This document shows positions 1 through 64,000 of a stretch of DNA of 64,000 bases, piece after piece. A program made the translations under genes and the position numbers. This stretch comes from Agarophyton chilense (lineage: Eukaryota > Rhodophyta > Florideophyceae > Gracilariales > Gracilariaceae). Position 1 is the stretch's first letter. The number at the start of each line of letters is the position of its first letter. The notes beneath the pieces are model-generated. The model was not told the DNA's origin, ran no database searches, and saw only the letters and a list, made by a program, of their open reading frames with translations. The stretch lies in the NCBI GenBank assembly GCA_030374765.1, contig JARGXX010000004.1, forward strand, positions 806,001-870,000, written 5' to 3'.

Positions 1-147
1 CAAGTATCGCCCGAGGCGGAAAAACAACCAAGTCCTGGAAAACGGCCCTCACGAGGGTTGCACTTCAGTACCAATGCGATTCAAGTGTCTTTTACGTAAA
101 TGATATAGAAATAACGTAGTAGTGTCATGTTTGCCCAATTGACTATT

Positions 148-1463
148 TTAGGGAGCTGAAGTCTCATCATCGGAACAAACACCTCCAAAACGCGTGTCCA
201 AACGCATCCTTTTCTTTTCGCGGTAGCGCTTTAAAATTTCCTTACGTTTGGCACAGGTTGATTCACCAATTATGCCGAGTCTATTTTTCACTCGTGCATA
301 ATGTTCACCGTCAATTGCACGTAGTGGGTGCCAACGAATGTGTAGATTCGTTATGGCATAAGCAAACTGAAAAAAGTCGTCGTATATCTTCTCACTCCAT
401 CGCCATTTCACAGCAAACAAACTCAACAAAGTCGTAACACCTCCGAAATAATTTTCCACGATGATACGATCGGATGAAACTTTCCTATTTCGACTAACCT
501 GTTCACTGGACAGGAATCCATTCTTTGGCTTACTAATAGGATGTAGAAGCAAAACATATTGTTTATTCCCTTCATATTCCTCATCAGCCAACACAGCCCA
601 AAAGTATTCATATTCATCATTGAGTTGACCAACATCGGCTATTTCCTTTTCATCGTCTCTTTTTTCCAGTTTCTCGTTATGAAAATTTATATTTTCATAT
701 AATATATCTACATCTGCCTTAGATCCAGAAAACTGATTGGATGTCCCAAGCATACCGTTCGGCAATACTGGGATTTCGCTTTTGTATCCGTACAGTTTAT
801 GTTTACCACTGTCGTACATCTTAAACGCTTCTATGAGCCCACTTGGTCGATTATTTTGATGGAAAAAACATCATTGGCATACCTAGCGTACTTATAGTTT
901 GCGAACTTTTTTCCTTGCTTTACCATCTTACTAAAACAACATTTGCCATCCAAATCGAGCATGAAAGACTGCATAAGATCATCAGATGGCATGAATACAA
1001 ACTTTGTGATCATACGCTCGAACTTTGGCCTCTTCATGCTAAACATTCTGAAGAGAAAATCTCACTATCTACCGTGTTTGAGAAGAGTTAAGGCCATGAA
1101 CAATATATCCTTTGCACTGGTCTTATAGAGACGACCGCGACCAGTGTTCCAAGAAAATAGCACTTGTTTCTCCATTCCACGCCATAATGCTTGAAATTAT
1201 CTTGCATTGAAATTGTTCATGCGATAAACTGTATAAGATCCACCGTCTCTGAAAAATGAATCGAATACAGGACAATCGGAGTCACACTCTTCATCGCTGT
1301 CGGAAAAGTCAAGGGTTGTGTTGTATTTTTCCATCTCCTGATCGTAGTTTAGCTTGTCTTCGGTTAGAAGTTCAAGGGCTGTTTTCGTCTGCTGTGAGGA
1401 TAGAAAGTGTTCTTCCGTCGTTTTGAACGCGACAAAGAAATACTTGACGAAATGGAACGGCAC
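148..1463 (-). pseudogene. DDE_Tnp_4-type transposase relic
   Basis: Broken transposase read right to left in three pieces: 1463-1197 (acidic N-terminal part ending in GGSYTVYRMNNF), 1046-831, and 819-148. The last piece continues upstream in frame through RPSGLIEAFK to the motif GKHKLYGYK, typical of the RNase-H fold of DDE_4/Harbinger-like transposases, and further on has SSDRIIVENYFG followed by a HIRWHPLR block, the usual C-terminal signature. The middle piece ends YARYANDVF, which should run on into FHQNNRPSG. The two are out of frame across a run of six A/T at about 865-870, so one indel separates them. No ATG start or terminal inverted repeat was identified. Family level is fairly sure; the exact clade is not. 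Confidence 0.7.
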
Positions 1464-1807
1464 TTTCGATAAGAGTCTCGAGCAATTTGGTCTACCTACT
1501 TATAGGCTTACAACCCAGAAGCGATCGAGTGAATGCACAATTACTCTCTTACTGAGAGTATAACAGAGCTGCGATTGAATTCAATAGGTATATGCGTTTG
1601 TACTCAGATAGTTGTCGAATCATAACGGGTACGTCGTTGAGGCACAGTATTTCTAACAATTCAAACTGTTTGTTACATGAACTATGTAACTGCGTAGTTA
1701 TTTTGAATTATGATAGGTCTAGTATGTGATATTGCACAAATCTGGATGACTACGTGGTAGTCTATCATTACGTGGAAGGTCTAGTGGATAGTAGCAACTG
1801 TACGCTC

Positions 1808-1866
1808 CGCAAATCTGAGAAATGACAAGGGGAATAGTTTCCCCTTGTCATTTCCAATGATTTGCG
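1808..1866. repeat. 59-bp interrupted fold-back
   Basis: Perfect 16-bp arms (1819-1834 and 1839-1854) with a 4-nt loop, enclosed by a second complementary pair, cgcaaat at 1808-1814 and atttgcg at 1860-1866. It lies in a gene-free stretch (1464-2897) that is otherwise unremarkable. Confidence 0.85.
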
Positions 1867-2897
1867 ATCGTCAGCATCTGCTCATGAGTCAGGGTTGTTG
1901 GATCTTCTCCACCAGTTGTATCAAAATAATTACCATATTTCCCAACCCTTGACACTCTATTCTTGCAGTCAGTGAAATTTATATGAAGTCTGTTTCAAGA
2001 GTTTCAAAAACATACCCCTTGCTGTCTTCTGAGAGGCTTGCGCTTTTCCACACGCGTAATTTGTACAATCAAATTACCAGAAGCGTGCGATGGAATGAAG
2101 CAAGTTTTAGGGGAGAGCGTCTCTTCGCTCTCGGTAGAAGACCCTTTTCTGGAAGAGAATAACTTCAGAAACCCCAAGACTGTACTACTCGTCCCCGTGA
2201 CGGAGCAGCGCAGTGGCTAGACATTTATCTGGAAGAGTGGCGCCGCTCGCGCGCCGGCGTTTGTCGCCGGTGTGTGAAAGAAAAATAATTACAATTGGAA
2301 TTTTACGCAGTGGCAAAATTCGTGGTTCGCGTACCAATTTTCATACACGTACAGTGCGCGAAATCCAATTCATTTCACCTCTCTTTTTGTTGATGCACTC
2401 CATTTCTCTCGTGTTTGCCTCATCCGAATCTCTTTTAAAGCTTACAAAGAACAAATACAACACTTAAGATGGCATTAATAAAACTTCTCTACTTCTCTAC
2501 ACTTTCAATAACACTATGTACAAAAATCATCTCCGAAATCTAATTAAAGTCCACTACAGTACTTTTATTCTTTCAACAAACGCGCGCGATCTCGCAACAT
2601 TCCCTTCTAAACTTCTTACAAGTTTAAAGTCCAAAAACATAAAAATAATCTTTAAAAAACTTTTGACAGTTAATAAAAAAGGTGTGATAATTGTCACTTC
2701 ATTTTATTGCTGTTTTCAAAATTAAATTGCCTAAACTATCGAAATCTCTCACACTGTGGTCCTAGACTTCCTAAAAGATCAAAACAACTGCAACCAATGC
2801 TGTAAAGTCTCGAAGAACAATAAATTGAGTTTTACGGCTAAAAAATCTCTACGACGTTCGGTTTAAAACTTATCTAGCCCTGCCAGAGAACTCCGTA

Positions 2898-3640
2898 GTG
2901 ATCTTATTTCATTCGGTTTCTGTCAGACGCCTACAACAGCTGTTACATGATGATATAAATTTGATCTATAAGAAGATGAACAATGTACCAATGATGACTA
3001 AAATGCATAAAAGGAAAATATTTATATGGCCTCGAGAGAAGGTGACTTTTCCTGTGACTAAATGGAAAAAACTATTTTTTTCTATGTAAGAAAATCTAAC
3101 CTAGATGAACTAGATGGGGTTTTCCATTATTATAACGATAAAAGGAATAAAAAGGTTAATTGTTCTAAGCAACAAAATACAAGAAATTGTGTTATGCTTG
3201 GGGTGCATTTTTTTCTATTGTTTACGTAATCTCGTCGTTTTTGCCGGTAAAATGGACTCTACAAAGTACTGCACGGTGCTTAAGAAGGAATTGTTATCAT
3301 TTGCCGCCGAAACAATTGGATCGAGTTTTCATTTTCAGCAAGACGGGGCTTCTATATTTCGTTCCGTGTATACAATGAAGTGTTTGGCTGATCATAATGC
3401 TAATGTTTTACAGTTTCCGGCCAAGTCACCTGCTTTGAACATTATGGAAAACATTTGGTGGGGTTTTAGCACGCCGCTTTTACGCCAATCAGCGCCAATT
3501 CCAAGATGTTGGAACGCTTTTGGAATGTGTGATTGAATGTTGGAATAATTTCAGCGAAGATTTTACGAAATCATTTTAAAGCTCTACACAGAAGCGCTGT
3601 ATCCAAGTGGTAGAGGAAAAGGAGAATTGACTAAGTATTG
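2898..3640 (+). pseudogene. Tc1/mariner-type transposase relic
   Basis: Degenerate Tc1-like transposase in at least two frames. 2898-3089 carries VSVRRLQQLLHD, then VPMMTKMHKRK and a KWKKLFFS block where the first catalytic region (FSDE) normally follows. 3114-3536 carries GKMDSTKYC, FQQDGA with the second catalytic Asp, and PAKSPALNIMENIW with the terminal Glu of the DD34E-type triad. The FSDE region is lost in a frameshift near 3086-3115, and a frame change also disrupts the segment before GKMDS. A GC-rich sequence near 2240-2275 could be an element end, but no matching inverted repeat was found. Dead copy; family call is secure. Confidence 0.8.
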
Positions 3641-4243
3641 AATTGAATTAATGTGTTTCTTTGTTTTGGTCTTTATTTATGTTTCGCTATCTTGTTCAGG
3701 TTTTTTTAAAAGTTCAGAAAACTGTGGGTTAGGTCTAGTTCTTCAAAGCTCTGAAACTAGTTTCGTAACGGTTTTCTAAATACTGACTACAATAAAAGGC
3801 CCATTGGCCGACTTTGGATTGCAGTAAGGACGAATATGGTGATGGCTTTATCCATATTTTGCGCAATGTATATCACGATAATGTTTTTAGTGAAAAACCA
3901 CTTGATATCAGTTCTCATTTTTCGTTTTGAGCACCCTGGAACCGAAAAACAATAGTGCACCGCACCCCTGTAGAACAGCTCGACAATATCCTTATCACCC
4001 CCTTATCACCATGTTTGGTAGCACGAGACAATGCTAAACCACATGGCGGACTAAACACCAACTTCGCCAAAATCCGCATCTAACGCTGACCAATCCTTAC
4101 CACTTCCAATTTTTGCTTCAAACCATTGTCCTTCTATGATGCCTCTTTCAAACACACCAATCCCATAGAGCTCAACGAAAAGCACCGCCGCTTCGCCGCA
4201 GACCTTAAACACCGCAGAAAGAATTAGTCACTTAAAGCGATTT

Positions 4244-5038
4244 AATTACACGCCTGCATGGGATCTTTTACTCGTGAAAGCGGTGAGCACCAGCGGCACC
4301 CAAGTTGCCCTACATTGAAATGCGACGGCAACGTACGAAGAAGCTTTGAAACTCTTCGTACAAGCAGCAAAAACTGGTGGCCTTCACGGAATGCACGTTC
4401 CTACATGGAAGTCTCTGCGAGACCGGTTCAAGAAGGTCTGCAACGATCGATTTGAAAGGAAAAAGGTCAATCTTGGAGCCTCTGGGATCACCGAAGTACA
4501 GGGAGAGCGAGAAATTCTGTTATATGGCGTCATATTTGCCATAGATGAACATGAAGAGGTGAAAGGGGCAGAGTGGGACGAAAAGACCGAGCAAGAGAAG
4601 GGATTTGTCGAAGATGGCGAGAAAATTCGGATGCATGCCTTGAACAAACCGACTTTACCGAGACCGGGTGCTAGCGAAGATGTTTTGAGTGGCACTGAAG
4701 ACCCCTTGCAAGGATCAAAACGTCCTTTACCGTCTCCAAGAGGCAAGAAGCGCGGCGTCACTTACGATTCTGATCAGGAAGACAACCGGGTTCTTATGGA
4801 CGACATGAAGCGGCGTCGGGAACTCGAGCAAAATCGGCTGCGTATGGAGGAAGGCTCGAGTTGGAAAAGGGACGTGACGAACGAATGGCTTTTCGAGATG
4901 CGAAGATGCAGGATAAAGGGGAAAGGAAACTGGTACTGGCGGAAAGGAAGGCTGAGGTCGAGATTGAAAAGAGGAGGAAGGCGTTACAAGGGCGCAAGCA
5001 AATGGTATAGATACTCGAATCCGTGGCGGGTAAGCTGA
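4244..5038 (+). pseudogene. Myb/trihelix-like companion ORF of Harbinger element I
   Basis: Begins with a readable YTPAWDLLLVKAV segment, shifts frame by one base near 4320, then continues as a 230-codon frame with TYEEALKLFV, PTWKSLRDRFKK and ASGITEVQGEREILL. This is the layout of the Myb/SANT-like DNA-binding protein that accompanies PIF/Harbinger transposases: a helical DNA-binding part, an ASGI(S/T)E linker, then a basic, charged tail (KRRRELEQNRLRMEE). It converges on the transposase at 5170-6080. The known family role is binding the transposase and the element ends. The frameshift makes this copy non-functional as read. Confidence 0.6.
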
Positions 5039-5112
5039 AGTGAGCGCCAAGGTAAGCTTAAGTTCGTGCCAAGTGTTCGAAGTTTATGGGCAAAGAATTG
5101 GAAGTTTGTATG

Positions 5113-5150
5113 CTACACTTGCCGCGCTCGAACGGGCTCGGCAAGTGTAG
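5113..5150. repeat. hairpin between convergent Harbinger I genes
   Basis: ctacacttgccg (5113-5124) is perfectly complementary to cggcaagtgtag (5139-5150); pairing extends inward with mismatches to about 18 bp. It lies between the end of the companion ORF and the end of the convergent transposase. It may be a 3'-end structure shared by both transcripts or an internal fold-back; no function is shown. Confidence 0.75.
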
Positions 5151-5169
5151 GTAGACTTTTCGTTTAATG

Positions 5170-6080
5170 TACGGTAATGTATCTTTCCAGCGACGGCGCA
5201 GTGCAACTGAAGCAGGGCGCCACTTGCCCGCAGTGTCCGAGACAGATCTTGAAGTTCTACAGCAAAGCTTGTGTGGTGTACAATAAATCTATGGTAGTAT
5301 TACCAAGCTTTAGATTTATCTTAAAGTCCTGCGACGACCATATCTGTTTAATATCTTTGTACGACCATTCCAAAGCTTCACGAACTGGGCTCAATTCTTT
5401 GTTGTACAAATCCTTTGCAGCTGTCGCAGTGAGTCGCGGGAAGGCACTCTGAAGGCAAGGGCGCAACATATAGGCTGCATCTCCGTAGATGCAATACTGC
5501 TTCCCTTCACCCATCAATGCGTGATGCAGAGATTCACCGATCCCGGTGCTTCTAAGTAGCGTTAGATCATGCCTTCGGCCAGACTCCGGGCCGAACAGAT
5601 GTATTTAAATCGTCGGGTGCAGTTATTGTCTGATATAGAAGGCAGGGCATCCTCTTTTGCCCAGAGTAGCAGCTTCGCTGCATGGTTCCATGTTCTTCAG
5701 GTCTACTCATCTAGATCTTCGTGCAATCTATGAAGCCTATACAGCTGTCCAGTGGGGCACCTTTTTCTTCAATTGCCTTAGCATATTCTACCGCTCGTTT
5801 TTGTAGTATGTCAACTCTTAGGTCGGTCAAAACATGACCCTTTCTCTCTATGAAACCTTCAATCGTTTCCCAAAATACTTCACTCATCTTTGAAGACCGC
5901 ATTGAAAACATGCATTCAAGGTCATGCCATCTGCATGGTGTGGATAGCTTTCGTAAGACTATGCAACATGCTGTTCCCCTGTCGCGAAAGTATCTCTATC
6001 GCTGTGTAAGTCCACCATTCCAACCCATGACTTCTGCCACACGTCCTGTTTCTCTAGTTTTGAATCGAAACTTTTAAAGA
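5170..6080 (-). pseudogene. HARBI1-type (DDE_4) transposase relic, Harbinger element I
   Basis: Read right to left. 5911-5711 gives FWETIEGFIERKGHVLTDLR, then a GAPLDSCIGFIDCTKI block holding the first catalytic Asp (family consensus GFIDGTKI). 5540-5257 gives TGIGESLHHALMGEGKQYCIYGD with the second Asp, RPCLQSAF, and SPVREALEWSYKDIKQ with the Glu, followed by DFKINLKLG. The order of D, D and E blocks matches PIF/Harbinger nucleases. Stops and a frame change between 5517 and 5711 break it. Together with the convergent companion ORF it defines one decayed Harbinger element of about 2 kb; terminal repeats were not found. Confidence 0.75.
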
Positions 6081-6899
6081 GCCGCATGGTCACTATACGC
6101 GGTCAGAATAAAACTTGATGAAGAAACGTAAAAAGATCGTAGCTTGATGTGTCTGACATCATGTTAATATGAATGTAGAATCTTCAAAGACTTTTACTGA
6201 AACCTAGCGCTAGGTTCAGAAATAATTGCCGCTTCGGATGTGAGTTTGAGGTGCCGTTTTCTTCGAAGCGCAGCTCCGATTCTGAAGTCTGTCTGCCTCA
6301 TCACACGATACTGGGATGATCAGGTGACTGGGAAGGGACAGGGTCTGCTCCAATACTCACAAGTACAGTCATAACTTGATTTGCATGAAGAAGTTTTGGT
6401 TTCGTTCCGAAATTTTGTTTGGAACTTGTGAGTCACAAACTGGAGTTTTAGGAAACGATTTTACGTTTGCCTAAACGCTCTAATACTACCAATTTTTTCA
6501 ATCGAGATCGGCACATCTCGACAGTACTTCAGGGGCTCTCTACACCCAAGGGGAGACAAAAAAGAAGGAACACGGACTGCTGTCCATGATGCAGAGCAAC
6601 TTGTCCCTATTGGCCCTCGTACTGTCCACGTTCTGTGTAGAACGGAAACATGCTACAGATGTAGACAGCATTATTTGCGGGAGCAAACGATCGTAAACAG
6701 AAAGCCTTCGCCGCTTTCTATTTGCCATCAAAAGCTGCCTCCGCTACCCAGGAAAAATTCTGGGTCACTTTGTCGTGCGAATCAGTGCAATAAACATCTT
6801 CAAAGTATTCGAGAAGCAGAATAATACCCTTTCCCCCACTCTGACCCTAACAACTGTTCCCCAATCACCTCAAAATCAATTGATCAGCACTATTAGCCA

Positions 6900-7480
6900 A
6901 GTACCATTCCCGGAGCCTAAACCATTACCATAAAAAACCAAGCCAGAAAGCCCACAAATGATTAATAAACACTACAGTCACGAAACTGTAGTGGTAATAC
7001 TTCAAATGATGAAGGGTGCTGGGTATGGAGACCACAAGAAGCACAAAAAATTCTCTGAAGGAAGTGCATTAAACTGCCACAGATCTCGCGAAGAATAAAC
7101 ACAGCATTAGCTGATCTCTTAAGACGAGTCAAAAAAAAGTTTATGTGCATCAAGCAGGAGTCCTCCGCATATATATCGAAAATAGTGAGTCCTGAAGGGA
7201 TGATAATGACCCCGATCTATACGAAAAGCCAGATTTCTTTGAAGAATTTCACGATCTGGAGCATGATAAAGCACGTCATATACCACCAGCAGTGATTGAC
7301 AGTGAAACTGGCAGCCTCGCAGTTCAGGACACAATTTCCAGCTCCCGAAAGAGAAACAAGCAATCTAGGCATTTGGGCATGGAGTCATTCGTCAAGCAAG
7401 CCGCATCCTGCCGACATTGATTTCTGCAGGAGCTCATGAAGAGCAATGAAGTGAAGGCCAAGCTGAGCACAATCATGTAA
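6900..7480 (+). pseudogene. possible accessory ORF of Harbinger element II
   Basis: The plus strand holds a protein-like but interrupted reading: LADLLRRVKKKFMCIKQE near 7105, then an acidic stretch (DPDLYEKPDFFEEFHDLEHD) and SSSRKRNKQSRHLGMESFV to about 7480. It lies convergent to the transposase at 7618-8354, the same arrangement as Harbinger element I, so a companion DNA-binding protein is the likeliest identity. No diagnostic Myb motif was recognised. The call rests mainly on position. Confidence 0.3.
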
Positions 7481-7617
7481 CTTCTTGTCGAAAAATTCTA
7501 AACAATTCCATCAAGTTTTTCTACTACATAGTAAAGTAGTGCATCTCTCTGCTTTTTTCCGCTGATTGTCTATACTGTAACCTTCTGTGGATCTTCAAGT
7601 TCGTCTACAGGTAGGTA

Positions 7618-8354
7618 TTAGTCTTCATGGTCTTCGCATCCCATACATAAATTGTGCAGAGAAACACATGCACTGATCAGCTGCACTACATTATCTTCGT
7701 GATGTAATTTTAACCCAGGCTTAAGAACCGAAAACCGTTGATTCAATATTCTAAAAGCACACTCGACAGGCTTTCGCGTTTGGGACGCAACTGCATCCAA
7801 TCTTTTGAGAACATGGTTTGCTGCCATCTCCTGCTTACCGGAGCTTTTCATCATGTTCCCATCGAGACGAAATGCGCGGTCCCCAATAAGATACAGTCGA
7901 ACCTCAACACCGGCAATAACTAGATCTGGTACCTCCCGGCCAAGCCATTTCCCCTCGAGAATCATCTTCTTCAGAGTGCAGTTCTGATAAATAGTAGAAT
8001 CCCCGAGAATTCCAGGACGCCCAATGTCTGTTTACAGAAACCTACGATGTGCATCCACAACTGCAAATGAACCATGCTTGGAAAGCCTTATAATATCTGT
8101 ACTAGTAGTATTGATTTTCAAGGCACACTAGCCATGGTATATGTGTGCCATCAATTGCGCCCACGCAGTACGGAAAGCGAAGTATGTCTTGAAATCTTTG
8201 CATCACCTCAGCTATATTAGATTCTGTTTGGGGTAACTGCATCTTGTAGCTGAGATGAGAGCAGACCGCTCTGCTAGCAATCTTGACATCTCTCCTTGCT
8301 GAACTTTTATCTATGCTCAGCTGTGCACCAGTGTTGTCCCATCTCGTTTTACCG
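7618..8354 (-). pseudogene. HARBI1-type transposase, C-terminal part, Harbinger element II
   Basis: Starts at the insertion point of element A with GKTRWDNTGAQLSIDKSSAR (helix-turn-helix region), then FQDILRFPYCVGAIDGTHIP with the first catalytic Asp, a degenerate middle, YLIGDRAFRLDG with the second Asp, and TRKPVECAFRILNQRFSVL with the Glu, ending CVSLHNLCM. All are standard HARBI1 landmarks. The missing N-terminus is at 17182-17400, on the far side of element A. The frame is disturbed between 7965 and 8102. Confidence 0.8.
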
Positions 8355-8900
8355 TGTGGCATAAACCAAAATGGTAGCGGGGGTGTAAGACCTGTCGGTT
8401 CTACGCAGCACGCAAAGGGCTCGACATAGGAGGCGGAGGTTAAAAAGAACTGTAAGGTGTGGCGGCACCAACTACTGAAGGGTGCAACAGGAACGGCGGG
8501 CGTACTAAGACCACGTTAGTAGACGGTGATGCACAGCGCACGTGGGTCCGGAAACCCGTAAGGACACTAGAATTGTCATTATGGTCGATCGTAGAAACCA
8601 AAAGGGGTAAAAGTAGTCTAGAAGGTGTTGAAGTTTACAATAGTGACCGGGGTGGCCATGGTTGGTGAGGATATTTATCTAACCGGCCACCCGACCTACG
8701 GTGGCGCTCCTCGCCACGTGGCCATGAGGATTTTCACATAAGGTGCGCCTTTCTATCTACTTAATGCTATCGATCTAATACTAAATTAGCGAAAAGCTAT
8801 ACTAATGGCTAACCCAACCACTGTAGTACACGGCGGATGGCGGCAACCATCTAGGTCCAACACGTGGCCGTCATTACCTCCTTGGTGCAGCTCACTATAC
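8355..8900 (-). repeat. element A 3' LTR
   Basis: Matches 16640-17181 and 60331-60875 along its length (shared landmarks: gctcgacataggaggcgg, gaagggtgcaacagg, aaaagctatactaatggcta). The left edge is set where Harbinger coding (GKTRW) stops, the right edge where similarity to the 5' LTR ends at ctcactatac. Edges are accurate to a few bases only. Confidence 0.7.
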
Positions 8901-9336
8901 TAAAGATCCCCCTCATAGCGACAGGCACGCCTCATGGCTGTACTTTAGTGCGTTCGCCAGTTCTTTAGACTACAGTCCCGCAGTCACCAGTGCAAGATGT
9001 ACTATATCGTTTGGTAATGCGGCACGGTGAGCCGAACGGTCTCGATCACCATCGTGGTGCTTGAGGTTCTTCCCCCGTGGTCGTTCGTAACGACTTCGAA
9101 ATTACGCTTCTCTCGAGGGTTGCTAATGCTGGCCGAGAGTTCTTGTACCAATTGGGTTTCGTCGCGTTCTCCGTTGCATGTTTCGTGTGTTTTCCGTGCC
9201 AGACGTCCTTCATACCTCGTTGTTGTGTTCCCCGTTTCTTTTCCTTCGTCGCGCGTTACCCTCTTGTTATCATTGTTTCTGTTCTCCTCCTCTCCCTTCT
9301 CATCCATACCGTATTGGTTGGCTTTCCTTGGTCACA

Positions 9337-11640
9337 ATGTGTGCGGATTCCCCAAAACCTTGTGATGGCAGTCGAATGTCCTTCGAAAGGTCAACCGAGC
9401 ACGGTAATGACTCTCCCCATGTGTCCAACTCAATTACCGGTGTGGTTTTCATGTCGGTGGGGCCTCTTCCATTCTTTCCCGCTCAATCAGTGGAGAATTC
9501 GAGCACCTTCGATGACACATTGCACGACCGTCACGGTTTGCATCGGGCACGAGAGCCGACCTTCGGAGGGTACATAGACCCTGGAGCCCAGCCAATACCG
9601 CGCCGGTCTGCTTCTCCATCCCTGTTGGCCACCATTTCTGGTAAGGGTCCCCACATTTCGAACCGCAGTCATGGTATCTCGAAGCTTCTGACCCGCTCCC
9701 GCTCTCAGGGTCGTGTTCATGGCCAGTCTGTTACCATTTCGGTTTTCTCTTCATCAGCAATTCCTGACGAGGCATTTGGTTTCTCTGCTAAGGCCGGAAA
9801 CTACGATCCGTGGTTATTCAACAGCCCACCATCCACCCTCAACCCTTATGGTCTGCTCCCGAAGAAACTCAACCCACTGCATTAGGAGGCCACCTCTTAG
9901 TCTGTCTCGATTAATACCTCTGGGTTGGGTTCGCAGTTTAAAAATCTCACCCTTCCTGTTAATGGCTCGTGGCACCTTTGTGACAACCACCGTCTTGGCG
10001 CCGTGCCACTAGCTCCACCAATGCGGTCCAGAGAGAACCGTTCCCGTCTCGGGAGACAGGCTTGCTTTCGGAAGCATCAGCAGCATTCACCGTTTCGGTT
10101 TTTCATCCCTAACACAATCCCGAGCGACCTATCTTATCTGCGGTGTACGGAGGAGTTCTTCTACTTCCGCAACCTGGTCTGACAGTTGCACCGTATCGGT
10201 CCGTTGACGAAGTGGTTGAAGCTTGACTCTGGGATGGTGATGTTCAAAACATCCTTCGATACTATTCACTGGTTGAATCGTGACCGTTGGGATAGGACGC
10301 TGCCAACAAAGCCCGGATCCATTGTCGGAAAAGTCTCGTCCCTTACGTGCATGGTTTTCCCTGCACGGAATCCTTTTCTCAAACGAATGAAAATTGCCGC
10401 AAATGGTATGCTACCCGCCCCGACTCGTGTGAGGGCTACGAGCTACCTGAATGGCTGTGCATCCCGACTCCTCTCGTACTGGCCTAATTTGAAAGCCATT
10501 GCGACCGAAGCGAGAGGTACTATCATACCGTTTGGTCTGCCTCTTTCGTGGAGTGTGCCGTTCTGGTTGCCCTTTTCGCTGTTAAGGCCTCCCACGATGG
10601 TATTACCTGGAACAGGCGTTCAACGCCTGTTCAAGGTAATGCCATCGCGGAAGGCCTGGTAGTGCGAGGGTCGGAGCAAGTTGCTCCGACCCTCGGACTA
10701 CCAATTACGGTTTCTCCCCAGTTGGTCGAATTCTTCGGAATCCTAGCTCCACCGTAGATCTTATCCGCTAAATTGGTGTGGATGAGATTCTTTTAGAACG
10801 GAATACACCGTTGCCCAGCTGGAGACTTACCTGGAGGTGTCTATGTCGCATCCATGGAAAGATGACCAATGTTGGGAAATTTGGGACTTCGAGAAGCTAG
10901 CCATCCCCAGTGAGGCGAACAGAGTACTACCAGGCGAGGAGCACATTGGTTGGTCCCCTTAGCTCTTTACCCATGAAGTGGAGACTCCGGAAGGTATTAC
11001 CCCCGTCTCCGCTAGCGCCGCACCTGTTGGTTCCGCTGGCCTTTCTTTTATCCGCGTTCCCCGTTCGGTTCCCGCTCCTTCTTCTGGACTTGCGCAGTCC
11101 CTCAGGGTGAATCCTACCACGGCTGCCGGTGGTGAGCCTGTTACATCTCCTGCTATTTACGGTGCGCTCATGAGGACCCAGAACGTTTGCGTATCTCGCC
11201 TCAACCCTCCCGGTCCGCCCTCTCTCCAAGAATTTCTCGCACTTTTGAAGCAGCTCATCCCTCTTCAAGCGGACTTTATCGCCAGTATCAACCAGGCTGT
11301 TGCCTTCCATAATCCGTTTCAGGCCCGGATGTACCAGGCCATCACGCAGCACGTGGTGGGGATCAGCACCATTGAGGAATGTGAGCATACATCGAGCGAT
11401 CCTCTCATGGGCACCACTGTTGGTCCTTTGTTGGTTTGCGCTAGCAATTACCCTGTAGGTAGTGTGCCGAAGCCCATACCTGGCTCTTCGTCTTTCCCTA
11501 CTGCTCCTCTTCCTTCGGATACCTCTTCCTGTCTGCCACCGTTACCTCCAACGCCTCAGTGTTCTGCTCTCCATTTGTCTAGTGCGGGCTCACAGTCCCA
11601 CACTCGGAACCTTCCTGGTACTGGTCCCGGGCCTCTTTGA
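9337..11640 (+). pseudogene. element A antisense ORF (aORF)
   Basis: Lies on the strand opposite to gag-pol, between the pol 3' end and the 3' LTR. The ATG at 9337 opens MCADSPKPC, matching MHTDSPKSC at 61311 in element F. The frame is kept past stops near 9883 and 9898 into a segment with HRLGAVPLAPPMRSR, identical in F, and PNTIPSDLSYLRC. After frame changes near 10185 and 10620 it ends in a 220-codon reading (10978-11640). That last part has a helical stretch (LQEFLALLKQLIPLQADFIA) and a Ser/Pro-rich tail. No known domain was recognised. Its position parallels the aORFs of B, C, E and F. The copy is inactivated by stops and by an inverted duplication at 10585-10702. Confidence 0.6.
10585..10702. 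repeat. two adjacent palindromes inside element A aORF
   Basis: First palindrome: 36-bp arms (10585-10620 and 10621-10657), about 90% complementary with no loop. Second: 22-bp arms (10658-10679 and 10681-10702) with one mismatch and a 1-nt loop. Element F lacks this structure at the matching place (about 62545-62600), so it arose after the two elements split. Confidence 0.85.
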
Positions 11641-11859
11641 GGAACTTCTACCACTCCTGGGGTGGATATCTTCCTGTAATGGCCTTTGTAGGCTTCTTAT
11701 CTCACAATAAACTTATGCCTCTTCTTGACCTTACATTTCCCTTCTCTCCGCGCCAAGTAACAGCACCGCGAATGACGTTCCTCCCCTTTCTTACCAGAAT
11801 GCACCAGTGTAAGTTGTCATCCATCGGTTTGCGGGGGTTCGTTACGCCTATGCCAGTAT

Positions 11860-14800
11860 CGTAATCAGAAGTTGCGTTGTATATGATAAGAAGGTTCCAA
11901 TGTGTCATCTCAAGGTCCATAGCAATGCCACCGGACGTTTTAACGAAGAACTGCTGGTGTTCGTTTGTGACCTACAGTGGTGTCAATCGCGCATTCGTAG
12001 GAGGGAACCTCAGGGTCCCCGCCTAATTGCATGCTCTTTGGCTCTTTGGGTTGTCGTGGGGTCTGGAGATTTCTTTAGATCTTCCGATGGAACGCTTACC
12101 GTACCACTTGGTGAATCCGACTTTGGTTCTGCGAGTGCTGGGTTAACAGCTAGGTCCGCGGTCGTGCCACCTTTCCTAGTGTATACTGCTCAGTGAGACC
12201 CAGTCTATTGATACGGTGTGTTCGAGTCCATCCATTCGAACTGTAAAGGTGTGCTCACTCACACAGATTATTTCATATGGTTTTGTAGACTTCGGGAGTA
12301 GCTTCGACTTGATATCAGCATCGATACAAATATCGTCGTTCTCCTGGGATGGTGTCGACCTGGATTCACTGGGAGGGATGTCAATGAAGACATAATCCCC
12401 GGTTTCTACCGTGGTAGTCCTATTTACACGTTGGTCGTAGTAGGCCTCATACGGCTTCTGGGCTACTGTCAGTTTGGCATTTGCTTCTTTTAAGGGTTTC
12501 CAGAGCTTGCTTAGTATATCCTTCTTGACCTGAACAGAGGTTAGGGTACCAGCTGCTCGGTAGTTATCGGGTCCTGGTTGAAGGACAATACCATGAGGCG
12601 TCCGTGAGAGGACCGGGTCTATGGAAGCAGTCGTCATAGATCGGTGTACATGAAGGTTATAGGCATACGTTAGGGGCTATACATAATCAGCCCATCTAGT
12701 TTGGTGTTCTTCTACATAGCGTCGTAGTCTTGCCACGAGGGTTTTGTTGAAGTGTTCCACATGGCTGTTCGTCAGCGAATGGTACGCCGTAGTGGAGTAA
12801 TGCTTCAACCCAAGCATGGCACATATTTCTTCAAAGAACTTTGATGCTAAGTTCGAGCCATTGTCGGTGACTAGGTATATTGGGGCACCGTAGGGGTATA
12901 CCCAATAAAGTTCTTGCAAAGATCTTCGAGGTTGTGCTCTTCAGGGGTATGGCCCTTGTGAGTTTTGAAAACCGATCGGTGATGACCACCACGAATCGGT
13001 AACCCTTTAGGGTTTTTGGCAGTGGGCCCAGGATGTCGATAGATACAAATTCCAAGGGCCCAGCCACGGGGAAAAGCTTCAGGTACTTCCTGTGCTTTCG
13101 TGAAACACCTCGGGTTTTTACACACGAGGTGCAGCGAGCCACATAGGTATAAACACCGTGGGCCATGTGGGGCCAGTAAAAGTGTTTCCTCAAGGTAATA
13201 TATAACCAAGTGGCTCCTGGATGAACTTCCAGTCTTGGATAATGCCCTAAATATAGTACTATTGGGCGTAACGTCTCTGGTACAACCTTTTGGAGTGCTC
13301 CGTCCTGGGTAGAACGACGCACCAGGTAACCTTCATGGTTTATATCGAACTGCGATCCTTTGATGCCAAATTGGTTGCTCACTGTCTTGTAGTAGGTGTC
13401 AGGAGCTTGCGATCGCAAGAGTTTTTCTCGGGTACTGGGAGTGTCCTCCCTTTCTTCGATTTCTCCTCCCATTTTGAGTGATTCCTCTTTCTGTCTTTCT
13501 TCATTATCCCATAGTCTTTTTTGTTCGTCCTTACCATAGCATTGTGCCAGCTGAATCGTTAAGCATGGTATATCATCTTCTACCGGCTCGGTGTCCAGGC
13601 CACTGGTATCTAACAGGGAAATCGCAACCGCGATGTTGTGTTTTACACCACGGTGGTATTAGTCTTCATAGTCAAACTCCGAGAGTCGGAGTCGCCATCG
13701 AGCTAACCGTCTGGAGGCTTCTGCCAGACCCAAGACCCACCCTAAGGCTTCATGATCCGTTTGTACAGCAACACAAGCACCATATAGGTAAGGTCGCATC
13801 ATCAACATTCCATATCACGGCGAGGCATTCATATTCAGTGGCGCAGTAGTTTTGTTCCGTCTGTGTGAGCGTTTGGTTTCAGTAACCAATTGGTGCTTTT
13901 GATCCGTCCTGATCCTACATTTGACAGCAACCAATTTGGGCGTCCAAGGCGTCAGTATCCAATTTGTTTGGCTTTTCGGCTTTCGGTAATGCAAATATAG
14001 TAGGTGAAAGCAGCGCCACTTTCAAGAGATGGAAGGCGTCCAGTCCGTCTTATTCTAGATACACAAACCTTTCTGGTCGACGTTTTTTGAGACGTCGGTT
14101 TAGAGGGGCTGCTTTCATTGTAAAGCCTTTGATAAACTTGCTTCATATTTTTCATAAACATATGAAGGAGCGTTTCTCCGTTTGGGTGAAAGAATTTTTC
14201 GCTTCGTATACATCATTGAGGTTTTGTTTGGATACTTGGAGTCTTCCTATGCTGATTGTATGCACGAGACACTCTACCTTATGGTCGAAGAACATAAACT
14301 TTCTTATTTTCACAGTTACTCCAGACTTTCTTAGGAGGTCAACTACAATACGAACGTGCTCGTGGTGCTTCTCCGTAGTTTTGGAGTAGATCACCACGTC
14401 GTCTACATCCACCAATGCGGTTTTCCACCTTACTTTCGACAGTTTAATGTAAGGAGCCTATTGGAAGATTGCTTGCGCATTGCGTAAACCAAAAAGCATC
14501 CGTACGAATCGGTAGAGACCGACTTGACAGGTGAACACGGTCATATCTTTGTCCTCCTTGGGCAACTCTATTTGCCAATAACCACAGTTGGCATCCATTG
14601 TGGTAATTATATTTGCTTCTCCTAGGAAATCGATGCATTCATCCATTTTTGTTATCGGATACGAGTCTTCTACCGTAACTCCATTCAACTTTCGATAGTG
14701 GATACAGAACCCCATTCAAGTTTCTCCTCTTTTTTGCACAAGCACCACGACGCTCGCCCATACCGCACTTGCGGGTTCAATCACACCCTCACGGAGCATT

Positions 14801-15453
14801 CTATACATCTCCTTTATTTCTACTTCACGGGCTTTCGGACCGGCCTGGTACGGTTGCTGATGAGTAGGCTTGGCGCCTGGCGCCAAGTCTATGCGATGCT
14901 GGGTTGCTTCTATCGCACCTAGCTGTCCCCACCACATGGCTTCGAACGGCTCCAGTAAGGAGAGTATTTTTTCTCGATTTCTTTCACCTTTAAGGCCGAT
15001 ATTTACTTCTTCTCTCCAATCATTCACCCTCTCCACTTCCATGTTGGTGTCAGTCCTCTCTCCGATTTTGGCGTTTTCCTTCACCTTCTGGGTTTCATTT
15101 TCCTTCGCCTCCCCGTCCTTATCGCTCACGTGCACGTGAGACCATACTGGTTTCATTGTGAAGATGTGACCTGGTGCCGGGAGCGCTAAGCCGATAACAG
15201 TATTTTTGGGGAGCATTACCATGTGGTCGCTGAAGTTGCTGAGGTATACCTTGAACGGTTTAGTCGGTATATTTTCGACAATTCCATTTTCCATCGAGGT
15301 CATGTGTTTATCCATTGGTTTTGCAGGGTTCTGAAGGGATACCATACCTCGTCGCAAGGATGTGACTTGCTCTACAATTTGGTGGATAGGTGGAATGGAT
15401 ACCCTGTACGCTAACGGGACCTTATTGGATATTGTACCTGCTGGTTTAACCAC
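11860..15453 (-). pseudogene. element A pol (RT, RNase H remnant, integrase, chromodomain remnant)
   Basis: Read right to left. 15453-14716 holds the spacer after protease (VPLAYRVSIPPIHQ, TKPFKVYLSNF) and the start of reverse transcriptase. 14715-14458 has FCIHYRKLNGVTVEDSYPI and RFVRMLFGLRNAQAIFQ. The catalytic box at about 14390 reads VDVDDVV instead of YLDDVI. 13472-12831 has the CTSCVKTRG zinc pair of integrase, FVSIDILGPLPK (first Asp) and VVITDRFSK. 12919-12677 has YLVTDNGSN (second Asp) and HVEHFNKTL (Glu). 12637-12176 is the integrase C-terminus, and near 11990-11860 a chromodomain relic (FVRWYGYDPVDDT in F) is crossed by stops. RNase H (about 13500-13950) is barely readable. Defective. 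Confidence 0.8.
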
Positions 15454-16614
15454 ATTGCGGCATTTTCTGAAAACCCATTTTGGTCACAAGCTATCTTGAA
15501 CCTCTGAAGGAAATCAATGATAGCGATGGGGTCATCTCCCGGAAAACGGGTATCCCCCATTTGGAAACTGAAACTAAGCTTCCGGCGACGCTTAGTTATC
15601 TTCTGAGAAGCCTCTTTGGTATACTCAGAGGTCTTGCTCTCCAACCTAAATGTGTGATAGTCGAGCGCCATTGTAAAAAGGCCGTTCAACGGAACGATCA
15701 CCTGTAGGTCGAGATCGTTGTCGGAATCTGACTCCGACGAGTAATACCGTTTTGTCTTACCCTTGTGGATATTTTATCCTCCTTACGACGGGAATCCTTC
15801 CTTTGTTTCCGTGAAGCTCTTCAGTGGTCATCCTATGACCCCCCAGATTCGGCTCCTGAGCTCGAAGCGTCAGGGTCCAACCGGGGCCTCTTTCGCTTCA
15901 CCCTTTTGGTATTCTTCTTTTTCTTACTAGATGGTCGTCGTTGTCGCTTCTCTTCCGAGCTCGACGACCCCTATTTACCACCAGGGTCTCCGCCAATGGT
16001 TCCCTGCGCAGCAGCTCTACAAACAGGTTGTAGTAGGTAATAATACCCTGGGCCCTCAATCGCCGCAGGCTCTGCCCCTCTCCGGAATCGGTCGTGCGGC
16101 TTCTCATTGGTTTGCGAAGGTGAAAGGTTGGATTGGAGATCACCAAAAATACCATGAGGTTTCTGAAAAGAGGCTTAGGCCTCCACCTCGACGGTGTTTG
16201 CTTTCGAGTCCATTTCGTGTTCGCAAACCCCATGGGTCTGTAGGGATAGCGATATCAATTGTTCGATTTGTTCTCTTGCTTTGTTCTCGAGTTAATTGAT
16301 GATAAATACCGGCACACGGTCTATCACTTCCTGAGAGGCCCAATCCACCACCACACGGGTAATTAAAACTATATCTAGACGAGGACCAGGGAGGTCATCA
16401 TGTTGCCCAATTACATTGTTATTTCGGGCTTCTGTCGAAGGACCTCGGTCTCTCGTCCTGCAATATCGACCTGAGTAGTTCTCGGATTCCGAAAAAGTTT
16501 CCCCGGGTCGTCCAGAATTCGTTGTGAAAGTCCTCTTCGTGGGGAAGGACTACCAACAGGTGCACTAGGCGCCCTGGTGACGTGTCTCGGCGTATTTTTC
16601 GATGAATTCTCCAT
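15411..16614 (-). pseudogene. element A gag remnant
   Basis: The probable start is the ATG at 16614 (MENSSKNTPRHV), 23 nt downstream of the PBS on the minus strand, followed by frame-broken sequence and ending at 15701-15411 with DDPIAIIDFLQRFKIACDQNG. This motif matches the capsid region of element E (DYDPIAVLGFLSLFRTACDQNG). The rest of gag, including the zinc knuckle and the protease, is missing: sequence passes straight into the post-protease spacer at about 15455. Confidence 0.6.
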
Positions 16615-16623
16615 TAAACTAAT

Positions 16624-16637
16624 CTAATGAGTCACCA
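16624..16637 (-). other. element A primer-binding site
   Basis: Minus strand TGGTGACTCATTAG, 2 nt from the inner edge of the 5' LTR. It resembles, but differs from, the PBS of B and E (TGGTCTCCCGACTTAG), as expected for a decayed or alternative tRNA primer site. Confidence 0.5.
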
Positions 16638-16639
16638 GT

Positions 16640-17181
16640 TGCTATTTCAGTGACTCCTTCACAGCTGGGGTGAAAGACCTGTTGGTTCTATGCAGCGCGC
16701 AACGGGCTCGACGTAGGAGGCGGAGCTTAAAAAGATATGTTGGGTATGGCAGCACCAGCCACTGAAGGGTGCAACAGGAACGGCGGTCGTACTGAGACCA
16801 CGTTGGTAGACTGTGATGCACAGCGCACGAGGATCCGGAAAACCATAAGGACACCAAACTTGCCTTCATGGTCGACCGTAGAAACCAATAGGGGTAAAAG
16901 TAGTCTAGTAGGTACTTAAGTTCACAATTGGGACCGGGGTGGTCATGCTTGTTGAAGATCTCCCGGCCACCCGACCCACGGTGGCGCTCCTCGCCACGTG
17001 GCCACGGGGAGGTGCCCTTGAGGTGCGCCTCCTTATCTACTTTTTACCATCTATCTAATATTAAATAAGCCAAAAGCTATACTAATGGCTAACTAAACCA
17101 TTGTAGTACACGGCGGATGCCGGCAACCATCCAGGTCCAACACGTGGCCATCATTACCTCCTTGGTGTAGCTCACTATACA
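16640..17181 (-). repeat. element A 5' LTR
   Basis: Direct repeat of 8355-8900. On the plus strand it begins TGCTATTTCAG next to the PBS and ends in ctcactataca next to Harbinger coding sequence. It diverges visibly from its partner, so the insertion is old. Confidence 0.7.
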
Positions 17182-17400
17182 ACACAACGACATACATTAA
17201 GAAAGCCGCAATTCGTACTGCAGGGGGTAGCGGAAATCGAAAGTTTGTCTCCTGTTTTGTCAAGACAACTTGCAGGGAGCTAATAAGGTTTTCAAACACA
17301 ATTTGCGATACTCCAAAGAGTTCCTTCCAAGCACCACTTTTTATGAAACTTGGTTGCAAATCATACATTGTAGACTAATTGCTGTCGTCTGGGCTGTGGC
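17182..17400 (-). pseudogene. HARBI1-type transposase, N-terminal part, Harbinger element II
   Basis: Read right to left, 17368-17182 gives SGAWKELFGVSQIVFENLIS and FPLPPAVRIAAFLMYVV, the usual N-terminal helices of HARBI1 proteins (consensus ..RLA..L.YL..). It stops exactly at the 5' LTR of element A; the next expected residues (GKTRW) are found at 8354. 17400-17740 continues to the left LTR of element E with no further recognised coding. Confidence 0.65.
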
Positions 17401-17739
17401 TCCAAACTCGAAAACGGACTGTTCCACGGGGTTCGGCGGACGTAGTCGCTACAGCAGCCGCAGATCCTATCACATTCAGAGCCGCTTACGTGACCTTTAA
17501 ATCGTATTCAAGCGCCTCAAGTGTGTAGAGAAGGCCAAACAAGAGCGCTGTGCGACGGTTTGGGTCCAATATGACCTGCAATGTTCAGAAGCACTTTGTC
17601 CACAAGATGGGTTCGCTCAAGAAGCGCACCTAGAACTGCGCCCAGTTGATGGGTGCATTTGACAGATGCTCCGTGTCATGTTGGGATGAAATTTGTGGCC
17701 GTTTTGGGAAAAGGAGAAAAACTGCTCTTTGAGATATCC

Positions 17740-17744
17740 CAGCG
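17740..17744. repeat. element E target-site duplication (left)
   Basis: cagcg directly before the left LTR; the identical cagcg follows the right LTR at 24330-24334. This proves the element edges. Confidence 0.9.
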
Positions 17745-18191
17745 TGTGAAGAAGCGATAATAACGGTTGAGCCCGGTAAGCCTCCGGGCCCTGAAGGATA
17801 TTGCAGGTGACACGTGTTCGGGTCGACCTCAGGGGGACTCATGTAGATTATTAATTTAGTTTAATTAGTGTAATAGATTAACACTACAGTGCCAGGGAGA
17901 TCTCAGCGCCTCGCCAGTACTATTTACTTGGCTCGAGTGACGTTTCTCCGTTAGAGTACGGTAGGCACCGTTAGGATACTAAATAACCCCCGTTGGAATA
18001 CTATTTCTACCCTTTGGTCTTTAAGCCATCGTTTCCGTAACTCCAACCTGTAGGACTACGCAGTAAACGCCAGCCCATTGCACCAAGTACTCTGGGAGTG
18101 CCGCTGTCAAGGATTCAAACCTTAGGACCCGCCCTACCACGCTACCACCGGTCGAGACCTGTGCGATGACATATCCCGTCATTGCGTTACA
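17745..18191 (+). repeat. element E 5' LTR
   Basis: Begins tgtgaagaagcgataata and ends gcgttaca. A related LTR in inverse orientation lies at 42662-43107. Confidence 0.95.
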
Positions 18192-18194
18192 TTT

Positions 18195-18210
18195 TGGTCT
18201 CCCGACTTAG
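18195..18210 (+). other. element E primer-binding site
   Basis: TGGTCTCCCGACTTAG, 3 nt after the 5' LTR, complementary to a tRNA 3' end CTAAGTCGGGAGACCA. Identical to the PBS of element B (39521-39536, minus strand). The tRNA identity was not determined. Confidence 0.85.
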
Positions 18211-18316
18211 AAACCTCAAGGAATAATGGAGCGGACCACTGGAACGAAGAATTGTCCGGATTCTAACCTTTGGTTTAATTCCCCAACGGACCAGATGTAC
18301 AGAAGCAACCGCCATT

Positions 18317-19605
18317 ATGGATGCAGGAAACACACCCAACCGACCCGACGATAGGACTCCTACGGCAGGACAAAGTGCGACTACAGCGCCGGCGATGTCG
18401 CCGGACCCTCAGGTTGATAGCGCTAGCGACCGCAGGAGCACGAGGAGCCAGCCGCAAGAAATACTGACCCTACTGGATATCCCTGAAAGGATTCGCCTAG
18501 AACCCACGGTGGCAGCGCGCTTACGAGAACGGCTCACCAGGGCCACCTCTAGGCCAGGGACACCTCAAGGAGAAACCCGCCAGACCGAAGGAATTCGAGA
18601 AAACCTGCCCGCAGGTCTTGCCGACCTTCTCTGGCCCCGTCTCCATGAGCTCTGCTCAACCCACGTGGATTCCATTATGAACGTGCGACTCGCTACGGCG
18701 ATTGCTGACCATACGGATTACCTCATCGCGCGAATCGTCCCTAAGGTATTGAAGTCTGACTTATACATAGACTCCCTCCTACAGGCCGTTCAAGGAGCCG
18801 TCACCCGCCAGGCAGGCAATTTGGTCCCTAGGACCACCCCACCACATATTAACCATCTGCTCTCCATATGGCAACCCCCTATCGAACCCCCAGGAGCGGC
18901 GGAATTATCCGCCCCTCGCCAGAAATACCATCCGAAAAAACCCCATGGTGGGCCAATCTAGGAGCAGAGGAGAAGCTCCGCGTCTAGATGAGAGACAGGT
19001 TGCCCATCAGGAGAAACCAAGGGAGGTACAAATGAGGAGCAGAACAGAAGCTCTGCGTCCAGAAGAGAGACCACTTGCCCCACCCGACGGAAAATATGAG
19101 CTACAGCGACCTCAGGGCTCCATCGGATCTGATAGAGAGATCGTTCCTTTAGGTCTCTACTCCGCTGGAAAGAAGAAAAGAAGTAACCGCAGGAGAAGGA
19201 CGCAGACCACTGACAACCACAAACGAACTTTTCCTTCAGGTTCTAGACTACTGGGATTACCGGCTGGCTGACAGGTCCGCGAAATATTCTGGTTCGGATG
19301 CTCGCAGAGTCGCCAAACGGGCCAAACGGATGCAACCAACCATTACGGACAAGTTCTCGGATTATGATCCCATTGCTGTCCTTGGGTTTCTCAGTTTGTT
19401 CCGTACGGCCTGCGATCAGAACGGTGTCCACGAGGGCGCCGCTCTGTACCTTTTCCAATTCTTCCTTACAGGACAGGCGTGTGACCGAGTGGTTCCGAAG
19501 ATATCTGGCACAACTGACCTCGTGGATGCTCAAGACCGTGAGCTCCTCATGTCATACCCTCAGGTTGTTCATTACCTCTTGGAAACTTACGACTGGACTC
19601 TAACT
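18317..19605 (+). pseudogene. element E gag (5' part, frame-broken)
   Basis: The ATG at 18317 opens a 214-codon frame rich in Pro, Arg and Thr, with a helical part (LADLLWPRLHELCSTHVDSI). After frame changes around 18945-19240, coding resumes as LQVLDYWDYRLADRSAKY and DYDPIAVLGFLSLFRTACDQNG, then QVVHYLLETYDW. The second part corresponds to the capsid segment of element B gag (LLSYRYYRLDNPS, DSILVLDFLARF, AVQYLLRSY). No CCHC knuckle is present because the sequence then jumps into RT. Confidence 0.75.
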
Positions 19606-22500
19606 CGGGATATTGGCAAATCCCTTTGGCCGAAGACGTGAGAGCGCTGACAACCTTTACCACCCATGAAAGTCTGTTCAGATTTACTCGCATGCCCTTT
19701 GGTTTGAAGAATGCACCAGCCACGTTCCAACGGGTAATGGACATTATACTGTCCAGTGTCAAATGGAAGTTCGCCCTGGTCTATTTGGATGACGTTATCA
19801 TCTTCTCACGGACCGTGAAGGAACACTTTCGCCACGTGAAGAAGGTGCGAACAATCCTACAGGACGCTGGAGTAAGACTGAAACTCCGCAAAATGCGCTT
19901 TCTGCCAGGCCTCAGTGGACTATCTCGCTTACGTCGTCCTCCCAGGAAAGCTAAAGGTGGCCACACGGACAACGAATGCGATTCGCAAGCCTCCTAGGAC
20001 CCACACGGAACTACGATCCTTCGTGGGCTTGTGCAACGTTTACCGACGGTTCGTCCAAGGGTTTTCCAAGATCTCGGCCCCTCTCAACGCGATGCTGAAG
20101 AAGGGAACACCTTCGGAGTTCGAAGCCCTTACGGACGACTAGTACGAAGCATTTCAGGCCCTAAAGGACAAATTGCTGAACTCACTCATATTGGCCTTAC
20201 CAAAGCCCAATAGGCCTTTCGTCCTGGACACATATGCATCTGATGTCCAAGTGGGTTGTGCACTTCTACAGGAACAGGAGTCACCGAAGGACTCTCGACT
20301 TATTGGCTACTGGAGCAGAACGCTCAACAGCGCGGAGCGAAACTACAGTACGACCGGAAAGGAATGTCTAGCCATCGTATGGTCCGTATTGACACTCCGT
20401 CCGTACCTCGAGGGAACCAGGCTTACAAATAGGACAGACCATGACTCACTCCGCTGGCTACTCAATATGACCGAGGCATCGAGTCGCCTCGCTAGGTGGC
20501 GCCTCAGGCTGTCAGAATTTGACTACGAGATAACCTATAGGTAAGGCATCAAGCACCAGGCAGCAGATGCCCTGTCGCGAATCATCACCGATGGAACTGA
20601 TGACACCCCATTGGACGACCTAATTCCCACCCCCTTTACAGATGATGGACCTCAGGACTACACGGAAACAGATGACCTTATGGGTAAGGTGCAATCGGAG
20701 AATCCTGAGGTGAAGGAGAACGAAATATACCTATTGGACTGGGAGACAGTACCGCCCAATTTGCCACGACCTCAGGTTAATGCGATAACCCCGGAGGAAA
20801 AAGAATTCCTCCCTAGAACTATTGAGGAACTCCTACAGGCGCAGGTCGAACACTAATACTGCAAGGAAACAGCCCAATTGGTAGGAACGCCAGGATGCCT
20901 GTTCGACTATGACCGATTTGGACTACTATGTCGCCGCTCCCCGCTGGATGGCGCACTCCAACGGGTAATACCAACTTCGCTAAGGGCGCGATTCCCTTAC
21001 CTCGCCCATTTCTCCCGCTTAGCAGGTCATCCTGGAGGCCGACGAATGTACCAGACCCTAAGGAAGTTCTTCTACTGGCCACTGATGGCGCAGGACCTAT
21101 GGAAAACCGCACGGAACTGTGCATCGTGCGCACAGATCCGAGGGTCTCGCGCCAACCATCAGGCCAAACTGAAGCTCTTCCCCGCCGCAGATCCAATGGA
21201 ATTTGTCGCAATGGATATAATTTGGCCTTGGCCTCAGTCGTTCCATGGGAAACGGTTTGTTTTGGTTATAACCGATAGGTTTACCAATGTTACCCGAGCC
21301 CTACCCCTAGGAAAGACAACGGCCGCGGATGTCGCCACGGCCTTCTTGTCCCACTGGGTATATCCATATAGCATGCCACTCTACCTCTTTACGGATAACC
21401 GCAGCCAGTTTGTATCCAAATCCTTCTCTCATGTCTGTGCTACCTTAGGTATCCAACATTTCACCATCACAGCGTACCCCCTGGAAACCACTGGCCAAGC
21501 CGAACGCTTCAACCGCACCCTTCTGTAACGATTGGCGCACTACGTTTCGGAGCACCAATTGGACTAGTACGAATACGTTGAGCCACTGGTTTATGCCTAC
21601 AACACGCAGGTGCACGCTTCCACAGAGACAACGCCCTTCGACTTAACGCTAACGAGAGCGCCGCCGCCGATAGCTGTTGACCTTCAAGAGTCTATCATAC
21701 CCCAGGGCATAACCGAAGGGATGACTCCTACCCAGGTGAAGCGCTACTCGCGCCGACGCATTGACCGCATTCTCCAATCGGCTAGAAGTGTACTAACCAA
21801 AGCCCAACGACGCTACGAATGCAATTTCGACAGAGCCGTTTGGAACACACCGAGCTTTGGGAAAGGAGATCTGGTTTACCTGGACCGGCCTCCAAAGGAC
21901 AGTGAGGAACTCGAGGACACTACGCGGAAGCTCTTACACCGCTCTACGGGACCATAAAAAGTCCTCAAGGACAATCCACACACAATTACGTTACTAACTG
22001 ACGACCTACAGGACACCGTGTCTATTGACCGCGTGACACGAGCTCCCGGTTCCTCCGGACCACGAACGTCCCAGCCCCCTGGCCCAACGGAAGCACCATG
22101 ACCTCAGGTCGACACTCAAGTCTCCACACCCCTAAAAAAATTCCCGAGGACTCGACTAGCCCCACGGACACGATGGTCCATGCCAACTACTATGACCCAC
22201 CGCTCCCAACCTACTCCGATGGATTCGCCTCTCTGGACCACACTCTCCTTCCGGAGGATGAACACCAACCGGAATATGTGATTGAGCGCATCATCTCCGC
22301 CGGTATGGGAGAAGATGGAACTATGCGCTATCGCGTCCATTGGTTCGGCTACACACCTGAGGAAGACACTTGACAAGAGCCTCAAACCATTCTGGCTAAT
22401 TTTATCGCCCGCTATTGGCGCAGAATCAGCCACTCGGAGCGCGGGCTTCTGGAGGGGGGAACCATTGGTCCGAATAATCTCAAAACGTCTCCCAAACCGC
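19605..22500 (+). pseudogene. element E pol (partial RT, RNase H, integrase, chromodomain)
   Basis: Starts inside RT at NSGYWQIPLAED, then RMPFGLKNAPATFQR and VYLDDVIIFS with the catalytic Asp pair. After a frame change near 19910 come TELRSFVGLCNVYRRFV, RNase H (FVLDTYASD, TGKECLAIVWSV, TDHDSLRWLL) and QAADALSRI. Integrase follows: GHPGGRRMYQTLRKFFYWP, CASCAQIRG zinc pair, FVAMDIIWPWP (Asp), LFTDNRSQF (Asp; family DNGSQF) and TGQAERFNRTLL (Glu). The chromodomain is EYVIERIISAG then YRVHWFGYTPEEDT. In-frame stops occur near 20140, 20542, 20854, 21526, 21565, 21955 and 22372. The gene cannot make full Pol. Confidence 0.9.
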
Positions 22501-22740
22501 CTCCCGACACGACGGTTCGTCGTAGCTCCCGCATCAGGGAACAAGGTCTGTCCTTCGGAGACACCTGAGGAAGACCCGAGACGCTCTCAAGATTGGACGC
22601 CGTCCCGGGGCACGCACGTTTGAGATACAAGAACGACCTTGGGAAAGCACAAGCATTAATTTATTTGACAACCAACAGAAATAGAACAGCCCTCACCATG
22701 ACCTCAAGCTTCGCGAAAGCGCTGGGAACGCCAACAGGAC

Positions 22741-23817
22741 TCACGGGGGCGGCGCAGGAGTAACTCCGTCGTCGTCATTGGAAACTGCAGAAGCGAAACC
22801 AGGACTACGGTCACCGGAGAAGCCAACTGGACCACTAGAACCGGCCCCAGCGAGCCGAGCACGCTTCTTCGGCGGAGACTCACCTGAGGAACTATTGTCA
22901 CCATCGGAAGCCACTCAGTCGCTCTAATTTAGACCATACCGGTCATCCAAGTCGGCAGTAACCCTCTGGGACATCGCCTGCGCATTCTGCTACCCGATAT
23001 TGACCATAGCGGTCTTCAGATCCTGACCCTGTTGGACAACCGCGGCGTTGCGCACCGAGCGATGCGCCCAGGAGTAGGCTTCCCTCAGGACTGTCGCATT
23101 GTCCATTGAGGTAGTAATACCAACCGGACGGCAGAAGGGCATAACGCACTGCCCGCGGATTTCGTCCGATAGTTTGTTCATAGCGGTACCTGGGGCGTTC
23201 ATAGGCCACTTGGTATCCAGAGGAGCTCCCCGCTTGGTTGTTCGAAGCCATGGTGCCGCATCCCACAGGTGGGTCCGCCGGGAAATGGATAGGAAAACCG
23301 ACGGAAGCGACATAGTCCGGAGGGAGAATGCCATTTCCGACGGGCTCATAAGGCGATCGTGGCATCGCGCGCGACCAATGGAGGAATACCGGGAAGGGAA
23401 GAAGGAAAAATGAAACCGAATTGGGCAGGATGACTGACGTGACCTTGAATGGACGAAGCGCGCACCGTGGTTCACGGCGGACAACGCGCCTAGGGTCGCC
23501 AAAGGAATACCGAAGGATACGAAAAGCGGCAAGGAACCCCCCCCCCCTCGGTGCTCGTACAGTACCTTAGGTGAACTAATTGCCAACCTGTCGCCAAGGG
23601 TCAGCTCTTACGCACTGGTACCCTCGAGGATGGTGGCGATGCGACGCCCCGTCGCGCCCACTGGTAACGAGAACAACAAACCCCCGGATTAGTCATAAGA
23701 CGCCGACATGTCGGGCACTGTATCGCTCGTGTCCAGGCCATTAGGACGCTGAGGATCACGACGTTCCGACCCCGAAGGCAAGATCGGAGGTTCACCCGTA
23801 GGTCCAACTAGAGCCAT
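22741..23817 (-). pseudogene. element E antisense ORF (aORF)
   Basis: Minus strand, convergent with pol, opening MALVGPTGEPPILPSG 66 nt from the 3' LTR. Frames change more than once. A middle part reads LPPDYVASVGFPIHFPADPP, then a helical part ATVLREAYSWAHRSVRNAAV and DLKTAMVNIG. The end is a Ser/Pro/Asp-rich tail with the basic cluster PPKKRAR (about 22880) and terminates APPP-stop at 22741. No known domain was recognised. The same position and a similar layout (globular part, helices, low-complexity tail) occur in the aORFs of A and B. The basic cluster could be a nuclear import signal; that is inference. Confidence 0.5.
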
Positions 23818-23868
23818 ACTCCCAGGAATGTGTGAGGCAATTTGGACTTCGCCGTGACGGTCGAATCC

Positions 23869-23882
23869 TAAGGAGGGAGAGT
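23869..23882 (+). other. element E polypurine tract
   Basis: taaggagggagagt immediately before the 3' LTR; expected priming site for plus-strand DNA. Confidence 0.85.
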
Positions 23883-24329
23883 TGTGAAGGAGCGATAATA
23901 AAGGTTGAGTCCGGTAAGCCGCCGGGTCCTGAAGGATATTGCAGGTGAAACTTGTACGTGTCGACCTCAGGTGGACTGATGTAGATTATTATTTTAATTT
24001 AGTTTTTGTAATAGATTAGCACTGCAGTGCCAGGGAGATCTCAGCGCCTCGCCAGTACTATTTACATGGCTCGAGTGACGCTTCTCCCTTAGAGTACGGT
24101 AGGCACCATTAGGATACTAAATAACCCACTTTGGTATATTTGTTCCACCCTTTGGTCTTCAAGCCATCGTTTCCGTAACTCCAACCTGTAGGACTACGCA
24201 GTAAACGCCAGCCCATTGCACCAAGTACTCTGGGAGTGCCGCCGTCAAGGATTAGAACCTTAGGATCCGCTCTACCACGCTACCACCGGTCGAGACCTGT
24301 GCGCTGACTTAACCCGTCATTGCGTTACA
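23883..24329 (+). repeat. element E 3' LTR
   Basis: Begins tgtgaaggagcgataata and ends gcgttaca, followed by the duplicated cagcg. Confidence 0.95.
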
Positions 24330-24437
24330 CAGCGTAGAAAGACCTTCAGCGCAGCGGGAATTGCACAGAATTTTCATTAGTTGCTTTTTGACTACATTAC
24401 ACCTTCTAAAAAACAACACAACAAGATTTTCCAGTCA

Positions 24438-25316
24438 AAATACTGTTTCAAAAACATATCTTTTAATACAGTGCGTGCCAAGAATATATCCCTAAACAAA
24501 AACTGCGCCAAAAAGATTTCATGTAGTGTAGAGCACATTTTAAACAAAAGAAGAGCTACCACATGACTTAAAGATAACCACCAAAATCTGTTTAAGTACA
24601 AAAAATGAAGAAAACGTCTTTTTGAACGACTATCATAAGATAAAACGTGGAGAATGGTGTAGGAAAAAAGCGTAATGGAAAACTGAATACAATAGTTTTA
24701 TCTCTTCTGAAGAAAAAAAAGCTTAACTTTGATAGTCTAGATTGCCATACATTTTATAAAAATGATCTACAAAATGGGAAAAAGCAGTGTTTGAGGAAGC
24801 CTTCGAGAGAGGCACCGGATATGGTTTGGGATGGAATCTCTACAAAAAAGCAATCGATATCATTTGTATTGAAAGTACTTTGAGTCTGAGAAGTATTTCG
24901 AGGTTCCAGAAACCTATTTGCTACCGTGCACATAATTTATATATAAAACGGACTTCTTATAGCAGGATAACGCACCTGGTATAAATCCAATTTTATGAAA
25001 CAGTGGTTTAATTATTCAAATACATCGGTTATGGAGTCACCTGCGAGCTATTTTGACCTCAACTCTATTGTAGACACTAGAGGAATGTTAAACCTTTTAT
25101 TTTATGGGCAATGAAAGCAATTTGACACAGTTTTTCAAACGTTTGTCAAAGATTGCTGGTAAAAGATTGACAGAAATGCTATCAATACTTTTGTTGAAAC
25201 AATTCGAAAGGGCTATATAAGCATTATACAATCTGAAAGAGCTGCAATAACTATTGAACTCTCGTGCGTTACAGTAAACACGATGCAATAAAGTTTATGT
25301 TTTTGAAACAGTATTT
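24438..25316. repeat. inverted repeat pair in AT-rich tract
   Basis: A 20-bp sequence at 24438-24457 (aaatactgtttcaaaaacat) is present as its exact reverse complement at 25297-25316, with further imperfect similarity outward. The pair encloses about 840 bp that includes a LINE-like fragment. It may be the ends of a small transposon; no target duplication was seen. Confidence 0.6.
25090..25310 (+). pseudogene. LINE-type reverse transcriptase fragment (tentative)
   Basis: The reading KQFDTVFQTFVKD (compare KAFDSV of LINE RT), then INTFVETIRKGYISIIQSE and a damaged CVTVNTMQ where GV.QGD.MSP is expected. Spacing matches motifs 3 to 4 of non-LTR reverse transcriptases. Stops interrupt it, and too little remains to name a clade. 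Confidence 0.35.
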
Positions 25317-25599
25317 TTACTGCAAATATACAACACTGATTTCGGTAGCTTTACTGAGCCAAAACGTCAATATTTGGAAATTCTGGTTGAGAGATACGTT
25401 TTTGAAACACTTTTCATCATGCTCTTTTTAGCGAGCTTTCAGTAGTTTATTCGCGCTCTTTTAGGTTGGATGAAACTAATACAGCGGCTTCGAATTGATT
25501 CAATAAAAAAAAATATCAATATTATTTGAGCTTAGTTTTTCTAAGAAACTCTTGATATAATTATATATTAAAAAACTGTACTAAGTTTGCTTTGGTTTA

Positions 25600-26200
25600 C
25601 TACGCAATCCTAGCGACAAAAAATCCTTGAACGTCTTCAATAATGATTTGATCTGCGAAAAGTGCTACCAAATCAATAAACATCATATCAAAACAAGGGA
25701 AAAAACGTTTTCCAACATTTGGATTGTGTACGGGCAAATGATTGTGCTGAAAAACAAAAGTTTCTCGCTGAATACTGTATATCATCGATAACCAATATTT
25801 TCGAACACTTAAGCAAACTGTTCTGACGCCCTTATAGTGTCAATGAGCGCAATTAAATATGCTTTCTTTTATGCGATTCCAACTGATACCATGAAGAATT
25901 CCCCACCTGTGTGCCTCCATTAAAAACTGTTTTTCCCAAAGACTGTGCCCACAAAATTTGTATCAATCTGGTCTGTGAATGTCTTCAAAAAATATCGTCC
26001 ATAAGAATATTTTGGTTTCATTTGCCTCACTAAAAACAGAGTTTCTGGCACCATTTTACACCGCTAGTCTTATGTTGGTTTTTTAGAAAAACCTTTCGTT
26101 CACTTTTATATATTTAATCACAATTTCACATTTCACTTTGCGCCATTTAGTAAAGCCTGGACCATCCAAATGAAAACTCTTTACACCAATCACAAAAAGT
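25600..26200 (-). pseudogene. second Tc1/mariner-type transposase relic
   Basis: Minus strand FQHNHLPVHNPNVGKRFF corresponds to the Tc1 block FQHDNAPVH...RFF (second catalytic Asp changed to His-Leu context), followed by IIIEDVQGFFVARI for the NIIEDVWG block with the terminal Glu. Upstream sequence (25786-26200) reads as a heavily stopped catalytic-domain relic. The copy is far more AT-rich and decayed than the one at 2898-3640. Confidence 0.5.
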
Positions 26201-26249
26201 ATCGTGAAATAGTTGAAGCTTAATCCACTCTTTTCCGAGTTAACCAAAA

Positions 26250-27690
26250 ATGGAAAACTGCCCAGAAACTGTTTTGTTATATAAAAACAAGATCTTATGT
26301 TTGCAACTCTGTTCCGTATTAAAACAGCAAATTGTATGGGTAAGTTTTCAGTGTTTGCGAGATATTCTCTGCTATATGGCCTTTGTTGTCTAAAATAAAA
26401 ATTCAGAGCTGTTGGTTGTGAGAAAGATGCAGTTTAAAGGCCAATATGAAGCTTATAATGTTAAACGTATATATATATATATAAAAAACATGTTTCTATG
26501 ATAAAAGGTTTCCGGCTTAAACAATTTACTCAGATAAGATTGAGATTTACAAAGCATTCACAGCCATTTTGATGCGGTTTAGAGAACAAATATGTTTTTG
26601 GAAACAAAATGTACCTCAAAACGTAGAAAAAGTAACTTTCTAAAGCAAAAATAATAGAAACCTTTTTAAAATTCTATCATGTAAAAGTAAAACAGATTAC
26701 ATTGTCAATATTACATAAACTATCGCAGAACCACATAGCACTCAAGAAAATTAAAACAAAACACGAAATGTACGTATCAAAAAAAATTTATAACAGCAAA
26801 AAAAATATAACTTCCACCGAAACGAATCGGTAGCAGTTCATTTCTTTTTGTTCTAAAACACATTAATTCAACGTTGCCGATTAATTTATACAAAATTTTA
26901 AATCAATGCATCGAGAAAATCGTTTCATACCTATTGCTTTGCACTGATGGCTGTAGAGGTCGGTAGGAGAGTGAATATCTACTAAAAGCACGGCATGAAG
27001 CGGGTGTCGCCTTTTGAGCGAAACTCCTTGGAAGAAGGTGTGTGTGAAGGAAAAGGCCAGGGAATCCTGATGAAGCAAACGATTCGTGTAGACACGAGAC
27101 GGTGTTCCAGAGACGGCAGTACGTATGAAATCGGAACTAGCTCGACAACTCTGTACAAACTCCAAGGGAACAACAACAAAACATAGAAACAAACACACAA
27201 AGAAACCCACAAAACATAGTGACAAACAGGAGGAAACGGCGCAGAAATGGAGGAGATCCGTGGAACAAGAGCTATAGGTCAGATGCGGTTAGCACTGATG
27301 CTGTAGGTGCTCCTTCATCGATACCAACTTTAAGTTTCCTAGCGCACACAAAGATGGTGATAACTTGTTTGCTGGTTGGCCTCTGCCTTCCTCACCCGGG
27401 GTCAAGCGCTCTTTATTGTGCCACGAGACAAAGGAGCTACTCTAGTTTAATGTCTACACTGTGGTGTATCACAAAGAAAACAATCTAAAATAAACAAATT
27501 AATTGTTTGGTGGTCCCACTAAGCAGCGAACAGTAGTATAGTGCTATTAAATTAGTTCTAATTCCCAATTCTTCCCTGAAGTATTCTTCTCATAACATCT
27601 CGTTATCGATTACAGTACCAGGAATAGCTTATGAGTGCCGTACATCAACTTCGATGATTTTCGACCATTTGAGTCAATATGCATCCCAAA
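26250..27690. other. AT-rich gene-free stretch
   Basis: No coding family recognised. Contains a short (TA)n run at about 26468-26483. Positions 27240-27697 could include the decayed 3' LTR of element C: it ends in ttttaca at 27697 and is followed by a pyrimidine tract (ccctccc) like the PPT complement of element B, but no second copy was found. Confidence 0.4.
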
Positions 27691-27876
27691 TTTTACATAT
27701 CCCTCCCGATAAGTGCGGGGCACCCGCAACTCAAGAACATAAAAGCGTATCGACAGCCTGCTTCACTCTAGCTTCCCGGTCTCAACAAGCTTCCAAACGT
27801 TGCATCTCAACACGAACGCTCTTCCAGTTTTCTTGTACACCCTGAAACATTCCCAAAGAGCAATCCCCGCTATGTA

Positions 27877-28698
27877 GTGAATCCACGAACGTCGTACGAC
27901 GACCTGGATAACCCAGCACATCGTCATACGACTACGTCTTCGGCTCGTCCCGATCCAAGATCGCGAACAGTGCCACTTCCAATTTCCTCCTCGGGTTCTA
28001 ACTTAGCATATCCTTATTCGACAGCAGCCATTCTGCAACCATCATCGTCTGCGATTCAAAATTTCCCGCACTATGCGGACCTTGTTCGGTGGAACCCGAT
28101 GCAGCACACTACGCTTTTCGCTCGTGCTCCCGGCTTTTTCTCCGCAGCTGTCTGCGACGAAGATCTGATTGGTCGATACGAAGTCGCTGGTTGACTTCCT
28201 GACGGTATTCAGTGGTATGTGCTATACACAAGCGACTGGCTCAGCCACTATGCGATTTCGAACAACTCGGTAAACCTCTTTGGGTCAGAAAGCCTGGAGG
28301 AAGCCTGCAGAAAGTTCACTCGATTAGGGTACCAGCGGGTGCCCCGCGTGGTTGGGATCGTTCCCGCCGTATTGATCCTCAGAACGAACATAGAAGCTTA
28401 CTCGTATGTCGAGAACCTTGCGGATTTGGATTTCCAATCGTGGCGCGGCGTACGAGGAGTATCTAACATGGCTCTCTGTTTCGACAGTTCTCAAATACGA
28501 CCGGAGTTCCGCTACCTTCGCAAGCGCGATAATCCCTATTGGAAATTCTGTCGATGGGAGAGACGTACTCGATCACGACTAGGATACTTGGCCCCGTACC
28601 AAATGCTGGAGATTGACCGAGTTCGGTATAACTAGCGCATCAGGCGCTACGTTCCCATTCCCCTTTATTGGAATTCAGTCGAGAGTCCTCTTGGTTTT
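27877..28698 (+). pseudogene. element C antisense ORF, first part
   Basis: The open reading starts before 27877 with no clear ATG and runs to the 3' LTR of element B. It aligns with element B aORF in order: CDEDLIGRYE with RDDELIDSY; ESLEEACRKFTRLGYQR with ESLDKAHAAMAALAYQR; IRPEFRYLRKR with FRAEFRYLQRQ; RSRLGYLAPYQMLEIDRV with RSRFGFLVLYPHVELERI; VPIPLYWNSVE with VPLPAWWSKVE. Stops lie near 28191 and 28633. The protein resumes at 40455 after element B. Function unknown. Confidence 0.7.
28694..28698. repeat. element B target-site duplication (left)
   Basis: gtttt directly before the left LTR; the identical gtttt follows the right LTR at 40455-40459. Confidence 0.9.
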
Positions 28699-29614
28699 TG
28701 TGGAGCAAAACCCGGCGACGGGAAGTGCTCTCAAGGTGTTCGAAGCCTTGCTCCCTGGGGGAGGCAGACTCAGAGACAGAGCCCTCCGTTCCGCCCGTAG
28801 TGTGGGGTGTAACTCTCACGGGGGATTCCGGCAGTACCGACGGAGGTGAGGGGTAGAAACCGTTGGATCGGGAATGGGTATGGGTATCCCAAAGAATGGG
28901 GGAAAATCCGGCGAAGAGGAAAAACGGGGCGAGGGTCGGGCACTAACAGGCACCGGACCCGAGAACCAGAAAAGGGGCGAAACAACAAAAGAAACCCAAT
29001 ACAGGGGCGAAAACCTGTCCTCGAAAGGAAACACAAAAAGCACGCAACAAGTAAGCAGAACCCCCAAGGGGTATCGTGCACGCAGGTCGTCTGAGCGGTC
29101 CCAAGGGGGTGGTTGCACGGAACCCAAACGTGGGCACTCTCCAAGTGGAGTCGTGTCCCTACGCAGGCGTTGCTAACCAGAGCCCGTTCCGGGTTGTAAG
29201 GCCGAAACGATGGCGACGAAGAACCTCTAAAGGTATCGAAGACCAACCTTGGTTACCATTTACTCTGAGCTTCGGACTGTCAGATCTCATCTCCCTAAGT
29301 AGGGCCCACTAACTAAACTCTACAGTAGTGCACACCTGCTCAGGGCCATACACGTGGAGATCTCACTGTCAGGGCCCAAAAATCCAACGTTCTAACAAAT
29401 ATCCGAAAATCGGTGCCAAAATTAAGCCACGTGTATCACGGGGCCAATCCAACCATGGGCCATCCGAATTTTCACTTCATAGGCGAACTCTAACCAGAAA
29501 ACAGTGCCACCTCAGCACACCTTAGAGGGGATCTTAGTCATAACCCTCGGAGGGTTCAATCCTCATTCTATGAGTTGCCTCTTCAAGTATCCCCTAACTG
29601 GGCGTTGCTCTACA
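28699..29614 (-). repeat. element B 3' LTR
   Basis: TG...CA ends; about 99% identical to 39539-40454. Long frames inside it (for example 28770-29246, minus) recur in both copies and match nothing recognised. Confidence 0.97.
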
Positions 29615-29629
29615 TCTCCCCCTCCTAAA
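29615..29629 (-). other. element B polypurine tract
   Basis: Minus strand tttaggagggggaga abuts the 3' LTR; similar to the PPT of element E. Confidence 0.85.
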
Positions 29630-29673
29630 GACGAGGAAGAACATTCCGAGCCGCGGGTGTCTCGCTTTCCGGT

Positions 29674-29683
29674 CACTATATAT
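29674..29683 (+). promoter_or_regulatory. possible TATA element of element B aORF
   Basis: ctatatatac, 12 nt before the aORF ATG at 29696. Very close to the ATG, so transcription would have to start elsewhere or give a minimal leader; composition alone supports it. Confidence 0.25.
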
Positions 29684-29695
29684 ACTTCTCTCCCA

Positions 29696-31550
29696 ATGGG
29701 GTCCTTCACCACTTCTGAGGATCGCCACAAAACCGGCACATCGGTACAACTTTCTTCTACTCCTCCGACTTTCGGCGATAAGCAACTTCTCGCAACAGCA
29801 GTCTCAACCAGCCCTCTCAAGGGAATGAACCCATACGTCCTCAACCCACTCTCGGAGCCATCGGCCTCCGCGCCGGCGGACAACGAAGCTCCCCAGCAGG
29901 GTGGATATTTCTCCGGTTTGGATGCGGCTCCGTCAGGTACCGAACCTTCCGCCTCGGCGAGCAACCGACATCTTCAGGAGGATTTGGACATTAACGCGGT
30001 GGCGTGGAACGCCGCTCATGCGATGCCCTTGGTAGCAAACTCCAGAGGTTGGATCTCAAACGAATCCTTTCGAAGGTGGAGTCCCCTTACCAATCGGGTT
30101 ATATTCCCGCGCTCCGTGGTTCCATCCGACAGCGGTTCGCGATGATGAGCTCATCGACTCCTACGTGGAGGACGGCTTATTGCCGGGTGGCCTACCTGTC
30201 GAGGTTGTACGTTCTCCCGATTGGAGGGCGCGGATAGCCATAGAGCCTCAGTATCTATACCGCGGTCGCGGGGAGTCCCTGGACAAGGCGCACGCAGCGA
30301 TGGCGGCTCTGGCCTACCAGCGATTGGAGAGGTCACGCTTTGACCATCTGGTTCCCCCGGAGTACGGGTTCGATGTCGCCTATTACCGCACGTAGGGTGA
30401 GGTCTCGTACGGGGATAACCTGGCAGCCTTTCCCGAAGCCGAGTTCCGCGGACCGGGTTTTTTTCTCCGAGAAGATATGCTCCAATGGAGTCGTCCCATC
30501 TTTCGGGCTGAATTCAGGTACCTTCAACGGCAGTTTACCCAGTATGGGTTCGATCGACGCGTGTGCTTCGAGCGCGGCTCGCGCTCCCGTTTCGGGTTCC
30601 TTGTCCTGTATCCTCACGTGGAACTGGAGCGTATCCGTAACACGGCGAAGGTTGGGCGATTCGTGCCCCTTCCAGCTTGGTGGAGTAAGGTCGAGGTCCC
30701 CCGAGGGTGCTTTGCTGAACTGCCCCCATGCATCTACTATATCGGGTCTCGTTTGATGCACGACCCGAACTCGGGATACTGGGCCCTCGTTGCAGCCGAC
30801 TGGGCAGCCCGCGTAGCGGCGCACCTCCTCTGGGATGCTCATGACCATTTCCGTATCTGGTATATTCCTCCGATGCTACGGACCATCATGCGTCAGATCG
30901 ACCTTGTCCCAGCGTTGGGTTCGGCCAGCAGCGTGCAGGACCTGTATCCAATCTTGGACGTGATCGACAACACCCAATGGGATCGAGTTCCAGTGGAAAA
31001 TCAGCCCGCAGGGGAAGGATCCGCGCGAGACAAGTCTCCTGGCCGGTACGATCCGGGCTCCGGTAACTGGGTCTATTACAATCCCTTCGAAGGGGTTCGC
31101 ATCAGCGCGGCGCAAGCACGGACGCTGTTTGACTCGCCTCGACCGATGCCGGTGAGACATCCGACGGGGTTCATTTATACCGACGATTACGAGTACGAGC
31201 CTCCAGTAGACCTGGACGATCCAGCGTTGGATAACGACATGTCAGCTCCTAGTGGAGTACTCCCTGTGGAGCCATCTGCACCCTTCCAACCAGTGGGAAC
31301 GACCTCAGCTGCGGCGGCGAATGCATCCAGTGGCGGTCCATCTGCTCCCCCCGGATGGGGTGTGAACACCCTTGCGCAGGCGCCGGTTGCCACTCCGCAA
31401 GCGGATAGTGTGCGACAAGGCCTCGTGAACGCGGGCATTCCGATTCCCCCGGGTATGACGGATGTGAGCCAGATGTTGGCTTTCGCCTCGGCGTACCATC
31501 AGGGTCAGAATCCCAACGGTGGGGCGGGTCCCTCCTCGGGCTTTCCGTAG
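29696..31550 (+). pseudogene. element B antisense ORF (aORF)
   Basis: Opposite strand to gag-pol. The ATG at 29696 (MGSFTTSEDRHK) lies 81 nt inside the 3' LTR. The first about 145 codons are Ser/Pro-rich. A frame change at about 30120 leads to RDDELIDSYVEDGLL, a stop at 30393, then an open 357-codon run from about 30396 to 31550. Landmarks shared with element C: SPDWRARIAI, ESLDKAHAAM, EFRYLQRQ, FAELPPCIYYIG, GYWALVAADW, MRQIDLVPALGS, DVIDNTQWDRVP, ARTLF. The last 120 residues are Pro/Ala/Ser-rich and end NPNGGAGPSSGFP. About 610 residues before damage. No known domain or catalytic motif was recognised. Conservation with C indicates past selection as a protein. Confidence 0.75.
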
Positions 31551-31599
31551 TTCCGCCTTCAGGCAATTGTGGAGTCCATAGCTTGGCGACAATAGTAAA

Positions 31600-31790
31600 C
31601 TTCTGATATTTGCATAACTTCTTTTCTTCTTCCTTCCTAGGGTCTTAACTTCTACTTCTTTTCTTCTTCCTTCTTAGGATCTTCTTCATCTTCGTCTTCA
31701 TCTTCTTCCCTTCCTAGGGTCCAATCTTCTTCTTAATCTTCTTCTCCACTTCGTGGGTCTTCTTTTCCTTTTTTTCTTTCATCATAAACT
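31600..31790. repeat. CT-rich tract between convergent aORF and pol
   Basis: About 190 bp of imperfect cttcttttcttcttcc units between the 3' ends of the aORF and the chromodomain region. A similar pyrimidine-rich spacer sits at the same place in element C (about 41340-41420). Confidence 0.7.
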
Positions 31791-31955
31791 GTCCCGATAA
31801 CCGATGTTGTGTTCCCCGGTTAACGGCGCTAGGCCGAGGGCCAGTAGACATTCCCTCTCAATACGTGTTCTTCGGGATACTCTCCTCAATTCCTCTTCAG
31901 AGGTCCAACATCTTCCTCACCTCGAGGTCCCATCCACACCAGTTCCCGTGGTGGC

Positions 31956-32246
31956 TTACCCGACTTGGGCACGATCCAGACTTGGAGGCAAGGTTACCCG
32001 AGCGCGTCGGTGATAGGATAAAACCTTAGACCTCGGAAGGTGCTCAATGGGTTCCACTGTATCCTCATCAGGCGAGAAGCCGTACCATCGGACTTGGTAG
32101 CGAACTTCTCCCTCGGGGGTGTAGATGTGACACACGATGCGATCGATAACGAATTCCTGCGAGTACACTTTTCCCTGTTCGGGCTTCTCTTCCATCTTGG
32201 AACGCTCTAGTTCCCTTGAGGGTGTCAACGTAGGGTATAGACACAC
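31956..32246 (-). pseudogene. element B chromodomain (displaced pol C-terminus)
   Basis: 96-codon reading with QEFVIDRIVCH, YQVRWYGFSPDEDT and EHLPRSKVLSYHRR, a typical chromovirus chromodomain, which in this clade steers integration by binding modified histones. It is in a different frame from the integrase reading that ends at 32746. About 500 bp (32250-32740) without recognised pol coding lies between them. Confidence 0.8.
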
Positions 32247-32745
32247 CCCGGTGGGTTCTTTTCCGTGTTGCGAGCGGGTCTCAGCACTTCGTCCGAACGG
32301 CGCCGAGTGGCCTGTGGGCTACGTTGTAACTTCCGTCTACGGAGTTAAACTGGCCCAGTTTTGGGTTCTTCTTAAAGCTGAAATCTTCCCGATAACAACT
32401 GTGTTCTTAGATTTCGTGACGGTTGAGAAACCGCGACGCGGTAGCGTCTCCAATCTCAGGGGGGTAAGACTTCAACGTAAACCCGAGCTACGGGGACGAA
32501 GGTTGCTCTTTTGCAACGCGCCGTGCGACGGAGGCGGTTTGCGCGACGGTTGGTCGTCAGAGCCTTTTGATTGGCTCGGTGCCATTCGACGTGTGCCACA
32601 TAACTGCGCGGGCGCCGGTTGCCACTCCGCAAGCGGATGTGAGGTGGCGCTTTCGACACGCGCTAGCACTCTCCTGAGCTGTCCCCGACGGGTCTCACTC
32701 ATTTCTTTCCCATTCCTGAGGGTTCCAATGTCTCCATAGGAGTTC

Positions 32746-35700
32746 TTATTCCCATTCCATAAGGGAGAGCCAAATTTGGTCAACCTCATCGTCGAGATCT
32801 TCCCCGTGCGGGTCCGCTGACACAGCTCGTTCCCGAGAAAGCGGGGTTTGAGTGTGCGACACCTCAGTGTCTCCTCCGCGGCGGCGGGTGATCGTCGGCT
32901 CTGTAGGCGTTCCGGGTGCGGAGTTCTCCACACGACTCTCCCTAGGCGGGTTTTCGTCATCTTTTCTGACGTCGTGCTCGGCTGGGTCGGCGGTGATGTC
33001 GCTACCCATACGCTGGGGTTTTGACTTCTCTGTCGCCGGCTCGGTCGGGCTCGCCGTCTCACTGTGAGAACTAGATTCCCTGTTAGGGCGACTGGCTGAC
33101 GCCGAAACATCGTCCTGCGAAGGAACTAAGTCCTCCTCCCCCTCCTTAGGCGGAGAGCCAGGAGGCTTGATTACCTCCGGTGGGGGAGTAACTCTGTAAG
33201 AGTTCGTTGACTGGGCCCTTGAGGGAGCGGGCCCAGGTTCGGGAGTATCCGAAGTTTCCGGTAGGTCGGTTAAACCACGTTCCGGGTGCGGAAGTATAAC
33301 GGGGCGGGTGTTCGAATCTCCGCCTGACGGGTTAACTTCCGTTGGATCATCCCCTGTGGAGGGCGTTGGTGCCGACACCACTTCCACATTTGGGTTGAGT
33401 GCTCGTGTGATGCGGTCCCTGGAGATCCGTTCGTGGCGGTTAGCGATATCCAATACCACCGTGTCCGGGTCTACAGAAACTACAAGATAGGGTCCGTCCA
33501 CAATTGGCGAAAGCTTGTGCCTACGTTCCTTTTCAGGATTGTAGTATTCCTTTCGAAGGAAGACGAAGTCGTCGGGCTCCACCTGAGGTAGAGGTTTGCG
33601 AACCCGATTGTCAAAGTCCTTCTTGTAGGCGCGTTGAGCTTTGTCCATTGCATTCCGGGCTATCGGCACCATCTTCGTAAGCCACTCCTTCCAGGCTTCT
33701 CGGTACAATCCCGGTGACGGGTACGTCGACAGCGTCGGTTGAGCCTCGATGGCGACCGGCGGCGGTGTCCTCGACAGTACCAGTTCGAATGGGGATAAAG
33801 ATGTAACCCGATGTACCTGGGTGTTGTATGCATACGTGATAGCGTCTGTGTACAAGTCCGAATTTTTGGGGTGATCCGCAACATACGATCTCAAAGCGTT
33901 TAGTATCGTGCGGTTAAACCTCTCCACCTGGCCATTCCCCTGAGGGTGATACGTAGTAACAAATAAATTCCTTTCATCAAGGATTCGACATACATCCTGA
34001 AAGAACTTTGATGCGAATTGCCCTCCGTTGTCGGATAACAACTGCACCGGCGGTCCATATACGAACACCCAATGGGTCACGAACGCTTGCGCGACGGTAG
34101 CGGCGGTGATCCGCTTCAGCGGCACAGTTCTCGTTAGCTTAGAGAATCTGTCAGAAATGACAAGCAGATACCGATGACCTCGGGGCGTCCTGATAAACTC
34201 CCCTAGGATGTCTATGGCCACGAATTAGAGTGGAGTCCGTGCCGGGAACAGCGTCAACTTCTTAGAGTGCTTCCGAAGTTTGACGTCATTCTTGGCGCAA
34301 TTGGCGCAGGCCCGTCTGACGGGGTAACAATCGAATGCCATTGCCGGCCAGTAAAAGTCCCTTCTCAACGTGAGGTACAGTTTTCTTCCCCCGGGGTGGG
34401 CGCCAACCTTCACATAGTGAGTGAGGTGTAATACCCTCTGTTGTAGGGTGTGCGGCACCACTATCCTCGGGCGAGGTCCAACGGTCCTGATTAGGTAACC
34501 CTGATCGTCGTCCTCGAAAGGTAACTGAAATCCTCCGTTGAGGCGAGCCCGAATCCGTGTACAGAATGGGTCGAGCTGTTGCTCGCGTATCATCTCCTCT
34601 GGAGAGATAGGTATAAAAGAGCCGGTCGGCGAATCCAGACTCTCGTTGACGAGTATATCGTCACAAACATCATCCGTCAGCGGTTGAGCTCCTCCCTCGA
34701 GGTCCGATACCATAAAACATGGGATGTCATCGTCCTCGTAGGGTTCCGTTTCCGCTGTGGTTCCCAAGCGGGATAGTGCATCAGCCTGAGTGTTCAGCTT
34801 CCCTTTCTTGTACAGGACCTCAAAGTCGAATTCCGACAGTCGGAGACGACAGCGCATAAGGCGGCCCGAGGGTTCGGAGATCTCCAGGAGCCAACGCAAG
34901 CATGCGTGGTCCGTATGGACTTTGAAACGAGTACCCATCAGATAGGGGCGAAGTGTAGCTAAGGCCCACACAACGGCTTAACATTCTTTCTCGGAGACCG
35001 AGTAGTTCCTTTCATGGACATACAGGGAACGTGACCAGTACCCAATAGAGTGACGTTCACCATCCTCAGAGGATTGGAACAGTGCACAACCTACTTGGTT
35101 TGCACTAGCATCGGTGTCCACTTCGTAAGGGAGCCCAGGATTGGGTAGAGCCAAGATTGGCGGTGATGTTACGGCATTCACCAGTGCCGTGAAGGCAGAC
35201 GCTTCCGCGTCGCCAAAAGGTTCCAGTTCAACTGGTTGTCCCTTTGTCAGGAGCCTGTTGAGGGGGGTGGCAATATCCGCAAAGTTCGGGACGAATCGGC
35301 GATACACGTTACACAGACCTAAGAAGGATCGCAACTCCGTTTGAGTTTTCGGGTGTTTTGCTTCCTTCAAGGATTTCACTCGTACTTCATCGATTGAAAG
35401 CTATCCGGGACGGAAGATATGACCCAGATACTTAACCGAATCGGTGAAAAACTCGCACTTCTTGAGTTTCAAGGTGATTCCCGCGTCGCGGAGTATCTTC
35501 ATTACGTCCCTGACGTGTTCGAGGTGGTCATCCAGGTTGTTGGAGAAGACAATAATGTCGTCTAAATACACTAGACACGTCCTCCACTTGAAGGGAGCCA
35601 ACAGAATGTCTATCGCCCGTTGAAACGTTGCGGGGGCATTTGTCAACCCAAAAAGCATCCTCCGGAATCGGAAAAGTCCTTGATGACACACGAAAGCCGT

Positions 35701-37290
35701 TTTGTCTCGATCTTCCTCCCTAATAGGGACTTTCCAGTAGCCCGAATTGGCGTCGAGGGTAGAGAAAACAGTAGCGCTCCCAAGGGAGACGATGTATTCG
35801 TCCATCCGAGGGATCGGGTACACATCCTTAATGGTTACCTCGTTCAGGCGTCTGTAATCGATGCAGAAACGCCACGATCCATCCGGTTTCGGAACTAACA
35901 CCACTGGTGAGGCCCAAGCGGACTGGGCAGGTTCAATTACGCCCGCTTTAAGCATCTTCTCCACCTGAGATTTCTCCTCTTCCCGAGCTTTCGGTCCAGC
36001 CCTGTAAGGGTGTTGGGCAAGAGGCCGAGTGTTCGGTAACAAGTCGATGTGGTGTTCTGTAATCCCAATAGTTCCAAGGGAACCATCCCACATGGGGGTA
36101 AATTCCCGAAGCATGTGCCTCAGCTTCTCCCGATGAGATGCGGGTACATGGTTGAGATCCCATTTCTCCAATTCCTGAACAGGATCAGTCTGGTCTGCTC
36201 CTGTGATAGGGGCCGTAACCTCCTGAGGTTTAAAGTGTTCAGCGTGTGGAGCTGCAGTCGTATGCTCACCGTCTTCCGCGATTTCGGCAGTGTCCTCCCC
36301 CTCCTTAGGGTCCGCCACACCAAGGACCTCTGCGATAGAGATATTTGTAGGTACGACCGCATGCGGGTGTGGAAGAACAGAACCCAGGATCTGGTGTTTG
36401 ACCAAATGCTGCGTTGTCTTTCCAAAGTTGGCTACCAAAACCTTGAAAGGTTTATCCGGTTCCACGGAGACAACCCCATTCGCAAGGGCGAGTTGACGCC
36501 GCGTATACAGAGATGGGTTCGGTTGTACCACATGCACACCAATTTGCTTAGTAACAACTGTGACCCAAACCTGGGTTTCTGGCGGGATAGCCACTGACTT
36601 CGCAACCTTTACCCGTGTAGACACCGGGTCCTTCTTCACAGATTCCTGCGCGACAGGGAGAGAAACGCGGGTTCGCGCTGCTCCCTGTAAGGGTTTACTA
36701 ACGATTGGGATCGTAGACCCGTCTTCGAGTTCCACAGTTCTATTCCGAGGACGGATGGCTTCCACGAAGCGGTCGCAAAAGTCACAACCCAGTATGACTG
36801 GTGCTGCAAGTGACTTGCATACAATAAACTCTAGCTGAACGAGATAGGAGCCTAACCTCACCATGAGGGAAATTGTACCCAGTGTCCGTAGCGGATTGTT
36901 GTTCGCATCGGCGATATCCAAACGTGGACCGGTACGAACTTGAACCCGGAGCAGCGGGGGTAACAATTCAACATGAATTAAGTTAGGAGCGGCTCCTGTA
37001 TCCAGGACAGATATTTGACGAACCATAAACTGGTTGGACAGGCCGAAGTCGGCGAATACTTTATAATTCCGCTTGGCCATTACCATAACTCGATCCGGAA
37101 TACGGAGATTACGGGACCGTATCCACGGGGGACGAAGGACACTAAAGTATCCCGAGTTAACGTCGGTGTCAGCCGTTCTCCTTGAAAGGATAGTCACAGC
37201 TGGGGAGCGAAGCTGGAGCGCCTCGGGCGTCTTCAACTCCGGCTTAGAAGACGCCCCTCCCGCAGGGGAGACTCCCAAGTTTAGTTTTTC
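32746..37290 (-). pseudogene. element B pol (protease, RT, RNase H, integrase)
   Basis: One reading frame, -1 relative to gag, in four open runs (37278-35401, 35379-34978, 34971-34225, 34221-32746) separated by single in-frame stops at about 35398, 34978 and 34222. There is no ATG at its start; entry is by frameshift from gag. Domains in order: protease SVLDTGAAPN (DTG at residues 93-95 of the first run); RT with WRFCIDYRRLNE, FGLTNAPATFQR and VYLDDIIVFS; RNase H with EVDTDASANQVG and KVHTDHACLRWLL; integrase zinc region (CANCAKND), FVAIDILGEF, LLSDNGGQF and GNGQVERFNRTIL; then a long Pro/Ser/Glu-rich linker to 32746. All catalytic residues seen are intact, so only three stops separate this copy from an open pol. 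Confidence 0.92.
37225..37290 (-). promoter_or_regulatory. candidate -1 ribosomal frameshift signal at gag-pol junction
   Basis: On the minus strand gag ends TCG AAA AAC TAA. A slip of -1 on the run of five A (37285-37289) enters the pol frame (LNLGVSPAGG). About 13 nt downstream lies a hairpin with stem ctccc/gggag and loop ctgc (37257-37270), directly followed by a perfect 10-bp stem gggcgtcttc/gaagacgccc (37225-37256) with a 12-nt loop. The heptamer G AAA AAC resembles A AAA AAC but has a weak first position. Confidence 0.6.
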
Positions 37291-39311
37291 GAAGCGGACC
37301 CCACCGAATTCGGTGCAACTGCCTCGAAGGGGACCGGTTGTTCCCCGTTCGCGGGTACAAGTTCTGTATCCCTGTCAGCAAGGTGAGCTCGGAGTATCCT
37401 TTGTTCCTCATAGGACCTACTTGGGACTCGAGCTTTCTCCTCAGGGGTCAGAGCCTCGTACTGAGCGATAATTCGTGAACCCTCCCGCAGGGGAAATGTG
37501 CAGTCTGGTGCTTTGTGACCACGGAGGTAACATAAATAGCAAATCAGCTCTGCCGGGTTCGGTTGTGGACGTGAATCCACGCGACGTGGTGCTGTATCCC
37601 TCCATCCGGGGCGAGAGAACCGAGCAGCGGTATTCGCAAAAGGTAGCGATGCGGCTGGCACCCTCCGTCCTTGGGTATAGAGCGCAGGGTCTTCATCCGT
37701 AGTCGGAGCGGATGTCGACGGCAACTCAGACGTACCCATAGATTCGGGGTTACTTCCCATGAAGTGAATGTTATCATTGACCCCCACAGGGGCAGGGCCT
37801 CCTGCGAGTGACAAAGACGAGTTACCTCCATCGGCGAGGAGTGCACCTGTCGGCCGACTCTTTCGGTTCTGCCGGGCACGGAGAGTATCCCCCTCAGCCT
37901 GGGCGTACTGAACCAGTTCCAAGTAGGTCAGCTTGCGCTTCTCTTCCCGATATCGGGCAACCAATGCCCTTATCGAGGGATCCAAACCATCCACAAACAT
38001 GGTGCATCTCTTGTAGGCGGGGAATACATTCCGGCATCGGAGACACGCTTTATTCAAGCGAGTTGAATACACCGTTTCGGTTTCCATCAGCTTCTGCCGC
38101 GTATCCCTTAATGCAAGGATTGCTTCCTGAATCGCATTTCCAGTAGCGTATGACCTCAAGAGGTACTGCACCGCTTCGGGCCAGCACGTGACTCCCCCTT
38201 CCGAGGCTCGGGATGATCCACGGACGGAGTTGAACTGGTCTTCAGCCATCCCCTTTAAGAAATAGGGTAATGCAAGATACGCTTGCGCTTCACTCATACC
38301 GAGGATGTCAGCCTCTTGGACGAACCTCGCAAGGAAATCGAGCACCAGAATTGAGTCTGTTCCTGTGAACTCCCTCTTCTGTAGGGTGATGCTCAGCCTT
38401 TTGATGTAGTCCTTGACCCTACCCGTTCCGCGGGATGTTCGATCTCCCGAAGGGTTATCCAACCGGTAATAGCGGTACGATAGCAGCTTCCGATAGAGAG
38501 GATTCGTCGGCTTCAGCTCCCTTAATCCAAGGTGTTTCCTACCCTTCTTCCGGGTACGGATTGCCCCTTGAGAGGTGTAAGTAGCCTTCGACCGAGTCGC
38601 CCGGGATGACCGGCGTCCATCTTCACTATCCGAAGATTCGGAGGACGAACTCGATGACGAGCGATTGGGATCGGAATCCGATAAATCCTCTTGGAGGTGA
38701 ACCCTCTTCTTGGACTGGCGGCGGTCCCGTTTAGCGGAGCGGTGTTCTTCGTCTTCTGAAACGTCGGGTTTATCCTTCGAGGCTTCTGTGTCTCCGTCCA
38801 TACGGATAATGGCCTCGAGGGTGTCCAGCCGAGCTCGGAAGCGTTCCGCTTGCACGCGGTGTTCCTCCACGAGGCTCCGGTACTCCTGGATAAAGACCCC
38901 AGGGGTACCAAAGCTTTCCAAAAGGGAGTTCACATCCGTCCTCAGGGTACGAAGGTCATCGGCGACTCCCCGCACCTGGGCGTCCTCCACCTTGAGGCGG
39001 AGGGTAGTAGCCTCCTGAAGGAGCTCGACGTGAGCCGCGTTGGCGATATCGATTCGAGTCTCCAGGCGCTGTAATTCAGGGTCGGCCCGACTTCGGGGTG
39101 CTGCTGAGGGGGTCTCCACCACTGGAGCTGGGCCCACAGCCACGATCTCTCGAGGACCTGAAACCACTGAGGGTGCTCTCCGAGTGTCCGGATCGATACC
39201 GGAATCGTTCCGACCTTCGGGAATTGAGCTCCTCGACCTAGGCGGGGCCGAGGGCACTGAATCCGCTTGACGGTTCGATCCAGTCCTGGAACCACGGGTA
39301 GGCGGCGACAT
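37281..39311 (-). CDS. element B gag polyprotein
   Basis: Intact 676 codons from an ATG at 39311, 210 nt after the PBS. N-terminal third is charged and low in complexity, with a probable coiled coil (HVELLQEATTLRLKVEDAQ, residues about 90-110) and a Ser/Asp/Arg-rich linker. The capsid segment has LYRKLLSYRYYRLDN, REFTGTDSILVLDFLARF and AVQYLLRSYATG, then the C-terminal capsid part with LDPSIRALVARYREE. A single CCHC zinc knuckle, CYLCYLRGHKAPDC, lies near residue 600 and would bind RNA. It ends at a slippery A-run that should give Gag-Pol by -1 frameshift. It forms the virus-like particle of the retrotransposon in the cytoplasm. Confidence 0.92.
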   Translation of the reverse strand: MSPPTRGSRTGSNRQADSVPSAPPRSRSSIPEGRNDSGIDPDTRRAPSVVSGPREIVAVGPAPVVETPSAAPRSRADPELQRLETRIDIANAAHVELLQEATTLRLKVEDAQVRGVADDLRTLRTDVNSLLESFGTPGVFIQEYRSLVEEHRVQAERFRARLDTLEAIIRMDGDTEASKDKPDVSEDEEHRSAKRDRRQSKKRVHLQEDLSDSDPNRSSSSSSSESSDSEDGRRSSRATRSKATYTSQGAIRTRKKGRKHLGLRELKPTNPLYRKLLSYRYYRLDNPSGDRTSRGTGRVKDYIKRLSITLQKREFTGTDSILVLDFLARFVQEADILGMSEAQAYLALPYFLKGMAEDQFNSVRGSSRASEGGVTCWPEAVQYLLRSYATGNAIQEAILALRDTRQKLMETETVYSTRLNKACLRCRNVFPAYKRCTMFVDGLDPSIRALVARYREEKRKLTYLELVQYAQAEGDTLRARQNRKSRPTGALLADGGNSSLSLAGGPAPVGVNDNIHFMGSNPESMGTSELPSTSAPTTDEDPALYTQGRRVPAASLPFANTAARFSRPGWRDTAPRRVDSRPQPNPAELICYLCYLRGHKAPDCTFPLREGSRIIAQYEALTPEEKARVPSRSYEEQRILRAHLADRDTELVPANGEQPVPFEAVAPNSVGSASKN

Positions 39312-39520
39312 GCTGCAGACACGACACCGAAGATTCGGGGTAACGATGAAATTCGATCACGAGATTCCCGGAGAACGGATGACGTAACACAAAACAAAAA
39401 TAAAAACCAATTCCACCCTTTCCAAAGGGGACCACTACAACAAATCTTCACGACGGTGCTTCCTCTTCCAAGAGATATTCCAACACGTGGATGACCAACC
39501 CAAAAGTCCGAGAACGGCTT

Positions 39521-39536
39521 CTAAGTCGGGAGACCA
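39521..39536 (-). other. element B primer-binding site
   Basis: Minus strand TGGTCTCCCGACTTAG, 2 nt from the 5' LTR; identical to the PBS of element E. Confidence 0.88.
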
Positions 39537-39538
39537 CT

Positions 39539-40454
39539 TGTGGAGCAAAACCCGGCTACGGGAAGTGCTCTCAAGGTGTTCGAAGCCTTGCTCCCTGGGG
39601 GAGGCAGACTCAGAGACAGAGCCCTCCGTTCCGCCCGTAGTGTGGGGTGTAACTCCCACGGGGGATTCCGGCAGTACCGACGGAGGTGAGGGGTAGAAAC
39701 CGTTGGATCGGGAATGGGTATGGGTATCCCAAAGAATGGGGGAAAATCCGGCGAAGAGGAAAAACGGGGCGAGGGTCGGGCACTAACAGGCACCGGACCC
39801 GAGAACCAGAAAAGGGGCGAAACAACAAAAGAAACCCAATACAGGGGCGAAAACCTGTCCTCGAAAGGAAACACAAAAAGCACGCAACAAGTAAGCAGAA
39901 TCCCCACGGGGTATCGTGCACGCAGGTCGTCTGAGCGGTCCCAAGGGGGTGGTTGCACGGAACCCAAACGTGGGCACTCTCCAAGTGGAGTCGTGTCCCT
40001 ACGCAGGCGTTGCTAACCAGAGCCCGTTCCGGGTTGTAAGGCCGAAACGATGGCGACGAAGAACCTCTAAAGGTATCGAAGACCAACCTTGGTTACCATT
40101 TACTCTGAGCTTCGGACTGTCAGATCTCATCTCCCTAAGTAGGGCCCACCAACTAAACTCTACAGTAGTGCACACCTGCTCAGGGCCATACACGTGGAGA
40201 TCTCACTGTCAGGGCCCAAAAGTCCAACGTTCTAACAAATATCCGAAAATCGGTGCCAAAATTTAGCCACGTGTATCACGGGGCCAATCCAACCATGGGC
40301 CATCCGAATTTTCACTTCATAGGCGAACTCTAACCAGAAAACAGTGCCACCTCAGCACACCTTAGAGGGGATCATAGTCATAACCCTCGGAGGGTTCAAT
40401 CCTCATTCTATGAGTTGCCTCTTCAAGTATCCCCTAACTGGGCGTTGCTCTACA
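39539..40454 (-). repeat. element B 5' LTR
   Basis: TG...CA ends; partner of 28699-29614 with about eight substitutions and no indels seen. Confidence 0.97.
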
Positions 40455-41284
40455 GTTTTCCTGTGGAGCTCCCTCCAGTGATTACCTACGTTGGTCTCCA
40501 CCCTGCAATTGATTCGTTCTCTGGTTATTGGGTAGTTGTCTACAGTGAATTCATGGCGAAGATGGCCATGTTCGTTCTTTAGGATGTGTATCACACCTGT
40601 CATATGTAGGTCAGGAGCCCAATGGCTCGACAACTTGCGAGACAGTTGGATCTTTCCCTAGTATTGTGGTCAAAGGCAAATCACGAAGAGTTTCAGCACC
40701 TGATGAGTGTCATGGACCAGATTGACTGGACACTGGTGCCCAGCGAGCAGAATGGAAGAGCTAAACCTAGTCTTGATCATTCCTTTGGAATGACGGGGCC
40801 TGGCGGCGATTTTGTACGGTATAATTCATGGACTAAACAACACATCGACGACGATCACGCCAAGACCCTACTGTAAAATCAGAGAGCAATGCCTCATACA
40901 CAGCCAACTGCCTATCAATTTGAGCTGGTGCCTCTTAATGACGGTCCACTCGAGGAAGAGCTCCAAGAAATCGATTACGGTGACGATCCTGAAGAGGCGG
41001 GCCTCGAAATCCCCGTTCCAACGTAAAATGACGCTATTAAGCCCATAATGCTCGGTTAAACACAAGCGGATGGCCTCGAGTCAACAGCGACAGCCGTGAT
41101 GCAGATTCCTGCGTACGAACCCGAACATCCGGTGATGTCTTGGCACAATGCGTAACTCGTCAATCTAATGCGGTTCCTCGAAGAAGCTGGGATTCCCCCC
41201 ATTACCAATAATGGCGACGGACACCAAATGCTAAGTATCTTGCGCTCTTCGACTGGAAATCACCCTAATGCTTTAAGTTCGTGA
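40455..41284 (+). pseudogene. element C antisense ORF, second part
   Basis: Continues the reading broken at 28698. Order of matches to element B aORF: VELPPVITYVG with AELPPCIYYIG; GYWVVVYSEF with GYWALVAADW; ARQLARQLDL with MRQIDLVPAL; VMDQIDWTLVPSEQ with VIDNTQWDRVPVENQ; GDFVRYNSW with GNWVYYNPF; AKTLL with ARTLF; and near the end EEAGIPPITNNG with NAGIPIPPGM and HPNALSS with NPNGGAGPSS. Stops lie at about 40580, 40874 and 41024. With 27877-28698 it forms one interrupted pseudogene. Confidence 0.7.
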
Positions 41285-41454
41285 GATCCTACATCAGTTA
41301 TTCTTTACTAGACCGTCTAGTAGTATAACCGTGATATAAAATCCTTCAGTTCTGCTTTCAGATACTTTGTTCTCTTCTTTTTCTTCAATTTAGTGGTTCT
41401 CCACTCCTTCTTCATCTTCATGATACTTCATGTTACTTTTTGCCCTCTTAAGAA

Positions 41455-42240
41455 TTAAATTAAATCAGGCCTTTCTGAGACCACCAAACTGACGAAAGCG
41501 TCATTAATATTACCGGAGGTATCCACCTTAGCTCGTCTAAAGTAGGACAACACGTGAGATCGTGGTAAATGTTGTATGGAATTCCATTTTTTATCTTCGG
41601 GTTGGTTCCCACACAAACGCACTACAAACAGAAAACTATTTTTTTGTAGCATGCCCATCGTGGATGATGATTCGTTCGATGACGTACTCGCCCTCTGTAT
41701 TGAGCGGCTCTGAAGCTAAGGTAACACTCCTGCGATCAGGTCTCGCTGCACGTGGTTCGCGTACCGTAGACTGAGCGTGCTCAAAATTGGCTTGCTTCGT
41801 AGAAGCGTCTGATGTCGGGTCATCGCGTTCATCAACTTTGTACACTCCCCGGTGTTTCAAAGCCAGGTGTCTGAATTTCCTTCATCTATCCGGTTCGGTG
41901 AGGGCATCTTTTGCCACCTTCGATTTATCCGAATTCATAGGCGATGAAACGACATTATTCCTGGCTGTACGGAATTGTTCCGCTTTTTTGTTCTCGTTTC
42001 AAATTCCGGGACTATGGTAGCCGGTGTTTCGGGGTTGGTCTCCTGTTTTGAAGCATTCCCCAGTGGGAGGTTCGCTGATACAGTCTTAATAAACTGTGGA
42101 TTTACCATTTCTTCGGTATCTCAACTTAGATTATTCTTTCTCTTAGGGGATGGGAGACGCGCGATTGCGGTGTTCCTGTCCTTGCTCCTGATCCGCGGAA
42201 CATCTCTGCTGCTTCCAGGGTCTTCAAAGTTTTTCTAAAC
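41455..42240 (-). pseudogene. element C pol C-terminus with chromodomain
   Basis: Minus strand: a Glu/Pro/Ser-rich linker (TNPETPATIVPEFETR) as in element B, then EYVIERIIIHDGH (about 41680), a frame change, VVRLCGNQPEDKK and QHLPRSHVLSYFRRAKV. The last block is nearly that of B (EHLPRSKVLSYHRRARV) and unlike E, placing C in the B lineage. Integrase, RT and gag of C are not found to the right; the element is truncated. Confidence 0.7.
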
Positions 42241-42661
42241 AACAGTTGGAGAGCTAATTACAACATCACGGTTTCCTGTCGATGGTTCCACAACGCGAGG
42301 TGCACGACCATTTTCAAATGAAGCCCTCTTCTCACTCTTCCCCTCGCCTGCATTGGTATTCTTCGAATGAACGAGGCCTTGTGTGAAAGCTGCAGTTCGC
42401 TGCGTCTTCACAGCGCATGTCGCCAAGTCTGCTCTTATCTAGCCTCCAAGGTTCATAATTTCACCCATTGATTCGCCGTGTGGCGGCGGCCCGCTATCTG
42501 ACGTTATGCGCTGGGTCTCCAGTGGTGCCAGCCACGTGGCGATATTTTTGAGTTAGTCTTGTTTTTGAGCGGCAAGTCCGCAGGTGCCAATACTGTAAGG
42601 CTCTGCAGTTGTGTTTGCAACTTAGTAGGCACAAGAGTCTGATCTTTCTGCTGCACATCAG

Positions 42662-43107
42662 TGTAACTCAATGACTGGTGGATCAGCGTATTGGTCTCAA
42701 CCTGGGGTGGTGTGGTAGAACGTGTTTTAAGGTTCGTATTCTTGACAGCGGCACTACCAGAGTACTTGGTGCAATGGGTTGGGGTGTACTGAGTAGTCCT
42801 ACAGGTCGGAGTTACGGAAACAATGGCTTGAAGACCAATTGGTGGAAATAATGTACCAAAGGGGGTAATTTAGTATTCTAACGGTGCCTACCTTATTCTA
42901 AGGAAAAAACGTCACTCGAGCCACGTAAATAGCAATGGAGGGGCGCTAAGATCTCCCTGGAACTGTCATGCTAATCTAATACACTAATTAAATTAAAATA
43001 ATTATCAAAATGAGTCCAGCTGAGGTCGGCCAGTCCACGTGGCGTCTGTAATATAACTCAGGCCCCGACGGCTTAAAAGACTCAAACATTATCGTGTCTC
43101 CTTAACA
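42662..43107 (-). repeat. E-type LTR in inverse orientation
   Basis: 446 bp matching the reverse complement of the element E LTR end to end (tgtaactcaatgac at the left, tctccttaaca at the right; internal cttgacagcggcact, gatctccctgg). Flanking 5-mers (atcag, cggat) differ, and no E-type gag or pol is adjacent. Either a solo LTR with a decayed duplication or the remaining end of a truncated element. Confidence 0.8.
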
Positions 43108-44721
43108 CGGATAGGCTATCACTGTTATCTAAGAATGGAGAAGATCTGATCGCTGATAACTAGGACTTATCTTGTTTCGACGTAGGTGATCGAACATGGG
43201 ACGACCCGAATGAGATACACGAAAGATGGCCTGAGGACTTACATATCTCGCGCCTTCCAGAGAACTACCACCTCAGTTGGCATCGATATTTAGTATTTAC
43301 ATATTGTCGTCCTTGTATAGGGTTGTTCTATTTTGTTCGCTTTGGTTCCTGTGCTCTACGCCCCGCTCGCCCTACTGCGTGATCACCTTTTTCTCTTTTT
43401 CTCAATCCCGTGACTGGCAACCCTCGTTAGACCAATACTAGTGGACCTTATCCTTTACTGCACTATCTCCGCTTTTCGTTCAGGTTCGGTTTGGGGTTAC
43501 ACCTCGACTTAGTCTTGCATTCCTAGAGAGGCTTCTTTGCTGTGCTAACCCCAGAGAAGAAGATACAAAACGTCTTCGTGTTATTTGGTCTCCAAACATT
43601 GCACCACAAAAATCCCGAACGTCTTCGTGTCGCCTGGTTTTCTGGACTTGCACCACAATCACAAAAGCCGTCAGATATATTTCCTGCTTATTGAACGACG
43701 TGCTACACCCGCCGTTATACATATTTGAGGCGACAAAGGGCTTCGTCAGTTTTCTTATATCATCTCTGACGACGGTCTCGCCCATATTCCAAATGAGATG
43801 AGGACCGCTGAGAGTACCTGGGTTGTTCTTTTCGCCTTCTTTAAGTGCGCAAACGAAACTATTTCTTTGATTCAGATGCTCTGTTGCCCGTTTTTCAGCA
43901 TCTTAGTTCTCTTTTATTCTCAATGTAAAATTAAAGAGACGAGCTTTAAAAATTCGTACCCATTCATCAGAAAGAGAACAATTAAGAAACTCTTTTGCTC
44001 TTTCGCGCGCTGTCCGAGCAGCGATTAATTTTAATATTTATACCGTTGCGGCGAAACCGCGTATGGCTACCAACTGGAAACGTTCGACATTCACTTATTC
44101 CTCGTAAGGTAGTAGTCGCTTCGATATGGTCCATTTGTTGTTCATATTGGTGTAGGATCCGTGATATGGGATGCTTATGGTACGGTTGTGCGCATTTTTA
44201 GCATATTGCGAGTAGATCCGAAGCCAGCACTTTTATCTGAGATTCATTTGATAAAAATGAAACGCTTATAATCTCTTGCTTCAACTATTTCTGTATTCAA
44301 AGATACTCTCTTCAGGGAAGGTAACCATCAGACCAGCTAAAATTGCTGAAAGGCCTTATTTGGCAAGGTTTGACAGCCTCAGACTACCACCGTATCCACT
44401 CCTTCCATCGCTTTCTAAACACCGCTCCACCTTTCGCAGGGTACTTTCCTCACCATTGTTAACCTCACGACCTTGTCACTTTCCAAGAGACAAAATGCTA
44501 GACTCCATGAGACGAAAGTCAGCGCGCAAAAAGCAGGGTATAGCCAAGCATCAAGTTGTGCAACGTGCGAAAACTCAAGCCTTATATTTTGTTTAACAAC
44601 AAATATCTGTAGCATCTGTTACGCGCACACGCGAACGTTCAGAAACTACAGTTTACCGCATACGAAGAGTATGGTTAGCAAAAAAAACGAACTTTTGCAC
44701 TGACTTCTGAATCCAGTACAG
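43108..44721. other. stretch without recognised gene
   Basis: No coding family recognised. Holds an imperfect tandem duplication of about 48 bp at 43568-43665 (both copies start aacgtcttcgtgt and contain ttgcaccacaa). Confidence 0.5.
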
Positions 44722-45830
44722 TTGCACGCTGGAAGGACCCCTGTCCTCACCAAAACTGAGAGTAATATACTCGTGCAACGTATCAAACATGCTGCCGATC
44801 GCGATTTTTGCCTCGATGGACCACATGTCAAGGCGTACATGGCTGAAATAGCAAACGATGGCCGCAAAACATTTCGAAACGTCCTGCTATCTGCCGCAGT
44901 CTTGCGGTCTTTTCAGACAAGAAACAGGACAATAATATATCTTCGCACAGAAAATCACGCATACGCATTCTTTGCAGGTAAAAAAGTAAGCCATGTACAA
45001 ACGCTGGGACTTTAGTTGCGTAAACTTAATCGCACTAATCCGGACATTTCCCAAGACTCTTATAGAGTATAAAACTTAGATGAAACTGCTGTTAGTGTCA
45101 CCTAGGAAGATGAGTCCGAGTTTTTACAGAATCAAAATCTAACCTCTAGTGTCTCTAAGGTAGGCACCACAAGATCAAAAAATGGGGCCCATGTTACAGC
45201 AGTAGAAGTTCCATCTGTATCTGGATTAGTCGCACCACCTCTTTTCGTCACAGTGGTTAAAAAGGTCATTGAACACTAGATATTTCTTATTACCCAGAAA
45301 AACAAAAAAAAACATTCCATTTTGCTCCATTGGCCTGCGTCAAATGATTGGGTTCCTGCTGATTCCAAAATAGTTTCTTCTCCAAAAAGATAAATAATTG
45401 GAGCGCTCATGCCAGAATTGATGGCCCTATTAAACAGCGTTTGCCTTAAAATGGTTGATTCATATAAAACAGTTCTGGTGATGCTAGACAGGCACAGTTC
45501 TAGGCGCGGATAAGAGGATTTATAATTGTCAAAAGTCAATCGGGATTTTTATACAACTTTCAGCTAATACTACTCATTTTCTTCAAACTTGCGATTTGCA
45601 CATTAACAAAAAGTTCAAGGAGGGAACAAGACATATTAAGGACGTTTTGGTGCAGATTGGTTTGTACAGCGACGTAAAAATAGAGTTCAAACTGAAGTTG
45701 GGGGTTGTAGGGTTTCGTACGCTTACCACCAAAACGCATTCAAAAAAGTTTCACCGACACTGGGTTGTAGCCGATGACGTTTGTCATTGTCGAAAAACTG
45801 CAACGACGCTTGGAAGATTCGAGTAGAGGG
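44722..45830 (+). pseudogene. pogo/Tigger-type (DDE_1) transposase relic
   Basis: 44722-45015 reads GRTPVLTKTESNILVQRI and GPHVKAYMAEIANDGRKTFRN, the CENP-B/pogo-type helix-turn-helix that binds element ends. At about 45080 NLDETAVSV gives the first catalytic Asp context (N.DET), then TRSKNGAHVTAVEVPSVSG matches the beta-strand region of DDE_1 domains, and SANTTHFLQTCDLHINKKFK near 45566-45625 matches the P.NTTH.LQPLD block. Frames change several times and the region between is degraded. Dead copy; no ends identified. Confidence 0.65.
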
Positions 45831-47064
45831 CAGTCAGAGGGATAAAAAAGGACATTGGCATCAGAAAGCCTAACCTTCGAACAAGTGATCAATACATATT
45901 TTTGAAAGTAAAGAATATATTATTATCAAGAAACTTTGCCCTAGGGTCTGTGTGGCTATGATTGAACAACTATTGCAGACAAGCCGGTCTTTACATCGCG
46001 TTTTTGGGAAGTGCTGCCTTTCAAATCATTTTTGCGAATAATTAGCGGAGTTTGCAACGTTTTATTGGCGTCCTGGCTGCAGTGTTGATAGGGACAAAAA
46101 GATTGGAATCTGTGACGAAAAAGAAGCTATTAGAGGTTTCAAACGCGTCCGTTAGACCAAAAAAGGGGTAAATGTTCCGTTTAGTAATAGTGTGAAAGAA
46201 AAAGTGGATCCACAGAGAGATAAAGACGGTTAAGAAAAGTTGTAAGAGATGAAACAGAGCAGTGTGACAGTCAAGGAAACAGAAAGAGATGTTGTAGCAC
46301 ACGCCGCATCAGCGCTGTTGCAACTTCGCTTGTAATGAGAGCATTGACAAATTGGTGTTGTAAAAGTGGAGCTGTTGTCAAATTAAGCCGCCGGCGGTCT
46401 GGAATAATCAATCTTAAAAAATTTGTATTAAACTTGCGTTTTCGAGTGCTGGAAGCGCACTTTTCGCCGCCAAAAAGCTTCGTCACATATAACCTTTGAG
46501 GAGGGTTAGCTACTGGATCGTATCGGAGTCGAATCGAGAGAGGAGGGGGTGGGACGAATTAAAAGATTAGCACTAAGGGAAACTACGGTTGCTCATATCC
46601 GGCTGCGTATCGAGGCTGTTGTCAGCTCGGGTCTTCTAAGTCCACTCTATTTTAGTCTCTATCATACGACCGCTTCAAACTAATCGTTCTACGGACGGCG
46701 CTTACCGCCGTGCCAGCGCAAAAGGGCCCGTCTTATCGGAGAGATCATCAGTTTCCTCCCTATTCTAAAAAAATATCAAAGAGCCTGTCCGATAGAGATG
46801 CTCTTACTACCAAGGGTATATCGTGACTGTCGATGTGTCCACGGCTGGCTGCTTATTGGATGAAGGGGAGGTTCCCAAATAAAGCCGATGTTATTGCTAC
46901 TTGCCACTTTCTCAACCAATAGTTTCTAGCATTGATGCTATTGTACCCAATAATATGGGAATCTACCGTTGTAGACAATAGCTTTCAGGGTCAAAAGGGT
47001 GAGGCTGGTGATAGGGGCGTCTGTAGCGTAGGCTAAGGCGGCGTAGGCTACGGAATCACCAGCC
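45831..47064. other. stretch without recognised gene
   Basis: No protein family or RNA gene recognised; only short frames. Includes the upstream region of the sulfotransferase, with no clear TATA box. Confidence 0.5.
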
Positions 47065-48096
47065 ATGGATCCAACGCACTCTTCGACCACAGGAATAGAG
47101 TCCGATGCAGGGAATACGAGCGCAGCAGAGGCCACCGCAGACGCCATTTTGAAGACATATTTCGCAGTCTTGCGCAAATGGAGAGACAGTTTCAACGACG
47201 CGGCCGAAAACATTCCAATTGACGATGTCGTTATAGCATCCAGCGTAGCAAGTGGTTCAAACCTTACTCAGCACATGGTGTATCAAATTCTCGTGTCCGC
47301 TAATCGTGTTCCAACCGACCCTGGCGGGAGTCTATATAGGGATACCACGGCGGTCGTTCCCATAACAGAGTTACGAAACGTCCTGAATCTCAGAGAACCA
47401 CATCACCGCAGTTATCCGCAGGTGTGGAAAACCCATTTGGCCATGACACCATTCCTGAAATATGAGGGGTATGAAAAAAGAAAATACATTTACTGCCTTC
47501 GAAATCCGCTTGACGTGTGTCGGAGTTTCCTGGACTTCACCGGTGAATTCGCAACCGGCCAAAGCCTGAGTGACCCTGCCGTTCGCAAAAAAATATATCC
47601 TCGATACTTCATGGAATACTTTCTGGAATCGAAACGTCTGGCAGACGGTTCATATCCGCAAAGCATCGAAAGCCCAGCCCTTTGGTTCAGACATGTGAAG
47701 ACTTGGACAGAAAATGATGCGGGTAACACACTGTATCTTATTTACGAAGATTTTATCAAAGACTTTCCGAAAACAATTCGCTCTGTCGCCAGCTTTCTGG
47801 CAGTGCCTCTATCCGACGAAGGTTTGCAACAAGTTTTAAGCAGATGCGATCGAACGTGGATGGCGAACAACCCAAGAATGAAAGCCCATTTGTTGAGTGA
47901 GTGCTTCGGGTTGAATGTAGAAAAGTCATCACGCACGCGTCGCCTAGATTCTGTCAGCTTCAGGGACATTGAATTGCCAGCTTTCTGCAAAGAAGCGTGC
48001 TGGAAAATGTTCCACGAAACTATTGGTGTACGGACGTACGCGGAACTGGTTGACGATTTAAGAAGAAGGAACCGTAAGCTAATGGCAAGGCTGTAG
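47065..48096 (+). CDS. sulfotransferase family protein (PAPS-dependent type), altered P-loop
   Basis: Intact single-exon 343-codon gene. The ATG at 47065 has a purine-poor but acceptable context (agccATGg). Layout is that of the Sulfotransfer_1 fold: beta-strand DVVIASS followed by the 5'-phosphosulfate-binding loop (residues 59-66), WKTHL (121-125) with the catalytic His124, the 3'-phosphate motif RNPLDVCRS (146-154) with Arg and Ser kept, and YLIYEDFIKDFPKTIRSVASFL (about 225-246). No signal peptide or membrane segment is visible, so a soluble enzyme is likely. In the P-loop the family consensus YPKSGTT is replaced by SVASGSN, so the Lys that contacts the sulfate donor is missing. The family moves sulfate from PAPS to hydroxyl or amine acceptors; in red algae such enzymes are candidates for sulfated galactan synthesis. 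The substrate is unknown, and activity is doubtful given the loop. Confidence 0.85.
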   Translation: MDPTHSSTTGIESDAGNTSAAEATADAILKTYFAVLRKWRDSFNDAAENIPIDDVVIASSVASGSNLTQHMVYQILVSANRVPTDPGGSLYRDTTAVVPITELRNVLNLREPHHRSYPQVWKTHLAMTPFLKYEGYEKRKYIYCLRNPLDVCRSFLDFTGEFATGQSLSDPAVRKKIYPRYFMEYFLESKRLADGSYPQSIESPALWFRHVKTWTENDAGNTLYLIYEDFIKDFPKTIRSVASFLAVPLSDEGLQQVLSRCDRTWMANNPRMKAHLLSECFGLNVEKSSRTRRLDSVSFRDIELPAFCKEACWKMFHETIGVRTYAELVDDLRRRNRKLMARL

Positions 48097-48582
48097 TTGG
48101 ATATGGCGATGGATTTTTTCGTAGACAGCGAAGCTATTCCGTCGAAGAGTTAGGCCGCTCTTGAAATCGAGGGAAATGCGAGCTGGATATTCATTCATAC
48201 TTCATGATGACATAAACGAGTAACCTTGTTGAGAGTGGTAAGCTCACAGGGGCAAAGAGATAACAATTGCTACCCTTCGTAACCAGAGTACAGTACGAAT
48301 CTCGAACAATGCATTGCCCTCAGGCACACGTTGCGAAGCTCGGCAGCGGTGCAACGTACTTCAGCTGCAGCGTATGCACAGCGCTAGTGCAGAGCTCCGT
48401 CAGCTGCCAGCCGCTTTTTCACAAAGTTTGCGCCCCCATCGAACCTCCTCGTACACCAACGGATTGTCCGCAAGGCGTGGTATCTCCATCGACGTCTCTC
48501 CGCTCTTGCGCTGGCAAGCAGCCACTCAGAATCGGCCTGTCCCCCCGAACGCTCTTTCCCACACTCTCTTTTCTGCCCGAGG

Positions 48583-49015
48583 ATGACCATTGTCGATCGC
48601 TCCAACACGAACTGGACGCCTTGGCCGCGTCTTGCCGGTATCCCTCAGCGATTCCAGGTCTTTGGTGGCGTCGCCGCTATCATGGGCGCCGCTGCCCTTC
48701 TTTTCCAGTTCCGCGCTTCTCGAGGTACGTTTCGACCGAAATCAATTTCCATCAGCGTATTTCGATTTCACTCTTCCCCGTCCCTTGTCAAGTTAGTAGC
48801 GGTGTGTTTCGTTTCCGTTTTGTACTCACTGTTTCGCACATTTCCGATCGCTTGCTTTCGAATCACTGGACTGCTGTGAATATTTTGTAGCGAATGTTCC
48901 GAGCACTTTGACCAAGGAGTGGAAAGACGCAACTAAGAAATCTTTCGAGGCTAAGGAACGTGAAGCAGCCGATCCTGTGGTCATGAATCCAATCACAGCA
49001 TCACGGAAAAATTAG
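48583..49015 (+). CDS. small single-membrane-span protein, two exons
   Basis: Exon 1 48583-48724, intron 48725-48890 (GTACGT...TTTTGTAG, 166 nt), exon 2 48891-49015 ending in TAG. The splice joins in frame to give 88 residues. Exon 1 encodes WTPWPRLAGIPQRFQVFGG and a hydrophobic segment AAIMGAAALLFQF (residues about 31-43); exon 2 is hydrophilic (TLTKEWKDATKKSFEAKERE) and ends VVMNPITASRKN. The short soluble N-terminus, one span and charged tail resemble small mitochondrial inner-membrane subunits. This is a shape resemblance only; no family was recognised. The coding logic (GT-AG, phase kept, hydrophobic/hydrophilic split at the intron) is the evidence. Confidence 0.65.
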
Positions 49016-52000
49016 TTGCTCATCGCATACCGTTTGGATCTTTTCTTTCTTTCTTTTCTGTTTTAATCACACTCAACCAAGGTGTTCCATCTTTTTTTTG
49101 GAACCTCGTAAACATGTTCTTGATTTATATCCTCCATTGCCCAAGGGGTGTTTCATTCATGTGTGCTTTGGATGCTCAAGCGTAGTTGTCATGTATTTTA
49201 TTTCCGAGCACTTAGCATACTCGGCGAAAAATGGCTCTCTCTAATGTATCAGGACAGAGTGGGACCACATCACCTGTTCTATAAGCATGTCTATGAGGAG
49301 CACTGATCCGTAAAGAGCCGATTTCTTCAAAATACAGCGGCATCAAGGATACATTGTGGTCCTCTTCACAGACATCGGGCAAGCGACCGACCCTGCTATG
49401 CCATTTTCACTATCGCTACTTCATGTTATCTGTGCTTTATCTGAATCTATTCTGATTCTGCCCAACATCTTCATAAACCCATCCTTAAGTATTCGTGCTC
49501 TGTCAGGTCGAATGGGGCAGCTCTTCACTTGTGGTCCATTCTGATTTGAGGGGCTGGAGTATGAACGTTGTGCACCACATCTCTGTCACACACAAGAATC
49601 GGAACGCTCTTCCGCGCTTGATAGAATGAGAACATTCTTACATATCATGGACACATGTGAATCTTGCAAGAAACAGCGCACACACAGGATGCGTTTGTAT
49701 CATACCCTTTGATCTCAAAATCGAAAAAAGACTGAACCCCGCACCGGCTAGAGACGCCATCGAAACCATTTTGTGGTCCAAGCGGAATTCATCAGAATGC
49801 CAATTGCAGGCAGTTTGATCACCGGCGACTGCACTTTCGTAACGTGGCGAAGGAAGGCGTGCTGCTTGAATCGACCGTGATTCGTTCAATCGGGAACTAA
49901 AGATGTTATCTGAAGAACACATTAGAATTCTAAACTTGTTTCTGAGCGCCGAACCGTTTCGCTACAAATGATAATCACCTTCACATGCGCCTCTTCGTTC
50001 AACTTCTGTGGAGCTCGTCGACACAGGGGTGTACTGCAATTGTGTGCTTCGCGCGTACAATTACGTACCGCATTGACCACCAAAGGTTGCCTAGACGCAT
50101 TCTGAAGCGGAGAAGACTGGTGCAGTTTGACGTCATTCTCCTTATCATTAAGAGAGCACGGGTCGACAGTGATTACATCGGCAGTGCGCAAATGGTCACT
50201 GTGGCGGGCGTCATCAGTGTCGACAGGCCGGTCGGGGATGAGATCGACAGAATTATGATTTGGAGCAATTCGATGCGGCGACACAGCATTCTTGGAGGTG
50301 CGAGATACATCCACCACTTCCAGCGCAGAACTCTCAAGCCCTTTCAACTTGGTATGCACATAACCGACAAGACCAGGTTAGGGAAGCAGCGAATGACAAG
50401 CATTGCCGCTCGGCTTCGAGGGATAATATCGTAGTTTTCCCTCAGTTCAGGGGAAACTACGATACTTTCCCTCGTCTCACTGTAAACAGAAACGATTTCA
50501 GTTTACGTACGACGTGCACTATCTTTTTCGCAACTGCCACTATGGCAAATGTCAAAAATGTGCATAGTTATCAAAGCCAACGCCAAGCTGAGGGAATACT
50601 GCGATGTTCGCTCTCGAAACTCTGAGCGACGAACGTGTTACTGTCTGGCTGTGAGCGAGATATATGACCCCTCGGGACTTTTTTTTCCATTGGCTTCGCC
50701 TAGGGGAAAAGAAATCCCTCGTGCTTTACTCTCTACCTCAAAGCCAGGCAATAACCCTTACTAATCCGACCCAAGCACAGTTCCTCCAACCATTTCTGAA
50801 TTGCGGAGATTCCTCGATGAAACTATTCAACAAGAGGGCTTCCAGACTGAAAACCTCACTGTATCGTTATTTTGAGCTTTTCTTGCGAGGAATAATGAAG
50901 GGAAAAAGGTGGTTGGATCTTGCTCCGACAAGAGGCTCGCAACTACTGCTCTCATGAATCTGGACAACGGTCTTCGCTGACGTAACCACTGCCACCCAAA
51001 TTCACAAGGACGTCCGGTAAGCAGACCTATCGCTGGTGAATGACTTCCCATGTGCCGTCGTTGGGCACGTGTCATGATGTCCACCTATTCAAATGATGTG
51101 CACTGAAACAAATTTCATTTACGAATCAAGCTGAAACTCCACGGTGTCATACACTCCGCAGCGCCCGTAGCCGTCGGCCGTCTCCAGGGAATGCGTTGGG
51201 CTAAAAATGTATCATGTCGAAAGGGAGAACGCATTCTAGCAAAAACAAATACCTGAGTGCAACACTCGACAGTTGAACTCTCGACCAGTCAGTCGTGATA
51301 CAGCCTGGCGAATTTTTCTCCGCCGCCACCCCGCCTCACCCAACCCGCCTCACCCAACCCGCCTCACCCAACCCGCTCACCCGCCCCGGCTGCTGCGTTC
51401 ATCCTATTTGACCCCAACCGCCATCAAAGAGACTCTTTAGCTAGAAAATGCAAAAATTCGTTTCTCAAAATGACTTGGAGAAATTTATCATACCGTCCTT
51501 GGCTACAGGACAGAGGAGCATGAAAAGGTCAAAAGCTTGGTTACTTGGGTGAAGAGAGAGGCATGACTATTCCTCTGGTTTGGTGTAAAGCTTGTATCCT
51601 AGTAGCAACAATTGTATTCCAGTTGAAAATTGTTGCTGTGTCCATCTGCCTCCAGAGCGTACGCAGCGGTCAAAACAAGTAGTTTTCGCTAGTCTTGCCA
51701 TTCATAATCACTTTGTTTCACCCGCATAAACAGGAATCTACGATTGACTTAAAACGGCGGCCTCTGGCCGCCGCCGTTGGAATGGGACCATCCCAAAAGT
51801 TCCAATGTTCCAGTTTCGTCTAATCTGCAGCTCAGCTGCCGAAGATACAGCCCCGTTAAGGCTGCACATACTTTTGTGTAAGGAAAACATTTCTGTTCGG
51901 TAAGTATGCGAACACGAAGTAACAAACACTTTTTGGCCATCCCTGTTGTTGGAAACGCTCGGGTTTCCTTTGCAACAAACCATGTTTACCGCACCGCGCA

Positions 52001-52036
52001 GTTTGCATCAACCAATTTCAATACGTTACAACATGA
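49016..52036. other. stretch without recognised gene
   Basis: No family recognised on either strand. The 145-codon frame at 49922-50359 (minus) is polar and protein-like in composition, but has no motif and a rival frame lies opposite. A hairpin with about 15-bp arms lies at 50428-50463 (atcgtagtttt...aaactacgat). Confidence 0.45.
51330..51385. repeat. 14-bp minisatellite
   Basis: Unit cccgcctcacccaa, about 3.8 head-to-tail copies with the last one shortened. Confidence 0.85.
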
Positions 52037-52375
52037 AAAGATCAAAAATTGCCGTGAATGAACTTTTGCAAGAGGCATACAACACATCTTTAAGCAGTAA
52101 CGCTGAAAATGTGAAAACTGTTGTAGATTTACAACCACACCAACTTCCTAAACAGAATCGATTTGGTCCTGCAATTTACAGCTTGAAAGAAGTCGAGAAA
52201 TTGTTGGATATTGTAGCTACTATTTAACCACTAGGTGCAAATCACTTGGCTGCTGTCCCTCACGAATACATCTAATACGCTAAATACAACGATAGTCCAC
52301 GACGAAACCAGAAAAGCTTGCACCAGAAGTTCGATAAACTGCAATGCACTCCAAAGCAAAGTAGTGATTAATTTG
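52037..52375 (+). pseudogene. Myb/trihelix-like fragment (tentative)
   Basis: MKRSKIAVNELLQEAYNTSL leads to YSLKEVEKLLDIVATI, a stop, PLGANHLAAVPHEY, a stop, and NQKSLHQKFDKLQCTP. Spacing matches the family pattern (E...LL..I...LP.G...W..V...Y ... L..KF..L) of Myb-like DNA-binding proteins carried by Harbinger-type and related elements. It ends where the piggyBac element begins, so that element may have inserted into it. Confidence 0.4.
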
Positions 52376-52587
52376 CTCTCTAGTGTCTATACGACCACTG
52401 GCCTCATATGAGGCCAAAATTACAACATCGATAATTTTTGTAAACTTTGTCAATTTCCTTAAATTTTTGTGCCTAGACGTTGTCAACACTCTCTTCTTCT
52501 CTGGCGTCAACCTCAAAGATCACGAACGATCGTCCACAACCTGTAAACAACATCATCTTTACTTCATTCTTTCATAATTTATCAAAT

Positions 52588-52907
52588 ATGTCATCATCTA
52601 TAGATTCTTGTCGTGTAGTAGGAAACAGAGTACACACCCGCGCACGTCTCACCACATCAGAAAGAGACTGTAAACGCTTCTTTGGAACGCAATGGAAGAC
52701 GAAACTGATCAGCAAAAGTGTTACAAAAGTGAACTTTGTCGTCAATAATAATCGGAGACACACTTTTGTCACGATAAACGTCGAGCTACCTTGTCGCAAG
52801 AAAGTATTTACTCTCAAACATTGCAATGTATAAGCCGGAGATCATGTCACGGTTAATGAAACTGCTCAAGAAGCCATCACTTCGAACTTGGAGATAAATG
52901 GTTCTTA
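52588..52907 (+). pseudogene. piggyBac transposase, N-terminal part
   Basis: The ATG at 52588 opens MSSSIDSCRVVGNRVHTRAR with KRFFGTQWKTKLISKSVTKV, then a stop at 52831, and the same frame continues as DHVTVNETAQEAITSNLEI to the copia LTR. The GTQWK segment is read as the N-terminal extension of the transposase, by position and shared frame with the C-terminal part. The family link of this part alone is weak. Confidence 0.45.
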
Positions 52908-53099
52908 AGAATCAGAACAGTGTAAACGGTTTTAATATCTAGAACACAACTACGATCGCTTCTCTACCCAGTTCATACTATCTGCAGATAGAGCACATAG
53001 CTTAAATAGACTAACGCGGCAAATAATAAACGGTCGCTACAAATTCAACTACAAACATTAACGGCTGAAGCACAAACAGTCATCATTAATACGGATTCA
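52908..53099 (-). repeat. copia 3' LTR
   Basis: Short LTR; shares catactatctgcagatagag and acgcggcaaataataaacgg with its partner. Confidence 0.9.
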
Positions 53100-53128
53100 T
53101 ATTCTCTCTCTTTCCTTTTGAGATAATC

Positions 53129-55516
53129 TTACCCAAGATACTTCTCAGAGGATCGAACCTGAGCTTGAGTGAAATCTTCGGACAGCTGACCTTCGTACAA
53201 CATTAACTGCACCGGTTTGGTCATAGGACTATCTCTCTTTGTCAAAGGGTCGGATGGATTGATTCTACCAGGTACCCAAATCATTGGATTGACATTATGC
53301 GTTTCAAACTCGTAGCAGATAACGGCTACATCTGCGCGAATGCTTTTGTCACTAGGGCAGTGAAAATTTGATAGACAATCATACAGATCCTTTGAATCGA
53401 CAGCAACCATAACATCAACATCTATGTTAAGAAGAGTTGAGTAAGCTCCTACCAAAAGTTTGGCTTCGTCAATTGCATATCCAGCTGCTAGAATATCCGC
53501 TGCTCCGATTGTCTTGACAGGACGTCTGGACTTTCTTGAATTCCAGAGAAGAGTATGAAATATAGAATGCTTCTCAAAATCATCAATGAGGAGTCCAAGA
53601 ATGAAACCAAGTTGTCCACATTCATTTGAACGACTTGCATCTGAAAACATCAAAATTGATATTCTATGCGACTTGTCATTGACAGGATTTTTGAACAAAG
53701 AAGAACTTCCAAGCTTTTTCAACACTTTGAGACTGTTAATTTGGGTAATCAAGTCACTTACGCATGGTTTTCCACTTCTTTGCTGTAAGAAGCTCGAGTA
53801 AAAGGAGCAGAATGGACTAGCCACAATTCCTATACATCCAATGGAACCATTCAGAGATCTAAATGCAGAAAGTTCTATTGCATTCAAAGGCTCTTCAGAT
53901 TGACGGCGTCGAACTCGGTCCAAAGGATAGGATTGTAGTGCATTAAGCTTCTCGTCAGCGTGGATAAGAATGGAAAAATCTTCATCCTGGACAATCGTCA
54001 ATCCATAAGATAAGAATTGTCCAGGACCATACACCATAGTACCAAGTTTGAATCGTTCGTTAATTTTCTGAACTGTAGATTTGACAACTTCGCAATGTCC
54101 GGCAATGAGAATATCATCGACCACTTTGATAGCAAGAACTTGGATGTCGTTGCTGGAACCACTTTTCATATAGAACAACTGTGGGATATATGACAACTGA
54201 AAAAATCCAAGCTCATAAAAGAAAGAATCACTGCAATCTTGCCACTTTGAACTTGCGTTAGCCAAACCATAAGCAGCGGTTAGAAGAAGCCAGTAGAACG
54301 ACCTGTTTCTACATTCACGAGGAGGTACAACATAAACAACTCGTTCAGCACTTCCTGTTTGTAAAAAAGCAGACTTCGCATCAATCTTGGCCAATTTCCA
54401 CTTGAAAATGCTACTCATAGAAAGTAGAAGACGTATTCCGAGAGGAGGACAAACCGCGGAGTCGCTTTTGACCATATCTTTTTCCTTATCTTTGTTACCA
54501 TGCGGTGCAATCCTAGCTTTCATCATTAGACTTTTATCATCCAGGATCTTGACTTTATACAGTACATGACCTGATATGATGTTGGCATTGGCAGGTATAT
54601 TAGAGACATGTACCGCTTTGACGATCTTCTTGAAGTTGTTCTCCTCAGTGTGGTATGTATTTTGCGTCACAAACTGAGGCAAACCTTGAGCTTGATGAAG
54701 CAGAAATTCTTTCGTGTTGAAACGATTAAAGTATTGACGAAGAGCACTTCGTTCGGAACTAGAAAGCTCTAAGCCTGGTAGAAGTTGCACTTTGTTTGTT
54801 GAAAGCTGAGATTCATCAGTCGAGAATTTCCACTGCTCATCTTGGAGTTTCAATGTTTCGACTTCTCCATCCACGTAATCTACACGAAATTTGTCAGTCT
54901 CATTGTCATAATCTCCGACAGTACCAGGATAAAATGTATCATCAATCGGCCAAAAAACGTCGATTTTGTCACCCACATTTGCCATGACAACATCGTTGAT
55001 GTTGGAATCATCTTCCTCCACATCTTGGGATGGAGGAAGAACTTTTTCTTCGCAAGCTGTTTCATCAGAACTTAAATGTTCTATGTCGAGTTCCAAATCA
55101 GAATCTAGCATATCGATCGATTCACGAACAGCATTAGCCATCAAATTGTCCAAAATAGCTGGACGAATGTCTTCTAGGGCTGTCGAGAAAGTCTTTCCTT
55201 TCTTTCCAGGTAAACAAACAGAACGATTAGTATGATCATAACTTAAAACAGGTAAAGCTTCTGACCATTTACCACGTTCCTGATGGCTGTGCTTCACAAA
55301 AACTTCGACCATATCGCCGACGTGACCATGTTTGTCCTGAATACTCTTGGAGTTGAGAATCAGGTTCAGCTTCCGTTTGGCTTGAAGAAAGTTCTGTGCC
55401 ACAAAGAGATCTTCTGGAATTTGCTTAGGCCTGACATCTGGATGAATCGGATATGAGTGTCCTTTTGCAAGCTGATAGGCAGATAGAGTATTTTTTCCAT
55501 ACAAAACGTTGGACAA
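53129..55516 (-). pseudogene. copia pol, second part (integrase C-terminus, Tudor-like segment, RT, RNase H)
   Basis: Open 795-codon run. Start: YGKNTLSAYQLAKG and the integrase C-terminal region. Residues about 185-230 read VGDKIDVFWPIDDTFYPGTV and DKFRVDYVDGEVETL, the pattern of a Tudor/agenet-type fold that binds methylated residues. RT: AKIDAKSAFLQ (first Asp), AAYGLANASSKW, and VVDDILIAG in place of YVDD. RNase H: LMFSDASRSN, AADILAAGYAIDEAKLL, VAVDSKDLYDCL and the terminal NPSDPLTK. It follows the first part after a single frameshift near 55510-55525. Otherwise complete. Confidence 0.88.
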
Positions 55517-55529
55517 TTATTGTGTCGTC

Positions 55530-56700
55530 TTGGATGGATAACTTGGAATAAGATGCCGAGACGTTTCGAATAGCTCTTGAATTCCTTGCAATTAAAGCCT
55601 GGATCGTAGAGAACTTTGGTTGGCTGCCAAAATTGAGATATCCATAAAGTGTCGAAAGCGGTAACTGCATGAGAAATCTTGGTATCTGGAACAACGCACC
55701 CAACTGAGTAACGTGTAACAGAATCCATTGCGTGAAAGACTGGAATTTCATCGAGAAAGAAGTGGTCGACACAAACAACTTCATTAGAATTCCTGGACAT
55801 AGAACTTAAGGAGACTTTCCTCGCTTGCTGATGAAGAGATGTTTTACTACAGTTTGAACACGTTTCGATGACCGATCCGAGATACCTTTGAACATCATTA
55901 TTCCAAACTTTGTTTCTTTCAAGTAAAAGCTTGATATCAGAGAAAGACGAATGACCACAAACGTGCTGATGAACTTTCCCCACAATGGCCTTCCGTTTAG
56001 CCCATGAAAGACCTTTAGCTTCATCACTGATTTGTGCGGTAGCACAAAAGAAAACGGAGTTAGTCATTAAACTTGACCCAGCAGTATCTCTCAGAAAGCG
56101 TTCATACGGGACAAAACAATGAAAATCGTGATCCACGAGAGAAACAGTATCTAAAAAACCATCACCCAGGTCGAACTGCAAAGCGTTTCCACCCATATGG
56201 ATAATGTTACAAAAACGAGTAACATTTCTACCAATCACCCATTGTGAAGATCCGCTGATGAGAAGATGACATATCTTCACAATTACTCCATTGTCGGATA
56301 AAACATCAAGATTGATGGAACCCAAAATCTTTCTGGATGAACTACGATGATTTCCAGATCCATATTTCCAGTAAGGGCGATCCCTAATAGCTTCGGGGAG
56401 AGGAAGAAGCTCACCGGTCCAGGTTGGTAGGATGAGTGGTTGGATTAGAAGGAACTCATCCAATCCCATACCACTGTACGGGGCACCATCATCTAGAAGT
56501 GGTCCGATACAACTAAAAGAACTCTCTTCGGCACCGGAAACTTGAACCATGTTAAATGATAGTGTGTTCTGTCTTAAATTGGATGCAGTATCAGATGAAG
56601 TTTTACCAGAAGCATTTCCTGGACATTCTTTAGCCCAATGACCGATTTTTTTGCATTTATGGCACTGAGACTTTGATTTCAAATCAGCCAGTTGTTCCTT
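55530..56700 (-). pseudogene. copia pol, first part (zinc knuckle, protease, integrase core)
   Basis: In frame with gag after one TGA stop. CHKCKKIGHWAKEC is a CCHC knuckle; LDDGAPYSGMG stands at the protease active-site position (a DxGA form instead of DTGA/DSGA); SQWVIGRNV follows. Integrase has a His/Cys zinc part (HQHVCGHSSF ... CSNCSK), VVCVDHFFLDE with the first Asp and VLYDPGFNCKEF with the second. The third acidic block falls in the frameshift zone after VIHPRRHNN. Confidence 0.8.
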
Positions 56701-57350
56701 TCAAAGCGTTTTCTTTCCCTGTGACTTCCGAGCACCGTGCGTTCTTCCAGAACTGGCCTGAATGACGGAGTGTAAACTTTGTTCCATCGTATCTTTAGGC
56801 TTGTCGCATTGTCTCACGACAGAAGAAACTGCTTTATAGGTTAGCGATTTCAAGAAATCAGAGGTAGAGGAAGACGTATTAAGTGCACAATGTTTTGGAG
56901 TGGCAGCTGCGAGAATAGATATCCTATGAGTTCCATCTACATTTGCGTTTGCCATCAACATGAAAGCAACCAAGGAATCAGGAAACTTATATGAACCAGG
57001 TGAAGCATGACCGTTGAACTTGGCCACCTGAGCTTCAAATCTTCGCTCAAAGTTATGAAACGATTCATTTGTGTTTCGCTTGGTGTTCATTAGATCCAAA
57101 AAGTCTGAGTAGACTTCATTAACAACGGCCAAAGCATCCCGCTTGTAATTTGCATTTACAATGGCGTCCGCGCCATCTTTGCTCTTAATTAAATCGTCTG
57201 GAATGTTCAAGCACAAACTTTTCGCTCTGCCGTACAATTGAGAAAGCAGCATTATACCACGGAGATTAACAGCAATTTTCTTACTGTTGTTGGCTGGGAG
57301 TTCGTCATGAAAATCTTGCCACAACTTAACTGCTCGAGCATATTGACTTT
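56701..57350 (-). pseudogene. copia gag
   Basis: 207-codon run from 57324 (MWQDFHDELPANNSKK), with AVNLRGIMLLSQLYGRAKSL, NFERRFEAQVAKFNGH and FPDSLVAFMLMANANV, the helical pattern of UBN2/copia Gag capsids. It ends at TGA next to 56701, then the zinc knuckle follows in the same frame. Whether the stop is a mutation or a readthrough codon cannot be told from one copy. Its true start may lie upstream of 57324. Confidence 0.75.
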
Positions 57351-57455
57351 AATCGCATTTTCCATCCGTCCAAGGGGCCTGCTTTAAATCCCAAGAAAAA
57401 CGAGGACGGCTAGGCAAGTCAGAACTGGTTGAATTAGGGGCTGGGCCCATAACTT

Positions 57456-57647
57456 AGAATCAGAACAGTGTAAACGGTTTTGATATCTATAGCACAACTA
57501 CGATCGCTTCTCTACCGAGTTCATACTATCTGCAGATAGAGCACATAGCTTAAGTAGACTAACGCGGCAAATAATAAACGGTCGCTACAAATTCAACCAC
57601 AAACATTAACGGTTGAATCACAAACCGTCATCATTAATACGGATTCA
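57456..57647 (-). repeat. copia 5' LTR
   Basis: Partner of 52908-53099; followed by piggyBac transposase coding on the plus strand. Confidence 0.9.
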
Positions 57648-59463
57648 TAGTGCTGCTATTATTAATGAAGTTTCGAACAATGAAGGGCAGCATACTGTCA
57701 CGGATGGCGATCACTGTCACACAATGAATCCGTTGAGCCCTCCTCCTGTGATAAACAGTGACACGCAAGACAGCTTTGTGGAAGTTCATTCGACGAAATG
57801 TACAACTGAAAATGTATCCTTGACTCTGAATGGTCCAGTGGAAATGCATCAATGGAAAGTCACGGGACCTGTTGGAAATTTTATTTCCGCCATTCATGCA
57901 CCTTCAGGACTCTCTCCATACGATTTCTTCATGTGGATGTTTCCTGTAGCTCATTTGGAAAAAATTGTTCGATCTACCAACTCTCGCCTGGAAGAAAAAG
58001 GCTTAAAGCAGACTACAGGAGGTGAAATTTTGAAGTTTTTCGGTTTGATGGTGTTCATGATACGCTTCGAGTTTTCAAAAAGAAGATCGCTTTGGTCTAA
58101 AGACACATATTACAAATAGATCGATTCTTCGCTGCTCGGAAACATCATGTCCCGAAATCGGTTTGAATATAGAAGGCAATTCATCTTTTTCAGTGGCTCA
58201 GAAAACGATCAAAAATCAGAAGAATGCAGGTGGTCATGCGTTTCTGAGTTTGTGAAAGCTATAAATGACCATCGCAAAGCGTTCTGAACTCCGTCACACA
58301 CTTTGTGCGTGGACGAAAGTATGTCACGTTAGTATGGACTTGGAGGGAACTGGATCGAAATTGGACTTCCACACTACACTGCTCATGATAGGAAACCTGA
58401 AAATGGTTGTGAATTTAAGACAGTGTGTTGTAGAAGGAGTGGAATTATTTTCAAAATATAAATCACGATGGGAGCTACGCAACAAGATGTACAGACTTTT
58501 GAATCAGAACATGCACATGGAACAGCTGTTTTAATGACACTTGTTGAAAATTGGTTCGCAACTGATCAAATCGTTTGTGCCGATTCATATTTTGCATCTG
58601 TTGAAACAGCTGAAGAACTTTTAAAAAGAGGATTGCGATTTATTGGGGTCATAAAAACAGCCATCAGAAGGTTTCCTATGAAACATGTTTCTGAACTTAC
58701 GATGACGGCACGAGGCCAACACCTGTCAATGGTCTCGAAACAGCCTGAATTGGATCGGAAGATGATGTCTGTGCTCTGGGTGGACCGCAAGAGGAGATAT
58801 TTCATCAGAACTTGTAGCAGTACCCAACCAAGAACTCCCATTTCTCGTGAAAGATGAAGGACAACTGATGGAATAACAAAGAAAATTCCGCTTTCCATTG
58901 CTATTCCAGAAGTTTTTGAGGAGTACTATTCTTGATGTTCAAGAATTGATAGGCATAATAGGTCATGTCAAGATGATCTGAATATGGAAAAGAAGTTTGG
59001 AGTGAAAGCATGGTCTTTTAGAGTGAATACTTCTTTGCTGGCAATGTGCGTGGTTGATGCTTGGAATCTTTACAAGGGTGCATACGGAAACACATTGAAT
59101 CTTACATCGCATAATTTCTATTGTAATCTCGCAGACGGATTAAAAGATAATAACTGGAATGCTATTCGAAATATGAAAAGACAATGTAATGAGGAAGATG
59201 AAATAGAAAACCCATATATGGCTGGTACCGGCATTCATTTAATGGAGACCAATCGAAAAAGAAGGAAATTGGATGGTTCTCTGACGTCTCAAACATATCA
59301 AGGACGATGCAAAGTCTGCAAGACCACTTACAAATCCAAATTTGTTTGTTCAGAATGCAAAAAGTACAATGATATGGATGCTTATATATGTCACAGTGGA
59401 ACCGGTTGGGAGTGTTTTATAGATCATCTGCGTGACATTCATCACATTTCGAGCAACATTTAG
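57648..59463 (+). pseudogene. piggyBac transposase, catalytic part
   Basis: One frame with about six stops (for example 58117, 58288, 58333). Early part: GPVGNFISAIHAPSGLSPYDF and GEILKFFGLMVFMIRFEF. Catalytic domain (DDE_Tnp_1_7): LCVDESMSR with the first Asp (about 58300), GLPHYTAHDRKPENG, IVCADSYFASVETAEELLKRG with the second Asp (about 58580), and IDRHNRSCQDDL (about 58945) with the third. VKAWSFRVNTSLLAMCVVDAW follows. The end has paired Cys (CKVCKTTY, CSECKK), the C-terminal zinc ribbon that binds DNA ends. It ends HHISSNI at 59463. Dead copy, but all three catalytic Asp remain. Confidence 0.85.
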
Positions 59464-59988
59464 TCAACATCATTGATGATCGTGTGTCAACATGCGTTTT
59501 TTAGGCTTTTTAGAGGCTTTTTTTTAGAGTATAAAGCAAATGTTCAATTTACCTTACGCCCCCTACTAATTCAATCCGCGTTATTCAACTTGCTAGATAT
59601 ATTATTGTCTCTGACGAAACAATCGCTTGAGCAGATGTCACCTTATCCTGTCTGCTGTTCAAGTGGACGCAAATGCGTTCTTAGACCATAATAATTTTTA
59701 GAATTAGTCGAGCTCCCGCAAGAGTTTTCGAGTTACACTGAACTCAGCGAGGTTTTAAATCTGTTTTTATCAGTCTCCGAGCGGTCGTGAAACAACTGAG
59801 CTGCTGTTACTGAAGACAACTGTCTAAGAAATGTACTTTAAAGCAGGAGGAACATGGTTAGAAAATTAGTTCTTTACTTAAAAAATAGAATACGCCGCTG
59901 CAGTATGGAAACCAGAGATATTTACTAATTTTTTGGAAAATAGAACTGGCCTCATGTGAGGCCAATTCGCCGGGCGTGTAGACACTAG

Positions 59989-60330
59989 AAGTTCGTCGAG
60001 CAAAACGAATTCACAACATTATAATCCGCAAATTTCATGCGCATATATTCAATAGTAATCTGTAAGATGCTGATAACGAGCGTGAAGGCACCAACAATTG
60101 CGAATTGAACATGAAAAACTCCAGTAAAAGTATGGTAGGAGACGCTAATGATGCAGATCAACACTAAGATAATATTTTCAAACGCAATTCAACTGCCACA
60201 GCATAGAGAAAAGGAAATAAAGATTCACGATTTATGTGTCGGCGAGATACATCACCGTTTTTGCGCAACCCTAAACATGACCTTTGCGACATCATCCATT
60301 AAAGTTATCGTTTTATTCATGTCTTAGGTC
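59989..60330. other. stretch without recognised gene
   Basis: Between the piggyBac right end and element F; nothing recognised. Confidence 0.5.
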
Positions 60331-60875
60331 GTATAAACCAAAACGGTAGAGAGGGGGTGTAAAACCTGACGGTTCTAGGGAGCACCCGATGGGCTCTACC
60401 TACGAGGAGGGACTTGAGAATACCTGTAAGGTGTGGCAGCACCAGCCACTGAAGGGCGAAACAGGAACGGCGGGCGTACTGAGAGAACTTTGGTAGACGG
60501 GGATTTCATGCGCACGCGGGTTTAGAAAATCGTACGGGCACTTGACATATCTTTATGGTCGATTGTAGAAACCGAAAGGTGTAAAAGTAGTTTACTAGGT
60601 GCTTTCCTTTACAATGATGAGGAGGGTGGCCATGCTTGGTAAAAATATATATCTCACCATCCTCCAGCTCTACCGTTGCGATCCTCGCCAAGTGTCGACG
60701 AAAAGGTGCACTTGAGGTTCGCCTCCTTATCTAATAACTGATTTCTAACTAATACTTATTGAGCGAAAAGCTAATCTAATTGCTAACTAAACTACTGTAG
60801 TACACGGTGCAAGCCGGAAACCATCTAGGTCCACCACGTGACATAACTATTTCACCAAAGTAGGTCACCACACTA
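60331..60875 (-). repeat. element F 3' LTR
   Basis: Aligns with both LTRs of element A (ataaaccaaaa, ggtgtggcagcaccagccac, gtagtacacggtg). Edges approximate. Confidence 0.65.
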
Positions 60876-61310
60876 GAGACCCCTCTCCTAGCGACAGCCT
60901 CGCCCGGTGGCTGTACCTTGGTTCAGCTTTCGCCACTGCTGTGTACCACAGTGCAGAAGTCGCCATCGCGGAATTCACTATACCGTTTGGTGCCGCGCGA
61001 TGAGCCGAACGGTTTCGATCACCGTTGTGGCACTTGAAAGTTATCCCCCGTGGTCGTTCGCAACGGCGTCGTAATTAAACTTTCCCTGAGGTTTTTCAAT
61101 ATTGGTCGGGAGTTCGTGTATAAATCGGTTTTGTCCCGTTCTTCATTGCCGGTCTCGGGTACGTTCAGTGCGAAGCGTACGTCATATGTCGTTGGTGTCT
61201 TTTTCGCCTCTCTTGCCTTCGTCACAAAGTACCCTTTTGGTTTCATCGTTTCCGTTCGTCTCCTTTCCTTTCTCTTCTCATACCGTCATGATTCCATTGC
61301 ACTCTTGGCG

Positions 61311-62760
61311 ATGCACACGGATTCCCCGAAATCCTGTGGTTGAAGTCCAATGTTCGCCAAAGGGTCAACCGAGCACGGTGATGGCTCCTGTCGTGGGTCG
61401 AGCTTAATAACCGATGTGGGTTTCGTTTTGGTAGGGCCCCTTCGTTTTTTTACCGCTCAATCAGCGGAGCACCTTCGAGGACAAATTACACGACCGCCAT
61501 TGTTTGCGTCGGACGCCATGGCCTACCGTCGATTGGTACAAAGGGCTTGGCTCCGATACAATACTGCGTCTGTCTGCCTCTTCATCACTGTTGACCACCA
61601 TGTCTGATAAGAGTACTCGTGGGTCGAACCGCAGCCGTGGTATCTGGAAGCCTCTGACCTGCTGTCGCTCTCGGGGTCGTAGTCCTGGGCAATCCATCAC
61701 TGCTCCGGTTTCTTGTTCATTCCCCATCACCGGTGAGGTGTTTTGTTTCCTTCATTTGTCCGGGCGTTACGATCCCTTCTTGTTCAGCGCCCCGCCGGCC
61801 ACCCTCAACTCTTACTGTCTGCTCCCAAAGCAGCTCAAGGCGCTGCATTTTGAAGACACCTCTTGCTCTGTCCCGATTAACACCGCTGGGTTCGGTTCGC
61901 AGTTTAAGCATCACAACCTTCTTGGTTATGCCTCATGGAATCGTTGGGACAGACACCGTCTTGGCGCCGTGCCATTAGCTCCACCGATGCGGTCAAGGAA
62001 GAATCGTTCCCGTCCATGAAGACAGGCCTGCTTTAAGAAACGTCAGCCACACTAACCGTTTCGTTTTTCCATTCCCAACACCATTCCGAGCGACATATCA
62101 TATCTGCGGTGTAAAGATGAGCTCTATTTCTTTCAGAACCTTGTGGGATTATTGTACCGTTTCGGTCAATTGACGAAGTGCCTGAAGATTGACCCGGTAA
62201 TGGTGATTTTCGACTCACCCTTCAACACCATCCACTGTTTGGATCGTGACCGTTGGGGCGAGGACGCTGCCACCGAGACTTGGATCTGCGGTCGGAATAT
62301 CCTCGCCCTTACCATGCATGATTTTCATTGCACTGAGTTCTTTTCTCAGACGACGGAGAATCACCGCAAATTGTACGTAACCCGTCCCGAATGGTGGGCG
62401 GACTACGAGGTGGCTCACTGGTTGTGCGTTCCGACTCCCTCCGTGCTGGCATAGTTTGGCAGCCACAGCAACCTACAAGAGGAGTACTATCATACCATCT
62501 AGTCTGTGGCACTCGCGGAGTGGGCCATTCTGGTTGCCCTTCTAGCTGTCAAAGCCTCCCGCGACGATATGACCTGGGACAGCCGATGCCTGTACCTGGC
62601 TATTCGTCTTTCCCTCTCATTTTCTCTCGGGTACCTCTTCAGGTCTGCCACCATTGCCTCCGACTCCTCAGGGTTCTGCTCCGCATTGTTCTAGTGTAAG
62701 CTCACAGTCCCGCACTCCGAACCACCCTGGCACTGGTTTCAGGCCTTCTGGAGAATCTTT
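61311..62760 (+). pseudogene. element F antisense ORF (aORF)
   Basis: The ATG at 61311 opens MHTDSPKSC, as in element A. Further matches to A: STEHGDGS with STEHGNDS; PINTAGFGSQFK with SINTSGLGSQFK; HRLGAVPLAPPMRSR (identical); PNTIPSDISYLRC with PNTIPSDLSYLRC; VALLAVKASRDDMTW with VALFAVKASHDGITW; SSVSSQSRTPNHPGTG with SSAGSQSHTRNLPGTG. A run of about 100 open codons at 62143-62454 includes VTRPEWWADYEVAHWLC, lost in A. Stops and frame changes inactivate it. Unknown function. Confidence 0.6.
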
Positions 62761-62938
62761 TGTCTCGCATGGTCCGAACCCCTTCCTGGAGGTGTCTTTG
62801 TGGGTTTCTTACCTGGTGCGGTTTTCAATTAACTCGTTATTTATTCTTGACTATACGTTTCCTTTTCCTTCGCTCCGAATAATTGCTCATCCAATGTCTT
62901 CCATCTCCATCCTTAGCGGCCTGAACCAGTGTAGGTCT

Positions 62939-64000
62939 TTATCCATCCGTTGGTGGGAGTTCGTTGCGCCTGCCCCAATACTGTAATCGGAAGTTGCCTC
63001 TTACATGGTGAGGACGTTCCAATGTGTCATCTACAGGGTCATAGCCATACCACCGTACAAAATAACGAAGACCTGCTGGTATTCGTATGTGACCTAAAAT
63101 GGTATCGATCGCGCATTCGGAGGCCGGGACCTCAGGGTTCTCGCCTAATTGAGGTGCGTAGTCATGCTCTTGGGATGCATTTTGTGACGTGCACTCAGAT
63201 TCTGGGGGTGTCATGCCAACGGTTGGGTTCGCTATGACTTCACGTATACCTTGCGGTACTTGGTGATGTATTCGAGAGAGGGTTGGGGCGGTTTGAGTTA
63301 CTCCAATCACTGATCCAGATGGTGGTTCAGTTTTAGCTTCGCTGCCCTCAGGGCCGTCCCGGGGACCACTGGGGGCCGTAGCAGTACCTCTACTAGCGTT
63401 TATTGAGACCCGGTCTACCAATACGGTGTTTTCGGGTCCATCCATTCGAACCGTGACGGTGCACTCATTCGCTGAGATTACTTCATATGGTCTTGTATAC
63501 TTGGGGAGTAGCTTCGATTTGATGTCAGCATCAATACGAATACCGTCTCTTTCCTCGGATGGTGGTGGTCGCGATCAACTGAGAGAGTTATCAATGAAGA
63601 CATAGTCACCAGTTTCCACCTTGGTAATCCTCTTCACCCCTTGGTCGTAGTAAGTTTTGTACCGCTTTTGGGCTACTTTCAATTTACCATTGGCTTCCTT
63701 TAAGGTTATTCGGAGCTTGTTGAGTATATTCTTCTTGACCTGAGCGGAGGTAAGTGTACCAGCTGCTCGGTAGTTCTCAGGTCCTGGTTAAAGGACAATA
63801 CCACAGGGTGTACGTTAGAGGACCAGGTCGAAGGGATTAGTCTTTAAAGATCGTTGTACCTGAAGGTTGTAGGCATATGTGAGGGGCTGTGGATAATCAG
63901 CCCACTCTGTTTGGTGTCCTTCGACGTATTGTCGTAGTCTGGCCACGAGGGTTTTGTTGAATATTTCCACTTGGCCGTTCGTCTGCGGATGGTACGCCGT
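62939..64000 (-). pseudogene. element F pol, integrase and chromodomain part
   Basis: From the window edge leftward: AYHPQTNGQVEIFNKTL with the catalytic Glu of integrase, RQYVEGHQTEWADYPQPLTY, LKTNPFDLVL, then a stop near 63815. The integrase C-terminus, a Pro/Ser-rich linker (TEPPSGSVIGVTQ) and a chromodomain (CAIDTILGHIR, YFVRWYGYDPVDDTLE, NFRLQYWGRRN) end at 62939. The RT half lies outside the window. Confidence 0.8.

Follow-up and report, generated by a model that had tools for sequence, protein, structure and literature searches.

Chromodomain-bearing Ty3/gypsy elements of the red alga Agarophyton chilense carry a putative accessory gene that lies antisense to gag-pol, in the stretch from pol to the 3' LTR. 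Substitution patterns indicate that its frame is almost certainly a selected protein-coding gene. The best overall explanation, suggested in part by analogy with antisense genes of other LTR elements, is an accessory protein made from an antisense transcript of its own, to which a probability of roughly 0.6 is given. The window referred to below is the whole stretch of 64,000 nucleotides that was analysed.

Carrier elements

The carriers are Ty3/gypsy chromoviruses by their order of RT, RNase H and integrase and by a chromodomain at the end of pol. In Element B, Pfam searches found RVT_1, RT_RNaseH, Integrase_H2C2 and rve in gypsy order, with the chromodomain in a frame separate from the rest of pol; the gag frame had no Pfam match and was assigned by position. 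Related pol is present in Elements A, E and F (compared with B), and the pol of A, B and F lies on the minus strand. Beside Element C, B pol and gag queries had no match apart from a chromodomain remnant. The original prediction had the frame converging with the chromodomain end of pol, and each of the five elements (A, B, C, E and F) does have a chromodomain on the strand opposite to its antisense frame. It also described the LTR of B as unlike those of A, E and F; no significant match of the B LTR to any of those three was found (best E 0.13). The A and F LTRs are 77% alike.

8376-8900, minus strand: Element A 3' LTR (partner 16663-17180, 85% identical)
11844-11996, minus strand: Element A chromodomain at the end of pol (E 9e-7 in tblastn with that of B)
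22272-22370, plus strand: Element E chromodomain (tblastn, E 4e-8)
28698-29614, minus strand: Element B 3' LTR (partner 39538-40454; 917 bp, 99.1% identical)
29615-29626, minus strand: Element B polypurine tract adjoining the 3' LTR (judged by eye)
32004-32165, minus strand: Element B chromodomain, which converges with the antisense ORF (all 30 of the B loci have it on the opposite strand)
32746-39356, minus strand: Element B gag-pol frames with RT, RNase H, H2C2 and integrase (Pfam)
41533-41628, minus strand: Element C chromodomain remnant (tblastn, E 3e-6)
63002-63121, minus strand: Element F chromodomain (tblastn, E 3e-8)

Antisense frames in the window

Antisense frames had been proposed in all five elements, as a constant of several families. 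Searches by tblastn with intact relatives bear this out for A, B, C and F; no test that was run does so for E.

9598-11436, plus strand: Element A decayed antisense ORF, A/F type (stretches 9598-10311, 10290-10622 and 10798-11436)
22741-23817, minus strand: Element E putative antisense frame, as originally predicted (family membership without support)
27865-28698, plus strand: 5' part of the Element C antisense ORF, interrupted by the B insertion (tblastn with the C-type protein of locus L074, E 2e-95, 58%; matched stretch 27865-28695)
29825-31550, plus strand: Element B antisense ORF from the conserved Met (tblastn stretches 29696-30115 and 30099-31544)
40457-41284, plus strand: Element C antisense ORF, 3' part (tblastn, E 2e-76, 53%; matched stretch 40460-41281)
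61311-62760, plus strand: Element F decayed antisense ORF, A/F type (tblastn, E 2e-49, 41%; matched stretch 61870-62586; both outer limits are those of the original prediction)

All window copies of the ORF are broken, and those of A, C and F are fragments. Element B is inserted inside the antisense ORF of Element C, and the two C pieces, predicted at 27877-28698 and 40455-41284, are the continuation of one protein. For Element B the frame proposed at 29696-31550 is matched by tblastn, but its start is likely the conserved Met at 29825, with an in-frame ATG upstream at 29696, and the copy is interrupted by a frameshift near 30.1 kb and a nonsense codon near 30.4 kb. The predicted likeness of A and F holds, both being of the A/F type and matched by intact relatives (for A, proteins of type A', with E down to 5e-41).

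The Element E frame was dropped as a family member since it had neither a profile match (hhalign of A1 with A3, E 0.33 over 14 columns) nor a tblastn match to the proteins of intact relatives. Its coding signal, from substitutions by frame, is weak and inconsistent, so that it is at most a putative gene. The pol of Element E is about as close to B pol as A pol is, yet no homologous antisense gene was found with it.

Intact copies in the genome

Full frames are found among relatives elsewhere in the genome, with 575 codons in the B type, 560 in C' and 835-875 in A'. Of the 30 B copies fetched, 20 have an open frame of at least 570 codons; these loci were chosen by similarity to the C-terminal protein, a choice that biases core and tail. 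Full frames also occur in A' copies L069-L071, C' copies L072 and L073, and the C-like copy L074, all six chosen for open frames. B copies are numerous, with 107 scored out of 1585 candidates, and by the author's count 51 of those 107 have an open frame of at least 610 codons without a stop. In seven intact spans the other five frames each hold 6-40 stops.

The gene is linked to its carrier, and in 7 of 8 loci other than the B loci the antisense ORF and the chromodomain are on opposite strands. When B copies were instead selected by integrase DNA (40 scored of 689), 15 coincided with a known place of the antisense ORF (compared by eye), and 12 of 12 further copies fetched carry the ORF on the expected strand; the comparison covers 27 of those 40. 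The aORF-3R class is defined by an antisense ORF that is conserved in most copies and placed between pol and 3' LTR, and such an ORF is what these elements carry. The recurrence of full frames in many copies, together with selection on the frame, places it beyond chance.

Selection on the antisense frame

In a DNA-only alignment of C' with C, the antisense frame has 133 synonymous and 74 nonsynonymous single-change codons, as against 25-40 and 182-206 in four of the other frames; the fifth shares the wobble sites of the antisense frame but is full of stops. The NG86 dN/dS for this pair is 0.12. Between B and C', dS is saturated, pN is 0.47, and mismatches by codon position are 0.49, 0.43 and 0.70. 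For A and F, the stretch 9598-10311 gave 40 synonymous and 53 nonsynonymous changes in the antisense frame versus 15-36 and 65-80 in the others; a second stretch gave no useful alignment.

Within the B family, single-copy variants in the N-terminal part are near neutral, as expected for copies no longer evolving as sources; shared variants are the informative set for omega. In the core, omega is 0.30 for shared variants (binomial p 5e-4) and 0.73 for single-copy ones (Fisher p 0.016). The N-terminal part shows no sign of constraint among B copies (omega 1.1), and for the C-terminal tail the test gave no difference between the two sorts of variant (Fisher p 0.43). A dN/dS near 1 in young copies had been named as one outcome that would speak against the gene; among young copies the values were 0.47-0.63. 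These three results count against the preferred reading.

The protein family

The proteins are about 560-875 residues long. The B/C core contains R-x2-R-S-x2-G-x2-V-P-Y, followed by W-x3-E-x-P-R-G-C-x2-E-x2-P-x3-Y-x-G-S, then A-x2-A-x3-L-W-x3-D and S-P-G-R. The A/F and B/C types are homologous (E 2.3e-8 over 245 columns when both groups are aligned by hhalign), and A' proteins match B in the window directly (tblastn, E 0.002-0.003). This homology goes beyond what had originally been claimed. The suggestion that the gene stayed with the chromodomain Ty3/gypsy lineage through deep divergence is supported, though not that all five elements share it.

Only two database relatives of the protein were found, P0002 and P0003. 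P0002 is a homologue whose best match in the A. chilense genome is only 52% (75 scored of 1893 candidates) and which therefore comes from elsewhere; P0003, by contrast, is 97-99% like an A'-type locus of this genome, the match falling into three pieces. As the original prediction had it, no domain can be assigned after searches of Pfam, NCBIfam, PHROGs and PDB sequences. No significant match was obtained for the five A1 members in Pfam, NCBIfam or PHROGs, or for the A1 profile against PDB sequences; the six A2 members were likewise without one in Pfam and PHROGs. Scans of viral and prokaryotic contigs with A1 detected no relative. Transposase_28 (PF04195) is absent among Pfam matches at E <= 10 for the five A1 and six A2 members, and over the A. 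chilense genome it had no match above the cut-off and one weak match below.

Two hits were taken as chance. One of the six A2 members weakly matched sider_BP_EitA of NCBIfam (E 8.5e-4), and the A2 profile matched an engineered cytochrome c555 trimer (3.8e-7) in three weak stretches. Single-copy cytochrome c552 gave 0.45 with that profile, and no CxxCH was seen by eye in the cytochrome-matching part of the A2 alignment.

Promoter candidate and proposed function

A possible TATA box lies ahead of the Element B antisense ORF.

29677-29684, plus strand: TATATATA, possible TATA box between the B 3' LTR and the antisense ORF

It stands 148 nt before the conserved Met and is exact in 14 of the 27 B copies that have a recognisable Met. 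A look for TATA[AT]A in the B LTR of the window found none, and no clear equivalent of TATATATA was seen in C' or C (by eye). It is quite probable that the gene has its own antisense transcript. This mRNA would start in or just inside the 3' LTR, converge with the gag-pol mRNA and be translated into the protein. The product may then be a trans-acting regulator of the element, a role proposed for Grande gene23, Retand ORF4 and HTLV HBZ; this has somewhat less than an even chance. Possible targets are control of the element's transcripts, protection from silencing, or the pre-integration complex.

Alternative explanations

The frame could in principle be the shadow of a sense-strand gene, e.g., an env-like ORF, or a chance opening in GC-rich DNA. 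At a GC content of about 55%, long open frames arise more readily; L071 has a sense-strand ORF of 286 aa in this region and L072 one of 271 aa; and the wobble-sharing opposite frame also has raised amino-acid identity (43%). However, that frame holds 19-40 stops per copy and is the most stop-rich in 6 of 7 intact copies (L074 has 19 there versus 21 elsewhere), no sense-strand frame is open across the span, and the nonsynonymous share is lowest in the antisense frame. The stop counts and substitution pattern speak against this explanation, which was rejected as having a negligible probability.

Readings that accept a protein differ over what it does. A protein with a structural or particle role (envelope-like, movement or capsid-associated), translated from antisense RNA, is rather improbable. 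The large size and a conserved core with a fairly hydrophobic stretch would suit it. The usual line for transmembrane segments in a 19-residue hydropathy window is 1.6; the highest values over five proteins are 0.93-1.75, two of them above that line, and three of the five lack a clear transmembrane segment. The slot is also that of plant env-like ORFs (PMC7264820), but these are sense, opposite in orientation to the red-algal gene, and the red-algal proteins have no Pfam match. About equally unlikely is an anti-silencing factor, guarding the element against RNAi or chromatin silencing by the host. Double-stranded RNA would arise from an antisense transcript that converges with gag-pol (discussed in PMC7264820), so that protection may be needed by an element tolerating it, and the abundance of the B family would be in keeping with this; the sequence offers nothing specific for such a role. 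Capture of a host gene kept by the elements is less likely still: retroelements are known to capture genes (PMC7264820), but database searches found no relatives beyond P0002 and P0003, the latter closely matching an A'-type locus of this genome. An accessory protein from its own antisense transcript is the preferred reading. A more ambitious and tentative version, probably not correct in full, is a regulatory gene of red-algal chromoviruses, ancient and defining for their lineage, with its own protein family, an antisense promoter beside the 3' LTR, control in trans, and an origin independent of plant TRP28, fungal Boty and HBZ.

Comparison with known systems

Plant Tat-lineage elements, the fungal element Boty and some retroviruses are already known to have extra antisense genes. 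What appears to be new, from the sequences compared, is a protein family without detected relation to those genes, in the same slot of red-algal chromodomain elements; no antisense ORF in red-algal LTR elements appeared among the matches listed, which comprise titles and abstract openings of open-licence PMC articles. If the origin was independent, the same genome plan evolved several times, and if the fuller regulatory reading is true, antisense regulators evolved repeatedly in LTR elements. The case adds to a poorly understood kind of accessory gene, and the alga is a high-copy system for tests of antisense promoters, of convergent transcription and of what such proteins do.

HBZ of HTLV-1 is a short bZIP protein. 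It is likewise the product of an antisense gene, but the red-algal antisense proteins have no bZIP match in Pfam. In HTLV the antisense promoter is inside the 3' LTR (PMC7264820). The parallel originally drawn with Grande and Retand holds for the slot. In the Ty3/gypsy element Grande of maize, gene23 (aORF-3R) is an antisense ORF that follows pol and precedes the 3' LTR; a promoter upstream of the gene and a nuclear product are reported (PMC7264820, PMC11963269). Slot and orientation are common to both, but here the host is a red alga and the carrier has a chromodomain; as to the proteins, the comparison consists of a Pfam search of the red-algal ones. The Retand antisense ORF, with Transposase_28 (TRP28, PF04195), is a constant of its lineage, as here, being found in 97% of clusters of a group described as non-chromovirus (PMC11963269); the red-algal carriers differ in having a chromodomain, and their proteins have no TRP28 match. 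Boty of the fungus Botrytis cinerea, set beside the red-algal gene by description only, is a non-plant LTR element with an antisense ORF in the same slot between pol and the 3' LTR (PMC7264820).

Antisense Frames and Their Carriers

The original prediction proposed that a long frame on the strand opposite to gag-pol, lying between pol and the 3' LTR, is an antisense accessory gene in all five Ty3/gypsy elements of the window (A, B, C, E and F). Judged from sequence comparison, it is a real and selected gene in at least three element groups: B, C with C', and A with A' and F (C' and A' are related families elsewhere in the genome). However, the E-type frame matched none of the other antisense ORFs, either in profile comparison or in a tblastn search of the window with intact relatives. 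Features of the window are:

10585-10703: two neighbouring, almost perfect hairpins (arms of 36 nt, 89%, and of 23 nt, 96%) within A's decayed antisense ORF; matches to other copies break here
22741-23817, - strand: E-type frame, ending in the nuclear-localisation-like PPKKRARL, also seen in E-type copy L075 and not in L076
29825-31550, + strand: antisense ORF of B, from its conserved start Met
31373-31406 and 32605-32638: 34-bp direct repeat (97%), at the antisense-ORF end and in the gap before the chromodomain side of B pol
32004-32746: stretch of B with the integrase-side stop and the separate chromodomain
47047-48096: sulfotransferase gene (Sulfotransfer_1, E 2e-24)
52908-57649: Ty1/copia-like element (RVT_2, CCHC, weak rve; terminal repeats about 95% identical), with a PTM/DIR17-like Tudor match in pol, below cut-off

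The assembly containing the window comprises 79.8 Mb in 135 contigs, with phycobilisome genes mainly on contig C39. The LTRs of B are 917 bp long and 99.1% identical, and the element has matches to RT, RNase H, H2C2 and integrase; with B pol sequences as query, the pol of A, E and F was also found. A chromodomain faces the antisense frame on the sense strand in A, B, C, E and F; of C, no parts were found besides the antisense ORF and this chromodomain, a remnant. The integrase-side frame of B stops after ...MEWE in the window copy and in all six further B copies compared, and in each the chromodomain forms a separate ORF several hundred bases beyond this stop. Because of this separation, its expression may need splicing or re-initiation.

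Linkage to pol was examined with copies picked by integrase DNA (best 40 of 689 scored), since selection by the ORF itself was to be avoided. By eye, 15 of the 40 are ORF places known from the B search. At the expected place in 12 of the remaining 25, stretches of 401 bases were fetched, and all 12 have the antisense ORF on the expected strand (three with an internal stop, two split into two matches, one with a gap).

Intact Copies and Relatives

Every copy of the antisense ORF in the window is broken. Searching with 384 C-terminal residues of the B protein (107 scored of 1585 candidates) yielded the window copy and at least 106 others of 93-96% identity. Counted from the conserved Met, the frame is 570 codons or longer in 20 of 30 B loci fetched. 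The A/F-type query led to the better preserved family A' (about 41-46% identity; open frames up to 876 codons; 140 scored of 438 candidates), and the C-type query to C' (about 51-53%; 611-codon stop-to-stop frames; 150 scored of 1209). Matches to the E-type query numbered 157 (150 scored of 1072 candidates), and none of those listed has an open frame longer than 355 codons; these copies are old and their coding signal is weak.

Two database proteins are related to the predicted antisense products. The best match of P0002 in the genome is at 52% (best 75 of 1893 candidates scored), and P0002 therefore comes from a different source. P0003, an 'unnamed protein product [Agarophyton chilense]' (Rhodophyta, Gracilariaceae), matches a single locus (C128:930039-931958) at 97, 98 and 99% over three pieces; the matches listed for that locus do not cover the first 89 residues of P0003. 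The host is accordingly this species or one very close to it. P0003 lacks parts of the frame present in A' copies, of which three (L069-L071) have continuous frames; perhaps its copy was damaged and the gene model used splicing to bypass the damage.

One Protein Family

The B, P0002, C' and C proteins share 95 invariant columns in an alignment of five sequences; a second group comprises P0003 together with A' and A. Profile comparison joins the B/C-type and A/F-type groups with 95% probability over 245 columns, the E-value of 2.3e-8 being approximate given the small number of sequences per profile (5 and 6). A' proteins also match window B directly (E 0.002-0.003).

Pro, Gly, Ser and Ala make up 44-52% of the N-terminal sixth (B, P0002, C', C) and 54-60% of the C-terminal sixth in B and P0002, with less in C' and C. 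B/C-type proteins have a pI of 5.2-6.4, A' proteins one of 8.8. Hydropathy over 19 residues peaks in the core (0.93-1.75), with C and A' borderline for a membrane segment. Members of the B/C type had no significant match in Pfam, NCBIfam or PHROGs, nor had their profile in PDB sequences. For the A/F type, one member's match to NCBIfam EitA (E 8.5e-4) and a match to an engineered cytochrome c555 trimer (E 3.8e-7; three weak stretches) were taken as chance.

The start Met of P0002 and of a C' copy (L072) corresponds in the alignment to B-frame residue 44, at 29825. In 14 of 27 B copies, TATATATA occurs 148 nt upstream of this Met, between the 3' LTR and the ORF; TATA[AT]A was not seen on either strand of the window B LTR. 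The position fits a putative promoter just inside the 3' LTR and proves nothing.

Selection on the Antisense Frame

Single-change codons were counted per frame after C' (L072) and C-type copy L074 had been aligned by DNA alone. In the antisense frame, 133 are synonymous and 74 nonsynonymous (48.5% amino-acid identity); four other frames have 25-40 and 182-206 (25-29%), and the opposite wobble-sharing frame has 121 and 111 (43%). This last frame is interrupted by 19-40 stops in each of seven intact spans. For window C against L074, the ratios are 78 to 48 (antisense) and 68 to 55 (wobble-sharing). For A against F over 9598-10311 they are 40 to 53 and, in other frames, 15-36 to 65-80; a second A/F stretch gave no useful alignment.

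Protein-guided NG86 gave a dN/dS of 0.12 for C' versus C and saturated dS for B versus C'. Young copies show 0.47-0.63 with little difference between frames, as expected for copies drifting after insertion. Variants within B show no constraint in the N-terminal part. In the core, nonsynonymous variants are depleted among those in at least two copies (omega 0.30; 20 S and 15 N; p 5e-4), and variants confined to one copy are nearer neutrality (0.73). Shared and single-copy variants of the C-terminal tail do not differ (0.33 and 0.54; Fisher p 0.43). Core and tail values are biased by the choice of B loci through C-terminal protein similarity.

Comparison with Known Antisense ORFs

Antisense ORFs in the same slot are described for Grande, RIRE2, Retand, PvRetro13 and Boty, and as nearly universal in recent Retand clusters (PMC7264820; PMC11963269). 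The red-algal antisense gene falls within the structural definition of aORF-3R. Identity with the Retand/TRP28 gene was rejected: Transposase_28 (PF04195) of the plant Retand ORFs has no match in the antisense-ORF proteins and none above cut-off in the genome searched, and the carrier is a chromodomain element, whereas Retand is described as a non-chromovirus (PMC7264820; PMC11963269). The host, a red alga, differs too, and so does the protein family as far as tested; the gene is therefore best described as aORF-3R-like but not Retand/TRP28.
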